Source of the DNA: Calliopum simillimum
Lineage: Eukaryota > Arthropoda > Insecta > Diptera > Lauxaniidae
Assembly: GCA_951812925.1 (NCBI GenBank)
Contig: OX638372.1
Location: 67,349,407-67,413,406 of the forward strand
Direction: 5' to 3'
Length of the DNA: 64,000 nucleotides
Shown here piece after piece: positions 1 to 64,000 of this stretch. The position numbers and the translations under genes were made by a program. Within the stretch, counting starts at the first letter, position 1. Every line of letters starts with the position of its first letter. The notes below the pieces were generated by a model that did no database searches, was not told where the DNA came from, and saw only the letters and a list, made by a program, of their open reading frames with translations.

Positions 1-2056
1 AATATTTTAGAAGTTGAAAAAACTAGGCCATTATTTATTTCGAAATCTTTGTACTAAAAGAGTACTAAAAATAAATGTTGTCCGAAGAGCAAAAAAAAAA
101 ATCTTACTTTATACTTATAGCCTCATTCATTGCCTTTCCAAAATAGGTCTGAACAGGAAAATCAGTTAATAAATGTCAATGTTATGGACAGATTTGTGGA
201 ACAGTCTACATATGTGATTATTTGCCAATTTTATAATATTTTTCACATATTTTTTTGAGATAATTCAACCAAATTTTACTCAGACATTAACGATAACAAA
301 TTCAATCTCTTATCGGAAGCTTGGTTGATTTGAAAAAGAGGGCGTTGCACATCCCACACATTCAAAGTTTTCAAAATGCTGTAAAGCAAACTTTATTCAA
401 GATAATGTAACGAAATTTTGAACACATAATAGAAATACTTAGTTAGTGCAGACTCTGTGAATAAACTCGGCATTTTCGCACAAGAGACATTTTTGTAATG
501 CTGTTGTGCAAGCGTTGAGATAATATAACCGAATTTCGTACAGATACTTGAAATAGTTAGTGGAAGCAAAAGCTAAATGAGTTTGACAAGAAGGAAGAAC
601 TGCTGCAGCTCAGGGTATTTAAATATTTTCCAGGCCAAGAGTAACCCTCTTACTGCTTTATTTCTAAGCTCAAGATCAAAACTAAGGTTAGGATCGAGAC
701 CACGACCAAGACTAAATATCCAAGACCAAGAAAAAGACTACTTAGTCTTCGTCTTGAACATGGTTTGCTCATCACTACTAATAATACAAAAGTTAAATGA
801 AACAAAACCAAACCAAACCAAGGAAATTGGATGGACAAATCAAATATGAGTGATTTACGAATTTTCGAACTTTGGACTAAAAGGAAACTTCTTCTGCTTG
901 TCATATAGTCACGAATTATTAAAGATATCATCCGTTCCACTTTATTTAAAATGAATAAGCACAGTGCAATACGAAACGAGAGCAAAGAATGTAACAAAAC
1001 CAACAACTAAAACTGTGGAGAAGGTTTGTGTATAACAGAAAGTAGATTCTACGTAAATAGCTATTCCTAGAACCAACCATGGAGTTTGTGCACAGTAGTT
1101 TTTAGGGATTTTCTTGAATGTTCCAACTATTGCTGGCATCGGATAGGTGTTGGCTATTAAGTAAAAAGTACTGAGCATGTACCAGATAACACATGTTCCA
1201 TGCAAAGGGCGAAATGTAGTGTGCTTGTCGAGTTTTTTTTTGGATTTCGGCAAATTCGTCTGATAATTTGATTGCGTTGATCAATGAAACTAGAAACAAA
1301 AGCCGGCCTTCTAATAAATATTTTTTGTTTCTCGTTTATGAATTTTGCTTTGTTTGTGTAATTTTGTTGTTTTTAACTAAAACACATGGAACATTAAGCT
1401 CAAATCAACAACGTCATCTGATACATGCTTGTTTGATAGCTAATAATGTAAATCATTATCTGTTCCAAGCAACAACTAAAATTACAATATTGTTATTTCC
1501 TCATGCAAAACTCTTTATTTTGTGGTCACCATTAAGGACCAAGGTTTTTCTTTGTTTATGTACCATTTTCTTTTATTTTGACCCATTGAGCCACTTGGTC
1601 GCTAGGTTATTCATTTTTAAGCACCTAAGGGTGCTTGGATTTGATTAAGAATCTTCCCACAAAAATTATTGAGAATATAAGTATATAAATATTACTGAAT
1701 ATATAAATGCGATATTTATCCAGTCAAGTATATCTCTAACCCTGAGGTTTATCTGTATAACTCCATGTACTTACATACATATATATTCTATATACTATAT
1801 ATAACTTTTTTGTTCATCAACGACGTAGTTAGTTAGTTATTCTTCCGTCGTAAATACATATAAAAGAAAAGCACTTGTTTTTTTTATTATAAAAACTACT
1901 GTTGTTTTTCTCCCCACCTTAAAATTTTTGGTTGTTGTTTTTTTTATTGATTTGTTCTTGTTGTTGTTGCTGGAAATTTCATTTACTGCAGTTGGGAAAG
2001 GAGAAGAAATGCAGAATTTTTTGAAAAACAAGGAAAATCGTTTTTCCTTCAACTAA
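1..2056. other. AT-rich stretch without a supported gene
   Basis: No gene, TIR pair or tandem repeat could be supported here. Hydrophobic open frames occur (minus strand about 942-1253, plus strand 1268-1648), but they overlap each other, carry no motif I recognise and lack any visible splice context. The region reads as single-copy intergenic or intronic sequence. Confidence 0.5.
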
Positions 2057-2640
2057 CCGACTGACTGACTGACTGACTGACTGAGTGACCGACTGAGCAA
2101 ACGTACAATTAGCGAGTAACGAGAACGAACGAGCGAACGAACAAAACTCGCTATCCACATGCGACGGGTTTTAAGGTGTCGAAGCGACTGAAACTCAATT
2201 TTCCGCTGTGGCAGCTGCGATGCTGCCTGCTTGGTTTTTCTATTCTCGGACGAATGTTATTTATATCCTCCTACTTTACACGAATGAGCGAGTAGAGCAC
2301 GAAGAATAATAACGTGAAAGAAAAAGCTTTGCACAGTAGAGAGCTTTTCCTTGAAGTCTAGTGAGCGCATTGCACTCATATGAGCTAAATATAGAGAAGT
2401 CGTGGCCGCGTTGTCGTTGTTGTTGTCTGTTCGATGAGCATTATCCTTTGACGCTTTAGTTTACGTTGTGCGTGCGTGTGTGTGAGTGATTTGTGGGTGC
2501 TGCTGCCACTGCCTGCATATATATCCATAGTCGCTTCGTTGACGTCGTGAATTGCAAAGAATTCTCAGGCGTCGTCGTTGAGTCCTTGCTCGCCTTGGAG
2601 GTTAATCGGTTGCATTATTGATGAGAAGAAGCTTCATATG
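2057..2640. promoter_or_regulatory. Less AT-rich island, possible promoter or 5' non-coding exon
   Basis: The island starts with a short (CTGA)n run (2061-2083) and is clearly richer in CG and GC words than its surroundings (for example gtcgttgttgttgtctg near 2411 and gacgtcgtg near 2540). It shows no TIRs and no resemblance to other repeats in the window. Such islands in fly genomes often mark promoters or 5' untranslated exons of genes with long introns. No coding frame or convincing core-promoter motif set was found, so this is a weak inference from composition only. Confidence 0.25.
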
Positions 2641-3430
2641 CATAACGCTAGTACATATGTATGTACTTATCGATTGCAATTGAATTGAAATGCAGCTTTA
2701 CTTGATGTGATCATAAAATTCCCTATTGGAAATTATGCATTTTTCTTTTTAAATATTTCACGAAAAAAGTGCAATCCTTTACCTCTACGCCTACACATAT
2801 AAAATTAACTTTTTTCAATTTTCATGCACCCATACTCCATTGGTTGTGCCACATCTCTCTCTCCTTTACAAACATTCTCCCTAAAGTTGTCGTCTCTCTT
2901 TAGCTTCTCTGTTATCCTTGCATACACTCCCATTGGCATTTTGTCAACCCAGTTTTATGGCGTCAACACTTAAACAAACATCAAATTGACACACAAAAAA
3001 GCACAATCACTATTGCATTTTCCAGCGCACACATCACATGCATACATACGTAGGTACACATACATACGTACACGTAGTTTTCGTTTGAAAAGTAGGTTAA
3101 CTGCTTTTGCTTTATTGATTTCCAAATAATATTTTGTACGTAAATATCCAAAACAATTAAAATGTGTAACGAAAATTTGAATTTATTAGGGACAAACTAT
3201 TCGGAAGTGGGCGTTACTTAAACTTAGTAAAATGAAAGCAGTTCAGTATGTCGAGGATTTTTTAATGGCACCAGGTTGGACGGACGAGCGCAAGCCGTGA
3301 AATGAAATATTTACATAATTATAATTATGGCATTCTGCGTGTAGTTTATAGGAAAAGCCTTCAAGTGTTATTATTAGAACCACACGGAAGTTGTTATTTT
3401 TATAATCACGAGTGGTATACGTAGTTTAAG
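2641..3430. other. AT-rich stretch, nothing supported
   Basis: Contains short ACATACATACGT-type runs near 3038-3075 and no recognisable gene or element. Confidence 0.45.
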
Positions 3431-3763
3431 TTGGAATACAAAAAATGCTACCAAAGTTCAAGTTGACCCCACCCTTTAGAAGACCCATCATTTGAAAAGA
3501 ACGTTGCGTATTGAAAAAATATGTGGGTATATTAAACATTTTATTTTATTTTAGTAGAAAAATATAAATTAACCCCAAAAACTCTTGAAAAAATTGACGA
3601 AAATTTGGCAAACATTGGAAAAATGCTAGCAATTTGCAAAAATTGATTTTTTAATTGAACTTTTAGTCATATATTTGCAAAGATCGATTTACATATAAAT
3701 CTATCAATGCATTTTTTTAACACATAATTATGACAAATCAAGGAACGGATTAAAAACACGACT

Positions 3764-3810
3764 ATAGTGACATATGTTTCGTCTTTCGCCACAAAGACTC
3801 ATCAGACTAT
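3764..3810 (-). ncRNA. Type I hammerhead ribozyme
   Basis: On the minus strand every conserved core position is present: CTGATGA (3805-3799), stem II GTCTTT/AAAGAC (six pairs, loop 3787-3792), then GAA and A15.1. Stem III is the palindromic octamer ACATATGT, followed by C17, giving a GUC cleavage site (3771-3769). Stem I pairs ACTAT (3768-3764) with ATAGT (3810-3806). The very short stem III resembles that of schistosome satellite and Penelope-associated hammerheads. The predicted activity is self-cleavage of the transcript 3' of C3769. No core mismatch is visible. Confidence 0.88.
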
Positions 3811-3903
3811 TTTTGTTGTAATTATAATTATATTTTTATTTTACTAAATTAATTATAATTGAAAAATTGCAAGTTTGAAAACTTTTTGTGTTTCTTGGTC
3901 TGG

Positions 3904-3970
3904 GCGGGAGTCGAACCAAGGATCTCCAGGTTGGTAGCAGAAGGCGTTACCACCGCACCAGCCTTGCCCG
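3904..3970 (-). ncRNA. tRNA-like module (A and B boxes)
   Basis: The minus strand carries TGGTGCGGTGGTAAC (3960-3946), close to a polymerase III A box, and CCTTGGTTCGACTCC (3921-3907), containing a perfect GGTTCGANTCC B box. Acceptor and anticodon stems are not convincing, so this is a tRNA-derived promoter module, not a tRNA gene. It lies about 95 bases upstream of the ribozyme on the same strand. Confidence 0.7.
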
Positions 3971-4965
3971 GCTGCGAAGCCGACTTTTGCCAGTTTTGCT
4001 TGTGTGTTAATACGTATTGATATATCATAATTGTTGTTGTTTGATATATCATAATTGTTGTTTGTGTTATTTATTTTTAATCCGTTCCTTGATTTGTCAT
4101 AATTATGTGTTAAAAAAATGCATTGATAGATTTATATGTAAATCGATCTTTGCAAATATATGACTAAAAGTTCAATTAAAAAATCAATTTGCAAAAAATG
4201 TTAAAAAAGTCGAAAAATATTGAGAAAGTTAAAAAATTTTAACAAGGTTCATCGTAAAGAAGACTTAAACATTGCTCGAAAACCTGGATCAGCAAGAAAA
4301 AAAAGGTCCAACAAATATTGGTAAGGCAAAAGATTTCGAACAACTCCTTCGAAGAGCTCTTTTGTGAGCAGAACCAAAGCTAATGCTGGTCGTCTACAAT
4401 TTCAGATCGTAATGCGGTAAAGAATAAAGAAGCAAAAAAGCGGGTTAAAAAATTGAGGTCTAATTTTATGAAAAAAACTACGTGCTGTGTGATGGATGAT
4501 GAAACCTATGTTCTGGCAGACTTTTTACAACTTCCGGGTCAAGATTTTTTTGTGGCTGATGGACGAGGTAATATTCAGGAACAATATTGGATAATAAAGC
4601 AAGCAAAATTCCCTAAAAAGTTTCTTGTGTGGCAAGCCATTTGCAGTTGTGGCAAAAGAAGCCAAGCATTTGTGACATCAGGAACGATAAATACAGAAAT
4701 GTATATTGAGGAGTGTTTTCAAAAACGGCTTTTGCCTTTTCTACATATTTCTGGTCCAATTTAGCATAATGCCACTATAGAAAAAAGGCCCTTGAGTGGT
4801 ATGAAAATAATAATGTTAATTTTGTACCACGGGAAGCAAGCTCAGCCAACTGTCCAGAACTCTGGCATGTGGAGAAATATTGAGCGCTCGTGAAAAGAAA
4901 ATTAAAGAACACAAGAAAGTTATCCCAGGACATGTCTGACTTCAAGCGTAAATGGGCCGGCTCCT

Positions 4966-6072
4966 CCAAAAGGTAGGTACATTCATAAATTCCGATTAAT
5001 ATTCCAATATTTTAATGTTTAATGAATTTCTATAATATATTAATAAATTCACATATTTTTAATAATTTTAAAATTTAACGTTTTAAATTTTATTTAGCTT
5101 TAAACTTGTATAAGTTTTTTTCGACACACTCTTCAAAGTCTGTTTTTGAACTTGATTATTTGGCATCTTATTGGTATAAAAATAACAATTCGTTCTTGAC
5201 GTGCATACTTTACTATTTCAATGAAAAAAGGTCATATCTTAAGAAACTCATATTGGCTTGAATTCCCATTTTTAAATGCCATAAATTAACATACCAACTT
5301 CCTTAAGACATGTGTTGTTAGCTTCTTGGCATGCCTCCGCATTATGGCATTATAATATCACTTTCAAGAGAATATAAGCCTTTTAGGAAAAATTTTAAAT
5401 CAGTTAAACTGACAAAGTTGATGAAACGAAGCGTTATAATGTTGGCGGGTAATGCGTATATTCGTATCCGTACCTTAATCTTATGCTCATCTCAAGCAGA
5501 AATACGCGCAATATAAAGAGGAAATTTATGCTGAACTTTGACTTTTCACTGAACCTCCTTTAGTCGTTTATGTGTATCTGCTAAAGGTAGTGTCAAGTAG
5601 CTTAACTCCAAAAAGCAGATATATTTTACACAGCTGATACGTTGTAAAGGATTCAACTTCAGACAACAGCAGTTGCAGAATCTACGAGTACACGAATAAT
5701 AATCATTTATGACAATGTAAGCAGTGATGTGCACATTACTTAGTATTTTTCTATTTACATAAAGACACACAAACATGTAATACATATTTGAGCCCAGCGA
5801 GAAAACATGTTTATATTAAAAATATCCTTCAATTCATTCATTGTAACACTTTTCTATGAAAAAACATTCAACTCTTCAGCTAGGCACATTTCCAAAGTTT
5901 AGCTATCAGTTCGAGCCTATGTGTTCATCACCTCAGGTCTAGGCCTTTACTAATTAAGTAGTTTGGAAAAAATAATAGATCACGCAGGATGGAGAAAAAG
6001 AATAGTTTTGACAAAGAACTGCGCACAGCAGAAGGTAAAAGAATGACTTGTAATAGATTGAGATGCCTGTTG
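4966..6072. other. AT-rich stretch, nothing supported
   Basis: No gene, TIR or tandem repeat seen. It may include the 3' end of the Tc1-like remnant, but no terminal repeat was recognised. Confidence 0.4.
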
Positions 6073-6202
6073 CCCGATCAAAAAAAGTATATCAAAAATA
6101 TATCAAAATTATATCCAAAATTTGTCAGTGACATACAAGATTTTGATAAAAAAAGGATATCACAGTGATATACGGAATGTAACGCTTTTTGTATATCACC
6201 AT

Positions 6203-6276
6203 GATATCAAAAAAAGATATCAAAATGATATCAAAAAAAGATATCAAAATGATATCAAAAAATGATATCAAAATGA
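6203..6276. repeat. 24-bp minisatellite, unexpanded left-arm counterpart (about 3 units)
   Basis: Mirror of the array in the right arm: GATATCAAAAAAAGATATCA-type units, about three copies. Comparison with the other arm shows that the array length changed on one side only. Confidence 0.75.
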
Positions 6277-7931
6277 TATACAAAAATTGTATATCAATGA
6301 TATACAAAATTTATATATCAATGATATACAAAATTTGTATATCATTTTAATATCCATTTCTGATACAAAATTGACATAACCAAATTTTGCAATATTGTAT
6401 ATATGATCGTCGGCAACAAGTTTTTAGAAATTGCCCGCATGCAGCAAATGAATAAAATACCGGTTTTTTTAACTCAATTATATGTTTGTGCTTTTTCACT
6501 AATTTCATGAGAAAATTCACTTACTAAAATTAACTGTGCGTCCGCTTTCCATAGCTTTTGTTTTCCCAACCACAGGCTTACAACAACTGAAGGGAGTGTC
6601 GGTTTTTTTGCACTCAATTATATTTGTGTGCTTTTCACTAATTTAAGTAGAAAATTCACTTCTTTTACACTAAAATTGACTCCGCGTTTGTCTTCTAAAG
6701 TTATCTTTCCATAAAATCCTCAAACGAAAACGTCAATTTTGACATATCAGCAGCTGATAAATTTTTGATATCATTTTGATATACATTTCTGATACAAAAT
6801 TGATATCAGCGGCTGATAAATTTTTGATATCATTTTGATATACATTTCTGATACAAAATTGACATGTCATTCAATGATATCAAAAATATATCAAAATGAT
6901 ATACAAAAAAAGGATATCAGCCGCTGACAAATTTTTGATATCATTTTGATATACATTTCTGATACAAAATTGACATGTCATTCAATGATATCAAAAATAT
7001 ATCAAAATGATATACAAAAAATGGATATCAGCGGCTGATACATTTTTGATATCATTTTGATATACATTTCTGATACAATGACAAGAACTTGACAAGTTTT
7101 TCCCGATCAAAAAAACTTGTCAAGTTCTTGTCATTGTATCAGAAATGTATATCAAAATGATATCAAAAATGTATCAGCCGCTGATATCCATTTTTTGTAT
7201 ATCATTTTGATATATTTTTGATATCATTGAATGACATGTCAATTTTGTATCAGAAATGTATATCAAAATGATATCAAAAATTTGTCAGCGGCTGATATCC
7301 ATTTTTTGTATATCATTTTGATATATTTTTGATATCATTGAATGACATGTCAATTTTGTATCAGAAATGTATATCAAAATGATATCAAAAATTTATCAGC
7401 CGCTGATATCAATTTTGTATCAGAAATGTATATCAAAATGATATCAAAAATTTATCAGCCGTTGATATCAATTTTGTATCAGAAATGTATATCAAAATGA
7501 TATCAAAAATTTATCAGCTGCTGATATGTCAAATTTTACGTTTTCGTTTGTGAATTTTATTTAAAGATAATTATAGAAGACGAACGCGCAGCCAATTGTA
7601 GTGAATAAGCTAATTTTCTAATGAAATTAGTGAAAAGCACAAAAATATAATTGAGTGCAAAAGAACCGACACTCCATTCAGTTGCTGCATGTGGCCTGTG
7701 GTTGGGAAAACTAAAAGTATGGAAAACGGACGAGCAGCCAATTTTAGTAAGAAGTGAGTTTTGCCATGAAATTAGTGAAAAAGCATATGAAAAATATAAT
7801 TGATTACAAAAAAAAACTAGTTGACGACGATTAACCACAATATTGTAAAATTTGGCCATAATCTGCGTCACTTTAGTTACGGACCCAAAATTGGTTGTCA
7901 TTTTTGTATCAGAAATGTACAAAAATTGTAT

Positions 7932-8274
7932 ATCACTTTGATATCATTTTTTGATATCATTTTGATATCTTTTTTTGATATCATTTTGATATCTTTTTTT
8001 GATATCATTTTGATATCTTTTTTTGATATCATTTTGATATCTTTTTTTGATATCATTTTGATATCATTTTTTGATATCATTTTGATATCTTTTTTTGATA
8101 TCATTTTGATATCTTTTTTTGATATCATTTTGATATCTTTTTTTGATATCATTTTGATATCTTTTTTTGATATCATTTTGATATCTTTTTTTGATATCAT
8201 TTTGATATCATTTTTTGATATCATTTTGATATCTTTTTTTGATATCATTTTGATATCTTTTTTTGATATCATGG
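7932..8274. repeat. 24-bp minisatellite, about 14 units
   Basis: Tandem array of a 24-bp unit consisting of GATATCATTTT followed by GATATC and a T-run. A minority variant has an A at the start of the T-run and recurs at irregular positions. Each unit contains two EcoRV-type GATATC palindromes. It creates long open frames on both strands, which are artefacts of the period being divisible by three. Confidence 0.9.
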
Positions 8275-8400
8275 TGATATACAAAAAGCGTTACATTCCG
8301 TATATCACTGTGATATCCTTTTTTTATCAAAAATTTGTATGTCACTGACAAATTTTTGATATCATTTTGATATATTTTTGATATACTTTTTTTGATCGGG

Positions 8401-8839
8401 TTTTGATCGGGTGGTTGATCAGATCTTTATAAAATAGACCTGAACAAATACCGGGTTGTGAAAGAAAGAATTAATTGGGCCATAACTTTATAGTTTAGAA
8501 TTTACACAAATGAGTAAGTAACAATGAAAGAATTTATAATGAATATATGTATATGTAAAAACGGATTTTAATGGTTTTAAAAAAAATGTAAGGGGGGTTT
8601 TTAAAAAAGTTTAAAAAATTTTGGTGAAAATAAATGTTTTCACCAAGCAATATTTTTTGCAAAAAGAACACTTAAAAATGAATTTTTGGAAATATTTAAT
8701 CTATAATATTATAGATCAACATTTTTCTGCATAATCAACTGTTAGCAAAATGTTTGGCAAATACGGTATTCGTGACCTTTGACCTCGAATAACTTGATAC
8801 ACAAAAAACTAAATTGTCTATAGCTTTTCACCACGTCTT
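8401..8839. other. AT-rich stretch, nothing supported
   Basis: A partial repeat of the palindrome end (TTTTGATCGGG) occurs at 8401-8411. Nothing else was recognised. Confidence 0.4.
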
Positions 8840-9312
8840 ACACTGGGAAAAAAATTAGTTCATACTACTTTTTTTCTAGTAAATTTAACTAGAATAAATT
8901 TTACCTTAATGTTTAAGTAAATTCAGAATTTTCGAGTAACTTTACAAAAACAATTTTTTTTTTTTTGAAAAAATTTAAATGATATTTACTTTATAGTTCA
9001 AATTTCAAAAAAAAAAAAAAAAAAAAAAACCAACTAAACTAGGAATTGAACCTAGGACCACCCGTGTGATACATTATTTTTTTACTTAGAAGTACAAACT
9101 TGTTAGACCTCTATGCCACTGAGCTATATGATGAAGAGAAAAAAATTTGTATACTAAAAAAATGTCTCTCCAAACATGCACAAACATTTTATTACGAAAC
9201 CATCAAACAGTTCATAAGTATGTTTATTTATGTCTGAAATTAAGTGCTAATTAATCTAACTTTTTTCCTAATCTAGTGGAGTAGAAGTTATGACATTAAT
9301 TTTTCTCGGTGT
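8840..9312. mobile_element. TIR element with tRNA-like core, family A copy 1
   Basis: The imperfect ends ACACTGGGAAAAA and TTTTTCTCGGTGT are inverted. The internal left part (AATAAATTTTACCTTAATG near 8900) matches the element at 58537-59128 (AATAAATTTCACCTTACTG), so the two are copies of one family. The centre carries a tRNA-like module on the minus strand. No transposase. A target duplication could not be read. Confidence 0.65.
9037..9134 (-). ncRNA. tRNA-like module with strong A and B boxes
   Basis: The minus strand has TAGCTCAGTGG (9127-9117), a canonical A box, and a T-arm with a perfect five-pair stem, CTAGG-TTCAATT-CCTAG (9055-9039), containing the B box. A T-run (complement of 9007-9029) follows immediately and could terminate polymerase III. 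An insertion of about 30 bases separates the D-arm from the anticodon region, so this is not a functional tRNA. The text ATCACACGGG resembles the anticodon arm of tRNA-Val(CAC). Confidence 0.7.
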
Positions 9313-9738
9313 TCGAACGGCACAATAATGAATTCATTGTAATAGAGGTTTTACCCTTATTGAACCACACTTTTGTAGAAAAAACAACTTGATCCACGTG
9401 ATCGTAGCATGAAAAGTACAAAAAAGGTAGAGTTTTTTAATACAGAAATTTCCTGTTGGGTGCTTTTCATGCTTTTGAAATTTTTACAGTAATAATGATA
9501 CCATTTTCCTTGATCTAACAACAAACTAGAGTAGCACAGCACTTGTGTACTGTTTTCGTTGTTATTGTTGCTTCCGCAGCTAGTTCTCGTGGATCTAGCG
9601 CCATGTCCCCGTTACTATTTTGCGACCTTGCTAAAGGGTTTTATTGTCACATCACTCAGCACAGCATCAATGTAAATCTGTTCGTCTTTGTTTTTAAAAT
9701 GAAGAAAGCACATTCACATTGTCCTGCGTAACATCCTA
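9313..9738. other. AT-rich stretch, nothing supported
   Basis: No recognisable gene, repeat or element ends. Confidence 0.4.
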
Positions 9739-10116
9739 TGGGGGAAAAAGCGCTTAAATGGGCTTTCGGAAGTGCTTCTTTTTCAGTCATCAGCGCTTCC
9801 GCTCTTTAATACACATTCTTTCTTTTTAACATTGCATTGGTCCTATGATGAAGCTTAGACTTCGGAAAAAAGTTCTTTTGAAATACAAAAAAAAAAAAAA
9901 AAAACAAAAAAAGATCACAAGCCACCTGTGTTGGAATTCAAACTTAAGACCATCGCAAAGCAATATGTTAATTATGAACATTTTAGACCTCTAGGCCACA
10001 AGCATCTGTAATGTGTGCGTGCAAAATTTGTATATTAAACTGAATTTAATATTTGAATTTAATAAGTTTCTACGGAAACAAGTGCTTTCTTAAGAAGCGC
10101 TTGAAATTTTTCCCCT
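9739..10116. mobile_element. Small TIR element with tRNA-like core
   Basis: Ends are GGGGGAAAAAGCGCTT and, inverted, AAGCGCTTGAAATTTTTCCC. Subterminal GCGCTTCC/GGAAGTGC words add further inverted symmetry. The middle holds a poly-A run (9889-9904) followed by a minus-strand tRNA-like module. No coding capacity. Target duplication not resolved. Confidence 0.55.
9925..10008 (-). ncRNA. tRNA-like module, degenerate
   Basis: The minus strand has TGTGGCCTAGAGG (10000-9988), an A-box-like text also present in the HHR elements as GTGGCCTATAG, and CTTAAGTTTGAATTCC (9948-9933) as a B-box-like arm. A T-rich run follows (complement of 9889-9911). Decayed compared with the neighbouring module. Confidence 0.5.
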
Positions 10117-10734
10117 TGTGATGTGTGAGCATCAACACAAAAAAAGCCTCATCATTACATATTTTGGCCGGCAACCACGCGTCATATGCAAGTGCATGTG
10201 TGTGAGTGTTTGTGTATGTATGTGTCAAGTTTTAATTACACCTGTGCCCTGATTTATTTTTATTTTGTTGTTGTTGTTGTTGTTTTTGCTGATGAACCCT
10301 TCATTCACAATTACGAACAAATTTTGAACATCTGCAAATGTTTGAATATTCACCACTTTCTGACGCAGCTTTAAATAATAAAACGCGTGTTGACAGATGC
10401 CAAGTACCCAAATACGCACATACACACACATTCACAATTGTCAGAGTGAGCTTGTAAATGAATAATTTTTGTATGCTTCTCTAATTTCATTTTAAAGAAC
10501 TCTCTTCGTTCGAGTTAATTTTGTGTTATTTATTCATGCGTCCCTTTTTTGGAAACTTTAAGAGATATTTCAATTTTTGTTTAAAAGAAACAGGTCGAAT
10601 GATGAGGTAGTGACTGAAGCAAAAGAGAATGATGATAATGATGATTTGACACCATTACGTAAAATATGTACTTGTCAGTATTACGTTGGGTACTCCATAA
10701 ATTTCGATGATGTTTCGATTAATATGTAAGATTT
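10117..10734. other. AT-rich stretch with (GTT)n
   Basis: A short (GTT)n run at about 10267-10284 and TGTGTGAGTG-type text near 10200. No gene or element recognised. Confidence 0.4.
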
Positions 10735-10899
10735 ACAAACTTTAGTTAAGCCTTAACTGGAACTTAAACTCAGTAGCTCTTTGACACACAATTTCATGAA
10801 AAATTTGTATTTATCTGGGAGTTAAAAGTTAACTGAATATTGTGAAATTTAATATACAAATTTTACACAAAAAACGTCAAAAGTTTTCATATACAAATG

Positions 10900-10957
10900 A
10901 GCTAAAGAGTTTGTTATATATTTCTGAGCATTGTGTTTCAGGTTCGAATCTAAGTGT
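10900..10957 (+). ncRNA. tRNA-like module, plus arm
   Basis: GAGCTAAAGAG (10901-) as an A-box-like text and TTTCAGGTTCGAATCTAAG with a B box one base from consensus. Spacing is similar to a short tRNA. Confidence 0.45.
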
Positions 10958-11025
10958 GGATGAAAATTTTTTTTATTAATTTTTAATTAATAGAAATTAA
11001 AAAATTGGAATTGAAAATCACCGAG

Positions 11026-11098
11026 TTGAGGATTTGAACCCTGGTCTTTCCTGGCAGCTCATGTCATTACACCGATACACTATCATTTGCTCTTCTTC
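11026..11098 (-). ncRNA. tRNA-like module, minus arm
   Basis: On the minus strand TAGTGTATCGGTGTAATGAC can serve as an A box, and GGTTCAAATCC is a perfect B box. The intervening CTGCCAGG text sits where an anticodon arm would be. Confidence 0.55.
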
Positions 11099-11230
11099 AC
11101 AATCGACAAACTGCCAAACGTTATTGTTTAACTGACACAATCGATACACAATTGGACCACTTTTGATACAAATGACCAACTTTGCACTATATTTGGAACC
11201 ATTTTTGTTACAATTAATAATTTAAGTGAA

Positions 11231-13255
11231 TTTATTCTAGACCAAAGATGGGACTATTGAGGCAATTGCCGCAGCTGGTCCTACAGGGTACTTATGGGTC
11301 GATCGTAATGTAAGTAAGACATTTAGTATGTGGTGGAGATGGTTATCATTTTCTCATGCTTTTTTAAAAAAGTGTATATAAAGCCATGAAAAAATCTTAC
11401 ATGGGGAATGGGGGTTAAAAATAAAATGTTTGGAATCTCATAAAACATGTATTTAAATGTCACTCATACGACCTTTATTACACGATTTAATCATATGTAA
11501 ATACATATTAAATTAAATAATATTTTGGGAGAACCGGTGACACGTTTGAAGTGAAATGACCCAGTTATATGTGGGTACATTAAAGTGGGTCGCTAAAAAA
11601 TATATATCTGATAACCTTTGAAATATGTTCCTTGGCTTATTGTTAAACTTTTTACAAATTAATTTGACTAAGGTGAAAACTTTAATTTGGGTAAAAAACT
11701 AAAATTTTTTTTCCTGGCTACATTTTGAGAAAGAAAAACAATGCGTATTACATTGAGTAGAGCATAAAGTATGCTTTAAAATACACAAAAAATGTAGCAT
11801 ATTTAAAGGCTATATGCTAAAAAGTGACGTGTTTGAAATTTCAAACTGTTTCTTAAATCAATGTCCTGAGACATAGAGCAACTTCCCTAAAACTTTTGAT
11901 GCTGAACTTAAAAATTTTTTATGTAATATTTTTATGCATTTTCGGTTTGCGTTATGTCGCCAAAAAAAAAAAAAAAAAGATTTCCATAAAAATTTTATAT
12001 TTTTAATCCAAAAAAATTTAGACTTTTGAAAGTTTTCAGCAGAGTCCAAATATATTCTGAAAAGTCTAAGCTAGGGAACATATATCAATGGCTAGCAGAA
12101 TACAAGTTTTTTTATATAGTGGTCGACCAAATTTAATGTACATACATACACCTTACGGGTATTTTATGTATCCGTAAATATGATACACTTTAAGAATCCC
12201 AAATATGATTATTTAGGGATTATTTAATTAAAATATAAAATATACAAAACTTATTCAAAAATACTCCTTCGTTGCATAAAATTTTGTTGTTTACATTATG
12301 AAAGCCATTTGTTTTCGGTGCTTTTCCCATTTTTATTGTTGTCACACTGTTGCCCAAGCAGACTTGATGACGACGACAACTATGACTACAAATTAGAATC
12401 CCTAACATTGCTACATATACAACATACATCCAACACAAATAGGCAACCGTAAAAGCTTTTCGGTTGTGTTATCCATCAGCAGCTACATATGTATGTATAC
12501 GAGTGCCCGCATACATGTTCGGATGTGTGAATGCTCGTAACTTTTTTTTATGTTACCTGCAATTACGTAACATCATCAGGGTACCTATGTAAATTTGTGT
12601 TTTTCTCTACATATTTATTCAAACTCATGAAACGTGTATGTAAATGCATTTTAGTTTCGTCCTTGGGGAATGAACGTGCGTCATTTATCGTTGTTTGCCT
12701 CTGAGATACCTTAAAAATCTTTAGCTTCGAAGTTTTGGCATTTTTTTTTTTGGAAGTTCAACCTATTTTCTTCTACTTCTTGTTGTTTTTAGGTGCCAAA
12801 AACATAAGGCATTTTTAACAAGGTTTTGCAATATTTTTCTGCTTGTTAATTTTGTGTATAAAATTGGGAGCAACAAGAATTCAGAGGAATATTTGCAATA
12901 TGATTGATTGATATACAATTTACAAAATACATGTATACTTATTTTAAGCAGCTTGGGATTCAAGAAAATATTAAAATTTATCATTATTAACGCAAAAAGA
13001 AAAGAAAAAAAAATCCTCTTGGTTCGTCAACATAAAAAAGGTTGCTGTCAATCATTTGGACAGGCTAATTCACAGTGATTCTGTGGAGGATACAGGTTAA
13101 AGTCTGCTGACAACAAAAACTGAATAAGTAAAATTGTTACAGAATGTTTTTCTTTTTTTTAAACTCAATCGAAAACTTAATAAATACCCATGCCAACATT
13201 TTGAAAATACAATTTTTAAAAAATAAAGGTATCAAGCAGTGCTGTTACTATATAC
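11231..13255. other. AT-rich stretch, nothing supported
   Basis: Simple A/T runs only (for example an A-run at about 11961-11978). A hammerhead-like text near 12551-12579 was rejected (see rejected items). No gene seen. Confidence 0.45.
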
Positions 13256-13716
13256 TAGAGCTGGACATGGGCCGTGCTTCTCTTCGACGACAGGCTCGGG
13301 CCTTGAAATCGAGTTTTGTGCGGGCCTAACAATAAAAGCCCAAAAATAAGAGGCCCGTAAAGACCCCTAAACCACGCGAAGGTTGAGAAAAAGCTTGGGA
13401 AAAATTATGTTCTTACATAAAAATATGTAAAAATGTGGGCTAAGGAAGACAATGGATTTAGTCAAGTCAAACAAATCGACTTATTGGATTCGACCAAAAA
13501 CTCAAATAAGGAATTCATGCATAAAGCTTATTTTTTCTTCATTTGAAGCATTGATTTAGCTTCATCATTAAAATAATATTTACAAGTTAAAATTTTTTAA
13601 ATCATAAAAAATTGTGAACATGTAATCATATGGTAGTATCGGGCCGGGCCGAGCTCGGGCCTCGACAAAAAATATTTGTGAGGATCGGGCCTCAAAAATA
13701 TGGCCACCCAGCTCTA
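13256..13716. mobile_element. Non-autonomous hAT element (MITE)
   Basis: 461 bp with TIRs TAGAGCTGG and its inverse CCAGCTCTA, flanked by 8-bp duplications CTATATAC (13248-13255) and CTCTATAC (13717-13724) that differ at one base. An 8-bp duplication plus YAGRGCTGG-type ends is the hAT signature. Inside, GGGCC words repeat near both ends (13270-13340 and 13640-13700), typical of subterminal transposase sites. No transposase coding. Confidence 0.8.
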
Positions 13717-14404
13717 CTCTATACAACGGAATTTTGAAATACAACAAAAAAATATTTAAATATATATTTAAAAAGGATATTTGAAGGATATCTATTTACA
13801 AATAAAAGAACTACAGTACTCTGGAAGAAATGTTGGTATATGCTCTCAGGCTGATTGAAAACCTATGAACATTTGAAAAAATTTGCATATTTGTAGGATG
13901 AAAATGTTAGTAAATCAGTGATTTTTGCGTGAATACGATACGATACGTCTCTCTAAAGAGCCGTGAAAACAATTCAGGGGAGGAACACAAAGTTCCTAAA
14001 AAGTTTATATACAACTACGTTCTGAAATCGAATTTTCTTCGGAATCGGAATTAAATCAAATTTAGGTGTTCTGCAATTCGATAAATAAGATGGAATCGGA
14101 TTTTTATTCCTATATACCTAATTGTTTTATCGATTTCAACCTATTTTACTGAAAAGTGATTTCGATTTGATGTTGATTACACAGTGCAATAAATTGAGAG
14201 AAAAAAATTTTGATTGAAATCTCGATAACTTTTTTGTTAACCAGCCTTCTTCGCCCGCTTCATGTTTGTTTTGTTTTTTGATTTCCTATAGCTAAGGAGA
14301 TACATTTAAAAGTGTTCATTAATGCCACTGCCACGTCACCAATAAAAATTTAGGTATACTGGGAAAGTTAATTTCATTTCAAACCATTTTAAAAATTTCC
14401 CATA
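13717..14404. other. AT-rich stretch, nothing supported
   Basis: No recognisable gene or element ends. The last 200 bp may belong to the same repeat as the tandem array that follows. Confidence 0.4.
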
Positions 14405-14912
14405 GCATAGCTGGGGTGTCCCAGGAAACCATCAATTAAGGCTTGTTGCTAGTTCGTCATAGATGTTTTTCCTCTAGTACATCTAGATATTCTCCGTTTT
14501 AACTATGAAGCCGTAGGGTGAACTTCGGTTGTCGCAGAAAACTACCAGTTAGTGTTTATTGATAGTACGCCATAGATTTTTCCCCCTAGTATACATAGAT
14601 ATTCTTTGTTTTGACTATGAAGCCTTCGTGTGACCTTTGAGAACCCTCGGGTATTCCAAAAAACTATCAGTTGAAGTTTGCTGATAGTTCGCCATAGATT
14701 TTTACCCTATCGTGTACCTAGATATTCTTCGTTTTGATTATCATTCCTACGGGTGACCTTCGGCAAACTTCGAGTGAACCAAAAAAGTATTAATTAAAAC
14801 TTGTTGAAAGTTCGCCATAGATATTTTTCCTCTAGTGTATCTAGATATTCTTCGTTTTGACCATGAAGCCTTCGGGTGGTCTTCGGAAATCTTCGTGTAT
14901 TGCATAAAAACA
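14405..14912. repeat. Tandem repeat, about 4 units of 112-123 bp
   Basis: The phrase GATATTCTTCGTTTTGA starts at about 14486, 14598, 14721 and 14844 with small differences, giving steps of 112, 123 and 123 bp. Each unit also contains a TAGTTCGCCATAGAT-type phrase and GAAGCCTTCGGGTG. It is followed by CAGCTCAATCGGCCAAGTAG, a phrase that recalls dispersed repeats of insect genomes, so the array is probably an internal minisatellite of a transposable element. Flanking ends not identified. Confidence 0.7.
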
Positions 14913-17039
14913 TTTCCATCAGATGTAGTCATTTCCAAATTTTCAGCTCAATCGGCCAAGTAGTTTCTGAGCGAAAATGCTTCAGATACACAGCAATTTT
15001 TATTTATTGTTAATTTGCGGAAGCTGATTTTGAATCTGGCAACGGTTTTTTTTGTATCAGGTCTGTGATTCCAATAATCCTTGATTTAAAAAAAAGCCGA
15101 TTAAGGACATATGGCGCATATGCAGGGAGTAGTGTTGTTTACTTTTAACAATGGCTGCGGGTAACCATGATTTTCCTTATTAATACAAACCTTTCAACTT
15201 TTCAAATTTGATCATTACTTTCTGAGATATCATCCATTGATAAGGTGTCTTTATTATATATTAACAAATTATATTTAGTCATTAATATTGAGTTGCGATA
15301 CATTTATTTCAAAAGAAAATATCTGGGAAGGTTACGATACCATTGGAAAAGTTTAAAGGTACGCTATATCACTGCGTGGATGAGCGTCAGAGCCTGAAAA
15401 AGTGTTTTTTGCTTTTTATAGCAAGGATAACTCAAACCTCAGATCTGATAGAGAAAAATAATTGCCAGATGCGGATTCAGTAACCGTTAATTAACAAAAA
15501 AATATCGAGATCTCATTAATAATTTCGTGTTATTGGATTTTGGAACACGAAAAACTTCAGAATATGGCTGGTAAACTGGATATCATTAAAACATAATGAT
15601 CCCATTTTTGTAATGTTAATTCTTAATTAAGTTTGAAAAAGAAGTTAATTTTTACGTTAAATATTTAATTTTTTTTTAATTTATTTGAAAGGGGAGGGGG
15701 TGTGATCTTGCAAAGGACTTGAAAAGGGGGCGTGTTGATACTTATTTCACGCTAGATGATGCTGATGAATGTCAATTTTCCGAAATCAGTACAATTAAGT
15801 ATACACACGGCGTAATGAATATTTCCTTAACTTTTGAATTAATACAACATTATTTTGCATTTAAGACACAATATTCATACTTATATGCAAGCATATACAA
15901 CAGAAACACAATATACTGACCGTATCATTCGGAGCTTTTATTGTATACGGTATAGGATCTTTAGTTTCAGATTAAATCGAAGGTTAGAATTCAATCTTGA
16001 TACATCACGCAAAACATTCAATAAATCAAATAAATATTAAAAAATTTGTTTTAAAACTGTGGATTTTCTATTCAACTTTAACAAAACTAAAAACAACAAC
16101 AAAAAAAGACAGAATTGGAAACTTTTTAATAACGTTCTTTTCGTGTCTAGACAAATTAAATGCAGACCGATCAAACCAATGGGCTTCAGTTATTATCTAC
16201 GCAATATACACGAAATTTTATTTTTTGTCAATTTAATGACAATGGCATATGCTTGAAAAAAAAAAAAAATAAAAATAATAATCCATGGAAACCTATCCAT
16301 TAATAAATGTGTTTCAGATAAATGTTCTACTCAAATTGATAAATCAAATATTTATGCACATAATTTGTTTACAAAGTATTTGAAGTACATACTCGTACAT
16401 ATACCGATATAAATAAAAAGGTATGGAAAAATATTAAGTGAAGATATGAAGATAACAAAAAATGAAGAAAACAAAAAAAGTTCTAAATAGTTTTTCCAAG
16501 CGAATAAAGTTAAAACGTAATTTATGCACTCTACATAGTTACATATATTTGTATGTACATATATACTTTTATAGCGCCGTAAATTTAGTCGATTTTTTGA
16601 AAACATACACATTTGTATGAGATTTTTGAAACTGCCTTAATGTACATAAGTATGTATCATAAGTTTGTTTGTTTGTCAATTCAAAGGTGCTAATCGACCT
16701 TATAGATGAATTAACATTTTTGCCAAATTTTGTTAGATACTGCTGTAGCATAACTGTGCTAATCAATAAAGCATGCATGGTTTATTTAAATTTTTTATTA
16801 AATATTTCTTCTTCCGCTTTTAAAAAGTTTCGAATAAAGAAATTGAGTAATATTCCAGCGGGTTTGGGACAATGCAATGAGATTTTTAGGGAATACAACT
16901 AAAATATGTTAAAATAACAAACTCCTTTTTGAAAAAAAAAGAACTAATATTTAATGATTTAATCAACTCCAAACCCACTGTCATACTAAATACATTGAAA
17001 TCAGAACGGAAATTAAACTAGTAAGGGTGTAACCTTTGG
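14913..17039. other. AT-rich stretch, nothing supported
   Basis: No gene or element ends recognised. Small overlapping open frames around 15719-16256 are on a par with chance in this composition. Confidence 0.4.
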
Positions 17040-17680
17040 CCTGGTCAAACATTAAATACCCTACACTGTAGTATTTTTTAAAATTTTGCTTATATGGGAG
17101 GTGCCACGCCCTCTTGTCTGATTTCACCCAGTTTTTGTTGAGAGCTTGCAGTTAAAGTTCTTAAGGTTTGAGTAAAATTTAGTTCGATTATCTCAAAAAA
17201 CGATTTCAGTATAGCGTTTTGAAGCTTTTTCTTATATGGGAGGTACCACGCCCTGTTAACCGAATTCGTCCAGTTTTTTTCCGAGCTTGCGCTTACAATT
17301 CGTAGTATTTATGTGTATTTTGGTTGCATTGTTGTGAAAAATACTCCTAGTTGCATTTTGAATATATTTTTTGTATGGGCGGTAGGCGTGTCCGTTGGCC
17401 GATACCGCTCATTTTCAATCTCACGAATTAACTTTAACGAATTGAGCAGTATACTAAATTTCATTGAATTATCTTGCTTAGTTTTCCTAGAAAATGTGTT
17501 TCCACGCAAACCCAGCCACCCAGACAGCCAGACAGACCGACATGGCTATATCGACTCAGGAGGTGACGCTAATCAAGAATATATATACTTTTTTATATAC
17601 TTGTGACGCCTCCTTCTCTGCGTTATAAACGGAAGGACAAAGTGAATTTACCCTGGGTGTAGAATATTAAAATGAAATCA
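17040..17680 (+). repeat. Dispersed repeat with A/T microsatellite and conserved tail, copy 1
   Basis: Shares a long series of phrases with 20905-21425: TATGGGAGGTGCCACGCCCT, ATTATCTCAAAAAACG, TGGGCGGTAGGCGTGTCCGT, CAGACAGAC, ATCAAGAATATATAT, CTCCTTCTC and GCGTTATAAACGGAAG. Such repeats ending in GATCAAGAATATATATAC plus a CTCCTTC phrase are widespread in flies. The exact class (LINE tail or Helitron-like) I cannot decide from two copies. Within this copy the first block is also partly duplicated (17090 and 17235). Confidence 0.7.
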
Positions 17681-18267
17681 AAAATCAAGACTTAAGCATA
17701 CCAAATTTACCCATGAAAGCGATGACTAAAAGTAAAAGAATCGACAAAAATTCGATAATATGCAATGATCATTGTCAGAATAGATTATCTTCTATGGAAA
17801 AAATTCAGTATTTTCAGAATAAAAGGGATTAAAAAGAGAATATAATGAGTTAAGTTGTTGTAAAAAACTGCTCCCTACGTGGTTTCATGATAATGGGTGA
17901 AATTTCGAAAATACCTTTTTTGTGGGTATGTAGGGAAGATACGGTTTCAAGGAGTACTTATATGATATTGGTATTCTCCAAAGAATTGTTCAGTTTAGTC
18001 TTGGCTACAAAAATTTTTTAATTGTTTGGTTAGTAACTAAAAGGTTTTGTAGCTTTGACAAAAATGGTATAAGCTTTCAGCATTTTTGTGAACTGAGGCC
18101 GAAGTCAGAATATTTTCGGATCAGTTTGTTGACAACTTTCTTTTCTTTAGTCTATATCCACAACTTTGTTGAAATAGGAAAACGAAATCACAAATGGTTT
18201 ACGAGATAAAGCCGTGTAAAAGAAAAATTTTCTTCGAAAATACCCAAACATATATACGTATAATACT
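17681..18267. other. AT-rich stretch, nothing supported
   Basis: No recognisable gene or repeat. Confidence 0.4.
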
Positions 18268-18471
18268 TTCAGGAACCCACAAGGCAGTAAAGCACGTGGT
18301 AGACCCAAAACCAACTGGAAAAGGTAGCTAGAAAAGGAAATCCATGAATCGGGAAAGTCGTGGCAAGAGATCAAAGTCATCGCAAGGGATCGCAACGAAT
18401 GGAGATGTTTCATATTGGCCCTATGCTCCTCCTAGGAGTTAAAGGAGAATACATACATACGCTTTCAGGAA
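18268..18471 (+). pseudogene. 3' fragment of a LINE polyprotein
   Basis: The conceptual translation reads ARGRPKTNWKR, then a stop, then ESGKSWQEIKVIARDRNEWR and FILALCSS before a final stop. RGRPK-x-x-WKR followed by SW-x-EIK-x-IA-x-DR-x-x-WR is the familiar extreme C-terminus of endonuclease/reverse-transcriptase LINEs. An ACATACATAC tail follows (18462-18471), as expected for a LINE 3' end. Only the last 60 or so residues remain and they contain an in-frame stop, so it is a 5'-truncated dead copy. A second copy lies on the minus strand at 37234-37440. The LINE clade is not assigned. Confidence 0.7.
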
Positions 18472-18765
18472 CAACATTCAAAGAGTTGTTTGAATCCGAT
18501 GATCTCAAAAATGTTACACAGTATAATGAGTAGAGAAATAAAAAAAAACCACCAGGAAGACATTCAATTTATGAAAATGTTCCGCACAGATAGTTTCATT
18601 TTATGAAGCTTATGCGAGAAACATCGAGAACTCCACCTAGTGCTAACAGCTGGCAAATGTTTAAAAAGCGATAGGAAGACGGGTACTAAATTTAATATTG
18701 ATTTGACTAGAGTGGTGTTAAGCTTAAGTATTTGAAGTGTGTTATTGATTTGTTTCTGCTAAATA
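18472..18765. other. AT-rich stretch, nothing supported
   Basis: No feature recognised between the LINE tail and the Helitron. Confidence 0.4.
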
Positions 18766-19223
18766 TCTATATATATAAAAATGTAGTGTGCGTGTGTTTG
18801 TCGTCTTATAACTTTGAAACCGCGTAACCGATCGTAACCATTTTTGAAGTATGTATTTGTTTTTTACTGCAGGTGGCTTATGGCTATGATGGCTATGCAA
18901 AGAGGGGATTGGGTGAGAGGGAGTAGTAGCCCCCATACAAAAATAAGTCTTAAAATGCTATATCTCTGCAGGTATAGCAGATTTTGTAATAAAACTTGGT
19001 ATATATATAGATGTTTTTACTACCAATCAACGTGCTTTAAACTTGGTACATCAATATAAATAGTGTCAATCATTAGCCTTGCATAAAATTGCAGGGATCG
19101 CACATGAGGTTGTTGCGCACGCTTAAATGATAAATTCCTGCACCTATAGCAGCTTTCGTTCAAATCGAACTCATCGCGCCTCCTAATGAAAAAGGGCAGA
19201 CAAACGTTTGCCAGGACCGCTAG
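18766..19223 (+). mobile_element. Non-autonomous Helitron
   Basis: 458 bp. It starts with TC (TCTATATATATAAAAATG) directly after an A, and ends in CTAG (ACCGCTAG) directly before a T, matching the A|TC...CTRR|T rule for rolling-circle Helitrons. CTTATAACTTTGAAACCG near the 5' end and GACAAACGTTTGCCAGG near the 3' end recall insect Helitron termini. No Rep/helicase coding, so it depends on a helper elsewhere. Confidence 0.75.
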
Positions 19224-20904
19224 TAACATTATAAAATATATCGTCACCTCAATACTACAACTAAGTAACGCCTATTTTCTACGAGTCATTTTGAAATAAT
19301 TAAAATTAACTGATTTTAGCCTTTTCCAGTTTTATTTTTTTCTTATAATTACACAATGATGTAACTTCTTTGATTGGCGCAGATTATTCACCAAACTGTT
19401 TCCAAAAATGATAATTTAGGAGTTCCCTAGGTGAATGTGAAAAATGTAAAAACGCTGAAATTGTAATTGAATCATAACGCGGTGACGTGACAGCGGCAAT
19501 CAAAATACGAAGGAAAAAAAACCTGCCATGCCTTCTGCTCTACCTTACTAGAGAAAGGACAAAGTGTATTTACGGTACCATATATGAAGGGTATAAAAAT
19601 TATATGGATCAAAATAAGGTAGTCGTCATCAGTGGCTTACGTCTGAAGATAAAATATTTCATCATTTACGTAGTTTCTAATGAAATTAAAATTTATCTTT
19701 ATTTAATTTGAACTTCGTCATGTATTTGGTAGTTTTTTATGTCTACTAAATCCACACAAAAACAGCCTGATTAATAAATTAATAAAACTTTTATGTTGTT
19801 TATATATTTTTTTTTTTAAGAGCGCTATTAAGTAAGTTAAATATCTACTATTAATTTATACACACGTATGTATGTATGTATGTATTTTAATAAATACACA
19901 CGCTATTGCTTAAATAGTGGTGGCGTGCATTTGCGTACGATAACCGCAGATTCAAAATGAATCGTTTAGCATTATGATGAAAAATAGGCGGAAAAGTGTT
20001 CATACCAAGTAGTAGTGTATTATCATTAAGTAGTGGAGGAGGCGTTACGTCAGGGCATATTAAAAACAGATAAAATTTAATTTTTTTAATCAAAAAAAAA
20101 AAAAAAACCTTGTAGTGCAAAACGCACCGTGTTTCAGAAACACCGAAAGAACGCTCTATAACTGTAGCTACACAGATATTATTTGTATTTATGCGACAAC
20201 AAATGACAAACATCTCATCACATCACACATTGAGCAAATGCTGATAGTGTTGCCTTCGGAAAGCCAGCAGCGGAGCAGTGATGCGATTATTTATCATTTG
20301 AAAATTTTGTTTTGTAAATCCTCTAAATGCGACTACAATAAAAAACTAAAAACTTAAAAAAAAATCGAAAAAATACATACAATTTAAACATGACATTGAC
20401 ATGAAACAACCAGCAGCGGATGACGATGATTAGCGAACGAATGGCGAATATGACGATGATGATTGTGATTGTGATGAGATTGCGCGCAAGTGAAATGTGA
20501 ATGCGATTTTCTAAATTGTGATTTTTAGTGTTCGCTCTATTTTTTTATTTTTGTTCCAGGTGAATCGATTGAATTTAACATTGAACACACCCACAAAAGA
20601 GCTGAGCTGGAACTAAACATATTTGTTCATTATATTTATACAATCGTACAATTGATTTTTTCCCATGTAATTATCATATTTGAATTGCTAAATTTAAGCG
20701 TTATGATAAATCGAATGAATAGCGGTTTTTGTTATTAGCATCAAATTTTCTATATCCAACGGAAAGCGTCAATTTTCAAGTTTTATAAATGATAGATTTG
20801 TTCGGGGGTGGAATTGATTAAGTACTAGGCGCTTGAGGTTATAGTGTTAACAACCCTTCTACATCAAATCAAAACAAAAAACCCAAAAAAATAACACTTC
20901 CACT
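19224..20904. other. Mostly single-copy AT-rich stretch
   Basis: Contains a (GTAT)n run at 19866-19884 and a less repetitive part (20110-20620). The latter ends in a pyrimidine-rich tract followed by TTCCAG at about 20556-20561, which could be a 3' splice site. No coding frame supports an exon, so this is only noted. Confidence 0.35.
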
Positions 20905-21425
20905 ACAGCAGTACTTAGGTACGAAAACTTTTCTTGTATGGAATATGCCACGCCCTCTTGTTTGAGTTCGCTTAGTTTTTACTCAGAGCTAGCACTTACT
21001 GTTCTTAATGTTTGTGTGAAATTGGATGGATTATCTCAAAAAACGTTCTTAGTATATCCTTTTGAAATTTTTGCGTATTTTTGTTGCATTGTTGTAAAAA
21101 ATACTCCTAAAGTTGAATTTTGAATATATTATTTTATATGGGCGGTAGGCGTGTCCGTTAACCGATTTCGCTCATTTTCAATAAAACGTATTAACTTTAG
21201 CGGCAAATGTGGTACCAAATTACATTTAATTATTTTGCTTCTAAAAAATATTAAAATGATTTCAACGAACAGGCAGATATCCAGACAGACATACAGATGG
21301 ACACGGCTATATTCACTCAGGAGGTGACACTGATCAAGAATATATATAATTTTCATACCTGCCATGGCTCCTTCTCCGCGTTATAAACGGAAGGGCAAAG
21401 TGAATATACCCTGTGCGTAGAATAT
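20905..21425 (+). repeat. Dispersed repeat, copy 2
   Basis: Second copy of the repeat at 17040-17680, same orientation, with the same order of phrases (GCCACGCCCTCTTGT, GGGCGGTAGGCGTGTCCGTT, CAGACAGACATACAG, ATCAAGAATATATAT, CTCCTTCTCCGCGTTATAAA). Diverged with small indels, so both are old insertions. Confidence 0.7.
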
Positions 21426-21784
21426 CTATACATAAATACGCAAGACAAAAGTTTGTCCTCCTTTCTTTACTATTTTAGAAATGGAGTACGACTTTGAACT
21501 ATACACCATTAGAAAGGTATTTGTGTATAGATGGGCACAAAGCTAAAATTTTTTTAATATGTTGCTGTTAAGCCTACCGAACTTAAATACAAATTTTTCA
21601 ATATTAACAACAACAAAATACGTGGTCACACAGAGCTAAAAAGAGGATAAAGCACAAAGAGAAAACAAAAAGCATATCACTGTTCGTGTTTATTGGTTTG
21701 TTTACATTTTACATTTGTCATTGTACCTGGGATGATAACTGAGCTTTTTTATTTTGCACCAAACAGAAAAAAAAGTACTAAAAC
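21426..21784. other. AT-rich stretch, nothing supported
   Basis: No recognisable gene or element. Confidence 0.4.
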
Positions 21785-22065
21785 TGTCCAAAAAGTACCA
21801 AGTTTATTTAATACATTTGTGGAGTTTTTAAGGGTCTTTTCGACCCCTTTTTCCAAAAACTTGTTTATAATGGGTTAAGATGTTCTAAAATATTGTTCCA
21901 TGCTTGATTCTACATTAAGTTATGTGAACATCTAACCCATTACATCCCGTTTTTAAGGGTCTTTTTGACCCTTTTTTCAAAAACTTCTTTATAATGGTCA
22001 AAACAAATTTTCAAAAATATTCTAAAAAAATTTTACTAGGGGGCACCGAAAAAAAAAACCGTCCG
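21785..22065. repeat. Foldback family FB1, central fragment
   Basis: Contains TTAAGGGTCTTTTCGACCCC and ATAATGGGTTAAGATGTTCT, then again AACCCATTACATCCCG and GGGTCTTTTTGACCC. These match the middle of the complete FB1 element (about 30290-30410). Arms are absent, so this is a truncated or degraded copy. Confidence 0.55.
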
Positions 22066-24287
22066 TACGTTGGAGACCGTCGTTGAGTAAATATTTACGT
22101 CCGATTTCGTGATATTTTCTGATAATAAAAATCAAAAATTTGTTTTTCATGAATGAAAATAATGTCGTAGCGCAAAAAAAATGGTACCACTGGATTTGTC
22201 AGGAAAAATCCTAATGTATATTTAAAATTTTTCTAAGATTTTTTCTGTTCAATTGTGGAGTGCTCAAGCAGGGGATTTGGAAAATTTCGACTTTTTTAAG
22301 CTGAAAACTTCACTTAACGCCAAAAATGGACGTCTTATCAGAAAACTAATGATGCCATTCGATTTTACGGGAAAAAATACATAAGAATCCATGTCTTGGA
22401 TTTCAGTTTTCGACCTACTACGAAGCTGAGAATTGATTCACTTCGGACCTATGAGCATGAATTTTTAAACCACGTTTTTCAACTTTCAAAAATATATCGA
22501 CACCCCTTCCCGTCACCTCTCAGAGCGGCGGCAATCTTCATGTCGATAGTTAAACTTTACAATTCTGCCAGTTGCTCGACGAATTTTAAACGTTCGTCCA
22601 AAACGCAACGGTCTAATGGCCATATTGACTCAATAATAATATGTATGGACCACACTATGCTAAAAATAAAATAAAGTAAGCCTAAAAGCATGCAATGAAT
22701 ATTTAAGCAACCCAACAACCATGATCCAACATGGTATAAATTCACTGGTGATTTGTCACTTAAGTTGATGCTAAAACCTTGTCGTCACCAGCAAAGTTGT
22801 ATAAAAGACGCTGCGTATGATAAAGCAATTGAGTGTTAGATTGACTACAGTGCAATAATGTTGAATTAGTGATAATGATATGAAAAAATGAATTATTTAC
22901 GAATTTGACTGCTTTTTATATTTAATATATATCTGCGAGTAAAACTAATTTTTTGTTCAGCTCGATTATAAGGTGCAATCGTATGATTTTCAATTGATAG
23001 GTTTTTAGCTACTTAAAAATAATATTCGAAAGAGAAAAAAAAAGTCACTAATTTTCCCACATCACTTCTAATTTGTGTATAATTTGCCATTTTCTAAGCA
23101 GCAAAATGTTAAATAACCAAAGTTATACAATATTTTTTTTCTTTTTGGAACAGGGCCAAAATTTTGAATTTGAAAAATATTGAACAAGAGAAGAAAAACA
23201 AGGAATGTCGCCATTACATATAAAGTATTATCTTTTATCTAATGATAAATACATATGTTCAGATATCTCGCATAAGTGTAATGAGCTAAGATGTTCTTTG
23301 AGATTTAAATAAAAAGATTAAAATTTATTATTTATGTTGAAGCAAACGTTTATTAATTAGTAAATTAGTAAAAAGACCGAAATGCGTTTTACATTTTTCG
23401 ACGGTTGACATCACGTGACTCATTGCTTTGTTAACCTTGAAATGATTTCTCATAGCAGACTACTTTTCGCACATACATACATATATTTGTACATTTGTTT
23501 TTGACAATATATAAATGGTATTTAAAGGAATATTTTTGTTTTTCATAACTCATCGGTGAGAAACCTTGCACGCACCAAATATTTCAATTTATTTATTTAG
23601 ATTTCGGTTTTTTTTTTTTTTTTGTTTTATAGAACAGAAGAAATTTCTTGAAGAATTTTGTTTTTTTCGTAAATGCCAAGGCAACCAAATATTTGACCCA
23701 ACTCCTCTTGGTTTTGTTTATTTTTATTTACCGATATGAAATAGAGTGTAAGTCATTTGGGAATTTAACATTTTCTACGTTTATTCGTTCTTCGCGATTT
23801 TAAGCTAAGCATCCATTTTTTATTTAATTTGAGGAAAATTTCTAAATTTTTTAAGTTTTGTCTTAAAACTTTATTTTCTTAAAAATTTTCCCTGTTCAGA
23901 GCTGATTTATGTAAGAGGATGATTAAACTTCGTGTGGAACATGAACCCATAAGTAAATGTCAATCATACGCCACGTTGTGCATTAGATGTAAAGTTAACT
24001 GAAAATAGCTGTCACCTTTGCAAAAATTGCAACAAAATAATAATTTAAACACCATTTTGAAGATAAGACTTAATAAATTAAACAAAGTTATAAAATCAGT
24101 TTTTGATGGCTAAGCAGTAAAACAAATATTAACAAATTACGTAAAATTTTTAAATGGTTTGATATTGTTCAAGCGTTTCATACAGATTTTCCATATTCCT
24201 TAAAGATCAGATGATGCCATTTAGCAAGAAGTTAGATAGAAGAATACTACAGGAGTACTTTTCTCTACTACATCTTCTGTTTCGGAT
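22066..24287. other. AT-rich stretch; weak TATA-like site
   Basis: No gene or mobile element was identified. GTATAAAAG at about 22799-22807 sits about 40 bases downstream of a CTGGTGA/TCACCAG inverted repeat, but no transcript start or coding exon supports a promoter. ACATACATACATATA-type runs occur near 23474. Confidence 0.35.
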
Positions 24288-24289
24288 GT

Positions 24290-24850
24290 ATTAAGCTATT
24301 CGACAATTTCGAACTTTTTGTAAAACACATGAGAAAATCCAAATAATTCTTAAAATAGACGTTAAAAAAATACCCGTGTCTCGTGGTTTTTTCCAGCACG
24401 TATTCTTGAGTTAAATCGATGCATTTAACTATATGATCCTTACATCTGAGGTGCATCATAAGTTGGGCAAACTTATTCAAATATTACGAGGAATATTTTG
24501 TAGGATACTTTAACCCTCTACATCCCCCTATGAGTCGTTTATATCCTGTTCCTAAAAAAGTGCAAAAATGACACATAAAATGTGGGGATATTGAATCAAT
24601 ATGTACCAAAATTTTTGTAGAATATTTTAACCTACTGTAGCCCAGTTTTTTTTTTTTTTTTTGGAAAAATATGGGGTTGAAAAGACCCATAAACACAGGA
24701 TATAATGGGTTAACGAGTTCTAGAAAAATGTTCGTTATAGCAGGAAGCATAATTTCTAAAAACTTTACTAAATTTTGCCCATCTAAGGTTTTAATACAAG
24801 CAGCCACTACTCCTCAACGAATTATCAAGAACTCAATTTACAGCTCTGTT
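24290..24850 (+). repeat. Foldback family FB1, one-armed copy
   Basis: Starts after TTA with AGCTATTCGACAATTTCGAA and follows the FB1 left arm: CACATGAGAAAATCC, ACCCGTGTCTCGTGG, TTAAATCGATGCATTTAACT, CATCTGAGGTG. It then runs into the GGGTTGAAAAGACCC/ATAATGGGTTAA centre. The right arm is missing. Confidence 0.6.
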
Positions 24851-25163
24851 TAAGATTACCAAACTAACGTAACGTTTTTCAAACGGAGACCCGAGTCAAA
24901 ATGATAAAGTGCTGAACATGCGCTGAACGTGGGCTTTTAGGCTTTTTTTAAGGCCGTACGTTTTTTGTACAAAACTAAAAAAACCCAAAAGGCTGTACAT
25001 ACGGCCGTACAAAGGCTGCACAAAGAAAAATTTTCATAGAAAACAAATAGGCTGAACATGGGCTGTACAATTTATTTTGAAATAATTTTTTTTTTTTAAT
25101 TTTTTTTATCTTATAAAATTGAATGACAGAATAAATATGATATAATAAATTTTCAGCCAGCTA

Positions 25164-26725
25164 CAGTAGCGAACAAAACTCTACGTACGACCCCTTTTTC
25201 TTAATTTTAACAAGATCAGTAGGATATGAAAAAAAAGTAATGATGCAAATCACAAAAATTATAATACTCCAATATTACCTTTTAAAGTTATTCACTTAAA
25301 ACTGAAAAAATGCACTGAGAAAAGTCTACATACGCTTTATTGCTTTCACTCTTTTTGCTTTTTTTGTCAGCTGAAACATTACGGTAAATTACCGTTTGTT
25401 TCATTTTATGTCTTTACTTTCTATTATTATTGGAATTTATTGCACTTTGGCATTTTAAAAAGTGTACGATCGGAAAATGGCTCCACGCAAAGAAATTTCT
25501 GCGGATGTGCGAAAATTAGTTATTAAAATTTGGCGAAATAGCAAAATTATTATGTTTAAGCAAATCGACGGTGCAGACCATATTTCATAACTTTAAAAAA
25601 TCAAGTTCCATCGAGAGTAAGCCGCGCACTGGTCGTCCGAAGAAACTTGACCGTAGAGACGTTTCATTCATTCCCAAAGAAGTGGACCGAAATCCCAAAG
25701 TTCATGCCACTAAGTTGGCCCAGGATATAGCTGACAGATCCAAAATTGTTGTTCACCCACACACAGTAAGAAGGACTTTCATTAATGAAGGATTTCACTG
25801 CAGAACTCCTAGCAAGAAGCCCCTTATAAGCGACAAAAAACGGAAACTTCGCTTGGAGTTCGCAAAAAAGCATATAAATAAGGGAATTGACTAATGAAAA
25901 CGTTTTCTATATACGGATGAGTCCAAATACAATATATTTGGATATGACGGGAAAGCCAAAATTTGGAGTAATCCGAACACTGCTATGGATCCCAAGCACC
26001 TAATGCCGACTGTAAAACATGGTGGTGGCAGTGTTATGGTCTGGGGAGCAGTTGCGGCCTCAGGCGTTGGAAATCTGGTATTTTTTGAAAGCATTATGGA
26101 CCGCTTTCAATATTGGAACACAATTTGAAGCCATCTGTGGAAAAGTTATGCCTTGGAACGAGCTGGATCTTCCAACAAGACAATGATCCTAAGCATACGT
26201 TGCATATATGGAAAGACTGGCTGCTGTATTATGCTCCACGACAGCTGCATCCACCTCCACAAAGCCCGGACTTGAATATAATAGAACACGTTTGGGAAAT
26301 ATTAGAGCGAAAAATCCGAAAGCACGCTATTAGTGGTGCTCCAACTCCAAAAGAGAAGCTGCAAGAGGAGTGGCAGAAAATAACGCCGTAAGAGCTCGAA
26401 AATTTAGTAGCTTTAATGCCCAGACGATTGCAAGTGGTCATCGATGCTGGTGGTGACCCATCAAAGTATTAAATTTTGTTATTTATTATTCTTTTTTCAT
26501 ATTATTTCTCATTTTTTAAATTCGTACGTACACTTTTATCAGAGAATTTTTTAAGTTTTTTGTGAATAACTTTAAAAGTTAATATTAAAGATGTATATTA
26601 TTTTGTTATTTTTCATATAATTATAAAATTTAAATCAAACCTGCATCATTACTTTTTTTCCAAATGCATTATTACCTGGTAAATTTAAGAAAAAGGGGTC
26701 GTACGTAGAGTTTTGTCTGCCAATG
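25164..26725 (+). mobile_element. Nearly full-length Tc1-family element
   Basis: 1562 bp. TIRs: CAGTAGCGAACAAAACTCTA at the left (after TA) and, inverted, TAGAGTTTTGTCTGCCAATG at the right. The inner parts (CTACGTACGACCCCTTTTTC) agree closely. Length and ends fit a complete Tc1 element. The right outermost bases and the right TA have mutated. Confidence 0.85.
25477..26472 (+). pseudogene. Tc1 transposase (DDE), inactivated
   Basis: Tc1 transposase cuts at the TIRs and integrates at TA. The start is MAPRKEISADVRKLVIKIW and the end GGDPSKY. The paired DNA-binding region shows TGRPKKLDRRD, then HPHTVRR and the basic FAKKHINKG. The three catalytic acidic residues are visible in YTDESKYNIFGYDG (first D), FQQDNDPKHT (second D) and PPQSPDLNIIEHVW (E, 34 residues downstream), so it is of the DD34E class. 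ATG to TAA spans 996 bp, close to the usual length. It is broken by a frameshift with a small loss around codons 22-35 and by stops near 25892 and 26127. It therefore cannot make transposase, although damage is light compared with the other Tc1 relics here. Confidence 0.85.
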
Positions 26726-26742
26726 ACTCAATAATGATGGCT

Positions 26743-26812
26743 TTGGCTGAGCTCATTAACGTGCGTGTCGCAAAACACTTGGAATTCTCAGGTTCAAATC
26801 CTGAACGGTAAA
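26743..26812 (+). ncRNA. tRNA-like module, plus arm of a twin
   Basis: TTGGCTGAGCTCATTAACG is A-box-like, and the T-arm TCAGG-TTCAAAT-CCTGA (26788-26804) has a perfect five-pair stem and a perfect B box. It faces the module at 26950-27020. Confidence 0.65.
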
Positions 26813-26949
26813 TAGCTGACATAGAAAAGTCTTTGAAATACAAAGTTAAAATTAAAAAAAAAATTGTTATTTCAATTTAAAAAAGAACAACCAACAGGCC
26901 AATTTTATATGAAAAAAAAAAAAAAAAAACTTTTAAAATTATTTTTCTG

Positions 26950-27020
26950 CCATCCTTGCTTGGGTTTCGAACCCCGACTATCAATGTTCTGAGTCGCACA
27001 ACTTAACAATGTCTGCCAAA
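26950..27020 (-). ncRNA. tRNA-like module, minus arm of a twin
   Basis: On the minus strand, a perfect B box within GGGGTTCGAAACCC (from about 26973) is preceded by TTAAGTTGTGCGACTCAG and an A-box-like start near 27018. A T-run (complement of the A-run ending 26930) lies downstream. It is not identical to its plus-strand partner, so the twin is old or of mixed origin. Confidence 0.55.
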
Positions 27021-27056
27021 TTTTAATTGTTTTCTGTTCTTCCAAAATCATATAAA

Positions 27057-28943
27057 GGAGCATTCCAGTGAAAATGGTATTTTTTAGCAGATGTTTCAAA
27101 TGTATTTTTCATATGTTTTAATGAATCGAAGTTATTCTAGTAGGATTAAACTTTACTTTCCACATTGAGTTCATACTAAAATCTTGGTATTAGGCTCAGT
27201 TTTTTACAGTTAAAGAAAGTGCCAAAGTTTTTTTTTTACTAGGTATATTTTTGATCATATTCATCATTGTTTTTCTATTAAACCATGATGAGTTACGTTA
27301 CAAATTATATCTGTCGTTAAAGGTCATAGACTAGTGTATTGATAAATAGTATTTGCAAAAAAGTATTCTTGCAAACATCTATATTATACCGCAACACATA
27401 AAACAGTTATGGGTGTCCCGTACAAATGCACAAATCGATGTAATTAATTTTCTGTCTACACACATAATAGTTTAATTTTATTAGCATTTTATTTAAAGCT
27501 AGTTACTTGGGTACTCTTAAAAAGTGCAGTAATTTTCGAATTTTATTTTGCCTAAAGGATAATATTATTATCTTATTATTTGTCCCGTACAAACACAATA
27601 TTTATTTTATTAAGATTTCTATTAATTTTTTTCTAATATTGTTGAAAAAACTCTTTAAAAATTATCGATATGGGTACGGTCACCGTTGGTTACTGCTTTA
27701 CTATGAACTATAAGTCTCAAGGGGCTTTATTATGTATATGTACTTGAGAAATTGTGACTTTTAATTACCTGAGATATGAGCAAAACTGCTATAAATAAAA
27801 TGAAATCGTGTTCATATAGGGCCGTTCAAGTATAACGTAAGCATATTTAGGTGGAGAGTGGTTCAAGATTTGCGTATTGTTGCTTATACAGGAGGAGAGG
27901 TCGATAAAATTCTTACGTAAGACAAAAAATATTTAAATTAAAGTCTAACTTTAGCCCTTAAAATTGATTTAAAGTGTCAAGGATTTTTTCAATTTCCGTA
28001 TGACCGCTATTGCTTTAATTATAAAAATAATTTAGTTCTTGAGTTCTTGTTCGTATTTGAAAATCTGCTTACGTTTAATCATAAGAGAGGGGTTCGTGTT
28101 CACGATTTGTTAATTTTTGCTTATATCATTGAAAATCTGCTTACGTAATGCTTAAACAGCATCTATGTAACTTATGAACACATCCCAAAGGCGTGGTTCA
28201 CGGAGTCGGTGATAATGTGAAACGACTTTTAAGTCAAAAAGGTCGAAGTCAAAGAGAAGGTGCCGTAGTCAAAAACGCTAAAGATTTCGAGACTAGCAGC
28301 CACTTTAGTACCCTCTACGAGAATTTTTTTCATTTCTGAATCAGATATAGCTTAAAAAACTAAAAATGTTCATCCATGAGCCTATCCCAGGAATATCAAA
28401 AGTTCATTAAATTTCAGTTAATGGCCATCAAGAAACATGCAATAAACACGCTTGGGGTAATCATAGTGTTATATTTTCATTTAAAAAATGATTTAAAACT
28501 AATTAAATATACATGTATTTCGTACGAGTCCCGTACAAACAAAAATGTCCCGTACAAACAATTTAAGTTTTATTTAATAACTCTCATTTAAATAAATATT
28601 TTTTCAAACTTTTATTGTTTTATTTTACCTTGACCCTTAGTCTATCCAAAAATATTTTTGCTAATTTTTAATGCTTATTAATTTCGCTAAAAACTTGCTA
28701 CAAAGTCAAAAAATGGAAAGTATGGTAGATTTGGGCTGTCCCGTACAAACGAACTTCTTTTCTTATTAATTACTTACTATCTATAAATATTATTAAGATC
28801 AAATAATTGGTTTTAATAGGTCTATATCACACAAAATAAATGTACTAGATGCTTTTTTTGATAACATTCTGGTTTGTCTTTAATTTAACTTTTAAACTCA
28901 CAAAATGCGTACGATTTGTCCCGTACCAACTTTGGAATGCTCC
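27057..28943 (+). mobile_element. DNA element with GGAGCATTCCA ends and six direct TGTCCCGTACAAA motifs
   Basis: TIRs GGAGCATTCCA and TGGAATGCTCC, flanked by TAAA on both sides (27053-27056, 28944-28947), a possible 4-bp duplication. Inside, TGTCCCGTACAAA or a one- to two-base variant occurs at 27414, 27581, 28526, 28546, 28737 and 28917, always in the same orientation. A transposase-like remnant lies at 28188-28338. Superfamily not assigned. Confidence 0.55.
28188..28338 (+). pseudogene. Short coding remnant, possibly transposase
   Basis: An open frame of about 50 codons between stops reads KGVVHGVGDNVKRLL, then GAVVKNAKDFE, ending in a stop. The G-x-G-x-x-VKR followed by V-x-NA-x-x-F pattern recalls a domain I associate with uncharacterised insect transposon proteins, but I cannot name the family. 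It lies inside the element at 27057-28943 and is the only coding-like text there. Confidence 0.3.
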
Positions 28944-29125
28944 TAAAATAAATTTTAATAGAACAATAAATTGTACGGCCGATGTACAGCCCATGTTCAG
29001 CCCTATTAAATAATAAAATGCAATTGTGCAGCCCCTGTACAGACCATGTTCAGCCCATATGAAGCATCGTGTACTGCAAAAATATCTTGCAAAAACACTA
29101 TGTTCGGCCTTTGTACAGTCCAAAA

Positions 29126-29681
29126 AAAAATAATGAAATTTGGCCGTTGGACGACCTTTAATTTAAAAATTGTTTTTGTTTACTCGGTGATCATCCCAAA
29201 TCTTAAATTATTGGCATGGTTTAAAAGTAATGAGTTTTCTTCGAGAAATATCTACATTTTAATAGAGAGGTAAGATTATTTTAATGCCGCACAACCGTGA
29301 GCCAAATCTGCTCAATGCTACTTAGATCACATTCATTTGAAAATTTTCAGAAAATCCTGAGATAAAGACTAGTCCATACTTTTATTAACTACATCAAGTT
29401 TTATGAACCTGACTTGTTACGTAACTTCAAAAATAACATAATGAACGGTGTTTTTTACACTTTTATTTTAGGATATCTCAAAAACCATACGCAACAAGAC
29501 AGTTCTAAGACCCGACTCAGAATCACCATTGCCGAATACAACGAAAATAATTATTTTTGTTTCTATTAGTACATTCTTTTTTTAGGTCTGTAACAATTAA
29601 AAGGATCCAAAAAGAAAAGTTTAAGAATTCAATATCTACTGATGTAGAGCAATTAGAATTTTCCGATTTCGGGATTGTTCA
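29126..29681. other. AT-rich stretch, nothing supported
   Basis: Contains GGATATCTCAAAAACCATAC (29472), a phrase related to texts at 39071, 58314, 60369 and 62338. No gene. Confidence 0.4.
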
Positions 29682-29684
29682 TTA

Positions 29685-30958
29685 CACCGTTCGACACAAA
29701 AAAAAAAAACACATGAGAAAATCCAAAAAATTCTTAAAGTAGACGTTAAAAAAAAAATACCCGTGTCTCGTGGTTTTTCTCCAGCACGTTACATTTTTTT
29801 TTAATCGATTTTTGAAGTTGTTTTTTCCACTGTATATGAAAAAAACAAAAATACCGCATTCTTGTGTTAAATCGATGAACTTAACTATATGATCCTTACA
29901 TTTGAGGTGTATCATGTGTTCAGCAAACTTACGGGGAATATTTTTGTAGAAAATTTTAACCCTGCACAACCTCCACATGTGGGTAATTTTTGCCCTTTTC
30001 TTAAAAAGGTACAAAAATGACACCTAAAACAGGGGAATATTGAGTCAGTATGTACTACAGAAATATTTGCTATTTAATTTCACTAGTAGTTGCTGAACAC
30101 TAAAAAAGCTAAATTTTATCCCGAAAGCAAAAAAAATCGTTGAAATCAGTAAGTAAGCAGTTCTAACAATAAATATTTTCCAAATTTCACCCCACTGTAA
30201 AACTCTAAAACAACATTTTGGACAAAACTCGTTCTCACAAGATCATAACGAAATCATACAAGGATTATTTTCCTAGAATGCATTAACCCATTATATCCTG
30301 TTTTTATGGGTCTTTGTGACCCCTTTTCCTAAAACTGAGCCACAATAGGTTAAAAAATTTTGCAAAAATATCCTACAAAAAATTTCATTAAGGGTTGCCA
30401 AAGACAAAAAATTCTTAAAACTTAAGGTAAGCGCGTCAGGGATGTAATTAATATGCAATGAGAAAAGTCCTAATTGATTTTAACGATTTTTTTGGTTTAG
30501 GGCTCAAATTTTGACCTTTACGTGTTTAGAAACTATTAGTGAAATTTTATAGCAAATATTTCTGTAGTACATACTGACTCAATATTTCAATGTTTTGGGC
30601 GTAATTTTTGTACCTATTTTAAAAAAGGGCAAAAATGAACCACATGTGGGGGTCAAACAGGGTTAAAAGTTTCTAAAAAAATATTCCCCGCAATATCTTG
30701 CATAACTTTGCTGAACATATGATACACCTCAAATGTAAGAATCATTTAGTTAAATTCATCGATTTAACACAAGAATGCGGTATTTTTGTTTTTTTCATAT
30801 ACAGTAGAAAAAAAACTTCAAAAATCGATTAAAAAAAATGTGACGTGCTGGAGAAAAACCACGAGACACGGGTATTTTTTTTTTTTTTAACGTCTACTTT
30901 AAGAATTTTTTGGATTTTCTCATGTGTTTTAAAAAAAGTTCGAAATTGTTCCACAGTG
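29685..30958. mobile_element. Foldback family FB1, complete copy (PIF/Harbinger-like target duplication)
   Basis: 1274 bp flanked by TTA on both sides (29682-29684, 30959-30961). Ends are CACCGTTCGACA and the inverse of CACTGTGGAACAATTTCGAA. Arms of about 400 bp are inverted copies: CACATGAGAAAATCC, ACCCGTGTCTCGTGG, TTAAATCGATGAACTTAACT, CATGTGGGTAATTTTTGCCC and TACTACAGAAATATTTGCTA recur reversed on the right. The centre (30090-30530) has AACCCATTATATCCTG and GGGTCTTTGTGACCCC. A 3-bp TWA duplication is typical of PIF/Harbinger. No transposase. Other copies: 21785, 24290, 33031, 34745 and 39322. Confidence 0.75.
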
Positions 30959-32379
30959 TTATCATACATTTGGGAAACTTTTCTTTTTGGTTCGGGAAAA
31001 CTGTGTGATATTTTAAAAATACTAAATTTCTGGCCATATCTTCCGAAAAAGAACACCCACGATTTTGGAAAATGTAGCATTTTCATAGTGAAAGGCTATA
31101 GAGAAATACTGCATACTCAGAAAATCTCTTTATCTTAAGCTGATAATGAGTTACTTTCTGCACGATGTCTACATGAAGAAGAAATTAAAAGGAAATTCAT
31201 CGAGAGAAACTTGGTAAGAATTCTGAAAAAGCTACTGTTTGGCTGAAGGAAAAAATGTATACAAAAAGTAACCCAAAAAGGTCAAACTGAAACAAATATT
31301 AACTGGTAGCTGTAAAAGTAAACACATTTGTAAACGCGATATTAAGTTAATCGAATGAAATGAATTAAGTATAAATAAAAGGAAAACATAAAAAAATACA
31401 AAAAAAAAATAATGAAAATAAACAAAATTGTCACGCAATCCATGTTAAGTGACAGATATAACCGCAGAACAACAATAACAACAAAATTGAAAAACAAACT
31501 ATTATTATGACATTAAAAACATTAAACATTTAAATAATCATATTCATTATTTTTTTTTATTTCAAGTCGTTTGTAGAGAAAAAAAAACCAAAAAGAAACA
31601 ACAAAAAAAATGAAAAATAATGCGCCATCAGCGCCACCGCAACTCGGAATGATAATAACGCACGAATTTTAAGCATTTCACGCGCAAATCCCCAAAAAAA
31701 CAAAAAAAAAAAAAATACGCACCACCAACAATAAAACGGAGGAATATATGAATGTGAGGGGCGCAAGGGCGTTCATGGGTGGGTTGATTGGGTTGGAAAA
31801 CACAATATTTAATGTTGTATACAAACTACGCCTTTTGCTAAAATATCTCGTAAATCGCAATTATTTCTAACCGCACAACAACAACAATAACGAAAATAAC
31901 ATTGGTAACAAATAAAATAACAACAACAACAACGGCTAAAATAACAATGTGGGAATTTTGTTATTTTTGTTGTGGTTCGGTGGTGGTATCATTAAAATTG
32001 AATCTACGATAAGAATGCACAAGAGAGACGTTTCCAAGTCCCATTCATAAAAATACAGGTAGATACATACCGACATACATACAAATGTATATGCATAGTA
32101 AGCATGAGAATATGATTTTTATTAAAAATTTAATTTTAATTCATCGAAATTTACATTTCATTTAATCAGTCTGTTTTTGTGTTTGTTTTTGCCTTTTCTT
32201 TCTTTTATAATTTGGGCTATTTATTATGTCTACATTTGTGGGATTTGCACTTGATGGGCATTTGGGAATTTTAATCAAAAGTGAATCACATTATTCTGCG
32301 AGCGATAAGTAAAAGTTTTACCAAGTCAAATTGAGTGGATTTATAAATCTTCTCGTTTTTTTTTTTTTTTTTTTTTTTT
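30959..32379. other. Single-copy-like AT-rich stretch
   Basis: AACAACAATAACGAAAATAA-type runs (31860-31935) and A-runs near 31700. No gene, TIR or tandem repeat recognised. A T-run of 24 lies at 32356-32379. Confidence 0.4.
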
Positions 32380-34600
32380 CATTGCAGTCTGAGAAAAAAA
32401 TCTCGAGAATGTTCAAACGCTTTCTGTGAGTGTATTTATAGGTTTTAAAAGGATTTCGCAAAGTTGATATTTTAATTTCTTTTCTTTTTTTTTTTACTTT
32501 GGCGGCCATTTTAGTGCAAAAAAGGTCCTCTTAACATACCTTTTGATAACACTAGTTTACAGCCAAAATTCCCAGCGAATGCCGTTACTCATTTTATATG
32601 GAAAATGGGCTGCTGATTCCGAAAATTGAATTTTTTTTTTTTATTTCGTGTCGTTTTCGAGATATCGGTCATTTTCGGTTTTTGGACCAAAAAAAAAAGA
32701 TAGTTCCATTAAAATACAAATATCTCAAGAACCAATGTTTGTATTTAAACAACATATTAAAGGTAATTAAATTACCTACAAATGATATCCACACCACTTT
32801 TTGGTTGGTTCGTTAGTTTCGATGAAATAAACTGATTTCTAAAAAAAAAAATATTTTTTTCGACGTAACTTTTTTATAATATTTTATTTTTTTGTATCAT
32901 AGACTATATATTTGTGAAGAAAATAAGATATCATTTAAGAAAATCGATGGAAAAATGCAAAAGTTGTATACAATTCATTGATAAGTTACCAAAATGCGTT
33001 TTTCCCTATTTTTCCGTTTTTTTGTAATAAACTGTTCGAAAATTTGAAACTTTTTGTAAAAGAAATTAGAAAATCCAAAAAATTCTTAAAGAAGGCATTA
33101 AAAGGAAATACCCGTGCCTCGCCGTTTTTCCCTAGCACGTCAGATTTTTTTTTAATCGATTTTTGAAGTTTTTTAATCCACTGTACATGAAAAAACAGAA
33201 ATAACGCATTCTTGTGTTAAATCGATGAATTTAACTATACGATCCTTACATCTGAGGTGTATTATGTGTTCAGTAAACTTATGTAGGATAGGTACTGCGA
33301 GGAATATTTTTGTAGAAAATTTTAACCCTCTAAAACCCTCACATGTGGGTCATTTTGACCCCCACATGAAGGTCATTTTGACCTACATGTGGGGGTTTGA
33401 GAGGGTTAAAATTGTCTAGAAAAATATTTCGCGTAGTATCCTGCATAAGTTTGCTGAAGACATGATACACCTCAGATGTAAGGATCATATAGTTAAATTC
33501 ATCGATTTAACACAAGAATACGTTATTTCTGTTTTTTCATGTACAGTGGATTAAAAAACTTCAAAAATCGATTAAAAAAAAATCTGACGTGCTAGGGAAA
33601 AACGGCGAGGCACGGGTGTTTCCTTTTAATGCCTTCTTTAAGAATTTTTTGGATTTTCTAATTTCTTTTACAAAAAGTTTCAAATTTTCGAACAGTTTAT
33701 TACAAAAAAACGGAAAAATAGGGAAAAACGCATTTTGGTAACTTATCAATGAATTGTATACAACTTTTGCATTTTTCCATCGATTTTCTTAAAGAGTATT
33801 TTATTTGCCTAAAAAATTTATAGACTATGATATAAAAATACAAAATCATTTTTAAAATTTTTTTTTCTTGTAAAAATCTGCAGTTGATTTAGACATTTTT
33901 GTAATTTTTTCGGAAAAATATACTCTTTTTTTCAGAAATCAATTTATTTCATCGAAACTAACAAACCAGCCAAAAAGTGATGTGAGTATCATTTGTAGGT
34001 AATTTAATTACCTTTAATATGACATATTATTTGTTTGAATACAAACATTGGTTCTTGAGATATTTGTATTTAAGTGGAACTATCTTTTTTTTTTGGTCCA
34101 AAAACCGAAAATGACCGATATCTCGAAAACGACACGAAATAAAAAAAAAAAAATGCGATTTTCGGAATCAGCAGCCCATTTTCCATATAAAATGAGTAAC
34201 GGCATTCGCTGGGAAAAAAAATTTTAATCATTTGTAAACTAGTGTAATTTTCCTTGTAATTCTCTTTAAATTTCCTTTAATTCGGTGACACATATGTCAT
34301 ACCAATTTTTTAATTGATGTCAGAAAAAAATACTTTTCAAGTACAATCCGTTTGAAGGCTACAAATGTTCCTCCGAATCAAAGAAAATCAAAGAAGAATT
34401 CCAAGGAAGATTATAAAAGGGTATGTTAATGGATTTTTTGATCCTAAAATGGCCACCAAATTCAAAAAATAAGAAAAAAAAAGAAAATATCAACTTTTAA
34501 GGCTCAGAACTTTGCGAAATCCTTTTTAACCCCTATAAACCAAATACACTCTCAGAAAGTTCATACAATTAGCAAAAACTTTTTTATAAAATGTTTTCTC
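32380..34600. repeat. Giant palindrome with an FB1 copy at its axis
   Basis: Arms mirror each other about an axis near 33364. AAAATGGGCTGCTGATTCCG (32605) is matched inverted by CGGAATCAGCAGCCCATTTT (34162), and TTTCGAGATATCGGTCATTT (32653) by AAATGACCGATATCTCGAAA (34110). GGATTTCGCAAAGTT (32451) is matched near 34515. Identical 62-codon open frames occur on opposite strands at 32978-33166 and 33561-33749, showing locally perfect arms. The inner 33031-33696 part is FB1. The outer sequence is related to text at about 49905-50155. Either a foldback with FB1 at its centre or a tail-to-tail inverted duplication. Confidence 0.75.
33031..33696. mobile_element. Foldback family FB1, compact copy
   Basis: Ends ACTGTTCGAA and TTCGAACAGT, flanked by TAA and TTA. 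Arms carry the FB1 phrases (ACCCGTGCCTCGCCG, TTAAATCGATGAATTTAACT, CATCTGAGGTGTA) and meet at a centre of nested hairpins, CACATGTGGGTCATTTTGAC and CATGAAGGTCATTTTGACCT. The long central region of the complete copy is missing. Confidence 0.7.
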
Positions 34601-34952
34601 TAGAATGTTAGGGTAACCCAATAATTTTTTTTTTTTTTTTGTAAATTAAGTCAGAAAATCAGTTCACTAGGGGTAAATTTTAGAGTACCCCCACCCCTCC
34701 CCATGTGTAATATTTTGTTAGTATAGGCCTCGTCTGTCATCTTCCAGAAGCTTCATAACCTTATGCGATATACTTTGTACTCTTGTTTTAGCTAAAATAC
34801 GCACAAAAAACGTATATATTTTCGAAATTTCACGCAACCGTAAAATTCTAAAATTATATTTCGGATTAAACTTTTTGTCCAAAGGTCATAACCAAATCAC
34901 ACAAGGAACATTATCTAAAATATATAATCCCATTAGATCTTGTGTTTGTGGG

Positions 34953-35503
34953 GGTTCCACTCAAAAGCGGCCAAAAAATAGCGGCCAAAAAAAAGGGGCC
35001 AAAAAATAGCGGCCAAAAAAAAGCGGCCAAAGAAAAAAAGGGGCCAAATACAAAAAGGGGCCAAAAAATAGCGGCCAAAAAAAAGGGGCCAAAAAATAGC
35101 GGCCAAAGGAAAAAAGAGGCCAAAAATGGTTAAAGTGTTAAATTATCATTATTTTATTAAAAATCAAAGACATTAGGTAAAATAGTAAAGTAAATTGACA
35201 AATTGTGTAAATAATACATGGAAAAAGTTAGTTAATTAGTTAGTCAATTTACTTTACTATTTTACCTAATGTCTTTGATTTTTAACAAAATAATGATAAT
35301 TTAACAATTTAACCATTTTTGGCCTCTTTTTTCCTTTGGCCGCTATTTTTTGGCCCCTTTTTTATGGCCGCTATTTTTTGGCCCCTTTTTTTTGGCCCCT
35401 TTTTATATTTGGCCCCTTTTTATTTGGCCGCTATTTTTTGGCCCCTTTTTGTTGGCCGCTATTTTTTGGCCGCTATTTTTTTGGCCGCTTTTGAGTGCCA
35501 CCG
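34953..35503. mobile_element. hAT-like foldback built from GCGGCC minisatellites
   Basis: 551 bp flanked by the perfect 8-bp duplication TTTGTGGG (34945-34952, 35504-35511). Ends are GGTTCCACTCAAAAGCGGCC and, inverted, GGCCGCTTTTGAGTGCCACC. Each arm consists of repeats of about 16 bp (AGCGGCCAAAAAAT, GGGGCCAAAAAA) followed by a unique stretch. The arms meet at about 35222 in GTTAGTTAATTAGTTAGT. The 8-bp duplication suggests hAT. No coding: the open frames translate the repeat. Confidence 0.8.
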
Positions 35504-35939
35504 TTTGTGGGTCTGTTGGGCCTCTTTTTCTAAAAACTATTTTATAATGGGTTAAAGTGTTCTACAAAAATATTTCGCGAAAAATTTCACTATGGGTCAC
35601 CAAAGACCAGAAATGATTAAAATAATGCGCAAAAAAATTAATAAAAATGCAATGTGAGCAGGTTCATTGGTTTTGACGATTTTGTGGTTTTTGCGATGAA
35701 ATTTCGACCTTTTGGTATTCAGAGACTGTTAGTGAAGTTTCAAAACAAATATTTCTGTAAAACATACTGACTCAAAATTGCCCTGTTTTAGGGGTTAATT
35801 TTCTACGTTCTTAAGAAAAGTTTAAAAATCACCCATTTCTGAGGGATGAATAGGGTTAAAGTTATGAACAAAAATATTCGTTGTAATATCCAGCATAAGT
35901 TTTCAGAAAACGTGATATACTTCAGACATAAATATTGTA

Positions 35940-37026
35940 GTGGAGAGTGGGGTTAGGTGGCTCATGCGGATACATGAACCACTCGCGATATCTGTTTACT
36001 GTCTAGGACTTTTCGTGCGATTATCATGTGTGCTGTTTCCTCAATCGTGGCATTAAGTTATTCCGAAAAAAGTTTATTTTGTTCCACTTGTGGCACTGAA
36101 CTCGATTCAATTTCTTGCTATAGTAAGTACATGCAAATTCTGTAATTTTTACAAGTGATTCTGCTACATTGAAATAAGTATCTCATGCCACCTTAAAACT
36201 ATTTCCAATTTGTTGATAGCTTGTGGGGATATATGAACCATTTTTTATCAGGTTACATGAACCATTTTTTAAATTGAATTTTTTCAATCCGCATACATCC
36301 TCAGCATCAGCTTTTTTGGAAGTGAATTCGCCAACAGAGACATGGACACAGAGGAGGTCGTTGATAAAGATCTTGAAGAAATCTTGATCATAGAAAATTA
36401 AATTGCTCTTTAGAACACTACCGCTGAAAACAACAACCCAATTCAGTCTGAGACATCTCCTCATATTGACCTTGATGCTCTTCCGTTGATAAACAGAATG
36501 CGTGGGTTTCTGCCAGGAAGATCACCAGAAGTTTTACGAGGATTCCCGAAGGCTCACCTCAAAGGAAATTGGTCAAGGAAAATCATGACAAAAAAAACTT
36601 GTCAAAAACTTCCAGAAAAGAAAGAAACCAAATGAAAACTTCTAATAAATAAAAAAGTCGTCATGTTAGATTTCATGTTTCATAAATGTAATGTATTGTT
36701 TTAGAAGAAATAGCTTGCGCAAAGAAATAAATAATCATCTTTTGATATATTCGTACAATCTTTTATACTGCCTTAGACGGTAGTTCAAGTATCCCCATGG
36801 GGTGGTTCAAGCATCTCCACGGGTGGGGACACTTGGATCATTTGACATGAAAATTTAAACTGTGAATAATTTTATGAATAAGTAACATTTTATTCTTGAA
36901 TAATACTGGTATATTTCAAGTGATGTTTATTCTTTGATCTTACTTATAAGAGTATATTCTATCACGAATTAGCAAAAAATTTTATCGTAAGCAAAAAAAA
37001 GTGAGCCACCTATCCCCACTCTCCCC
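35940..37026. mobile_element. pogo-like element with GGAGAGTGGGG ends
   Basis: 1087 bp between TA (35938-35939) and TA (37027-37028). TIRs are GTGGAGAGTGGGGTTAGGTG and, inverted, CACCTATCCCCACTCTCCCC. Internal short inverted repeats such as GGATACATGAACCA, and phrases around 36790-36830 with GGGGTGGTTCAAG, echo the ends. It contains a degraded open region (36460-36635). Inserted in an FB1 copy. Confidence 0.7.
36460..36635 (+). pseudogene. Possible pogo transposase C-terminal remnant
   Basis: One frame reads SPEVLRGFPKAHLKGNWSRK and then KKTCQKLPEKKETK before a stop. An SPE-x-x-R-x-(F/Y)PKA phrase followed by a lysine-rich segment is typical of the region after the catalytic domain in pogo/CENP-B-like transposases. 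Upstream frames are interrupted, and neither catalytic residues nor a CENP-B box-type helix-turn-helix can be seen. The assignment agrees with the TA duplication but is tentative. Confidence 0.4.
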
Positions 37027-37233
37027 TAAACACATGAATATTATTATTTGTACGTACAGAGTAATAGAAAACTTCCAAAATCAATTTAAAAAAAAAAAAA
37101 TCCAGAAGACACGTATAACTTATTTTAAGCCATATTTTTGAAATATATTGGATTTTTTCAGTTGTACAATCAAAAGTTGAATTTTGTTGGACGGTGTTAT
37201 GTGCCATGATAAGCGATACATATTATCTTGCAA

Positions 37234-37440
37234 CTACTAGGAGAAGCATTGGGCCAAACTTAAACGTCACGTTCTTTTGCTACGACTTTCCCGATCCAGC
37301 AACCTTTTTCCAGGTGGTTCTTTTCAACCACGTCCTCTAATGCCTTGTGGATTCCACACAAGGGCGTGGCGACAGAATTTGCGGAGAGCATGACCCATAT
37401 ATTTCTAGCCTCTGATTACATTTTTGGTGTAGTTCGGCAT
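37234..37440 (-). pseudogene. 3' fragment of a LINE polyprotein, second copy
   Basis: Read on the minus strand, GGAATCCACAAGGCATTAGA and CACCTGGAAAAAGG, then TCGGGAAAGTCGTAGC and CCCAATGCTTCTCCTAG, match the LINE tail at 18268-18471 phrase by phrase. Upstream, MGHALRKF and RHALVWNPQG are recognisable as the WxGHxLR and QALxWxPxG phrases that precede RGRPK in such LINEs. Shortened by internal deletions and with stops. Confidence 0.65.
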
Positions 37441-38022
37441 TTGAGATATGCAAGGCCACCAAACTCCCGAAAACAGTGTAAAAACTTTTAGTTTTTATTC
37501 AAAAGAGCCAAATACAAAAATCGTCTGTCATTCCCATTGAAGATGATGAAATTGAAGTTTGTGTATTTCATTCTTTTACTTAGACCTTTAAGCCTTTAAT
37601 TGATTACGCGTTTTTTGTGCAAATTGCACACATTGATCGATAAACAACACCAAAAAGAGTTGTTTCATTAATTGATAAAAGATATCAGGTAAAACTGAAA
37701 CAACAAACAACACGTTAACAACGCAATGTGAGAACGCACGTTTTTTTCTTTCTTTACTTTGCTGTCTTGTGACACAATGTGCTTTTAACAGTCATTGTTA
37801 CTATTGTTGTTGTTGTTGTTGTTGTTGTTGCTATAGGACGGTGATAACCTGGAAACTTAATTGTGTGCGCCACGATGAAAGAAAGCAAATAAGGCGGGCA
37901 GGCAGGCAGTCATTCGAGCACAAGAACTTCAAGAAAAACCGCAAAAATGTCACAAGCTTTGATAGCGCAAATGTTGTTGCGCTGACAATGTGTTAGTGCC
38001 TTTTGCTTGATGCAGCTTCTTT
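37441..38022. other. Single-copy-like stretch with (GTT)n
   Basis: A (GTT)n run at 37804-37831 and GGCAGGCAGGCAG at about 37898. No element ends or gene recognised. Confidence 0.4.
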
Positions 38023-38030
38023 CTGCTGCT

Positions 38031-38439
38031 ATGACCGTCCAGTGGAAAAGGTACCTTTTCTTAAGGTACCCTAGCTAAAAATAAGAGATGGATTCAATTT
38101 AACCCGTCTTCAGCTTAAGATGGAATTCAGTGCTTAGGCATGTTCTAAACATTTTAAAACTGACTTAAGGTCGATTACCAAATTACAAGTACGTATTAGA
38201 GCGGTCTTACTAAACCCCTAGCCTATAAAAATTGGTGTTTTATTGACAAACTTTGAACTTTGATATCTAAAAACTTGAGTTTTTCATTATACGATTTCAA
38301 AATACCATGACTCAGTCAATATTTGGAATTTTCCAATGATCGAGATGTCATTTTATTCAAAATTGTTTGTATTTTTAGAAAATATAAAAAAACGGTGTTT
38401 TTTTTATGAAGATAAGGTACCTTTTCCACTGGACGGTCA
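38031..38439. mobile_element. MITE with 8-bp target duplication
   Basis: 409 bp flanked by CTGCTGCT on both sides (38023-38030, 38440-38447). TIRs TGACCGTCCAGTGGAAAAGG and inverted CCTTTTCCACTGGACGGTCA are nearly perfect and continue into GGTACCTT. The 8-bp duplication suggests hAT (or P). The flanking sequence is itself a (CTG) tract, which slightly weakens the duplication evidence. No coding. Confidence 0.75.
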
Positions 38440-38447
38440 CTGCTGCT

Positions 38448-39321
38448 TGTCACTACTCTTCTCATTGCTCCATCAATGATGTTTTTCCATATCGCTCGCA
38501 TGCGTTGGTCATGCTATAAAAATGATTAAAAAGCTGTCAGTTGAATGTCTTTTTGTATTCTTTATGTACATCACATAAATAAAAGGGATTTATCCCAAAA
38601 TGATTTATGTATTTTCATATCAAAGGTTGGCAAATATTAAAGCATTTGTATGAAATGGGACGGGGATCTTAATTTAGACCGCAATAGAGCTACATACATT
38701 GCATGGCCTGCAAGCCTTACCTTTATAACAGGTGATAGACAGTTGACTGACATGGTTTTGTTAAATAGAGTATAAGACAAAGTCAGATCAAGACATGGCG
38801 CGTCTTGAAGCATGTTGCTGTAAAGTTTTTTTTTGGTGACGAGTATGTTCTGACTCCTAGAAAGTATCTTGAACATGATATGGAAAACTTTTTGAGTTAA
38901 ACATGGTTAATACTCTCAGGCACAGACATACATTATTTAGTGCACTCTCAAGAATTATGTAGTCGAGTGTTAAGAGTATTAAGAGGTAATAAGGTAAACT
39001 GTTAAGTTTCCTTCCCTTGGTTAAGGACTAAGTTGGACAAGCGTCAATGATTATCTAACTACACTTAGGTTGGAATATCTCAAAAACTTATCGTGTTTAG
39101 AGCAATTCTGAGGTTGAGTTAAATTCAGCATCGCAGCAAAAGCTATTTTCAGTTTTTGTCATAATTTTTTTGTAATAATCCATTCCTTTAAGAACACTGT
39201 GAGCGATTTAAAAAATAACTGAAACAGTAGTATATGAAGTATTAATGGAATATAACCGTATTAGAGAACGCCAATCAGGATTTAGAAAAAAGAAATAGAA
39301 CTGAAAAAGCATTGCAAATAA
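38448..39321. other. AT-rich stretch, nothing supported
   Basis: Contains the dispersed phrase GGAATATCTCAAAAACTTAT (39073). No gene or element ends recognised. Confidence 0.4.
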
Positions 39322-39503
39322 CACTATTCGACAATTTCGAACTTTTTGTAAAACACATGAGAAAATCTAAAAAATTCTTAAGGAAGACTTTAAAAAATAT
39401 ACCCGTGTCTCGTGGGTTTTCTCCAACAGTAGTGAAATTGTATAGCAAATATTTCTGTAGTACATACTGACTCAATATTCCCATTTTAGGTGTCATTTTT
39501 GTA

Positions 39504-40396
39504 TTGGGTGTACAACTTAAAAACCGTAATTTTTTAGCGAAATTTGATGCTTTATTGTGGAAAAATGTAAGAATATATTTTATTCAAAGTATTGTCCATT
39601 GGAAGCTACAACATTTTCCCATCTTTCAGGCAATTTATGAATTCCATCCCAAAAAAATTGCGCCGGCTTGGCGGCCAAAAATGAATCTATCCAATTTTCG
39701 ATATCTTGAACTTAAGTGAAGCGTATTCCTGATAGGGCATTCTGCATCGATCGGAACAAATAGTAGTCTGATGGTGCAAGGTCTGGGCTATAAAGCGGGT
39801 GAGGCAAAATTTCCCATCCGTTGTTTTCCGTTGTTTTCCAGGTAATTTTTGACTGGGGCAGCAATATGTGGCCGAGCGTTGTCATGATGAAAAATTATTG
39901 CTTCGTGTCTGGTCGCATTTTCCGGGCGTTTTTTGATGATGCCACGCTTCAAACGTATTAATTGTGTTCGATAGAGGTAACCTGTGAGCATTACAGAGCA
40001 TTACCTTGGCACCATGGATATTTGTCTTTGGCTGGGAAGGTCCTGGTTGTCCGGGCTTCATATATGAATGTTTGCGTTTCGGGTTGTAGTAATGGATCCA
40101 TTTTTCATCCCCAGTCACGATCCGATGCAAAAATGACTTTTGGCAGCAGTTTTCTTTGCAAAAAAATGACCCAACAGAACCTCCCGCAAATGCTGTCTTT
40201 TTCTCCAATTTTCGAAGTTATTCATCGTGAAAAATAATAATGATGCACACAAGATAAAATTGTTTTGTTGACTGATTTTGACAGCTGTCAAATGTACCTT
40301 CAAAATTACATATATATACATAAAGTTCGAGCTTTCACGATATTTTTTAGTACGGACATCCACTGTCAAATTCCGGTTTTTAAGTTGTACACCCAA
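39504..40396 (-). mobile_element. mariner element, internally deleted
   Basis: 893 bp between TA dinucleotides (39502-39503, 40397-40398). TIRs TTGGGTGTACAACTTAAAAA and its inverse are perfect over about 23 bases. Intact mariners are about 1.3 kb, so roughly a third is missing, mainly the N-terminal DNA-binding part. Confidence 0.9.
39580..40237 (-). pseudogene. mariner transposase remnant
   Basis: Mariner transposase (DD34D class) catalyses TA-targeted cut-and-paste. The minus strand encodes, in broken frames, FLHRIVTGDEKWIHYYNPKR with the first catalytic D in TGDEKW, then PNIHGAKVMLC-type text, YRTQLIRLKR and FHHDNARPHIA with the second D. Further on, CTTGCACCATCAGACTACTA-type DNA (about 39764-39783 reversed) encodes LAPSDYYLFR with the third D. 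A deletion joins VMLC to the NTINTFEAW region, the helix-turn-helix domain is largely missing, and frameshifts occur. Inactive. Confidence 0.85.
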
Positions 40397-40529
40397 TACT
40401 TTTTTAAGAAAATGGCAAAAATGACATTATGATTGTTCATATGTACGAGTAAGTATTATGCCTAATAAGTAAAAAATTTTGTCAAATAATGCCTTGATTT
40501 CATATCTGTTGACATTAAAACAACAATAT

Positions 40530-41500
40530 TTAAAAAAAGCGTTTCAACCGAAAACCAAAAGATTGATGTGATTGCATATGAGCAGCAAAATTTAAGGAAT
40601 GTGGATATATCGCGTGAAATTTGATATGGTGAGTCTTCCGTATGACAATTTTGGAAAGTTTTTTGAAAACAGAGAATTTATTAAAATACACTAGAGTGGC
40701 CATTACAGAAAACCAACTGAGAGGGAAGACATAGGCATAGTAAAAATAACAATGCGCGATCGGTTTAAAGCTGGTCTCAAAATTTCTGCGGAGGTAAATC
40801 ATAGCTAAAATATGGAATAAGCACCTCAATTGTACAGCGCTGCTTTAGAGAAAATAACTTTTTTGCACGCAGACCTGCGGAAAAACCGATTCTCACAAGG
40901 AAAAAAAAGAGTTGGGTGTATAACGATTGGGCTAAAGTCACATTCTCTGATAAGAGCAAAACAAATCTCATCAGTTCCGATTTGGGGTGTACGGTACGCC
41001 GCAGAAAAAATGAAAAATATAGCTTTCAATGTGTACAAAGCACTCCATATTTGGTGGTCTGGGGGCAATGACAAGCCAATGGGTTGGAGAGATTCCTCTC
41101 CTGGGTGGTTATATTAATTCCGCAGTTTATATTTACATCACTAAAATTGGCGCTTTACCAACTTAGCATAAACCGACTAAACTAGCACTTAGCAAAAGTC
41201 ATATTTCAAGATGATTCTGCACCTTGTCATTGTTGGAAATCGCTAGATGTCCCACTTACCATTATGATTTGCTTTATTTTTTCGATAAATTTTCAATAAC
41301 GAGCTATTTATTTTCGCGTTGGCAAATAAAAATAATAACCTTTTGGGAATTAAGTCCAGCAAATGGCTGGGCAAAAGCCCCAACTTCAATCCGATTCAGA
41401 ATGCTTAGGCTATTTTAAAACGAAAAGTGTGCCCGAAAAAACTTTGGATAGTTAAATAAGGGCGAATATTGATTCACACAACAATTTTAAAATATCTTAC
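40530..41500 (+). pseudogene. Tc1-like transposase remnant, heavily decayed
   Basis: Frame-shifted Tc1 similarity. VYNDWAKVTFSDKSKTNLIS (from about 40917) holds the first catalytic D in FSDKSK. DDSAPCH (from about 41210) is the second catalytic region. KWLGKSPNFNPIQNA (from about 41360) corresponds to the SPDLNPIEN motif, with its aspartate changed to N and the catalytic E changed to Q, followed by AILKRKV. N-terminal helix-turn-helix text (QQNLRNVDISREI, about 40580) is also visible. Stops throughout. Unrelated in detail to the copy at 25477. Confidence 0.7.
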
Positions 41501-42470
41501 AAAATTAAAATCGGCTCTTTTTTTGACCATGAGTATATATGCCAAACTAACTTGGTTTGCACGTAACTAAGCATAAACTCACAAAGTCGCCTTGAATAAA
41601 CAGATGGAACTTGGCTTTAAGTTCAAAAATTAGCCATAAAATGTTATCTGTAGTTAATGGTGCTATTGTTTCTGTTTTTAAATACACAAATTAAGCAATT
41701 AGACGCATTTTGGTTGATTTCTGAATATTTTTTTGTTTTTGCTGCATTTTATAACGATGACATTGGAATTTTTGCTGTTTTTAAGTTAATGGGTTTTCTT
41801 TAAATAAAAATAAATGTAAATAAAAAAAAATATTTTTGTTTTTACACTCACACCCGCGCACTGCAACAACAAAGAGCGTAAATAAAGAAATTTTTTTTGC
41901 GATAAAAAAAAATATGTTAAACACTTCCGATCGTTAAAACATTTTACTCGCAACTGCCGCAAAATTCATGTGCGCGTTACGTTTAATTTTATTTTTATTT
42001 TCCACACAAATTTCATAGATACGAAAAAATTACGGATTCATAGATATAGATTTATCTACTCGTACATTCAAATGTAGGTACTTTCATGCGATGAATGCGG
42101 CGGTCGACTTCACTATGCGACCGCAACGCAACGCACACACCAAAATCATATGTGACGCAATCTAATTACGTAGCTGTTTTGTTTCACATTCTAATCTAAT
42201 CTAATCAGTCCACTTTTTTTTAATGTCATCCTCTAATTTTGCTCTTTTTTTCCAACGTGCATATCTACATATCTATTATCTTGTACACGGTAAAAATTTG
42301 ATCATAATGGCCTGCGTAAAAGGTACGAATACGCAGTTGAAATTTGTCAATGGATGGGTAGGAAAAAGAAAGGTTTCAAAACAGAGTATGATCAAAAATG
42401 GGTAGTTGCAGAGGAGTAATACGTTCATTAAACCGGTTCGATTTGTATGAAACAAAACAGAAGTCATTCC
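41501..42470. other. Single-copy-like stretch, nothing supported
   Basis: No repeats or TIRs recognised. The segment about 41845-42140 has more CG/GC words (CAACGCAACGCACACACC) and could be regulatory, without further evidence. Confidence 0.4.
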
Positions 42471-42476
42471 AACGCG

Positions 42477-43028
42477 CACAGTGGCTCATTTTGCAAAAAT
42501 CATAACTTCTGAACCATTTAAGATAATTTAATGTTGATTTCGGTTATGGATAGAAAATTTAGCTATTATGACCCCAAATTTTGTTATAACTGCATTGAAG
42601 TTCGATTTTCTGTAAATTACATACATGGCGCTAGGAAAGTTCCGGATCGCTCAAATATATTGGAAGCTAAACGTTAAACCAAAAAACAATGAAACACGTG
42701 TCCAATAATCACCCTCCAATGTCACCCTCCACGGGAGAGGGCCTAAACTTTAAAATTTTAAGTGGAAACGCCCAATTTTTTTTTGCGGATTCAGATTAAA
42801 CGCAAAAAATACGATAATTTTGTCTGCCTAGTTGGCGCTGTAATCGACAAACACAAAATTTAAAAATACAAACTTTTGTTCCAGAACCAGACCACTGGCC
42901 GAAATTCATTAAAATTTTCAAATTCTTTAGGTCCTAACATTTTTTATCCGTTTCCAATATCAGATCTGTATAGATTCCTACTCCAAAATTGGTTTTTGCA
43001 ACGTCTTTTTATAAAATGAGCCATTGTG
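42477..43028. mobile_element. TIR element with CACARTGGCTCATTTT ends
   Basis: CACAGTGGCTCATTTTGC at the left and, inverted, AAAATGAGCCATTGTG at the right. CACARTG ends recall Transib, but the 5-bp flanks (ACGCG and TGCTA) do not match, so the superfamily is open. No coding. Confidence 0.45.
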
Positions 43029-43634
43029 TGCTAACTCAAAAGTTAGATGAACTCTTAAAAACGATATCTGCATTATTTTTTTTTTTTCCTTAAAATTTTT
43101 CAAGTAAATTTGGGTATCAATTTTATAAAAATAAAAAAGTTATGAGCAAAAACCATGATTTTTAGCCAAAATGGGCCTTCAGCAGAATCAAAAGCGCTCC
43201 ATTGGGCTTTTTTGCAACAAAAAAACTACGCAGATATCGTTTTAAAGAGTCCTTCTTACTTTCAAGTCGGGATGGTTTTTTTAGCTTCATTAAAAAGTTT
43301 GCTGTAAGGTTTAGTTGTTCTCTTTTGGTTATTTGATCAAGTGTAGAACGTTTCCTACGTTCGAAATGAACTAAAGTTACAAGTACAGCAGGTATCATTT
43401 AACTGAGACCAAAAGCAACAATAAAAACAGTTAAATGAGTGAGAAACTGTTTAGGATACTAAATCAAATAGAATTCCATTGTTTAATTTAATAATTGACA
43501 ATTTCAATAATAAAAAAAAAATAACATTTATATTGCCATTTGAGCACATCTATTAGAACAGTTAGAGCATGTTAAGCTAACATTTCTTGCATGTTTGATT
43601 AACATTTTGAATATTGGGTAGAAATCGTAGCTGG
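43029..43634. repeat. Dispersed repeat shared with 63040-63190
   Basis: AAAAGTTATGAGCAAAAA and AGCCAAAATGGGCCTTCAG (about 43134-43184) recur at about 63054-63104 with the same following order (GCAGATATCGTTTTAAAGAG versus GCAGATGACATTTTTAAGAG). The remainder (43400-43634) is AT-rich without features. Confidence 0.5.
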
Positions 43635-44440
43635 AAAATTTAAACTTGACAGCTCGCAGTGTGCCAAACGAACCCATGTCGAATCTGTAACGGGTTCCTT
43701 TTCTCGTATATTTTATCCGTTACCGAATCCGTTACGGATCCAATATGGACTCGTTTGCGGTTTGGAGGTTTGGCACCGCGAATTTTTTTAGCCTATAACC
43801 TAGCTTTTTTTAATACTAAGATACTGTGAAAATTTCATTCAAAGCGGTCTGTTAGTTTCCGAGTCCATAAATAACAAAGATACAAACAAACAAAATCTAA
43901 TTTTCATACATTAGTAGATAGATAGTAGATAGATTAGCGCTTCAAAACGTTTTTGTTTTTATATATATACAGCATTAACATTATTGAATCCGTTTTGAAT
44001 TCGTATTTTAAGAACGTTTCTGGTTCCAAACGGGTTCATCACCGCGGCTTTGCCCGAGTTCGATTCCTACCACTTGTGGATTGTCATATTTTTTATCTTT
44101 TTTTTTTCGTATTACTTTTTTTAAACGCTTATAATCGCTTCAAAAGGTTTTTTTTTTTAAACACAGCATTAACAAAAGCAAATCAGTTTAGAATTCGTTT
44201 TTGATGCACGTTACGGGTTCGAAATGGGTCCGTCACTGCAAATTACGTTTTTTATATTGAAACGGACTCGTAATGGGTTCGAAACGGATCCTCATTCGTT
44301 TTTGTGCACATTGGGTTATGTTTTCATTTTTTTTTTTATATTTGAAGCAAAACACGCCAAGTGTACACTTACCAGCTGTAAATTTTTTTGTCTCCGATTT
44401 CGCTCCAATATGGTAGTTCCGGTGTGCAAAAATAATGGTT
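43635..44440. repeat. Region of repeated GTAACGGGTTCG-like words with a B box
   Basis: Words such as TGTAACGGGTTCC (43688), CCGTTACGGATCC (43730), TTACGGGTTCG (44211) and GTAATGGGTTCGAAACGG (44270) recur in both orientations. They suggest a TIR element with diverged arms (GTGTGCCAAACGAA at 43660, inverted TTCGTTTTTGTGCACA at 44294). A B-box-like GAGTTCGATTCC occurs at 44056-44067. Boundaries uncertain. Confidence 0.35.
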
Positions 44441-44479
44441 CGGGAGAATTTGGTCCTAGTACCATTTGTTGTTAAAATA

Positions 44480-45048
44480 CAGGGTGTTGAAGTTGGCGTT
44501 GTTAGTCATTTTCATGAAAAGGGTGATTTTTCAAAAATTTATAGCTTACACCAAAGTTTGTAAATTGATATATGTTAGTAACTGGTCCCATTCATTTTTA
44601 AGTATTATTTTTGTAAAAAAATATTACTTGGTGAAAAAAATTTTTTTTCACCGAAATTTTTTACACTTAAAAATACTCTTGAATTTTTTTTTAAAAAACC
44701 CCCTCAAATTTTTTTTTAAAATACTTTAAACTAAAGCATAATTTAGAAGCTATAAAATGATGTATGACTCAAGATGGGATTCAGTCGCTAGATGAGAGTT
44801 TTGGCTTTTGAACGCCCGCGGCAGGCAAACTCTTTGTTTACTCAAGAAAAAAGCATCTTACGAAAAAAGTGCATAACGGATAAAATGCTTAGAATCGTCC
44901 AAGAAATACGTGTGAAATTTTTGGGAACTTTTTAGAAAGTTGAAAAAATTGGTTTTCTGAGAATAATTTTTGAAAAATTTTTTTTTTTTTAATTTTTTGT
45001 GTTATTTTTTACAGTTTCAAGTTCTATCGTGCTTTAAAAAACACCCTA
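44480..45048. mobile_element. Probable TA-flanked TIR element
   Basis: TACAGGGTGTT at the left and AACACCCTATA at the right. CAGGGTGTT-type ends with TA are common in mariner-like MITEs. Inner sequence (CATCTTACGAAAAAAG near 44854) recurs at about 62722, so part of this is dispersed. No coding. Confidence 0.45.
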
Positions 45049-45980
45049 TATACTTAATATATTTCAATGAATTTTCAAATATAAATTTCTCTCAGTATTA
45101 TATGTATACTTAAAAAAAGGAATATTTCATTGTGTGAAGTACACGCTGCGACATAGCCAAATATCGTGACTCACGTAGTTGGTTGCTTATCACATGAAAA
45201 ATCACGTAATTTCATAAATAGGAAAAATATTACTAGAAAAAAAAAAAATCAGCCAATACTCGTTTGAATGATTGCGATTTTAACAAAATCATCATGTTGA
45301 CAACCCCCACTTACTAGGTTACTTCTTATCCGTAATTCAACAGTATCTCCACATTTCAATGGGTTTTACAACGCAGCTATGAATGGTTTTTGTTTACATT
45401 CCCCTAAGTGCCGCCGCTTTATCCTCAAATATCGACACAGAGCTACATCAAAGTGTTTGGAATTTTTCCTTCTTACGATGGCGCTCTCATTCACAAAAGA
45501 ACAGAGCAGTGCAAAATAAATAAATATCATTTAGACTGCCCATGCAAAATTTGTGTATATTTCACTGGCACTGGCAGGTGTGAACAGTTTTATTGACATA
45601 TTGTTGTTGTTGCTGTTGTTGTCGCTGCTGCTGCACTCGTAATTTGCGTTATGAATGATGGAAATTTTTTAGTAGCGTCTAATTAAAATTTTCAAGTGCA
45701 AAATAACAATTTTTCAGTTTACAAAACAAATAAACACCAAATATAGTAAACGAGGCAACATATACAGGAAATTATTTTGTAACCGAGATAGACCTAATAT
45801 GATCTACAGGAACTTGGACCTTTAATAGCTAAATGTTGAAAAGTATGGTTGATGTTTATCTTAACACGTCATTGTATGGTGTATATGTTCAGCAGCTACA
45901 CAACAACTTTCATTAAAATAGTTTTAGCTTGTGAGCTATAGCGGGTCAAAAGTTTTTTAGAGTTTTGAATAGTTTCCAAA
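45049..45980. other. AT-rich stretch, nothing supported
   Basis: TGTTGTTGTTGCTGTTGTTG-type text near 45600. No gene or element ends recognised. Confidence 0.4.
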
Positions 45981-46544
45981 ATGAGTTCATCGAAAGAAAA
46001 TGTGCTAGATTTAATTGTGCGCAAAAAACACGATTTTCCACATTTGCCTCACAGAAACATTGTATTCTCAAAACAAAAACACTGCATAAAGTATAAATAT
46101 TGCAAAATCAACTGTAGCTTGCATATTTAAAAACTTTAGAGAATGGTTAACTACGGAAAGGAAAGTTGGAAGTGTTCGAAAAATGGGCTTACCTCAGAGG
46201 AAAAAGCAAAAGAAATGTTATTTGCCTATGAAAAAAATACTGGACTCTCGATTAGAGATGTGGCTAAAAAAGTGCATATGTCTCCCGAAAACGTACAGAA
46301 AGTTTGCAGAGAGAAAGGTTTTCAATCATACAATCATATAAGTACTACTGGCACGAAATAGGAACGATAATCAAAACACAGCTACTAAAACTCGCTCACA
46401 AAAGCTCTACGACCCACAGTGCGGCAAAATCCAAAAATCCCGGCCAAAAGTCAAAAGAATAGCCGTAGAGTTTTCAAACTAGGCAGACATGGTTCTTAAA
46501 TATTTCTTAGCTATATATGTAAATTTGAACAAAATTGTCCAACG

Positions 46545-46910
46545 GACACGCCCACCTCCCATATGACGTAAAATTAATTTCGACCATAATTCTACCATTT
46601 TTATTCAGAAATTTTTTAAATTTAGTAAAATGAGAGTATACGACTCATAAATGATATCCACAAAAAATAAATTAAAAATCAAATACGCCCACCTCTCGTA
46701 TGATATAAAATGAATTTTAATCATTACTATTTCAAGTTTTATCAGAAATTGTTTTAATTTAGTCAAATAATTGTATATAACCAATTTATTATGATTGCAA
46801 AAAATGAACATGGCCAAAACTCAAGTTCAGCCGCCTTCCATGTAACCTAAAATCAAAACTTAAACATTTTTAATCAGAAATTTTTTAAATTCAATAGAAG
46901 AACATTTTCA
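46545..46910. repeat. Degenerate tandem repeat, about 2.5 units of about 140 bp
   Basis: CACGCCCACCTCCCATATGA (46549) recurs as ACGCCCACCTCTCGTATGAT (46685) and CAGCCGCCTTCCATGTAACC (about 46829). Each is followed by AAAAT-rich text and a TCAGAAATTTTTTAAATT phrase. Confidence 0.6.
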
Positions 46911-46916
46911 AAGAGA

Positions 46917-47316
46917 ATGGCTCTAGTCAAAAAATTAATACGCCCACCACTTCTTCGTCATGCCGAGGTCTCTTCGCCGTATTGTAAAAACTGCATGCTC
47001 ATAAAAAGTGATTCATACCAATTATATCTACTCAAGAAGCCCGAAATAAAGACTTCAGAAATTACAGAAAAGATCGATCAAGGAAAATATCAAGAGAAAA
47101 AAGAAATGAAGATATAATTCATATGATGTTGGTATCCTCGGATCCGATAATCTTCTCGTTCAGAAAAAATCAAAAAAAAAAAAAAAACGATCCAGCCTTT
47201 CTCAAAATGTTGTAAATCTTTTGAAGAGTCCAATCCTTGATTTAGGCAATAAAAATGATGAGGAGAGTGAAGCCGAGGGGAGTGAAACCGAGAGCAGTGA
47301 CTCAGATTCGACATAA
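46917..47316 (+). pseudogene. Coding-like remnant with acidic C-terminus, unassigned
   Basis: Frames with KKPEIKTSEITEKIDQGKYQ and, after a frameshift around the A-run at 47170-47185, a tail of EESEAEGSETESSDSDST before a stop at about 47314. Lysine-rich then acidic text is coding-like and stands out from the surrounding sequence. It lies inside the Transib-like element and might be the end of its gene or of a captured gene. I do not recognise the protein. Confidence 0.3.
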
Positions 47317-47656
47317 AATTACCCTGCAAACCAAACCTTACGACTTTGTCTTTCGAAATTTCGTTACGCATTCGTAACTATTTCGTAACGTTTCGTCGTA
47401 ATAATTTTTTTCAATTTTTCTTTCGATATTTCGTTACGATTTCTTAACTATTTCGTAAAGATTTTTCATATCAATTTTTCTTTCGACTTGTCGGAACAAA
47501 GTCGGAACTCTTCCGACTTTTCTTTACGAATTCGTAACTATTTCGTTAAGATTTATCTAAACAATATTTAAACACGATAATTTTATATTGAACTAATTAA
47601 ACAGTCATTTTTGCAATTCTTCAACAACAGACGAAAGCAAGTGTTAACATGGAAAT

Positions 47657-47738
47657 TGATTACATATGTTTCGGCTACTTCCACATACATATTTATATAT
47701 TTTTCATATATAAACATGTATATAGCCTCATCAGATCA
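47657..47738 (-). ncRNA. Hammerhead ribozyme, left-arm copy
   Basis: Mirror image of 48229-48310: on the minus strand CTGATGA (47734-47728), stem II GGCTA/TAGCC, GAAA, stem III ACATATGT and a GUA cleavage site (47663-47661), stem I TGAT/ATCA. All core positions are intact. Confidence 0.8.
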
Positions 47739-47752
47739 GTTTTAGTTAAATC

Positions 47753-47838
47753 TTGCCAGAAACCGTACTCGAACTCGTGACTCCGGTTTTCTAATGAAAG
47801 AGAACGCGGTGCTTAAGCGATTGTGCTATAGGCCACGA
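47753..47838 (-). ncRNA. tRNA-like module, left-arm copy
   Basis: Exact inverted counterpart of 48129-48214 with the same A- and B-box texts. Confidence 0.6.
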
Positions 47839-48128
47839 GTAAACTCTCTGAGCAGGATCGCCATTATGCATAACTCATAAGGCTCACTAGCGCCGTCTGT
47901 TGTGAAAAATTGCCAAATTGTTAGTTGGTAACACACTCTGGTTTTGAGACATGCTACGCTAGCTACAATTAAAACCTACAAGGGCGGATTTGATTTAATT
48001 GTAGCTAGCGTAGCATGTCTCAAAACCAGAGTGTGTTACCAACTAACAATTTGGCAATTTTTCACAACAGACGGCGCTAGTGAGCCTTATGAGTTATGCA
48101 TAATGGCGATCCTGCTCAGAGAGTTTAC

Positions 48129-48214
48129 TCGTGGCCTATAGCACAATCGCTTAAGCACCGCGTTCTCTTTCATTAGAAAACCGGAGTCACGAGTTCGAGT
48201 ACGGTTTCTGGCAA
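48129..48214 (+). ncRNA. tRNA-like module upstream of the ribozyme
   Basis: CGTGGCCTATAGCACAATCG as an A-box-like region and CACGAGTTCGAGTACGG as a B-box-like arm (GTTCGA present, last positions off consensus). Ends 14 bases before the ribozyme. Related A-box text occurs at 9988-10000. Confidence 0.6.
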
Positions 48215-48228
48215 GATTTAACTAAAAC

Positions 48229-48310
48229 TGATCTGATGAGGCTATATACATGTTTATATATGAAAAATATATAAATATGTATGTGGAAGTAGCCGAAACA
48301 TATGTAATCA
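48229..48310 (+). ncRNA. Type I hammerhead ribozyme with extended stem II
   Basis: CTGATGA (48233-48239), then stem II GGCTA/TAGCC (48240-48244, 48290-48294) extended by AT-rich pairing of ATACATGTTTATATAT with TATATAAATATGTAT. Then GAA and A15.1 (48295-48298), stem III ACATATGT (48298-48305), A17 giving a GUA cleavage site (after 48306), and stem I ATCA (48307-48310) with TGAT (48229-48232). Stem III is identical to that of the ribozyme at 3764-3810. Confidence 0.85.
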
Positions 48311-49429
48311 ATTTCCATGTTAACACTTGCTTTCGTCTGTTGTTGAAGAATTGCAAAAATGACTGTTTAATTAGTTCAATATAAAATTATCATACTTCAA
48401 TTTAGAAAGAAGCGCGTTGGTATTTTCATTAGTACTATACAAGCAATAAAAAAAAAACAGTCAATAAACTAACTTCAATATTTAAACACTTTCTTTCTTT
48501 TTTCCATTTTGTTTGAAAAAATTTTTACGTCAATATTCAATCATATGATTAATAAAATATTTATTTCACAGACAAAATAACAGCATTTTGTTGTTATTAA
48601 ATACCGTGAAATATGTTATGTATGTATGATGGGAACTTTACAAGGATACGTACATGTCTTTAGAAAACACATATGCACACTTATATATTACATAAATTAA
48701 ACTGAAATAAAAAAAAAAAAAATTGGAAGGACAAGACACGAAGTTACGATTTTCTTCCGAAAATTCGTAACGATTTCGTAAAGACTCAGCGTAACGAATT
48801 CGTAAAGACACGGCGTTACGAATTCGTAAAGAAAAAGCGTTACGAAGTCGTGTCAACCCTCTCATACAAAATTCGTAAAGATTTCGTAAAGAATTCGGTA
48901 TCGAAATCGGAAAAGTTTGCCGACTCGTCGTAACAATTTCGTTACGAAATCGGAACGTTTGGTTTGCTGGGTAATTTGAGTAGTGGGCAAGAGAGTTGGC
49001 TGATATCCTGGACAATTGTTTTTCAAAATATTTAACCAAAACTTCCCGGAATGAAAGTTTTTTTGGACTTTTGACCAGGATATTTGGATTTTGCCGCACT
49101 GTGCGACCGTTTTGTACACAATTTTGAATTCATTTTACTAGACGACGCAACCTACATCAAAGCTAACTTTAACAGCTTTCAGGTCAACTTTTTTACACCG
49201 AAAAGAAGAAAAGCGATGTTGCGCCATATTTAAAGCAAAAAGAAGTGGACAAGTTTGCAAAAAATATTTGTTTTTGTAAGCAATTCGTAAATACTGTTTG
49301 AAGAGCTCAGTACCTGTCACAACTGGTAGAATTAACCACCAAATTTATATGAAGAGTGCTAAGAGAAACGTCTGCTGCATATGATACGCGTTCACGAAAA
49401 CCTTGTGTTATTTTGAACAGATTTGGCGA

Positions 49430-49595
49430 CAGTGGCGGATCCAGCATTGTCAAAAGGGAGGCCGATTGACTACATACATTTCTATATAATAACAGAATGT
49501 TTTTAAAATCATTACATATAATTTTAAAAAAATTTAATCACTTGGCTTGAGAGGGGGGCCGATCGGCCCCATCTCCCCCCTTGGATCCGCCACTG
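49430..49595. mobile_element. hAT MITE
   Basis: 166 bp with perfect TIRs CAGTGGCGGATCCA and TGGATCCGCCACTG and a perfect 8-bp duplication TTTGGCGA (49422-49429, 49596-49603). CAGTGGCGGATC-type ends are typical of a widespread hAT group. Inserted in the Tc1-like pseudogene, which reads in frame across the restored site. Confidence 0.92.
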
Positions 49596-49791
49596 TTTGG
49601 CGAATTGTCACTTTGGAAAATTTCCCATGAATTGGTATGAAGAGAATGGCGTCAATGTTGTAACGAAAATTGCAAGTCCTTCAAATTGCTCTGAGCTTCG
49701 GTCGATTGAAAAATATTGGGCTATGTATTATGAAGAGAAAATTGCTAAAACCGAAGAAAGTTGTCAAAAATGAAAAGAAACTAAAACAAAA

Positions 49792-50156
49792 ATGGATCAA
49801 GGTATCATCCCTTGTCACCCAAAGGGTCAACTACTTTTTTTTCGAGTAAATACCTTAGCAACTTTCAACGTCCAGAACTTTGAGAATCTTTTTACACCCT
49901 ATCAATATAATACATTTTTAGAAAACTCATACAATTTCCTAAAATGTTCATATAGAAAAATTTTCCCCAAAAGATTAGAGTATCCAAGACTTGTTTTTGT
50001 TTTTGTAAAACAAGTTAAAAAATCAGTTTTAACTTTATAACTCATGAGGGGTATATTTTAAACCCCGCTTCAGGTGCAATTTTTTATTAATCTAGTCCTA
50101 CTCAATCACCTCCCAGAAGCTCCGTTACCTTATCGATTGCACCCTATAAAACCATT
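49792..50156. repeat. Repeat related to the outer part of the 32-34.6 kb palindrome
   Basis: AACTCATACAATTTCC (about 49923), AAAATCAGTTTT (50018) and CCCAGAAGCTCCGTTACCTT (50112) echo AGTTCATACAATTAGC (34559), AAAATCAGTTCACTA (34656) and CCAGAAGCTTCATAACCTTA (34744) in the same order. Confidence 0.5.
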
Positions 50157-51033
50157 AGACAGAAAGCCAGCGTTTGGCTGACCCTCCTTATAGTATCAAA
50201 GCTGAATTTTTTTATGGGTGTTCTTCCAATAGTAGGTATGAACTTTTGTTCTAATGAAATCCTGAGAGGTGGTGCGAAAGGTCGAGAAAACAGTTTTTTG
50301 AAAATATCTCGCTAACGGTTATATCTACAAAAAAATTTAGTTCAATTTTGTAGCACAGCAAAATTCATATCGAAAAATAGTGCAAATTGTTTTCGTATGA
50401 TCTATAGTTTAAAAGATATGGTCCATTGGACTTTCCGATCCAACATATAAAATTCATGTTTTTTTTTTTTCTTTTAGTCAGTTTATTTTGTAGTTTCAAA
50501 GTATGTTCTGAAATTCGGGACCGCTTTCACTATCATACAAAAAGTTATACCGGCACAAAGGTCAAGAAAATTAGTATCTCGCTAACGCTTATTTCTACAA
50601 AAAAATAGTACCGCACAATTTTGTAGCTCAGAAAATTTCATATCGAAAAGTGGTGTGAATTGTTTTCGTACGACCAACAGTCAAGGAGATATCCTATTTT
50701 AAGGTATTTTCCGCACACAAATGTTCATAGTAATAAGAATGTTGATTTTGAAATTACTATAACTACGCCTACGTCATAGTATCATGGCTGAATTTTTTTG
50801 TGGGTAGAAAATAATTTCCACCATTTTTCGATATGAAATTTGCTGAGCTTTGTGGAACTAAATTTTTTTTGTAGATATAACCGTTAGCGAGATATTTCCA
50901 GATATCTCACCAAGGCACCACGTCTCAGGATTTCACTAGAACAAAAGTTCATACCTACTATTGGAAGAACACTCACAAAAAAATTCAGCCTTGATACTAT
51001 AAGGAGGGTCAGCCAAGAGCTGGCTCTTAGTCT
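50157..51033. mobile_element. TIR element with GCCAGC-GGCTGACCCTCC ends
   Basis: AGACAGAAAGCCAGCGTTTG, GGCTGACCCTCCTTATAGTA, TTCTTCCAATAGTAGGTATG and TATCTCGCTAACGGTTATAT at the left are repeated inverted at the right (about 50870-51033). TIRs are about 180 bp with small differences. The middle contains a direct duplication of the TATCTCGCTAACG block (50306 and 50576). No coding. Target duplication not found. Confidence 0.7.
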
Positions 51034-51748
51034 ACATGTGATACTATCAAATAGGATTTTGCTTATATTTTTTTCCTAAATTAAAAATATTTTTTGAGCT
51101 TACTTCATGTTAATTTAAATGATTTTGGCATAATTTAAAGCCGCATATCTGAAAAACAACAAAGGTACGAGTTAGTGGTCTTTTTTGATGTTTAAAATCA
51201 TATTCCAAATAGTTTCTATAATATTAATATAAAACTTTATCAAATTCGTAAATTATAAATCTAAAAATTACGATTCGTTTCATTCATGTATTACTCATAC
51301 GCCATGTTGCACATTTAAAATTTATATTAAAATCTATCCTTCAAACGTGTATCTCATACGCAATTAGGGTGCGTGAATTATAATCAAAAGTTTTGAAAAT
51401 ATGAAAATAATTAATTTACATTTTGAACAATATAAAATTTTACGAATCCATTAATTGGTACTAATTATGTGTTTTAATTAAAATTTGAATTTTATGCCAT
51501 GCAACTATTGATAACGTTAGTGGTGAGCTTATACTGAAACGCTGATGTTTGAATCGTCATAAAGTGGTTTCAATGGTAAATTACGTTTAATGCACATCAG
51601 CATGATTCACTAATTGAACACGTTTAGGCCAAGTAATACGCATATTGAATGGTATTTTTTGCAATGTTTTATTGGTGTTATCTAAATTAGACTTTTTAAT
51701 TGAAAATATTTTTTTCATGATTCATATTTATCAAACATGTATGTACAA
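51034..51748. other. AT-rich stretch, nothing supported
   Basis: No gene or repeat recognised. The last 8 bases (51741-51748) are the target duplication of the next element. Confidence 0.45.
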
Positions 51749-53286
51749 TAGAGGTGTTTTAAGAATGTATGGAGATCCTTAGTAACAACATTTTGATACT
51801 TGACACCCCTCAATATTGTGAGGTTGGAAAAAAAAATGAGTTTGCAAAAAAAAAATTTTGGGGGTGGGGTGAGGGTAAAGGTTGGCGCATCGAGGTCAAA
51901 GATGAGAGAAAAAGAGAAAAAATTTACATACAGCTTTACAAATGCTTAGGGGTCACATCTAGAGGGGTCAAATGTATGACCGACCCACATTATTTTTTCT
52001 TTCCCAACATTTTTACTAAGCATACTTACCCCCTATCTCTAATCCCTAAGGGGCTCCCATACAAAATTGACATTTTTTGGAAATCCACCCCCACTACTCC
52101 CTGGGTGCCCCTAGAAGGGTCAAATGTATGACTGGCCCCTAATATTTTTTCCTACCCAACATGTTTTCACAACATACTTAACCTCTATCTCTGACTCTTT
52201 AGGGGACTCCCATACAAAATAGATGAAAAATATGGAAAGGAAATCTTCAAATAGGTCCATAACTGCCCAGAAGTCACTCCTAGAGGAGTCAAATATATAA
52301 CCGACCCCCAATAGTCCCCTCCAAATTTTTTTCTCAGCATATTTGCCCCCTATTTCCAATCCTTAAGGGGGCTCCCATACAAAGTTACTGTTTTTATATA
52401 AAATTCTCCCACTGCTCTAACTGGCACACGGGTACTCCTAGAAGGGTCAAATGTATGACTGACCCCCTTTATTTTTTTGCGACCTATATTTTTTTCCCTC
52501 ATACTTACCCCCTATTTTCAACCCTGAAAGGGGCTGCCATACAATTTTTTTTTTATATAAATTTTCCCAGAAATAATGGGGGTCGGTCATACAATTGACC
52601 CTTCTAGAGGAACCCATGGTCCAGTTAGGGCAGTGGGGGCAGTTTTTAAAAAAAACGTAACTTTGTATGGGTGCCCCCTTAAGGATTGGAAATAGGGGGT
52701 AGGTAAGCTGTCAAACTTTGGAGGGGGGGTAATAGGGGTCGGCCATATATTTGACTCCTCTAGGAGAGACTCCTGGGCAGTTATGGGTCTATTTGACGAT
52801 TTCCTTTCCATATTTTTTATATCTATGACGTCGGTTTTGTATGGGAGCCCCCTAAAGAGCTAGAGATAGAGGGTAAGTAAGGTGGGGAAAAATGTTGGGG
52901 AGGAAAAAATATTAGGGGCCGGTCATACATTTGACCCTTCTAAGGGCACCCTGGGAGTGGTGGGGGTCGATTTCCTGAAAATGTCAATTTTGTATGGAAG
53001 CCCCCTTAGGGGTTAGAGATAGGGGGTAAGTATGCTTGGTAAAAATGTTGGGGGAGAAAAAATAATGTGGGTCGGTTATACATTTGACCCCTCTAGAGGT
53101 GGGCCCTCTTGCAGGGCTGTAAGTAAATTGTTTCTCCTTTTCTCTCATCTTTGACTTCGATGCGCCAACCCTTACCCTCACCCCACCCCCAAAATTTTTT
53201 TTTCAAACTCATTTTTTTTTCCAACCTCACAAAATTGAGGGGTGTCAAGTATCAAAATCCAAAATTCGTGCACTAAAACATCCCTA
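51749..53286. mobile_element. hAT-type foldback element with tandem blocks in both arms
   Basis: 1538 bp flanked by a perfect 8-bp duplication ATGTACAA (51741-51748, 53287-53294). Ends are TAGAGGTGTTTTA and inverted TAAAACATCCCTA. Arms of about 760 bp meet near 52530. Each arm holds about four tandem blocks of 150-170 bp built on GGGTCAAATGTATGAC, CATACTTACCCCCTATCTCT and GGGGCTCCCATACAAA. These recur at about 51967, 52113, 52287 and 52443, and inverted on the right. No coding: the open frames are repeat translations. Confidence 0.88.
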
Positions 53287-53294
53287 ATGTACAA

Positions 53295-54699
53295 TGCATT
53301 AATTTTGTTTATTACTTAAGCAAAATGTAACTAAAATTTTTTTTAAAAAATATCATTAATATAGATTAAAAATTTTTCTCTTCAAGGTTGCCCAGGGTTA
53401 GAAGTCGTTGACATAAACCTTGAGTCCTAAAATATCACAAAACAATAGATTAAGAAAATTATTGAAAGAAACTGTAAAACAGCCAAAATTTTAGTGTGGA
53501 CAAGTTTTCCTTCATACAATTGACAATTTCAAATCTCTCAAATATCAACTTCAAAACAATTTTTTATTTTTTTATTTTATTTTTATTTTTAAATAAATAC
53601 ACTTTATTTTAAGCTAAGTGGGAAATAACTAAATATTTTTTTTCTTTTTTGTAGACCAAAATGAACAAATGTTGTAGACTTCCGAAAGACATTTTCATTT
53701 GTGTATCGCATTTAATGTGTAAACAAGACGGAATCATCGAATACGCCTGTTTTACGTATGACGAAAGTAATAATCTTTTCGATCATATGATGATGACTGT
53801 TATCATGATGAGCTCAAGAAAATAAAATTGTTTATTTTTGTATGAAATCTTTTTGAATACCTTTTTGTTTTTATTATTTTCCCCATACCAACAAGTAGAT
53901 ATTTTAATTTTGCTGACGTTTGCATAAATGCGTACATTTATTTTTATAGCTAACATTGCAGAATTTAAAAAGAAAAATGTTGATTTAATCAATATTGCGC
54001 ATAAATAATTTTCAATCCTCAAATCCGCAGTTTTGTAAGTTTTTGTAAAATTTGATAATTCTTAAAATCTATTCTTTGTATTCTCATATATCCTAAGGCC
54101 AGGGCCAAAAAAAAACATCTCCATGCAAAGCCATCCTTTGCAATGATTTTTATCTCGATGCGCGTCCCTCCCGATTTTAAAGCTTGCTAGGAAACTGTAT
54201 AGTTTTTGTGTGAGCCAAATTGTTCGGGTGGAAAGAATATGACCAATCGTCAATCTAAGAAAGTTTCATCAATCATGAGTCTAAAATCAATATTGAGCCC
54301 TCAGTTATTAACGCGTAGATTTTTCTATGACATTTTTATATTAAAAAAGGGGATTATCAAAAATATCCAAAAATCCAAAGATCCAAAAAAAACATCCAAA
54401 AATGAAAATCCAAATAAAAACTAATAAAAAATTTTAAATTACAATAGTTTTTATTAAAGTATTCAAATTAAAAAGTAGGTAAAATAAAACTAAAAACTAA
54501 AGTGAAAGAATAATTTAACTGATTGGAAATTTGTTTATTGAATATTTTTGTTATTGGAGATTTTATTTTGGATTTTTTTTCACTGGATTTTATTTTTATT
54601 TGATATTTTTTTTATTTTTTGAATGTTATTGTTTGGATATTTTTGAGTGGAATCAAAAAAATAACTTCTTTAAAAACAAAATTGAATGATATTGACTTT
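53295..54699. other. AT-rich stretch with a weak inverted region
   Basis: ATCCAAAA-type words (54352-54420) are mirrored by TTTTGGAT-type words (54560-54655), with GGATTATCAAAAATATCC opposite GGATATTTTTGAGTGGAATC. This may be a small degenerate foldback. No gene. Confidence 0.35.
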
Positions 54700-55497
54700 A
54701 GCTTTGTTTGATGATTGCTCTAGAGTACTCTAGAGCAAACTAGAGCAGTCAAAAGTGTTCGATGAAAGTTTTCCTGCTCTAGGTTGCTCTATTCTACTGT
54801 GAAAAGTGTTCGATGAGTCTGCCCCAAACTGCTCTGTTTGCTCTTTTCTGCTCTAGATTTTTATCAAGAAAGGTTATGATGAACATTCGTTTTTCAAAAC
54901 ACTTTAGTAAAAAAAAAATAAAAAAATTTTTTTTTGGAAAATTGATTTTTAAGATTTTTCAAAACATGGCCGTCATTTCGTCAATTCTTATTTTCATGAT
55001 TCATATAGGAAATATTGGTTTTTTTGGTATAGCTTCTATTTTCTAAGCAATGGAAGTTATATCCTTGTACTTTAAAATTTTTTTTTTTGCCACCTATTGG
55101 GTGTAAATGAAAGCATAAAATAAAGTTAAAAAAATTGTCACGTGACTTTGTAGAAAAAATGTTCCTGTGGCTCCCGCAGCCATTTAGCGCAAAACAAGTC
55201 TTCTGTAAAATGTTTGTATTTTATTCACCTTTTTGTAAAAAAAAAATAAAAAAATAAAAAGAATATTGATAATTTTATATTGAACTAATTAAACAGTCAT
55301 TTTTGCAATTTTTCAACAACAGACGAAAGCAAGTGTTAACATGGAAATTGATTACATATGTTTAATTGTAGCTAGCGTAGCATGTCTCAAAACCAGAGTG
55401 TGTTACCAACTAACAATTTGGCAATTTTTCACAACAGACGGCGCTAGTGAGCCTTATGAGTTATGCATAATGGCGATCCTGCTCAGAGAGTTTACTC

Positions 55498-55580
55498 GTG
55501 GCCTATAGCACAATCGCTTAAGCACCGCGTTCTCTTTCATTAGAAAACCGGAGTCACGGGTTCGAGTACGGTTTCTGGCA
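55498..55580 (+). ncRNA. tRNA-like module, copy 3
   Basis: Same as 48129-48214 but with GGGTTCGAGTAC, which is closer to the B-box consensus than in copy 2. Confidence 0.6.
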
Positions 55581-55595
55581 AGATTTAACTAAAAC

Positions 55596-56640
55596 TGATC
55601 TGATGAGGCTATATACATGTTTATACAGTCGACGTCCAATAATACGAATTATATAATGTCAGCCCTATTCGTAAAATCGAAAAATTCGTATTATCGCAAC
55701 GAAATGTTGGTCCTTTTTTCTTCTATATTGAGACATATTGTCGGTTTAGAGACAAAATTCACTAACCCGAATATTTGTTTTGAGAGAAAAACATCAGTTT
55801 ACGAAAAAATTTTATGAAAAATAGGAAATTTATGAATTTTTTTTCTGAGTGATATGATATGGAAACGGAAAACACAATTAGGGTATTTCTTAAAACGTGT
55901 AAAAGCCTCGAAAGCTCGTAAAACTGACAAAGTTCGTATAAATTTTAGCAACTATTGCGAGTTTACGTGATTTTCGAGGCATTTGCACATTTTAAAGAAT
56001 ACCCTCAATGTTTTGATAAAAACAAAAAAATATTTGATGGACAAAGTATGGGAATTGAGCTAAACATACTACACTGTTAATCTCAATTTCCAAAAAAAAT
56101 ATTTAATGAGTTTTGCCACTAAAAGAAGAAATTTAAAGTAAAACACGCCAATTGTACCAGTTAAAAAAGCATGATTTGACCGATTTGGCTAAAATTTGGC
56201 ATTGTTGTATTACCGATACGCGAGGATTTTGCTCTGGTATTTCTTGTCAATAAACAGGGTCGCGAAATTGATTTTGGTGGTTTTTGTAAATTTCTATGAA
56301 AGACTTCTTTTCAAAAACTCAAACTTTTTTTTTTTCAGATTTTACGAAAAAAAGCTTTTCAAAACGTTCTAAAAATTCTGAAAAATTTCCCACGTATTCT
56401 TTCATGCATTCTAAGCATTTAATGCTTAGCAAAAGAGCAGAGCCTACTAAGGAAAAATTCTCATTCGTATTATCGCACCGTAAAATTTACCGCTGTTCGT
56501 ATTATAGAATCACGTGTAGAAGAAATATTGCATTCGTATCATTGGACATTCGTAATACGGAGCATTCGTATTGCTGGACGTCGACTGTATATGAAAATAT
56601 ATAAATATGTATGTGGAAGTAGCCGAAACATATGTAATCA
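55596..56640 (+). ncRNA. Hammerhead ribozyme interrupted in stem II
   Basis: TGAT-CTGATGAG at 55596-55607 and TAGCC-GAAA-CATATGTA-ATCA at 56620-56640 are the two halves of the ribozyme. The pogo/Tigger element (55626-56587) is inserted in the stem II extension. The core residues are unchanged. Confidence 0.75.
55626..56587. mobile_element. Non-autonomous pogo/Tigger-like element
   Basis: 962 bp between TA dinucleotides (55624-55625, 56588-56589). TIRs CAGTCGACGTCCAATAATAC and the inverse of CAGTCGACGTCCAGCAATAC. CAGTCGACNTCC-type ends with TA duplications are typical of Tigger/pogo elements. ATTCGTATTATCGCA words recur near both ends (55680, 56464). No transposase motif seen. Confidence 0.85.
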
Positions 56641-57373
56641 ATTTCCATGTTAACACTTGCTTTCGTCTGTTGTTGAAAAATTGCAAAAATGACTGTTTAA
56701 TTAGTTCAATATAAAATTATCATACTTCAATTTAGAAAAAGCGCGTTGGTACTTTCATTAGTACCATACAAGCAATAAAAAACAGTCAATAAACTAACTT
56801 CATAAAAAGAATATTATTTTGAGATAATCAACTTTTAAGATTTTTCAAAAAATGGCCGCCATTTTGTAAATTTTCAAAACTTTCCAAATTTAAAAATGAA
56901 AAATAAATTAACGTTTAAAATTCTACAAGAATCCGAAAACAAAAATTTAAAAAATTTATTTTTGACAAAATGGCGGGACTTAGAAAAAAAAATTGCATCG
57001 ATTTTTCGCAAAAACACCACTTGGACACTCTGAAGTTTCATGCTCATAACTTGGAAAAAAAAAATTTTTTCGCAAAACTAATAATGAGAGGTCTCCATGC
57101 TAAGCACTTAGAACATCTCTGTGAATTTTTATAAAAATCAGAGAACCCAACTGCAAATTTCGAAAAAAGTGAGATGATCACAGCCAAGAGTAGGTTGGAG
57201 CAGCAAATTTTCATAAGAAAAATAAAAACAATACAAATATTTTTAAAATTTATCGTCAATTTTGATATTTGTATTTTAATTTTAACGTAAAAATATGTAA
57301 ACATTTCTAATTTTTGCTGATTTTCTCAAAGTTGCTCTAGCCTGCTCTAAAAGTAATATGACATCTTTCAAAA

Positions 57374-57417
57374 GCTGCTCTACTCTGCTCTGCTCTACTC
57401 TGCTCTGCTCTACTCTG
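57374..57417. repeat. 15-bp tandem repeat, about 3 units
   Basis: TGCTCTGCTCTACTC repeated about three times in the right subterminal part of the element at 54700-57440. Confidence 0.75.
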
Positions 57418-57440
57418 ACCTAAGTTCGTCAAACAAAGCT

Positions 57441-58536
57441 TTTGTCAGCTTCATGAAAAAATTTTGATATTCATGCATACTAGACCTATCGCGAAAATTA
57501 AAAATGGAAAATACCTTACTTCCAGGGGCTTTAAAGTTTCCTATTGGTGTAAGTATCAAGCATAAAAATTTTGCTCTAAATCGGAAAATATTTGACCATG
57601 CCCCCAGGCCGTTGAGGTTTGGAAAAACGCTAGTTATATGAAAATTTGTGGCGTTAATCGAAAGAGTTAGTCCTACCTCTGATACTACTCATTCGACATA
57701 GGTGTATGAAATTTGGTACGTATATGAAAAATAATCGAGTTAATAGCATTCATTAAAAAAATGGGCGACGCCATGCTCCCTCAACCCGAAAATCGTCGTA
57801 TCTCTGGAAATATTGGACTCAGAGGAATGAGATTCGGTACGTATGTAATTGGTACTTGGCAAAAAATTTTTCATAAAAAATGGGTGGGGCCATTCCTCTT
57901 CCTTTAAAAAAAAATAAATAAATTTGTCTATGAAACTATTTCACACATGTGAATAAGATTTGATTTCAGGTAGAGTGAAGAGAAGAGAATATGTCACTGT
58001 AATAATGTTAAACCAATTTAAGGTACTTAGTTGGTATAGAAGCAGTATTTTTTTCTTTTCTTATTTTTGGCTCTTTGGTATAGACCCAAGCAATAAAAGT
58101 TGGTCCCGATCGGAGCATATTTGACCGTCCCCCTCCGGCCTTTGAAGGTCGGTAAAACGCTTTTTATGTGAAAATAAGGAAACAATCAATCTTATCATCG
58201 AAACCATTTGACAAAGGAGAATGAGATTTTGTACATATATGAAAAATACTTGAATAAACAGTATCTAATATAAAAATTCTCAAATTCGTGATTTTTTCAC
58301 TTTCAGGTTAGAATATCTCAAAAACGATAAGTTATAGAGCAATAAACAACAAATGCAAAAAAAATTGATGCAAAGTTCATTGCTATGGTATTATTCTCTC
58401 ATGCTCATGCTTATTTGTTGATCATTCCCAAAATATCATTTAATATCTCTGTAAGGAGTATGGTATACAAATATGGTATTTTTTTGGCAAGATATTGCGC
58501 CTTGTTTTTCCTGGTTGATCGAAGTTTCTGGAAGTT
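57441..58536. repeat. Dispersed repeat with two related blocks
   Basis: ATATTTGACCATGCCCCCAG (57588) with GGAAAAACGCTAGTTATATG recurs as ATATTTGACCGTCCCCCTCC (58118) with GGTAAAACGCTTTTTATGTG. GAATGAGATTCGGTACGTAT-type phrases occur at 57825 and 58210. It looks like a degenerate tandem pair of a transposon-derived repeat. No coding. Confidence 0.5.
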
Positions 58537-59128
58537 ACACGGAGAAAGAAAATAGTACTTTATTTCTCATAAATTTTACCAGAACTTCAGATCAGAATAG
58601 TGACAACTCCACACCGAAATAAATTTCACCTTACTGTTTTAGTCAATTCAGAATGTATGGTAGTAATTTTTTTTAAAAAATTGGCATGATATTTACCTTA
58701 CTGTGAAGTTCAAACAACAAAAAAAAAAAACAAAACGAACTGACCACGCTAAGGTATGAACCCTGGGCCTTCCGTGTGACAAGCCGATACATACCCTCTG
58801 CGATACTTACGCATATGATGAAGATGCAAAAAAATTGTAAATAAAGAAATTGTCTGTCTAAAAATAGAAATTGTTACAAAAATTATAAAAGTCAAATGAT
58901 TCCATATTTTTATGACATTCATTTTTGTGTGTGAAAAAAATAAAGTTATTTTGACTTGAATTATAAATTCAAAATGGTCAAACTACATTTTATTTGTCAA
59001 TATGAGTTTACGGACCCATCAAATAGTTCATACGTAAGGTAATTTATATTTGAAATTTAGTGTTGATTACTTTAATTTTTTGACTACCCGATTGGAGTAA
59101 AAATTATGATGCGCATTTTGCTCCGTGT
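58537..59128. mobile_element. TIR element with tRNA-like core, family A copy 2
   Basis: Ends ACACGGAGAAAGAAAAT and inverted ATTTTGCTCCGTGT. Internal phrases match the element at 8840-9312, and the core tRNA-like module also carries the same TCACACGG anticodon-arm text. No coding. Confidence 0.65.
58737..58815 (-). ncRNA. tRNA-like module, tRNA-Val(CAC)-like
   Basis: The minus strand reads GTATCGCAGAGGGTATGTAT (A-box region), TGTCACACGGAAGG (anticodon-arm region) and AGGGTTCATACCTT (58764-58751) with a good B box. A T-run follows (complement of about 58719-58731). Better preserved in spacing than the copy at 9037-9134, which has an insertion between the arms. Confidence 0.6.
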
Positions 59129-60235
59129 AATGGCAACGCCTCAAAAATTTGGTTGATATCAAAGTGCATTTAATGCTTAAGATATACACAATTTGGCCAT
59201 CTATTTACAACAATACCACACTGTGCGATGTAAATGTTTGGTGAAATGAAAAAGAAAACTACTCTGCTACGAGTATCTACGTAATAAATGGGTACCGAGA
59301 AATAAGTTCTACGAAATTAACACACAAGTAAGATAGAATATCTATAGAATTATTTATAGTTTAACTTAAAGTTTATTAGAATATGACTATATGTATGTAG
59401 CTAAGTATGTAAAGTCAATATTTCAATTGTACCAAATATTTGAAAGCTTTTTAGATTTATAGATACTGCTGTCATAAGTTGACAGGTGATTTTCTTTTTT
59501 GTTTTTGTAGAAGAAAATGAATTATGTATTTTGTGATAATCCCCCACTGAACTGAATGGATGCTGTGGGGGAAACATGCATGGTGTTGTTGTTTTTAAAA
59601 ATTAATTTAAATATTTTCGTTATTGTTGTTGCTATTGCCATAGCTGTACTTTTTTTCACAATTTACACGTTTTTAAGTACTCGTAAAATCATTCACTTGA
59701 GTATCTGCTGCTGTGAAATGAATTATGCACGCGTTGTAAATTTGCTCGTGAAATTGTTGAATATTGAGTTCTATCTGCCGTTTTACTTTGAAGAAACGTG
59801 GCTATTTGAAAACGGTTTAGCAATAAATTGAACACGAAAAATATGCATTTATTCATTTATTTACTTATACTTCATACTGAGCTCATGTGGTGTGATCATT
59901 TGAGTTGTGATCAGCTTTTTCGAATTGGTTTTTCTTTTGCATTTTTTACAATTGGTTTGATTAGAAATATGAGGAAATGTTGCACTTGTAGTGGGCATAA
60001 TTTTTTCATAAAATCTTATCTTCACGTAGTGCCCGGGAAATCGTATGTTCTTTTCAAAAAATTTGGTCCTGTTAGCTTGTGATTTTTTTTTTTTTTTTGA
60101 AACAAAAAAAAACATAAAAAACTAGAAAAAACCAACACTTAAAATTTATGCAGTTTTTGGAAAAATTGACTTACTTTCATTAATCATTTAAGGTAAGAAT
60201 ATATATATATATAAAGAAAAATCACACGAGGCCAG
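59129..60235. other. AT-rich stretch, no supported gene
   Basis: Two overlapping plus-strand open frames (59556-59831 and 59828-60082) are hydrophobic or cysteine-containing but have no recognisable motif and no gene context. I do not call them. Confidence 0.4.
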
Positions 60236-60690
60236 TTTATAGCTCGTTTTGAAGACAAAGGATAGTACTAAATTTTGCATTCAATTGAAAAGAGCAAAAC
60301 AATTTTGTGCGTCTTCTAAACAACCTCAAGAATCGTGTTTTTGATAATTTTTTAACATTTGGGGTAGGATATCTCGGAAACCAAATAAGATATAGCGACT
60401 CTGATGCCAGATTCGGATTCAGCGTTGGCAAGTTTATCGAAACTACTACTATTTTCGATTCAAATTTCAAATACCGTTTTTCGACCTTTTTCGACCTTTT
60501 TTCAAAAACTGCATAAACTTTAAGTGTTGATTTTTTCTAAGTCCAATTATTGACGAAATGAGTCACGTCGGCTCGGGATTTTTTAACAAAATTACATGAT
60601 TTTATCTAATTTGCCTGCTCTCTTACAGAAACACAAAGCTCTATCTGGCAATTAGAACTTTGTGAAATTAATTTTAATATGAATAAGTGT
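60236..60690. repeat. Repeat arm, counterpart inverted at 62282-62400
   Basis: TGTGCGTCTTCTAAACAACC, AATCGTGTTTTTGAT, TAGGATATCTCGGAAACC and AGATTCGGATTCAGCG are mirrored at 62400-62282 (GTGCGTCCTCTATATAACCT, AATCGTGTTTTTGAA, TAGAATATCTCAAAACAAAA, TGGATTCAGATTTAGC). The two may be arms of one large old inverted-repeat element interrupted by the hAT copy. Confidence 0.45.
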
Positions 60691-60698
60691 AGATAGAA

Positions 60699-61634
60699 GA
60701 GTGATTCTCAACCTTTCTTTCGTCACGGCACATTTTCAATAATATCAAAATTCGGCGGCACACTATCAACAACACAAATTTGAAGAGTATTTTGATTGGT
60801 TTATTGATTTATGTAGGCTTAGTTAGGTAAAATATTAAAAATCTTTTGTTTTTTTAACCTTTCATGTTCTTTTTTTTTTTCTTTTTCTTAATTAAGTAGT
60901 GCTAAGATATATTTATGTTTAATTGATTTTGTAACGGTAATGCCACGGTTATGTACTATAAAAGACTAAGTCTTATTGTACAACATATTGTTTCAATGAA
61001 TTAAAAAATTTAATTAAAAATTAAATTTACAACTTCTACAAATGTATGGTTTTCTAGTAATAGCAGCAATTAAGTTACGCACATTATATTTCTCCATTGC
61101 GATAAAAAATTATGTTCGATTCATACTTAAAAGAATTGATCTAAAACGCTTTCAATTAGCAACCTGAATACATTTACTTTCGATTGCTCCCTTGATTACG
61201 CTAATGTGTTTTCTTATTGAAAGGTCAGCCAAAACAATATTCTGGTTAAATCCTTTCGAAAAAAATTCCGACTTTAAGAACAGCATAAACCTCTGCCTGA
61301 AAGACACTACAGGCTGTCTGTACGATTTTGTTAATTATACATTCGGAAAAACTTCCTGATCCAGTACATGTATCCAATTTTGACCCATCCACGTATATTT
61401 TAAAGAACGTATTTAAAATTGCCCAACTATCACTTTTACGTACTAACATCTGGCCTGTACATCATTACAGTATAATTTATAAATTGGTGTAAAATGCTAA
61501 TATGACCAAAAGGTTTTAATTTCCATAAATTTTAAAAAAATCATGTCAGCAAATTTGCTTTCTGGCAGTGACGGCACACTTTAAAAATCTCACGGCACAC
61601 TAAAGTGCCGCGGCACATAGGTTGAGAATCACTG
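60699..61634. mobile_element. hAT element (Charlie-like ends)
   Basis: 936 bp flanked by a perfect 8-bp duplication AGATAGAA (60691-60698, 61635-61642). TIRs GAGTGATTCTCAACCT and inverted AGGTTGAGAATCACTG. CAGTGATTCTCAACC-type ends are characteristic of Charlie-group hATs. Subterminal CGGCACA words (60726-60760, 61570-61615) occur on both sides. No hAT transposase. A LINE fragment lies inside. Confidence 0.9.
61246..61450 (-). pseudogene. LINE RNase H domain fragment inside a hAT element
   Basis: The minus strand reads FKIYVDGSKLDTCTGSGSFS and then QTACSVFQAEVYAVLKV. VDGSK with GSG followed by CSVFQAE is the start of the RNase H domain of R1/jockey-type non-LTR retrotransposons: the D of DGSK and the E of QAE are the first two catalytic acidic residues. 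About 65 residues remain open and the rest is decayed. Its position inside the 60699-61634 hAT copy means either a LINE inserted there or a hAT derivative picked it up. Confidence 0.7.
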
Positions 61635-61840
61635 AGATAGAACCTTGTGCATCTCAATTTCATTAATTATCTCAGAAACCATACAAGATAAAAATATTTG
61701 AGAGAGCGTATATAACTCAATTTCACAAAAAATGTCAGTTAAGTAGAACCCTGTTGTTCTTAGGTCGCGATATGTTTTTCTTATATTGTATAATTTTCAT
61801 GTTGTATCGGAATAGATGAATTTTGCACTGAAATGCATAC

Positions 61841-61908
61841 TATCGATAACAATCGATAGTTAGCGACCAAACTATCGTCCACTATCGTTGGTTGCGACTA
61901 TCGATAGT
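61841..61908. repeat. Cluster of TATCGATAG-type palindromes
   Basis: TATCGATAAC, ATCGATAGTT, CTATCGTCC, CTATCGTTGG and CTATCGATAGTTTG occur within 68 bases. TATCGATA is the binding sequence of the fly factor DREF, but no promoter is apparent. It may be a remnant of a repeat. Confidence 0.45.
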
Positions 61909-64000
61909 TTGTGAGCTCTAGACCAAACGTAGTTGGTGATCGCCTTTTTATCCGTCAGCCGCAAGGTAATTACCGACGATGACAATTGAAGCGGTGCTGC
62001 TCAAAAACCTCATGATGTTAAAATTTGCCCCATTCTCCCATCACATAGGGTGTACATTTTTGCGAGTTTTTGCGTTACGAGGCTTGCGGGCAATCCCACG
62101 ATGGGTTTTAAAACGTTTATTTATGCGAAAGACCACATGCGATTTTTTTCCAGGATAAAGTTGTGGAATGTTTCTAGAGTTGAAATATGCAAACCACAAA
62201 ATCTTACGTACGGCGCTTTTTAACAAGAGGTTGAAAAAAGAACATTTGGAAAAAATACAACGAAACAAAACAAAAATAGTCAGTTTGGATTAAGTCATCA
62301 GTGCTAAATCTGAATCCAGTCTCGGAATTGCTCTATAAAGTTTTGTTTTGAGATATTCTAACCTAAGAGTTCAAAAACACGATTTTTGAGGTTATATAGA
62401 GGACGCACTGAATTGTTTTGATAATTTCTTTTGAATAAATAAACAACCGTTTTTGAATATTTTGCAATCAAGTTTTAGATTTCCTGTAGCTTGATCAATT
62501 TCAACAAATTGAGGAAACTTTGTAGAGATGAATTTTATGATTTTCTACGGGGTTTAATTTAATGATGTGTCCCTGGTAACTTAGAGTGGTTGGTAGAAAC
62601 TGAAATATTGTCTACAACTAGTCGAAAAAAAAAATTTCAGATAAATGACCTATGAATGAAATGTAACGTTTTTCGATTAAGCGGTTGGATAAACGAGTTT
62701 TTACTCAAAAGCAAGACATCTTACGAAAAAAGTTAATGGGCAATAAATGCTTGCAATTGTTTAAAAAATACGTGTGAATTTTTTCAGAATTTTTTGAACT
62801 TTTCAAGTATTTTTCTTTGACCAATTTTTGAAGAATTATGAAAAAAATTCTTACGTAATACTTGGCAGGTTTGGAGCATTTTTTTCGTAAGATGCCATGC
62901 TTTTGATTAAAAATGCGTTTTTCCGACTCCGTTATTGAAAAACGTGAAAAAAAACGATTTTTAGAATCGAATATTACTATTACTACTGAAAAACTATATA
63001 ATTTTTTAACGCCAGAATTTTTGCATGAACATAATCTTTATTTATGAACAAACAAAAAGTTATGAGCAAAAAACTTATTTTTTTAGCCAAAATGGGCCTT
63101 CAGTAGAATGCAAAGCAAATGAAATGATGCAGATGACATTTTTAAGAGCCCTGCTAACTTTTGGGTCGGTGTTTGGCTTCATAAAAATTGAGCCAGTTTA
63201 ACGAGTATATGTGTATTTTTCTTACCTGATAAATAGTTGAGTATAAATCTGCAAAATAAATTTAAGAAAAAAATTAATTTTATTTGAAATTCATTTTCTT
63301 ATATGGTAAATAAATATGATTTTTATTTTTTATTATAATACAAATTGCTCAGAAAAATTGCAATTGCACTTAAGTAATATCGTTGAGGAAACCTCAGTAA
63401 ATATTAAAAATGTCAATTAAAATTTTAATTGATTTGGTTTTAACAACCTAGACATTATTACGCCATATAAAATAGAACAAGGGTAGAAAATTAATAAAAC
63501 GCTATATAGGGTAAAGGGAGGCATTTTTTGTACGTATTGTTCACAGATTGAATTAAGTTAGCTCTTATATTGCCGACTGATCCAAAATTATTCCCCAATA
63601 CGATACTTTTTGAATTGAATGAATGCGAAGCTTTGTCAATGCTTTTCCACTCTGATATTTGATACATGATATTTGCTATTTTATTTAATACTTTTCAATG
63701 TTTTACCGTACTTATTGATTTTTCCGGAAAATTGTTCGTCTTCTACTAACTTTTTCGACCATTACTGCATTTTTCAATACTATACAATAAATTTTCGATA
63801 GCTTTGAAACTTTCAATAGACTAACTTTTTTCAAAACTTAGACTATCATTGAGTTTTTTGATATTTTTCAAGTTAAAAATGATTTATCATATATTTTTGT
63901 TTACTTTTTCTATAATTATCATTGACACTTTTCGCTTTTTCTGAGTTTATTGATGTTTTCCAATACTTTCTGATACTTATTCGTTGCTACATATTTAATA
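61909..64000. other. AT-rich sequence with dispersed repeat fragments
   Basis: Holds the inverted repeat arm (62282-62400, see 60236-60690), a copy of text from 44854 (about 62722) and the repeat shared with 43134-43300 (63054-63190). No gene is supported. Confidence 0.45.

Follow-up and report, generated by a model that had tools for sequence, protein, structure and literature searches.

Non-coding, hammerhead-bearing repeats of Calliopum simillimum are inserted head-to-head, probably in the manner of Penelope elements

How do short elements that combine tRNA-like promoter boxes with a hammerhead ribozyme come to be inserted in a fly genome? The window, a 64,000-nucleotide stretch on contig C5 of the 690-Mb Calliopum simillimum genome that we searched, holds three of them, here named E1, E2 and E3. 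An initial annotation had described them as insertions made of a tRNA-like module, a hammerhead and target duplications of 12-14 bp, and reading of the sequence located all of these where it had placed them (Table 1). The three are genuine insertions, with E1 lying on the minus strand, and no stop-to-stop frame of at least 100 aa was found in E1 or E2. Each of them is laid out head-to-head, a feature absent from the annotation, so that the left part is an inverted copy of the element's own 3' part; the arms of E2 show identity over 395 bp, and the inverted ends of E1 and E3 span 96-112 bp at 100% identity. Also unmentioned there, E3 is broken by a DNA transposon whose termini form a 13-bp perfect terminal inverted repeat (CAGTCGACGTCCA) with TA on either side.

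Table 1. Parts of the three insertions and their target duplications, in window positions
Feature	Position	Strand	Details
E1 target duplication AATTTGCAAAAA	left 3631-3642, right 4186-4197	none	sequence reading; flank control
E1 T module, 124 nt, ribozyme cleavage site to T end	3645..3768	-	module map
E1 hammerhead, dimer type	3769..3814	-	palindromic stem III CATATG; dimer co-fold
E1 hammerhead stems	3769..3814	-	I ATAGT/ACTAT, II GTCTTT/AAAGAC
E1 tRNA-like promoter boxes	3907..3969	-	B box GGTTCGACTCC 10/10, A box 7/10
E1 inverted T-module copy at 5' end	4074..4185	+	112 bp, 100% identity
E2 target duplication AATATTTAAACAC	left 47563-47575, right 48477-48489	none	14th base C ambiguous
E2 left arm: inverted body, hammerhead and T module, complete	47576..47973	-	
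E2 junction, 20 bp	47974..47993	-	matches end of LINK (unit-joining segment of genomic tandem arrays)
E2 right arm body with tRNA-like boxes	47994..48222	+	A box 48139, B box 48192-48202
E2 hammerhead	48223..48306	+	GTA cleavage site after 48306
E2 T module, 85 nt, up to T start site	48307..48391	+	
E2 extension, 85 nt, up to X start site (..CTAACTTC)	48392..48476	+	
E3 target duplication ATAAAAAGAATATT	left 55254-55267, right 56802-56815	none	sequence reading
E3 left arm: short inverted copy, T module and ribozyme 3' edge	55268..55363	-	
E3 body with tRNA-like boxes and hammerhead 5' half	55361..55625	+	
DNA transposon, 962 bp, within E3 ribozyme stem II	55626..56587	none	foreign to the element
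E3 hammerhead 3' half, T module, extension up to X end	56588..56801	+	

A minimal type I hammerhead, with a stem III of the minimal palindromic kind, is present near the 3' end of the units. Its complete dimer-type core (CTGATGAG..CGAAACATATGTH) occurs once in E1 and twice in E2, in each arm, is split by the insert in E3, and is unbroken in 84 of 87 E2-family units. In the Infernal check proposed with the initial annotation, the Rfam search of the insertions returned nothing above the gathering score; searched as a single element, E1 reached 22.7 bits with Hammerhead_3 (E = 0.023; gathering score 48.5), and E2 matched none of the hammerhead models. Against shuffles, the ribozyme fold of E2 gave z = -4.46, mostly from its long stem II, and that of E1 was no more stable than the shuffles (z = 0.17). 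Pattern scans of viral and prokaryote contigs found 0, 1 and 3 places. Rfam miRNA matches at E2 were rejected, being the palindrome itself. When A and B box pairs were ranked across the window, E3 and E1 came out on top (17 of 20), and E2, with 16, was tied with three other places; neither ARAGORN nor any Rfam tRNA model matched the elements. Judged from these searches, the tRNA-likeness goes no further than putative promoter-type boxes.

E1 had been annotated as dissimilar to the other elements in both body and tail, and this holds for the body, as the alignment of the E1 and E2 bodies does not rise above shuffles (257 of 500 reach its score). For the tails the outcome depends on the alignment: over the 45 nt that lead up to the T ends, anchored at the end, the score was reached by 59 of 5000 shuffled sequences and by 7 of the 18898 segments of the window, whereas unanchored tails of 100 nt were not significantly alike (their score was reached by 610 of 2000 shuffled sequences and by 80 of the 2850 segments of the window). 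The stem III octamer ACATATGT is indeed common to the elements; four of its letters are what we take to be ribozyme core, so that the sharing beyond the core amounts to ATAT only.

Genome-wide, the elements belong to two families of tandem units, of about 574-578 bp for E2/E3 and about 545 bp for E1, each with more than 1000 first-look candidates. In the E2 unit, LINK is followed by the body with its tRNA-like boxes, then by the hammerhead, the T module and the X extension; the E1 unit has the same module order. The boxes and the ribozyme, whose co-occurrence elsewhere the initial annotation had made a condition, share one repeating unit in both families. The mapped loci are a non-random sample, drawn from the 40 candidates scored among 1421 and among 1291. 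Typically, an inverted left part is joined head-to-head to a direct right part, and as many as 8 ribozyme modules occur at one mapped locus. Most of the mapped insertions are multimers, either tandem or head-to-head or both, and the single SINE-like units of the initial annotation are therefore not supported.

The outer ends of the insertions halt at either of two sites, T or X. A T end was paired with an X end in all 24 of the head-to-head insertions typed in the E2 family and in 23 of 26 in the E1 family (binomial against a free 50:50 choice, 6e-8 and 4e-5, respectively), with end-type cut-offs that were chosen after the maps had been seen. The E1-family exceptions are two T/T insertions, one of which is the window's E1, without tail, and one X/X insertion without a clear duplication. 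In two of the 23 T/X rows (L063 and L088), gaps of 538 and 400 bp, which we read as later insertions, lie between the X end and the remainder of the copy. In the E2 family, end positions are tight (X at 170-175 in 24/24, T at 84-88 in 19/24); the T-to-X spacing is 85 nt in E2 and about 50-60 in E1. Flanks of at least 10 bp are shared in 23/24 E2-family and 14/26 E1-family head-to-head insertions, as compared with 4/552 and 7/650 flank pairs taken from different loci. The shared flanks vary from 9 to 14 bp in the E2 family, and insertion flanks are AT-rich (85-87%). The many genomic copies thus support the annotated target-primed reverse transcription with variable duplications. Furthermore, the units of one insertion come from a single source: they differ by 0.99 within and 3.13 between insertions in the E2 family and by 2.3 and 12.2 in the E1 family, a contrast equalled by none of 2000 label shuffles in each family, and inverted and direct units of the same insertion differ by 1.44 (E2) and 3.75 (E1).

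We consider it probable that E1, E2 and E3 represent two non-coding, non-autonomous retroelement families working like Penelope elements. The data establish the anatomy, the copy number, the duplications, the T and X ends and the single-source units of each insertion; we infer the Penelope enzyme, the form of the template RNA, the activity of the ribozyme and the order of events, as follows. A Penelope-like element would supply the enzyme, a reverse transcriptase with a GIY-YIG endonuclease, to which a transcript of the units would bind. This enzyme would make a staggered cut in AT-rich DNA, and each of the broken 3' ends would then act as a primer for reverse transcription, the internal site T being used by one of them and X by the other. 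The two cDNAs would extend toward each other and be joined head-to-head. The product would have its left arm inverted and its right arm direct, would end in T on one side and in X on the other, and would be flanked by a duplication of mostly 10-14 bp. Hammerheads acting as dimers would cut multimeric RNA into units. The near-strict T/X pairing suggests that the RNA offers a separate start site to each of the two DNA ends at the break.

Published Penelope elements possess a minimal hammerhead as well as inverted pseudo-LTRs (PMC7761336, PMC11167929, PMC3846280). The inverted pseudo-LTR lies at the 5' end, one inverted copy has a 31-bp tail, and 8-10 bp duplications and head-to-head inverted repeats are also described (PMC3846280). 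With purified Poseidon protein, both strands were cleaved and extended at AT-rich DNA, and synthesis began at two adjacent internal RNA sites (PMC11167929). The present families resemble the Penelope/Poseidon clade in the inverted pseudo-LTR at the 5' end, the tail at one outer end, the minimal type I hammerhead, the variable AT-rich duplications and the partial tandems. They differ in the tRNA-like boxes, in the lack of an ORF and in a T/X pairing sharper than the published "optional" tail, and the T-to-X distance exceeds the published 31-bp tail, which counts against the Penelope reading. Since there is no frame of at least 100 aa and the unit measures 545-578 bp, E1 and E2 are not autonomous Penelope elements. 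The genome holds at least 51 GIY-YIG matches over the cut-off, two within 841-aa frames, and we sampled three Penelope families (4 stretches) from these. In all three, the ORF is followed by a hammerhead-like motif, which in two of them was picked up with a loose pattern and gave no clean hammerhead fold. Among these three families, the comparison proposed with the initial annotation, for a partner with the same 3' tail, found nothing similar to T or X and no sequence link between the units and a Penelope ORF.

A possible though doubtful alternative is the route of metazoan retrozymes, in which unit RNAs released by hammerheads would be ligated into circles and reverse-transcribed round several times, so that tandem arrays would be written in one insertion. 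It competes with our reading at the template step alone and could operate with a Penelope enzyme. Variants common to direct and inverted units of one insertion and the number of ribozyme modules per mapped locus favor it, as does the alternation of two unit types at one locus (L018), which fits a dimeric template; a linear multimeric transcript of one homogeneous array, however, yields the same pattern, and three L018 units with a GAAA to GATA core mutation were nonetheless copied. Retrozyme circles are reported from other animals, and the non-LTR retrozymes of metazoans consist of tandemly repeated units bearing type I hammerheads (PMC7229834). Like our families, they are non-coding, with one hammerhead per unit and duplications above 4 bp, but their reported units of about 170-400 nt are smaller than the 545-578 of ours, and the cited account gives them neither a minimal palindromic stem III nor tRNA-like boxes, nor insertions that are head-to-head with two fixed ends. 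In vitro insertion is reported to be unaffected by ribozyme mutants (PMC11167929).

Recombination spreading ordinary satellite DNA, with arrays arising by unequal exchange, could explain the tandem arrays and their internal homogeneity, but most mapped arrays have target duplications and T or X ends, and we find this reading very improbable. A fold-back DNA transposon or MITE, with the inverted ends as true terminal repeats, hardly deserves credence either: the perfectly matching inverted ends of E1 and E3 speak for it, but a left arm can be shorter than 100 bp or several units long, the two outer ends are unlike (T versus X), and both the junctions and the shared flanks vary. Improbable as well is a Pol III tRNA-SINE moved by a LINE, whose tRNA-like head would drive short, singly inserted transcripts. 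The rank of the A and B boxes in the window agrees with it, but insertions are mostly multimeric and head-to-head, and the head-to-head copies have two ends of the reverse-transcription type; to our knowledge, such two-ended start sites are not LINE-like. Both units contain runs of at least 4 T at which Pol III would stop, including one within the E2 X extension, and the absence of a tRNA model match also counts against it. Its precedent is schistosome Sm-alpha, a SINE-like, hammerhead-bearing element similar to a tRNA-Gln-TTG-derived SINE family (PMC2770079). Sm-alpha/Sj-alpha likewise combine a tRNA-derived part and a hammerhead in a short dispersed element, reported as SINE-like, and the cited descriptions do not include a head-to-head tandem architecture. 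The initial annotation, partly supported as a whole, took the combination for no standard described class; this is not supported, in view of Sm-alpha (PMC2770079), of metazoan retrozymes (PMC7229834), which come close, and of the Penelope elements cited above.

The Penelope-type reading may extend to the chromosome ends. A close variant of the E1 ribozyme has 148 copies in the genome and forms tandem arrays with a repeat length of about 385-406 bp. All of the 100 matches listed (of 148) lie at five chromosome-scale contig ends, which we infer to be chromosome ends, and all 100 run 5' to 3' inward. HeT-A-type telomere repeats have the same orientation, with the 3' end inward, so that the HeT-A-type pattern of contig-end arrays with uniform polarity is found at these five ends among the matches listed. 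The terminal array could be a telomere repeat. More tentatively, the chromosome tips may be hammerhead-unit telomeres, extended by a Penelope-type reverse transcriptase from hammerhead-processed RNA, with a unit length of its own at each end; dispersed E1 and E2 insertions would then be products of this system at internal breaks, and loss of telomerase is assumed. Rotifer Terminons are Penelope-type elements with hammerheads near their 3' ends (PMC6431247). Like Terminons/Athena of rotifers and HeT-A/TART of Drosophila, the terminal arrays are retroelement-related repeats at putative chromosome ends, whereas Terminons, as far as the cited account goes, reach 40 kb, are coding and attach to G-rich telomeric repeats.

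In conclusion, the pairing of two sites offers a testable rule for DNA insertion by Penelope-type enzymes, the relatives of telomerase. If the terminal arrays are telomeres, they would represent a chromosome end based on self-cleaving RNA and would connect retrozymes, Penelope elements and the maintenance of chromosome ends directly with one another.

The three insertions of the window, E1 (3643-4185), E2 (47576-48476) and E3 (55268-56801), stand as the initial annotation described them, each with tRNA-like promoter-type boxes, a hammerhead ribozyme and a 12-14 bp direct duplication. All three hammerheads are of type I, with the six-base palindrome CATATG as stem III. Co-folding of the E1 ribozyme with a second copy gave the expected dimer, in which stem III is shared by the two copies and each side has a stem I of 5 bp and a stem II of 6 bp; the E2 dimer was absent from the same minimum-energy calculation, where the long stem II of E2 dominates, and the fold of a single E1 ribozyme was no better than those of shuffles. 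The Rfam hammerhead check returned a sub-threshold match for E1 and no match for E2. The tRNA-like part is weak: the boxes were recovered, with E3 and E1 first in the window and E2 tying with three other places, and the tRNA models gave no match. The suggestion of an undescribed class fails, as a tRNA-derived SINE with a hammerhead is already printed for schistosome Sm-alpha (PMC2770079), and tandem hammerhead repeats are in print as retrozymes (PMC7229834). Among the papers listed by literature searches that covered few subscription journals, no title or opening of an abstract described the combination seen here.

Each of the three is, more specifically, a head-to-head composite, which had been overlooked. 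An entire inverted copy makes up the left arm of E2 (0 mismatches in 395 bp), and the inverted part is limited to the last 112 bp in E1 and the last 96 bp in E3. Only one difference between E2 and E3 falls where each element has both its arms, and there the two arms of a given element agree (GAAGAATTG for E2, GAAAAATTG for E3). Inside the E3 ribozyme lies a DNA transposon (55626-56587) whose inverted ends are 13 bp long and which is flanked by TA at either end. Elsewhere in the window, broken Tc1/mariner-type transposase frames were seen at 25520-26388 (confirmed by Pfam as HTH_Tnp_Tc3_2), 39885-40217 (matched below cut-off) and 4384-4764 (no Pfam match). Further long inverted repeats, noted together with 24-bp tandem repeats, lie at 32867-33860 and 6073-8400 (arms of 424 and 261-358 bp), and the hammerhead core pattern was not found at either.

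Genome searches gave at least 245 matches for the family of E2 and E3 (from 40 scored of 1421 candidates) and at least 165 for that of E1 (from 40 scored of 1291), both totals being lower bounds. Searching for a hammerhead that has the E1 stem III and a short loop II gave 1944 occurrences (977 + 967; 0 for the reversed pattern as control), contig-end copies included, and the 25 matched strings listed were all E1-like. Stretches around the best matches are tandem arrays, spaced 574-578 bp in the E2 family and 545 bp in the E1 family. The ribozyme core is intact in 84 of 87 complete E2-family units; the other three, alternating units of a single array, carry GATA for GAAA. That array, at locus L018, alternates two unit types, one of them with the mutated core GATA.

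Location of the window, parts of the E2 unit (LINK joins units in tandem arrays) and exact copies of the E1 ribozyme variant at contig ends
Feature	Location or parts	Copies	Strand	Spacing (bp) or remark
Window	C5:67349407-67413406			690-Mb assembly
E2 unit	LINK 96, body 229, hammerhead 84, T 85, X about 80-85
Variant copies	C1 left end	5	forward	406, with a gap
Variant copies	C3 left end	44	forward	398
Variant copies	C5 left end	25	forward	405 once, then 402
Variant copies	C3 right end	19	reverse	385
Variant copies	C5 right end	at least 7	reverse	391

Outer ends stop at one of two sites, T or X, the T module running from the cleavage site to the T end and X extending beyond it. Ends were typed, by cut-offs chosen after the maps had been seen, at 41 E2-family and 32 E1-family loci (1 and 9 duplicates removed beforehand). 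Among head-to-head loci with both ends typed, T was paired with X in 24 of 24 in the E2 family; the 27 of the E1 family comprised 23 T/X, 3 T/T and 1 X/X. One T/T locus, L076, was discounted because it holds two insertions 3.1 kb apart, leaving 23 of 26; the remaining two T/T loci are L092 and the E1 of the window itself, and the X/X locus, L069, has no clear duplication. At two of the 23 T/X loci (L063, L088) the X end is set off by 538 and 400 bp, gaps that we read as later insertions. One end was untypable at 4 E2-family and 3 E1-family head-to-head loci. One-orientation arrays ended in X ten times and in T three times (E2 family), and once in each (E1 family). In T+X coordinates, E2-family X ends fall at 170-175 in 24 of 24 copies and T ends at 80-94 (84-88 in 19 of 24); E1-family ends are looser (T 120-136, X 167-191).

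Units within one insertion resemble each other more than units of different insertions, with mean differences of 0.99 (90 pairs) versus 3.13 (3651 pairs) in the E2 family and 2.3 (52 pairs) versus 12.2 (1223 pairs) in the E1 family, a contrast reached by 0 of 2000 label shuffles in either. Inverted and direct units of the same insertion differ by 1.44 (E2 family, 18 pairs) and 3.75 (E1 family, 8 pairs, one from the composite locus L076). This within-insertion likeness therefore points to arms made from one RNA, to RNAs of one source array, or to later gene conversion; a circular RNA as the source of both arms is not proven.

The E1 and E2 RNAs probably borrow an enzyme of Penelope type. PMC3846280 describes Penelope elements as units in full or partial tandem, with an inverted pLTR next to them, a tail carried by one inverted pLTR, and head-to-head inversions; according to PMC11167929, the enzyme cuts and extends both strands, prefers AT-rich targets and starts at two adjacent sites inside the RNA. 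Long reading frames of the genome contain GIY-YIG matches; two of these frames measure 841 aa, and Pfam confirmed GIY-YIG in one of them. A hammerhead-like motif lies downstream of the ORF in all three Penelope families sampled (L093, L094, L095, L096), folding best as a hammerhead in the 841-aa family and more poorly in the other two. Similarity of two copies of the 841-aa family ends at a common point, about 115 nt past this motif. The T or X sequence of E1 and E2 was not found in any of the three sampled families.

An E1 ribozyme variant with four extra loop II bases (CGAA) has 148 exact copies in the genome, 74 per strand (control 0), and up to 3 mismatches gave 98 + 135 (85 beyond the exact set). 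Positions are known for 100 of the 148, all 74 forward and 26 reverse, and all of these lie within 22 kb of a contig end. The remaining 48 are reverse and come next in list order, which places them at the right end of C5 or on contigs after it; 55.6 repeats would fit into the C5 tail, in agreement with 7 + 48 copies. The contigs measure 163, 131, 124, 119, 117 and 20 Mb. The exact search, positioned as far as the right end of C5, gave no copy on C1 right, C2 or C4. Among the literature matches listed (20 of 46 and 20 of 277), none dealt with hammerheads at the telomeres of Diptera. Kinship of these terminal repeats with E1 is suggested by the ribozyme only. In the 100 listed copies the arrays point inward, with 5' toward the tip and 3' away from it, at left and right ends alike, as expected if RNA 3' ends were joined to the chromosome. 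The terminal hammerhead arrays of C1 left and of both ends of C3 and C5, with end-specific spacings of 385-406 bp, are thus candidate telomeres.
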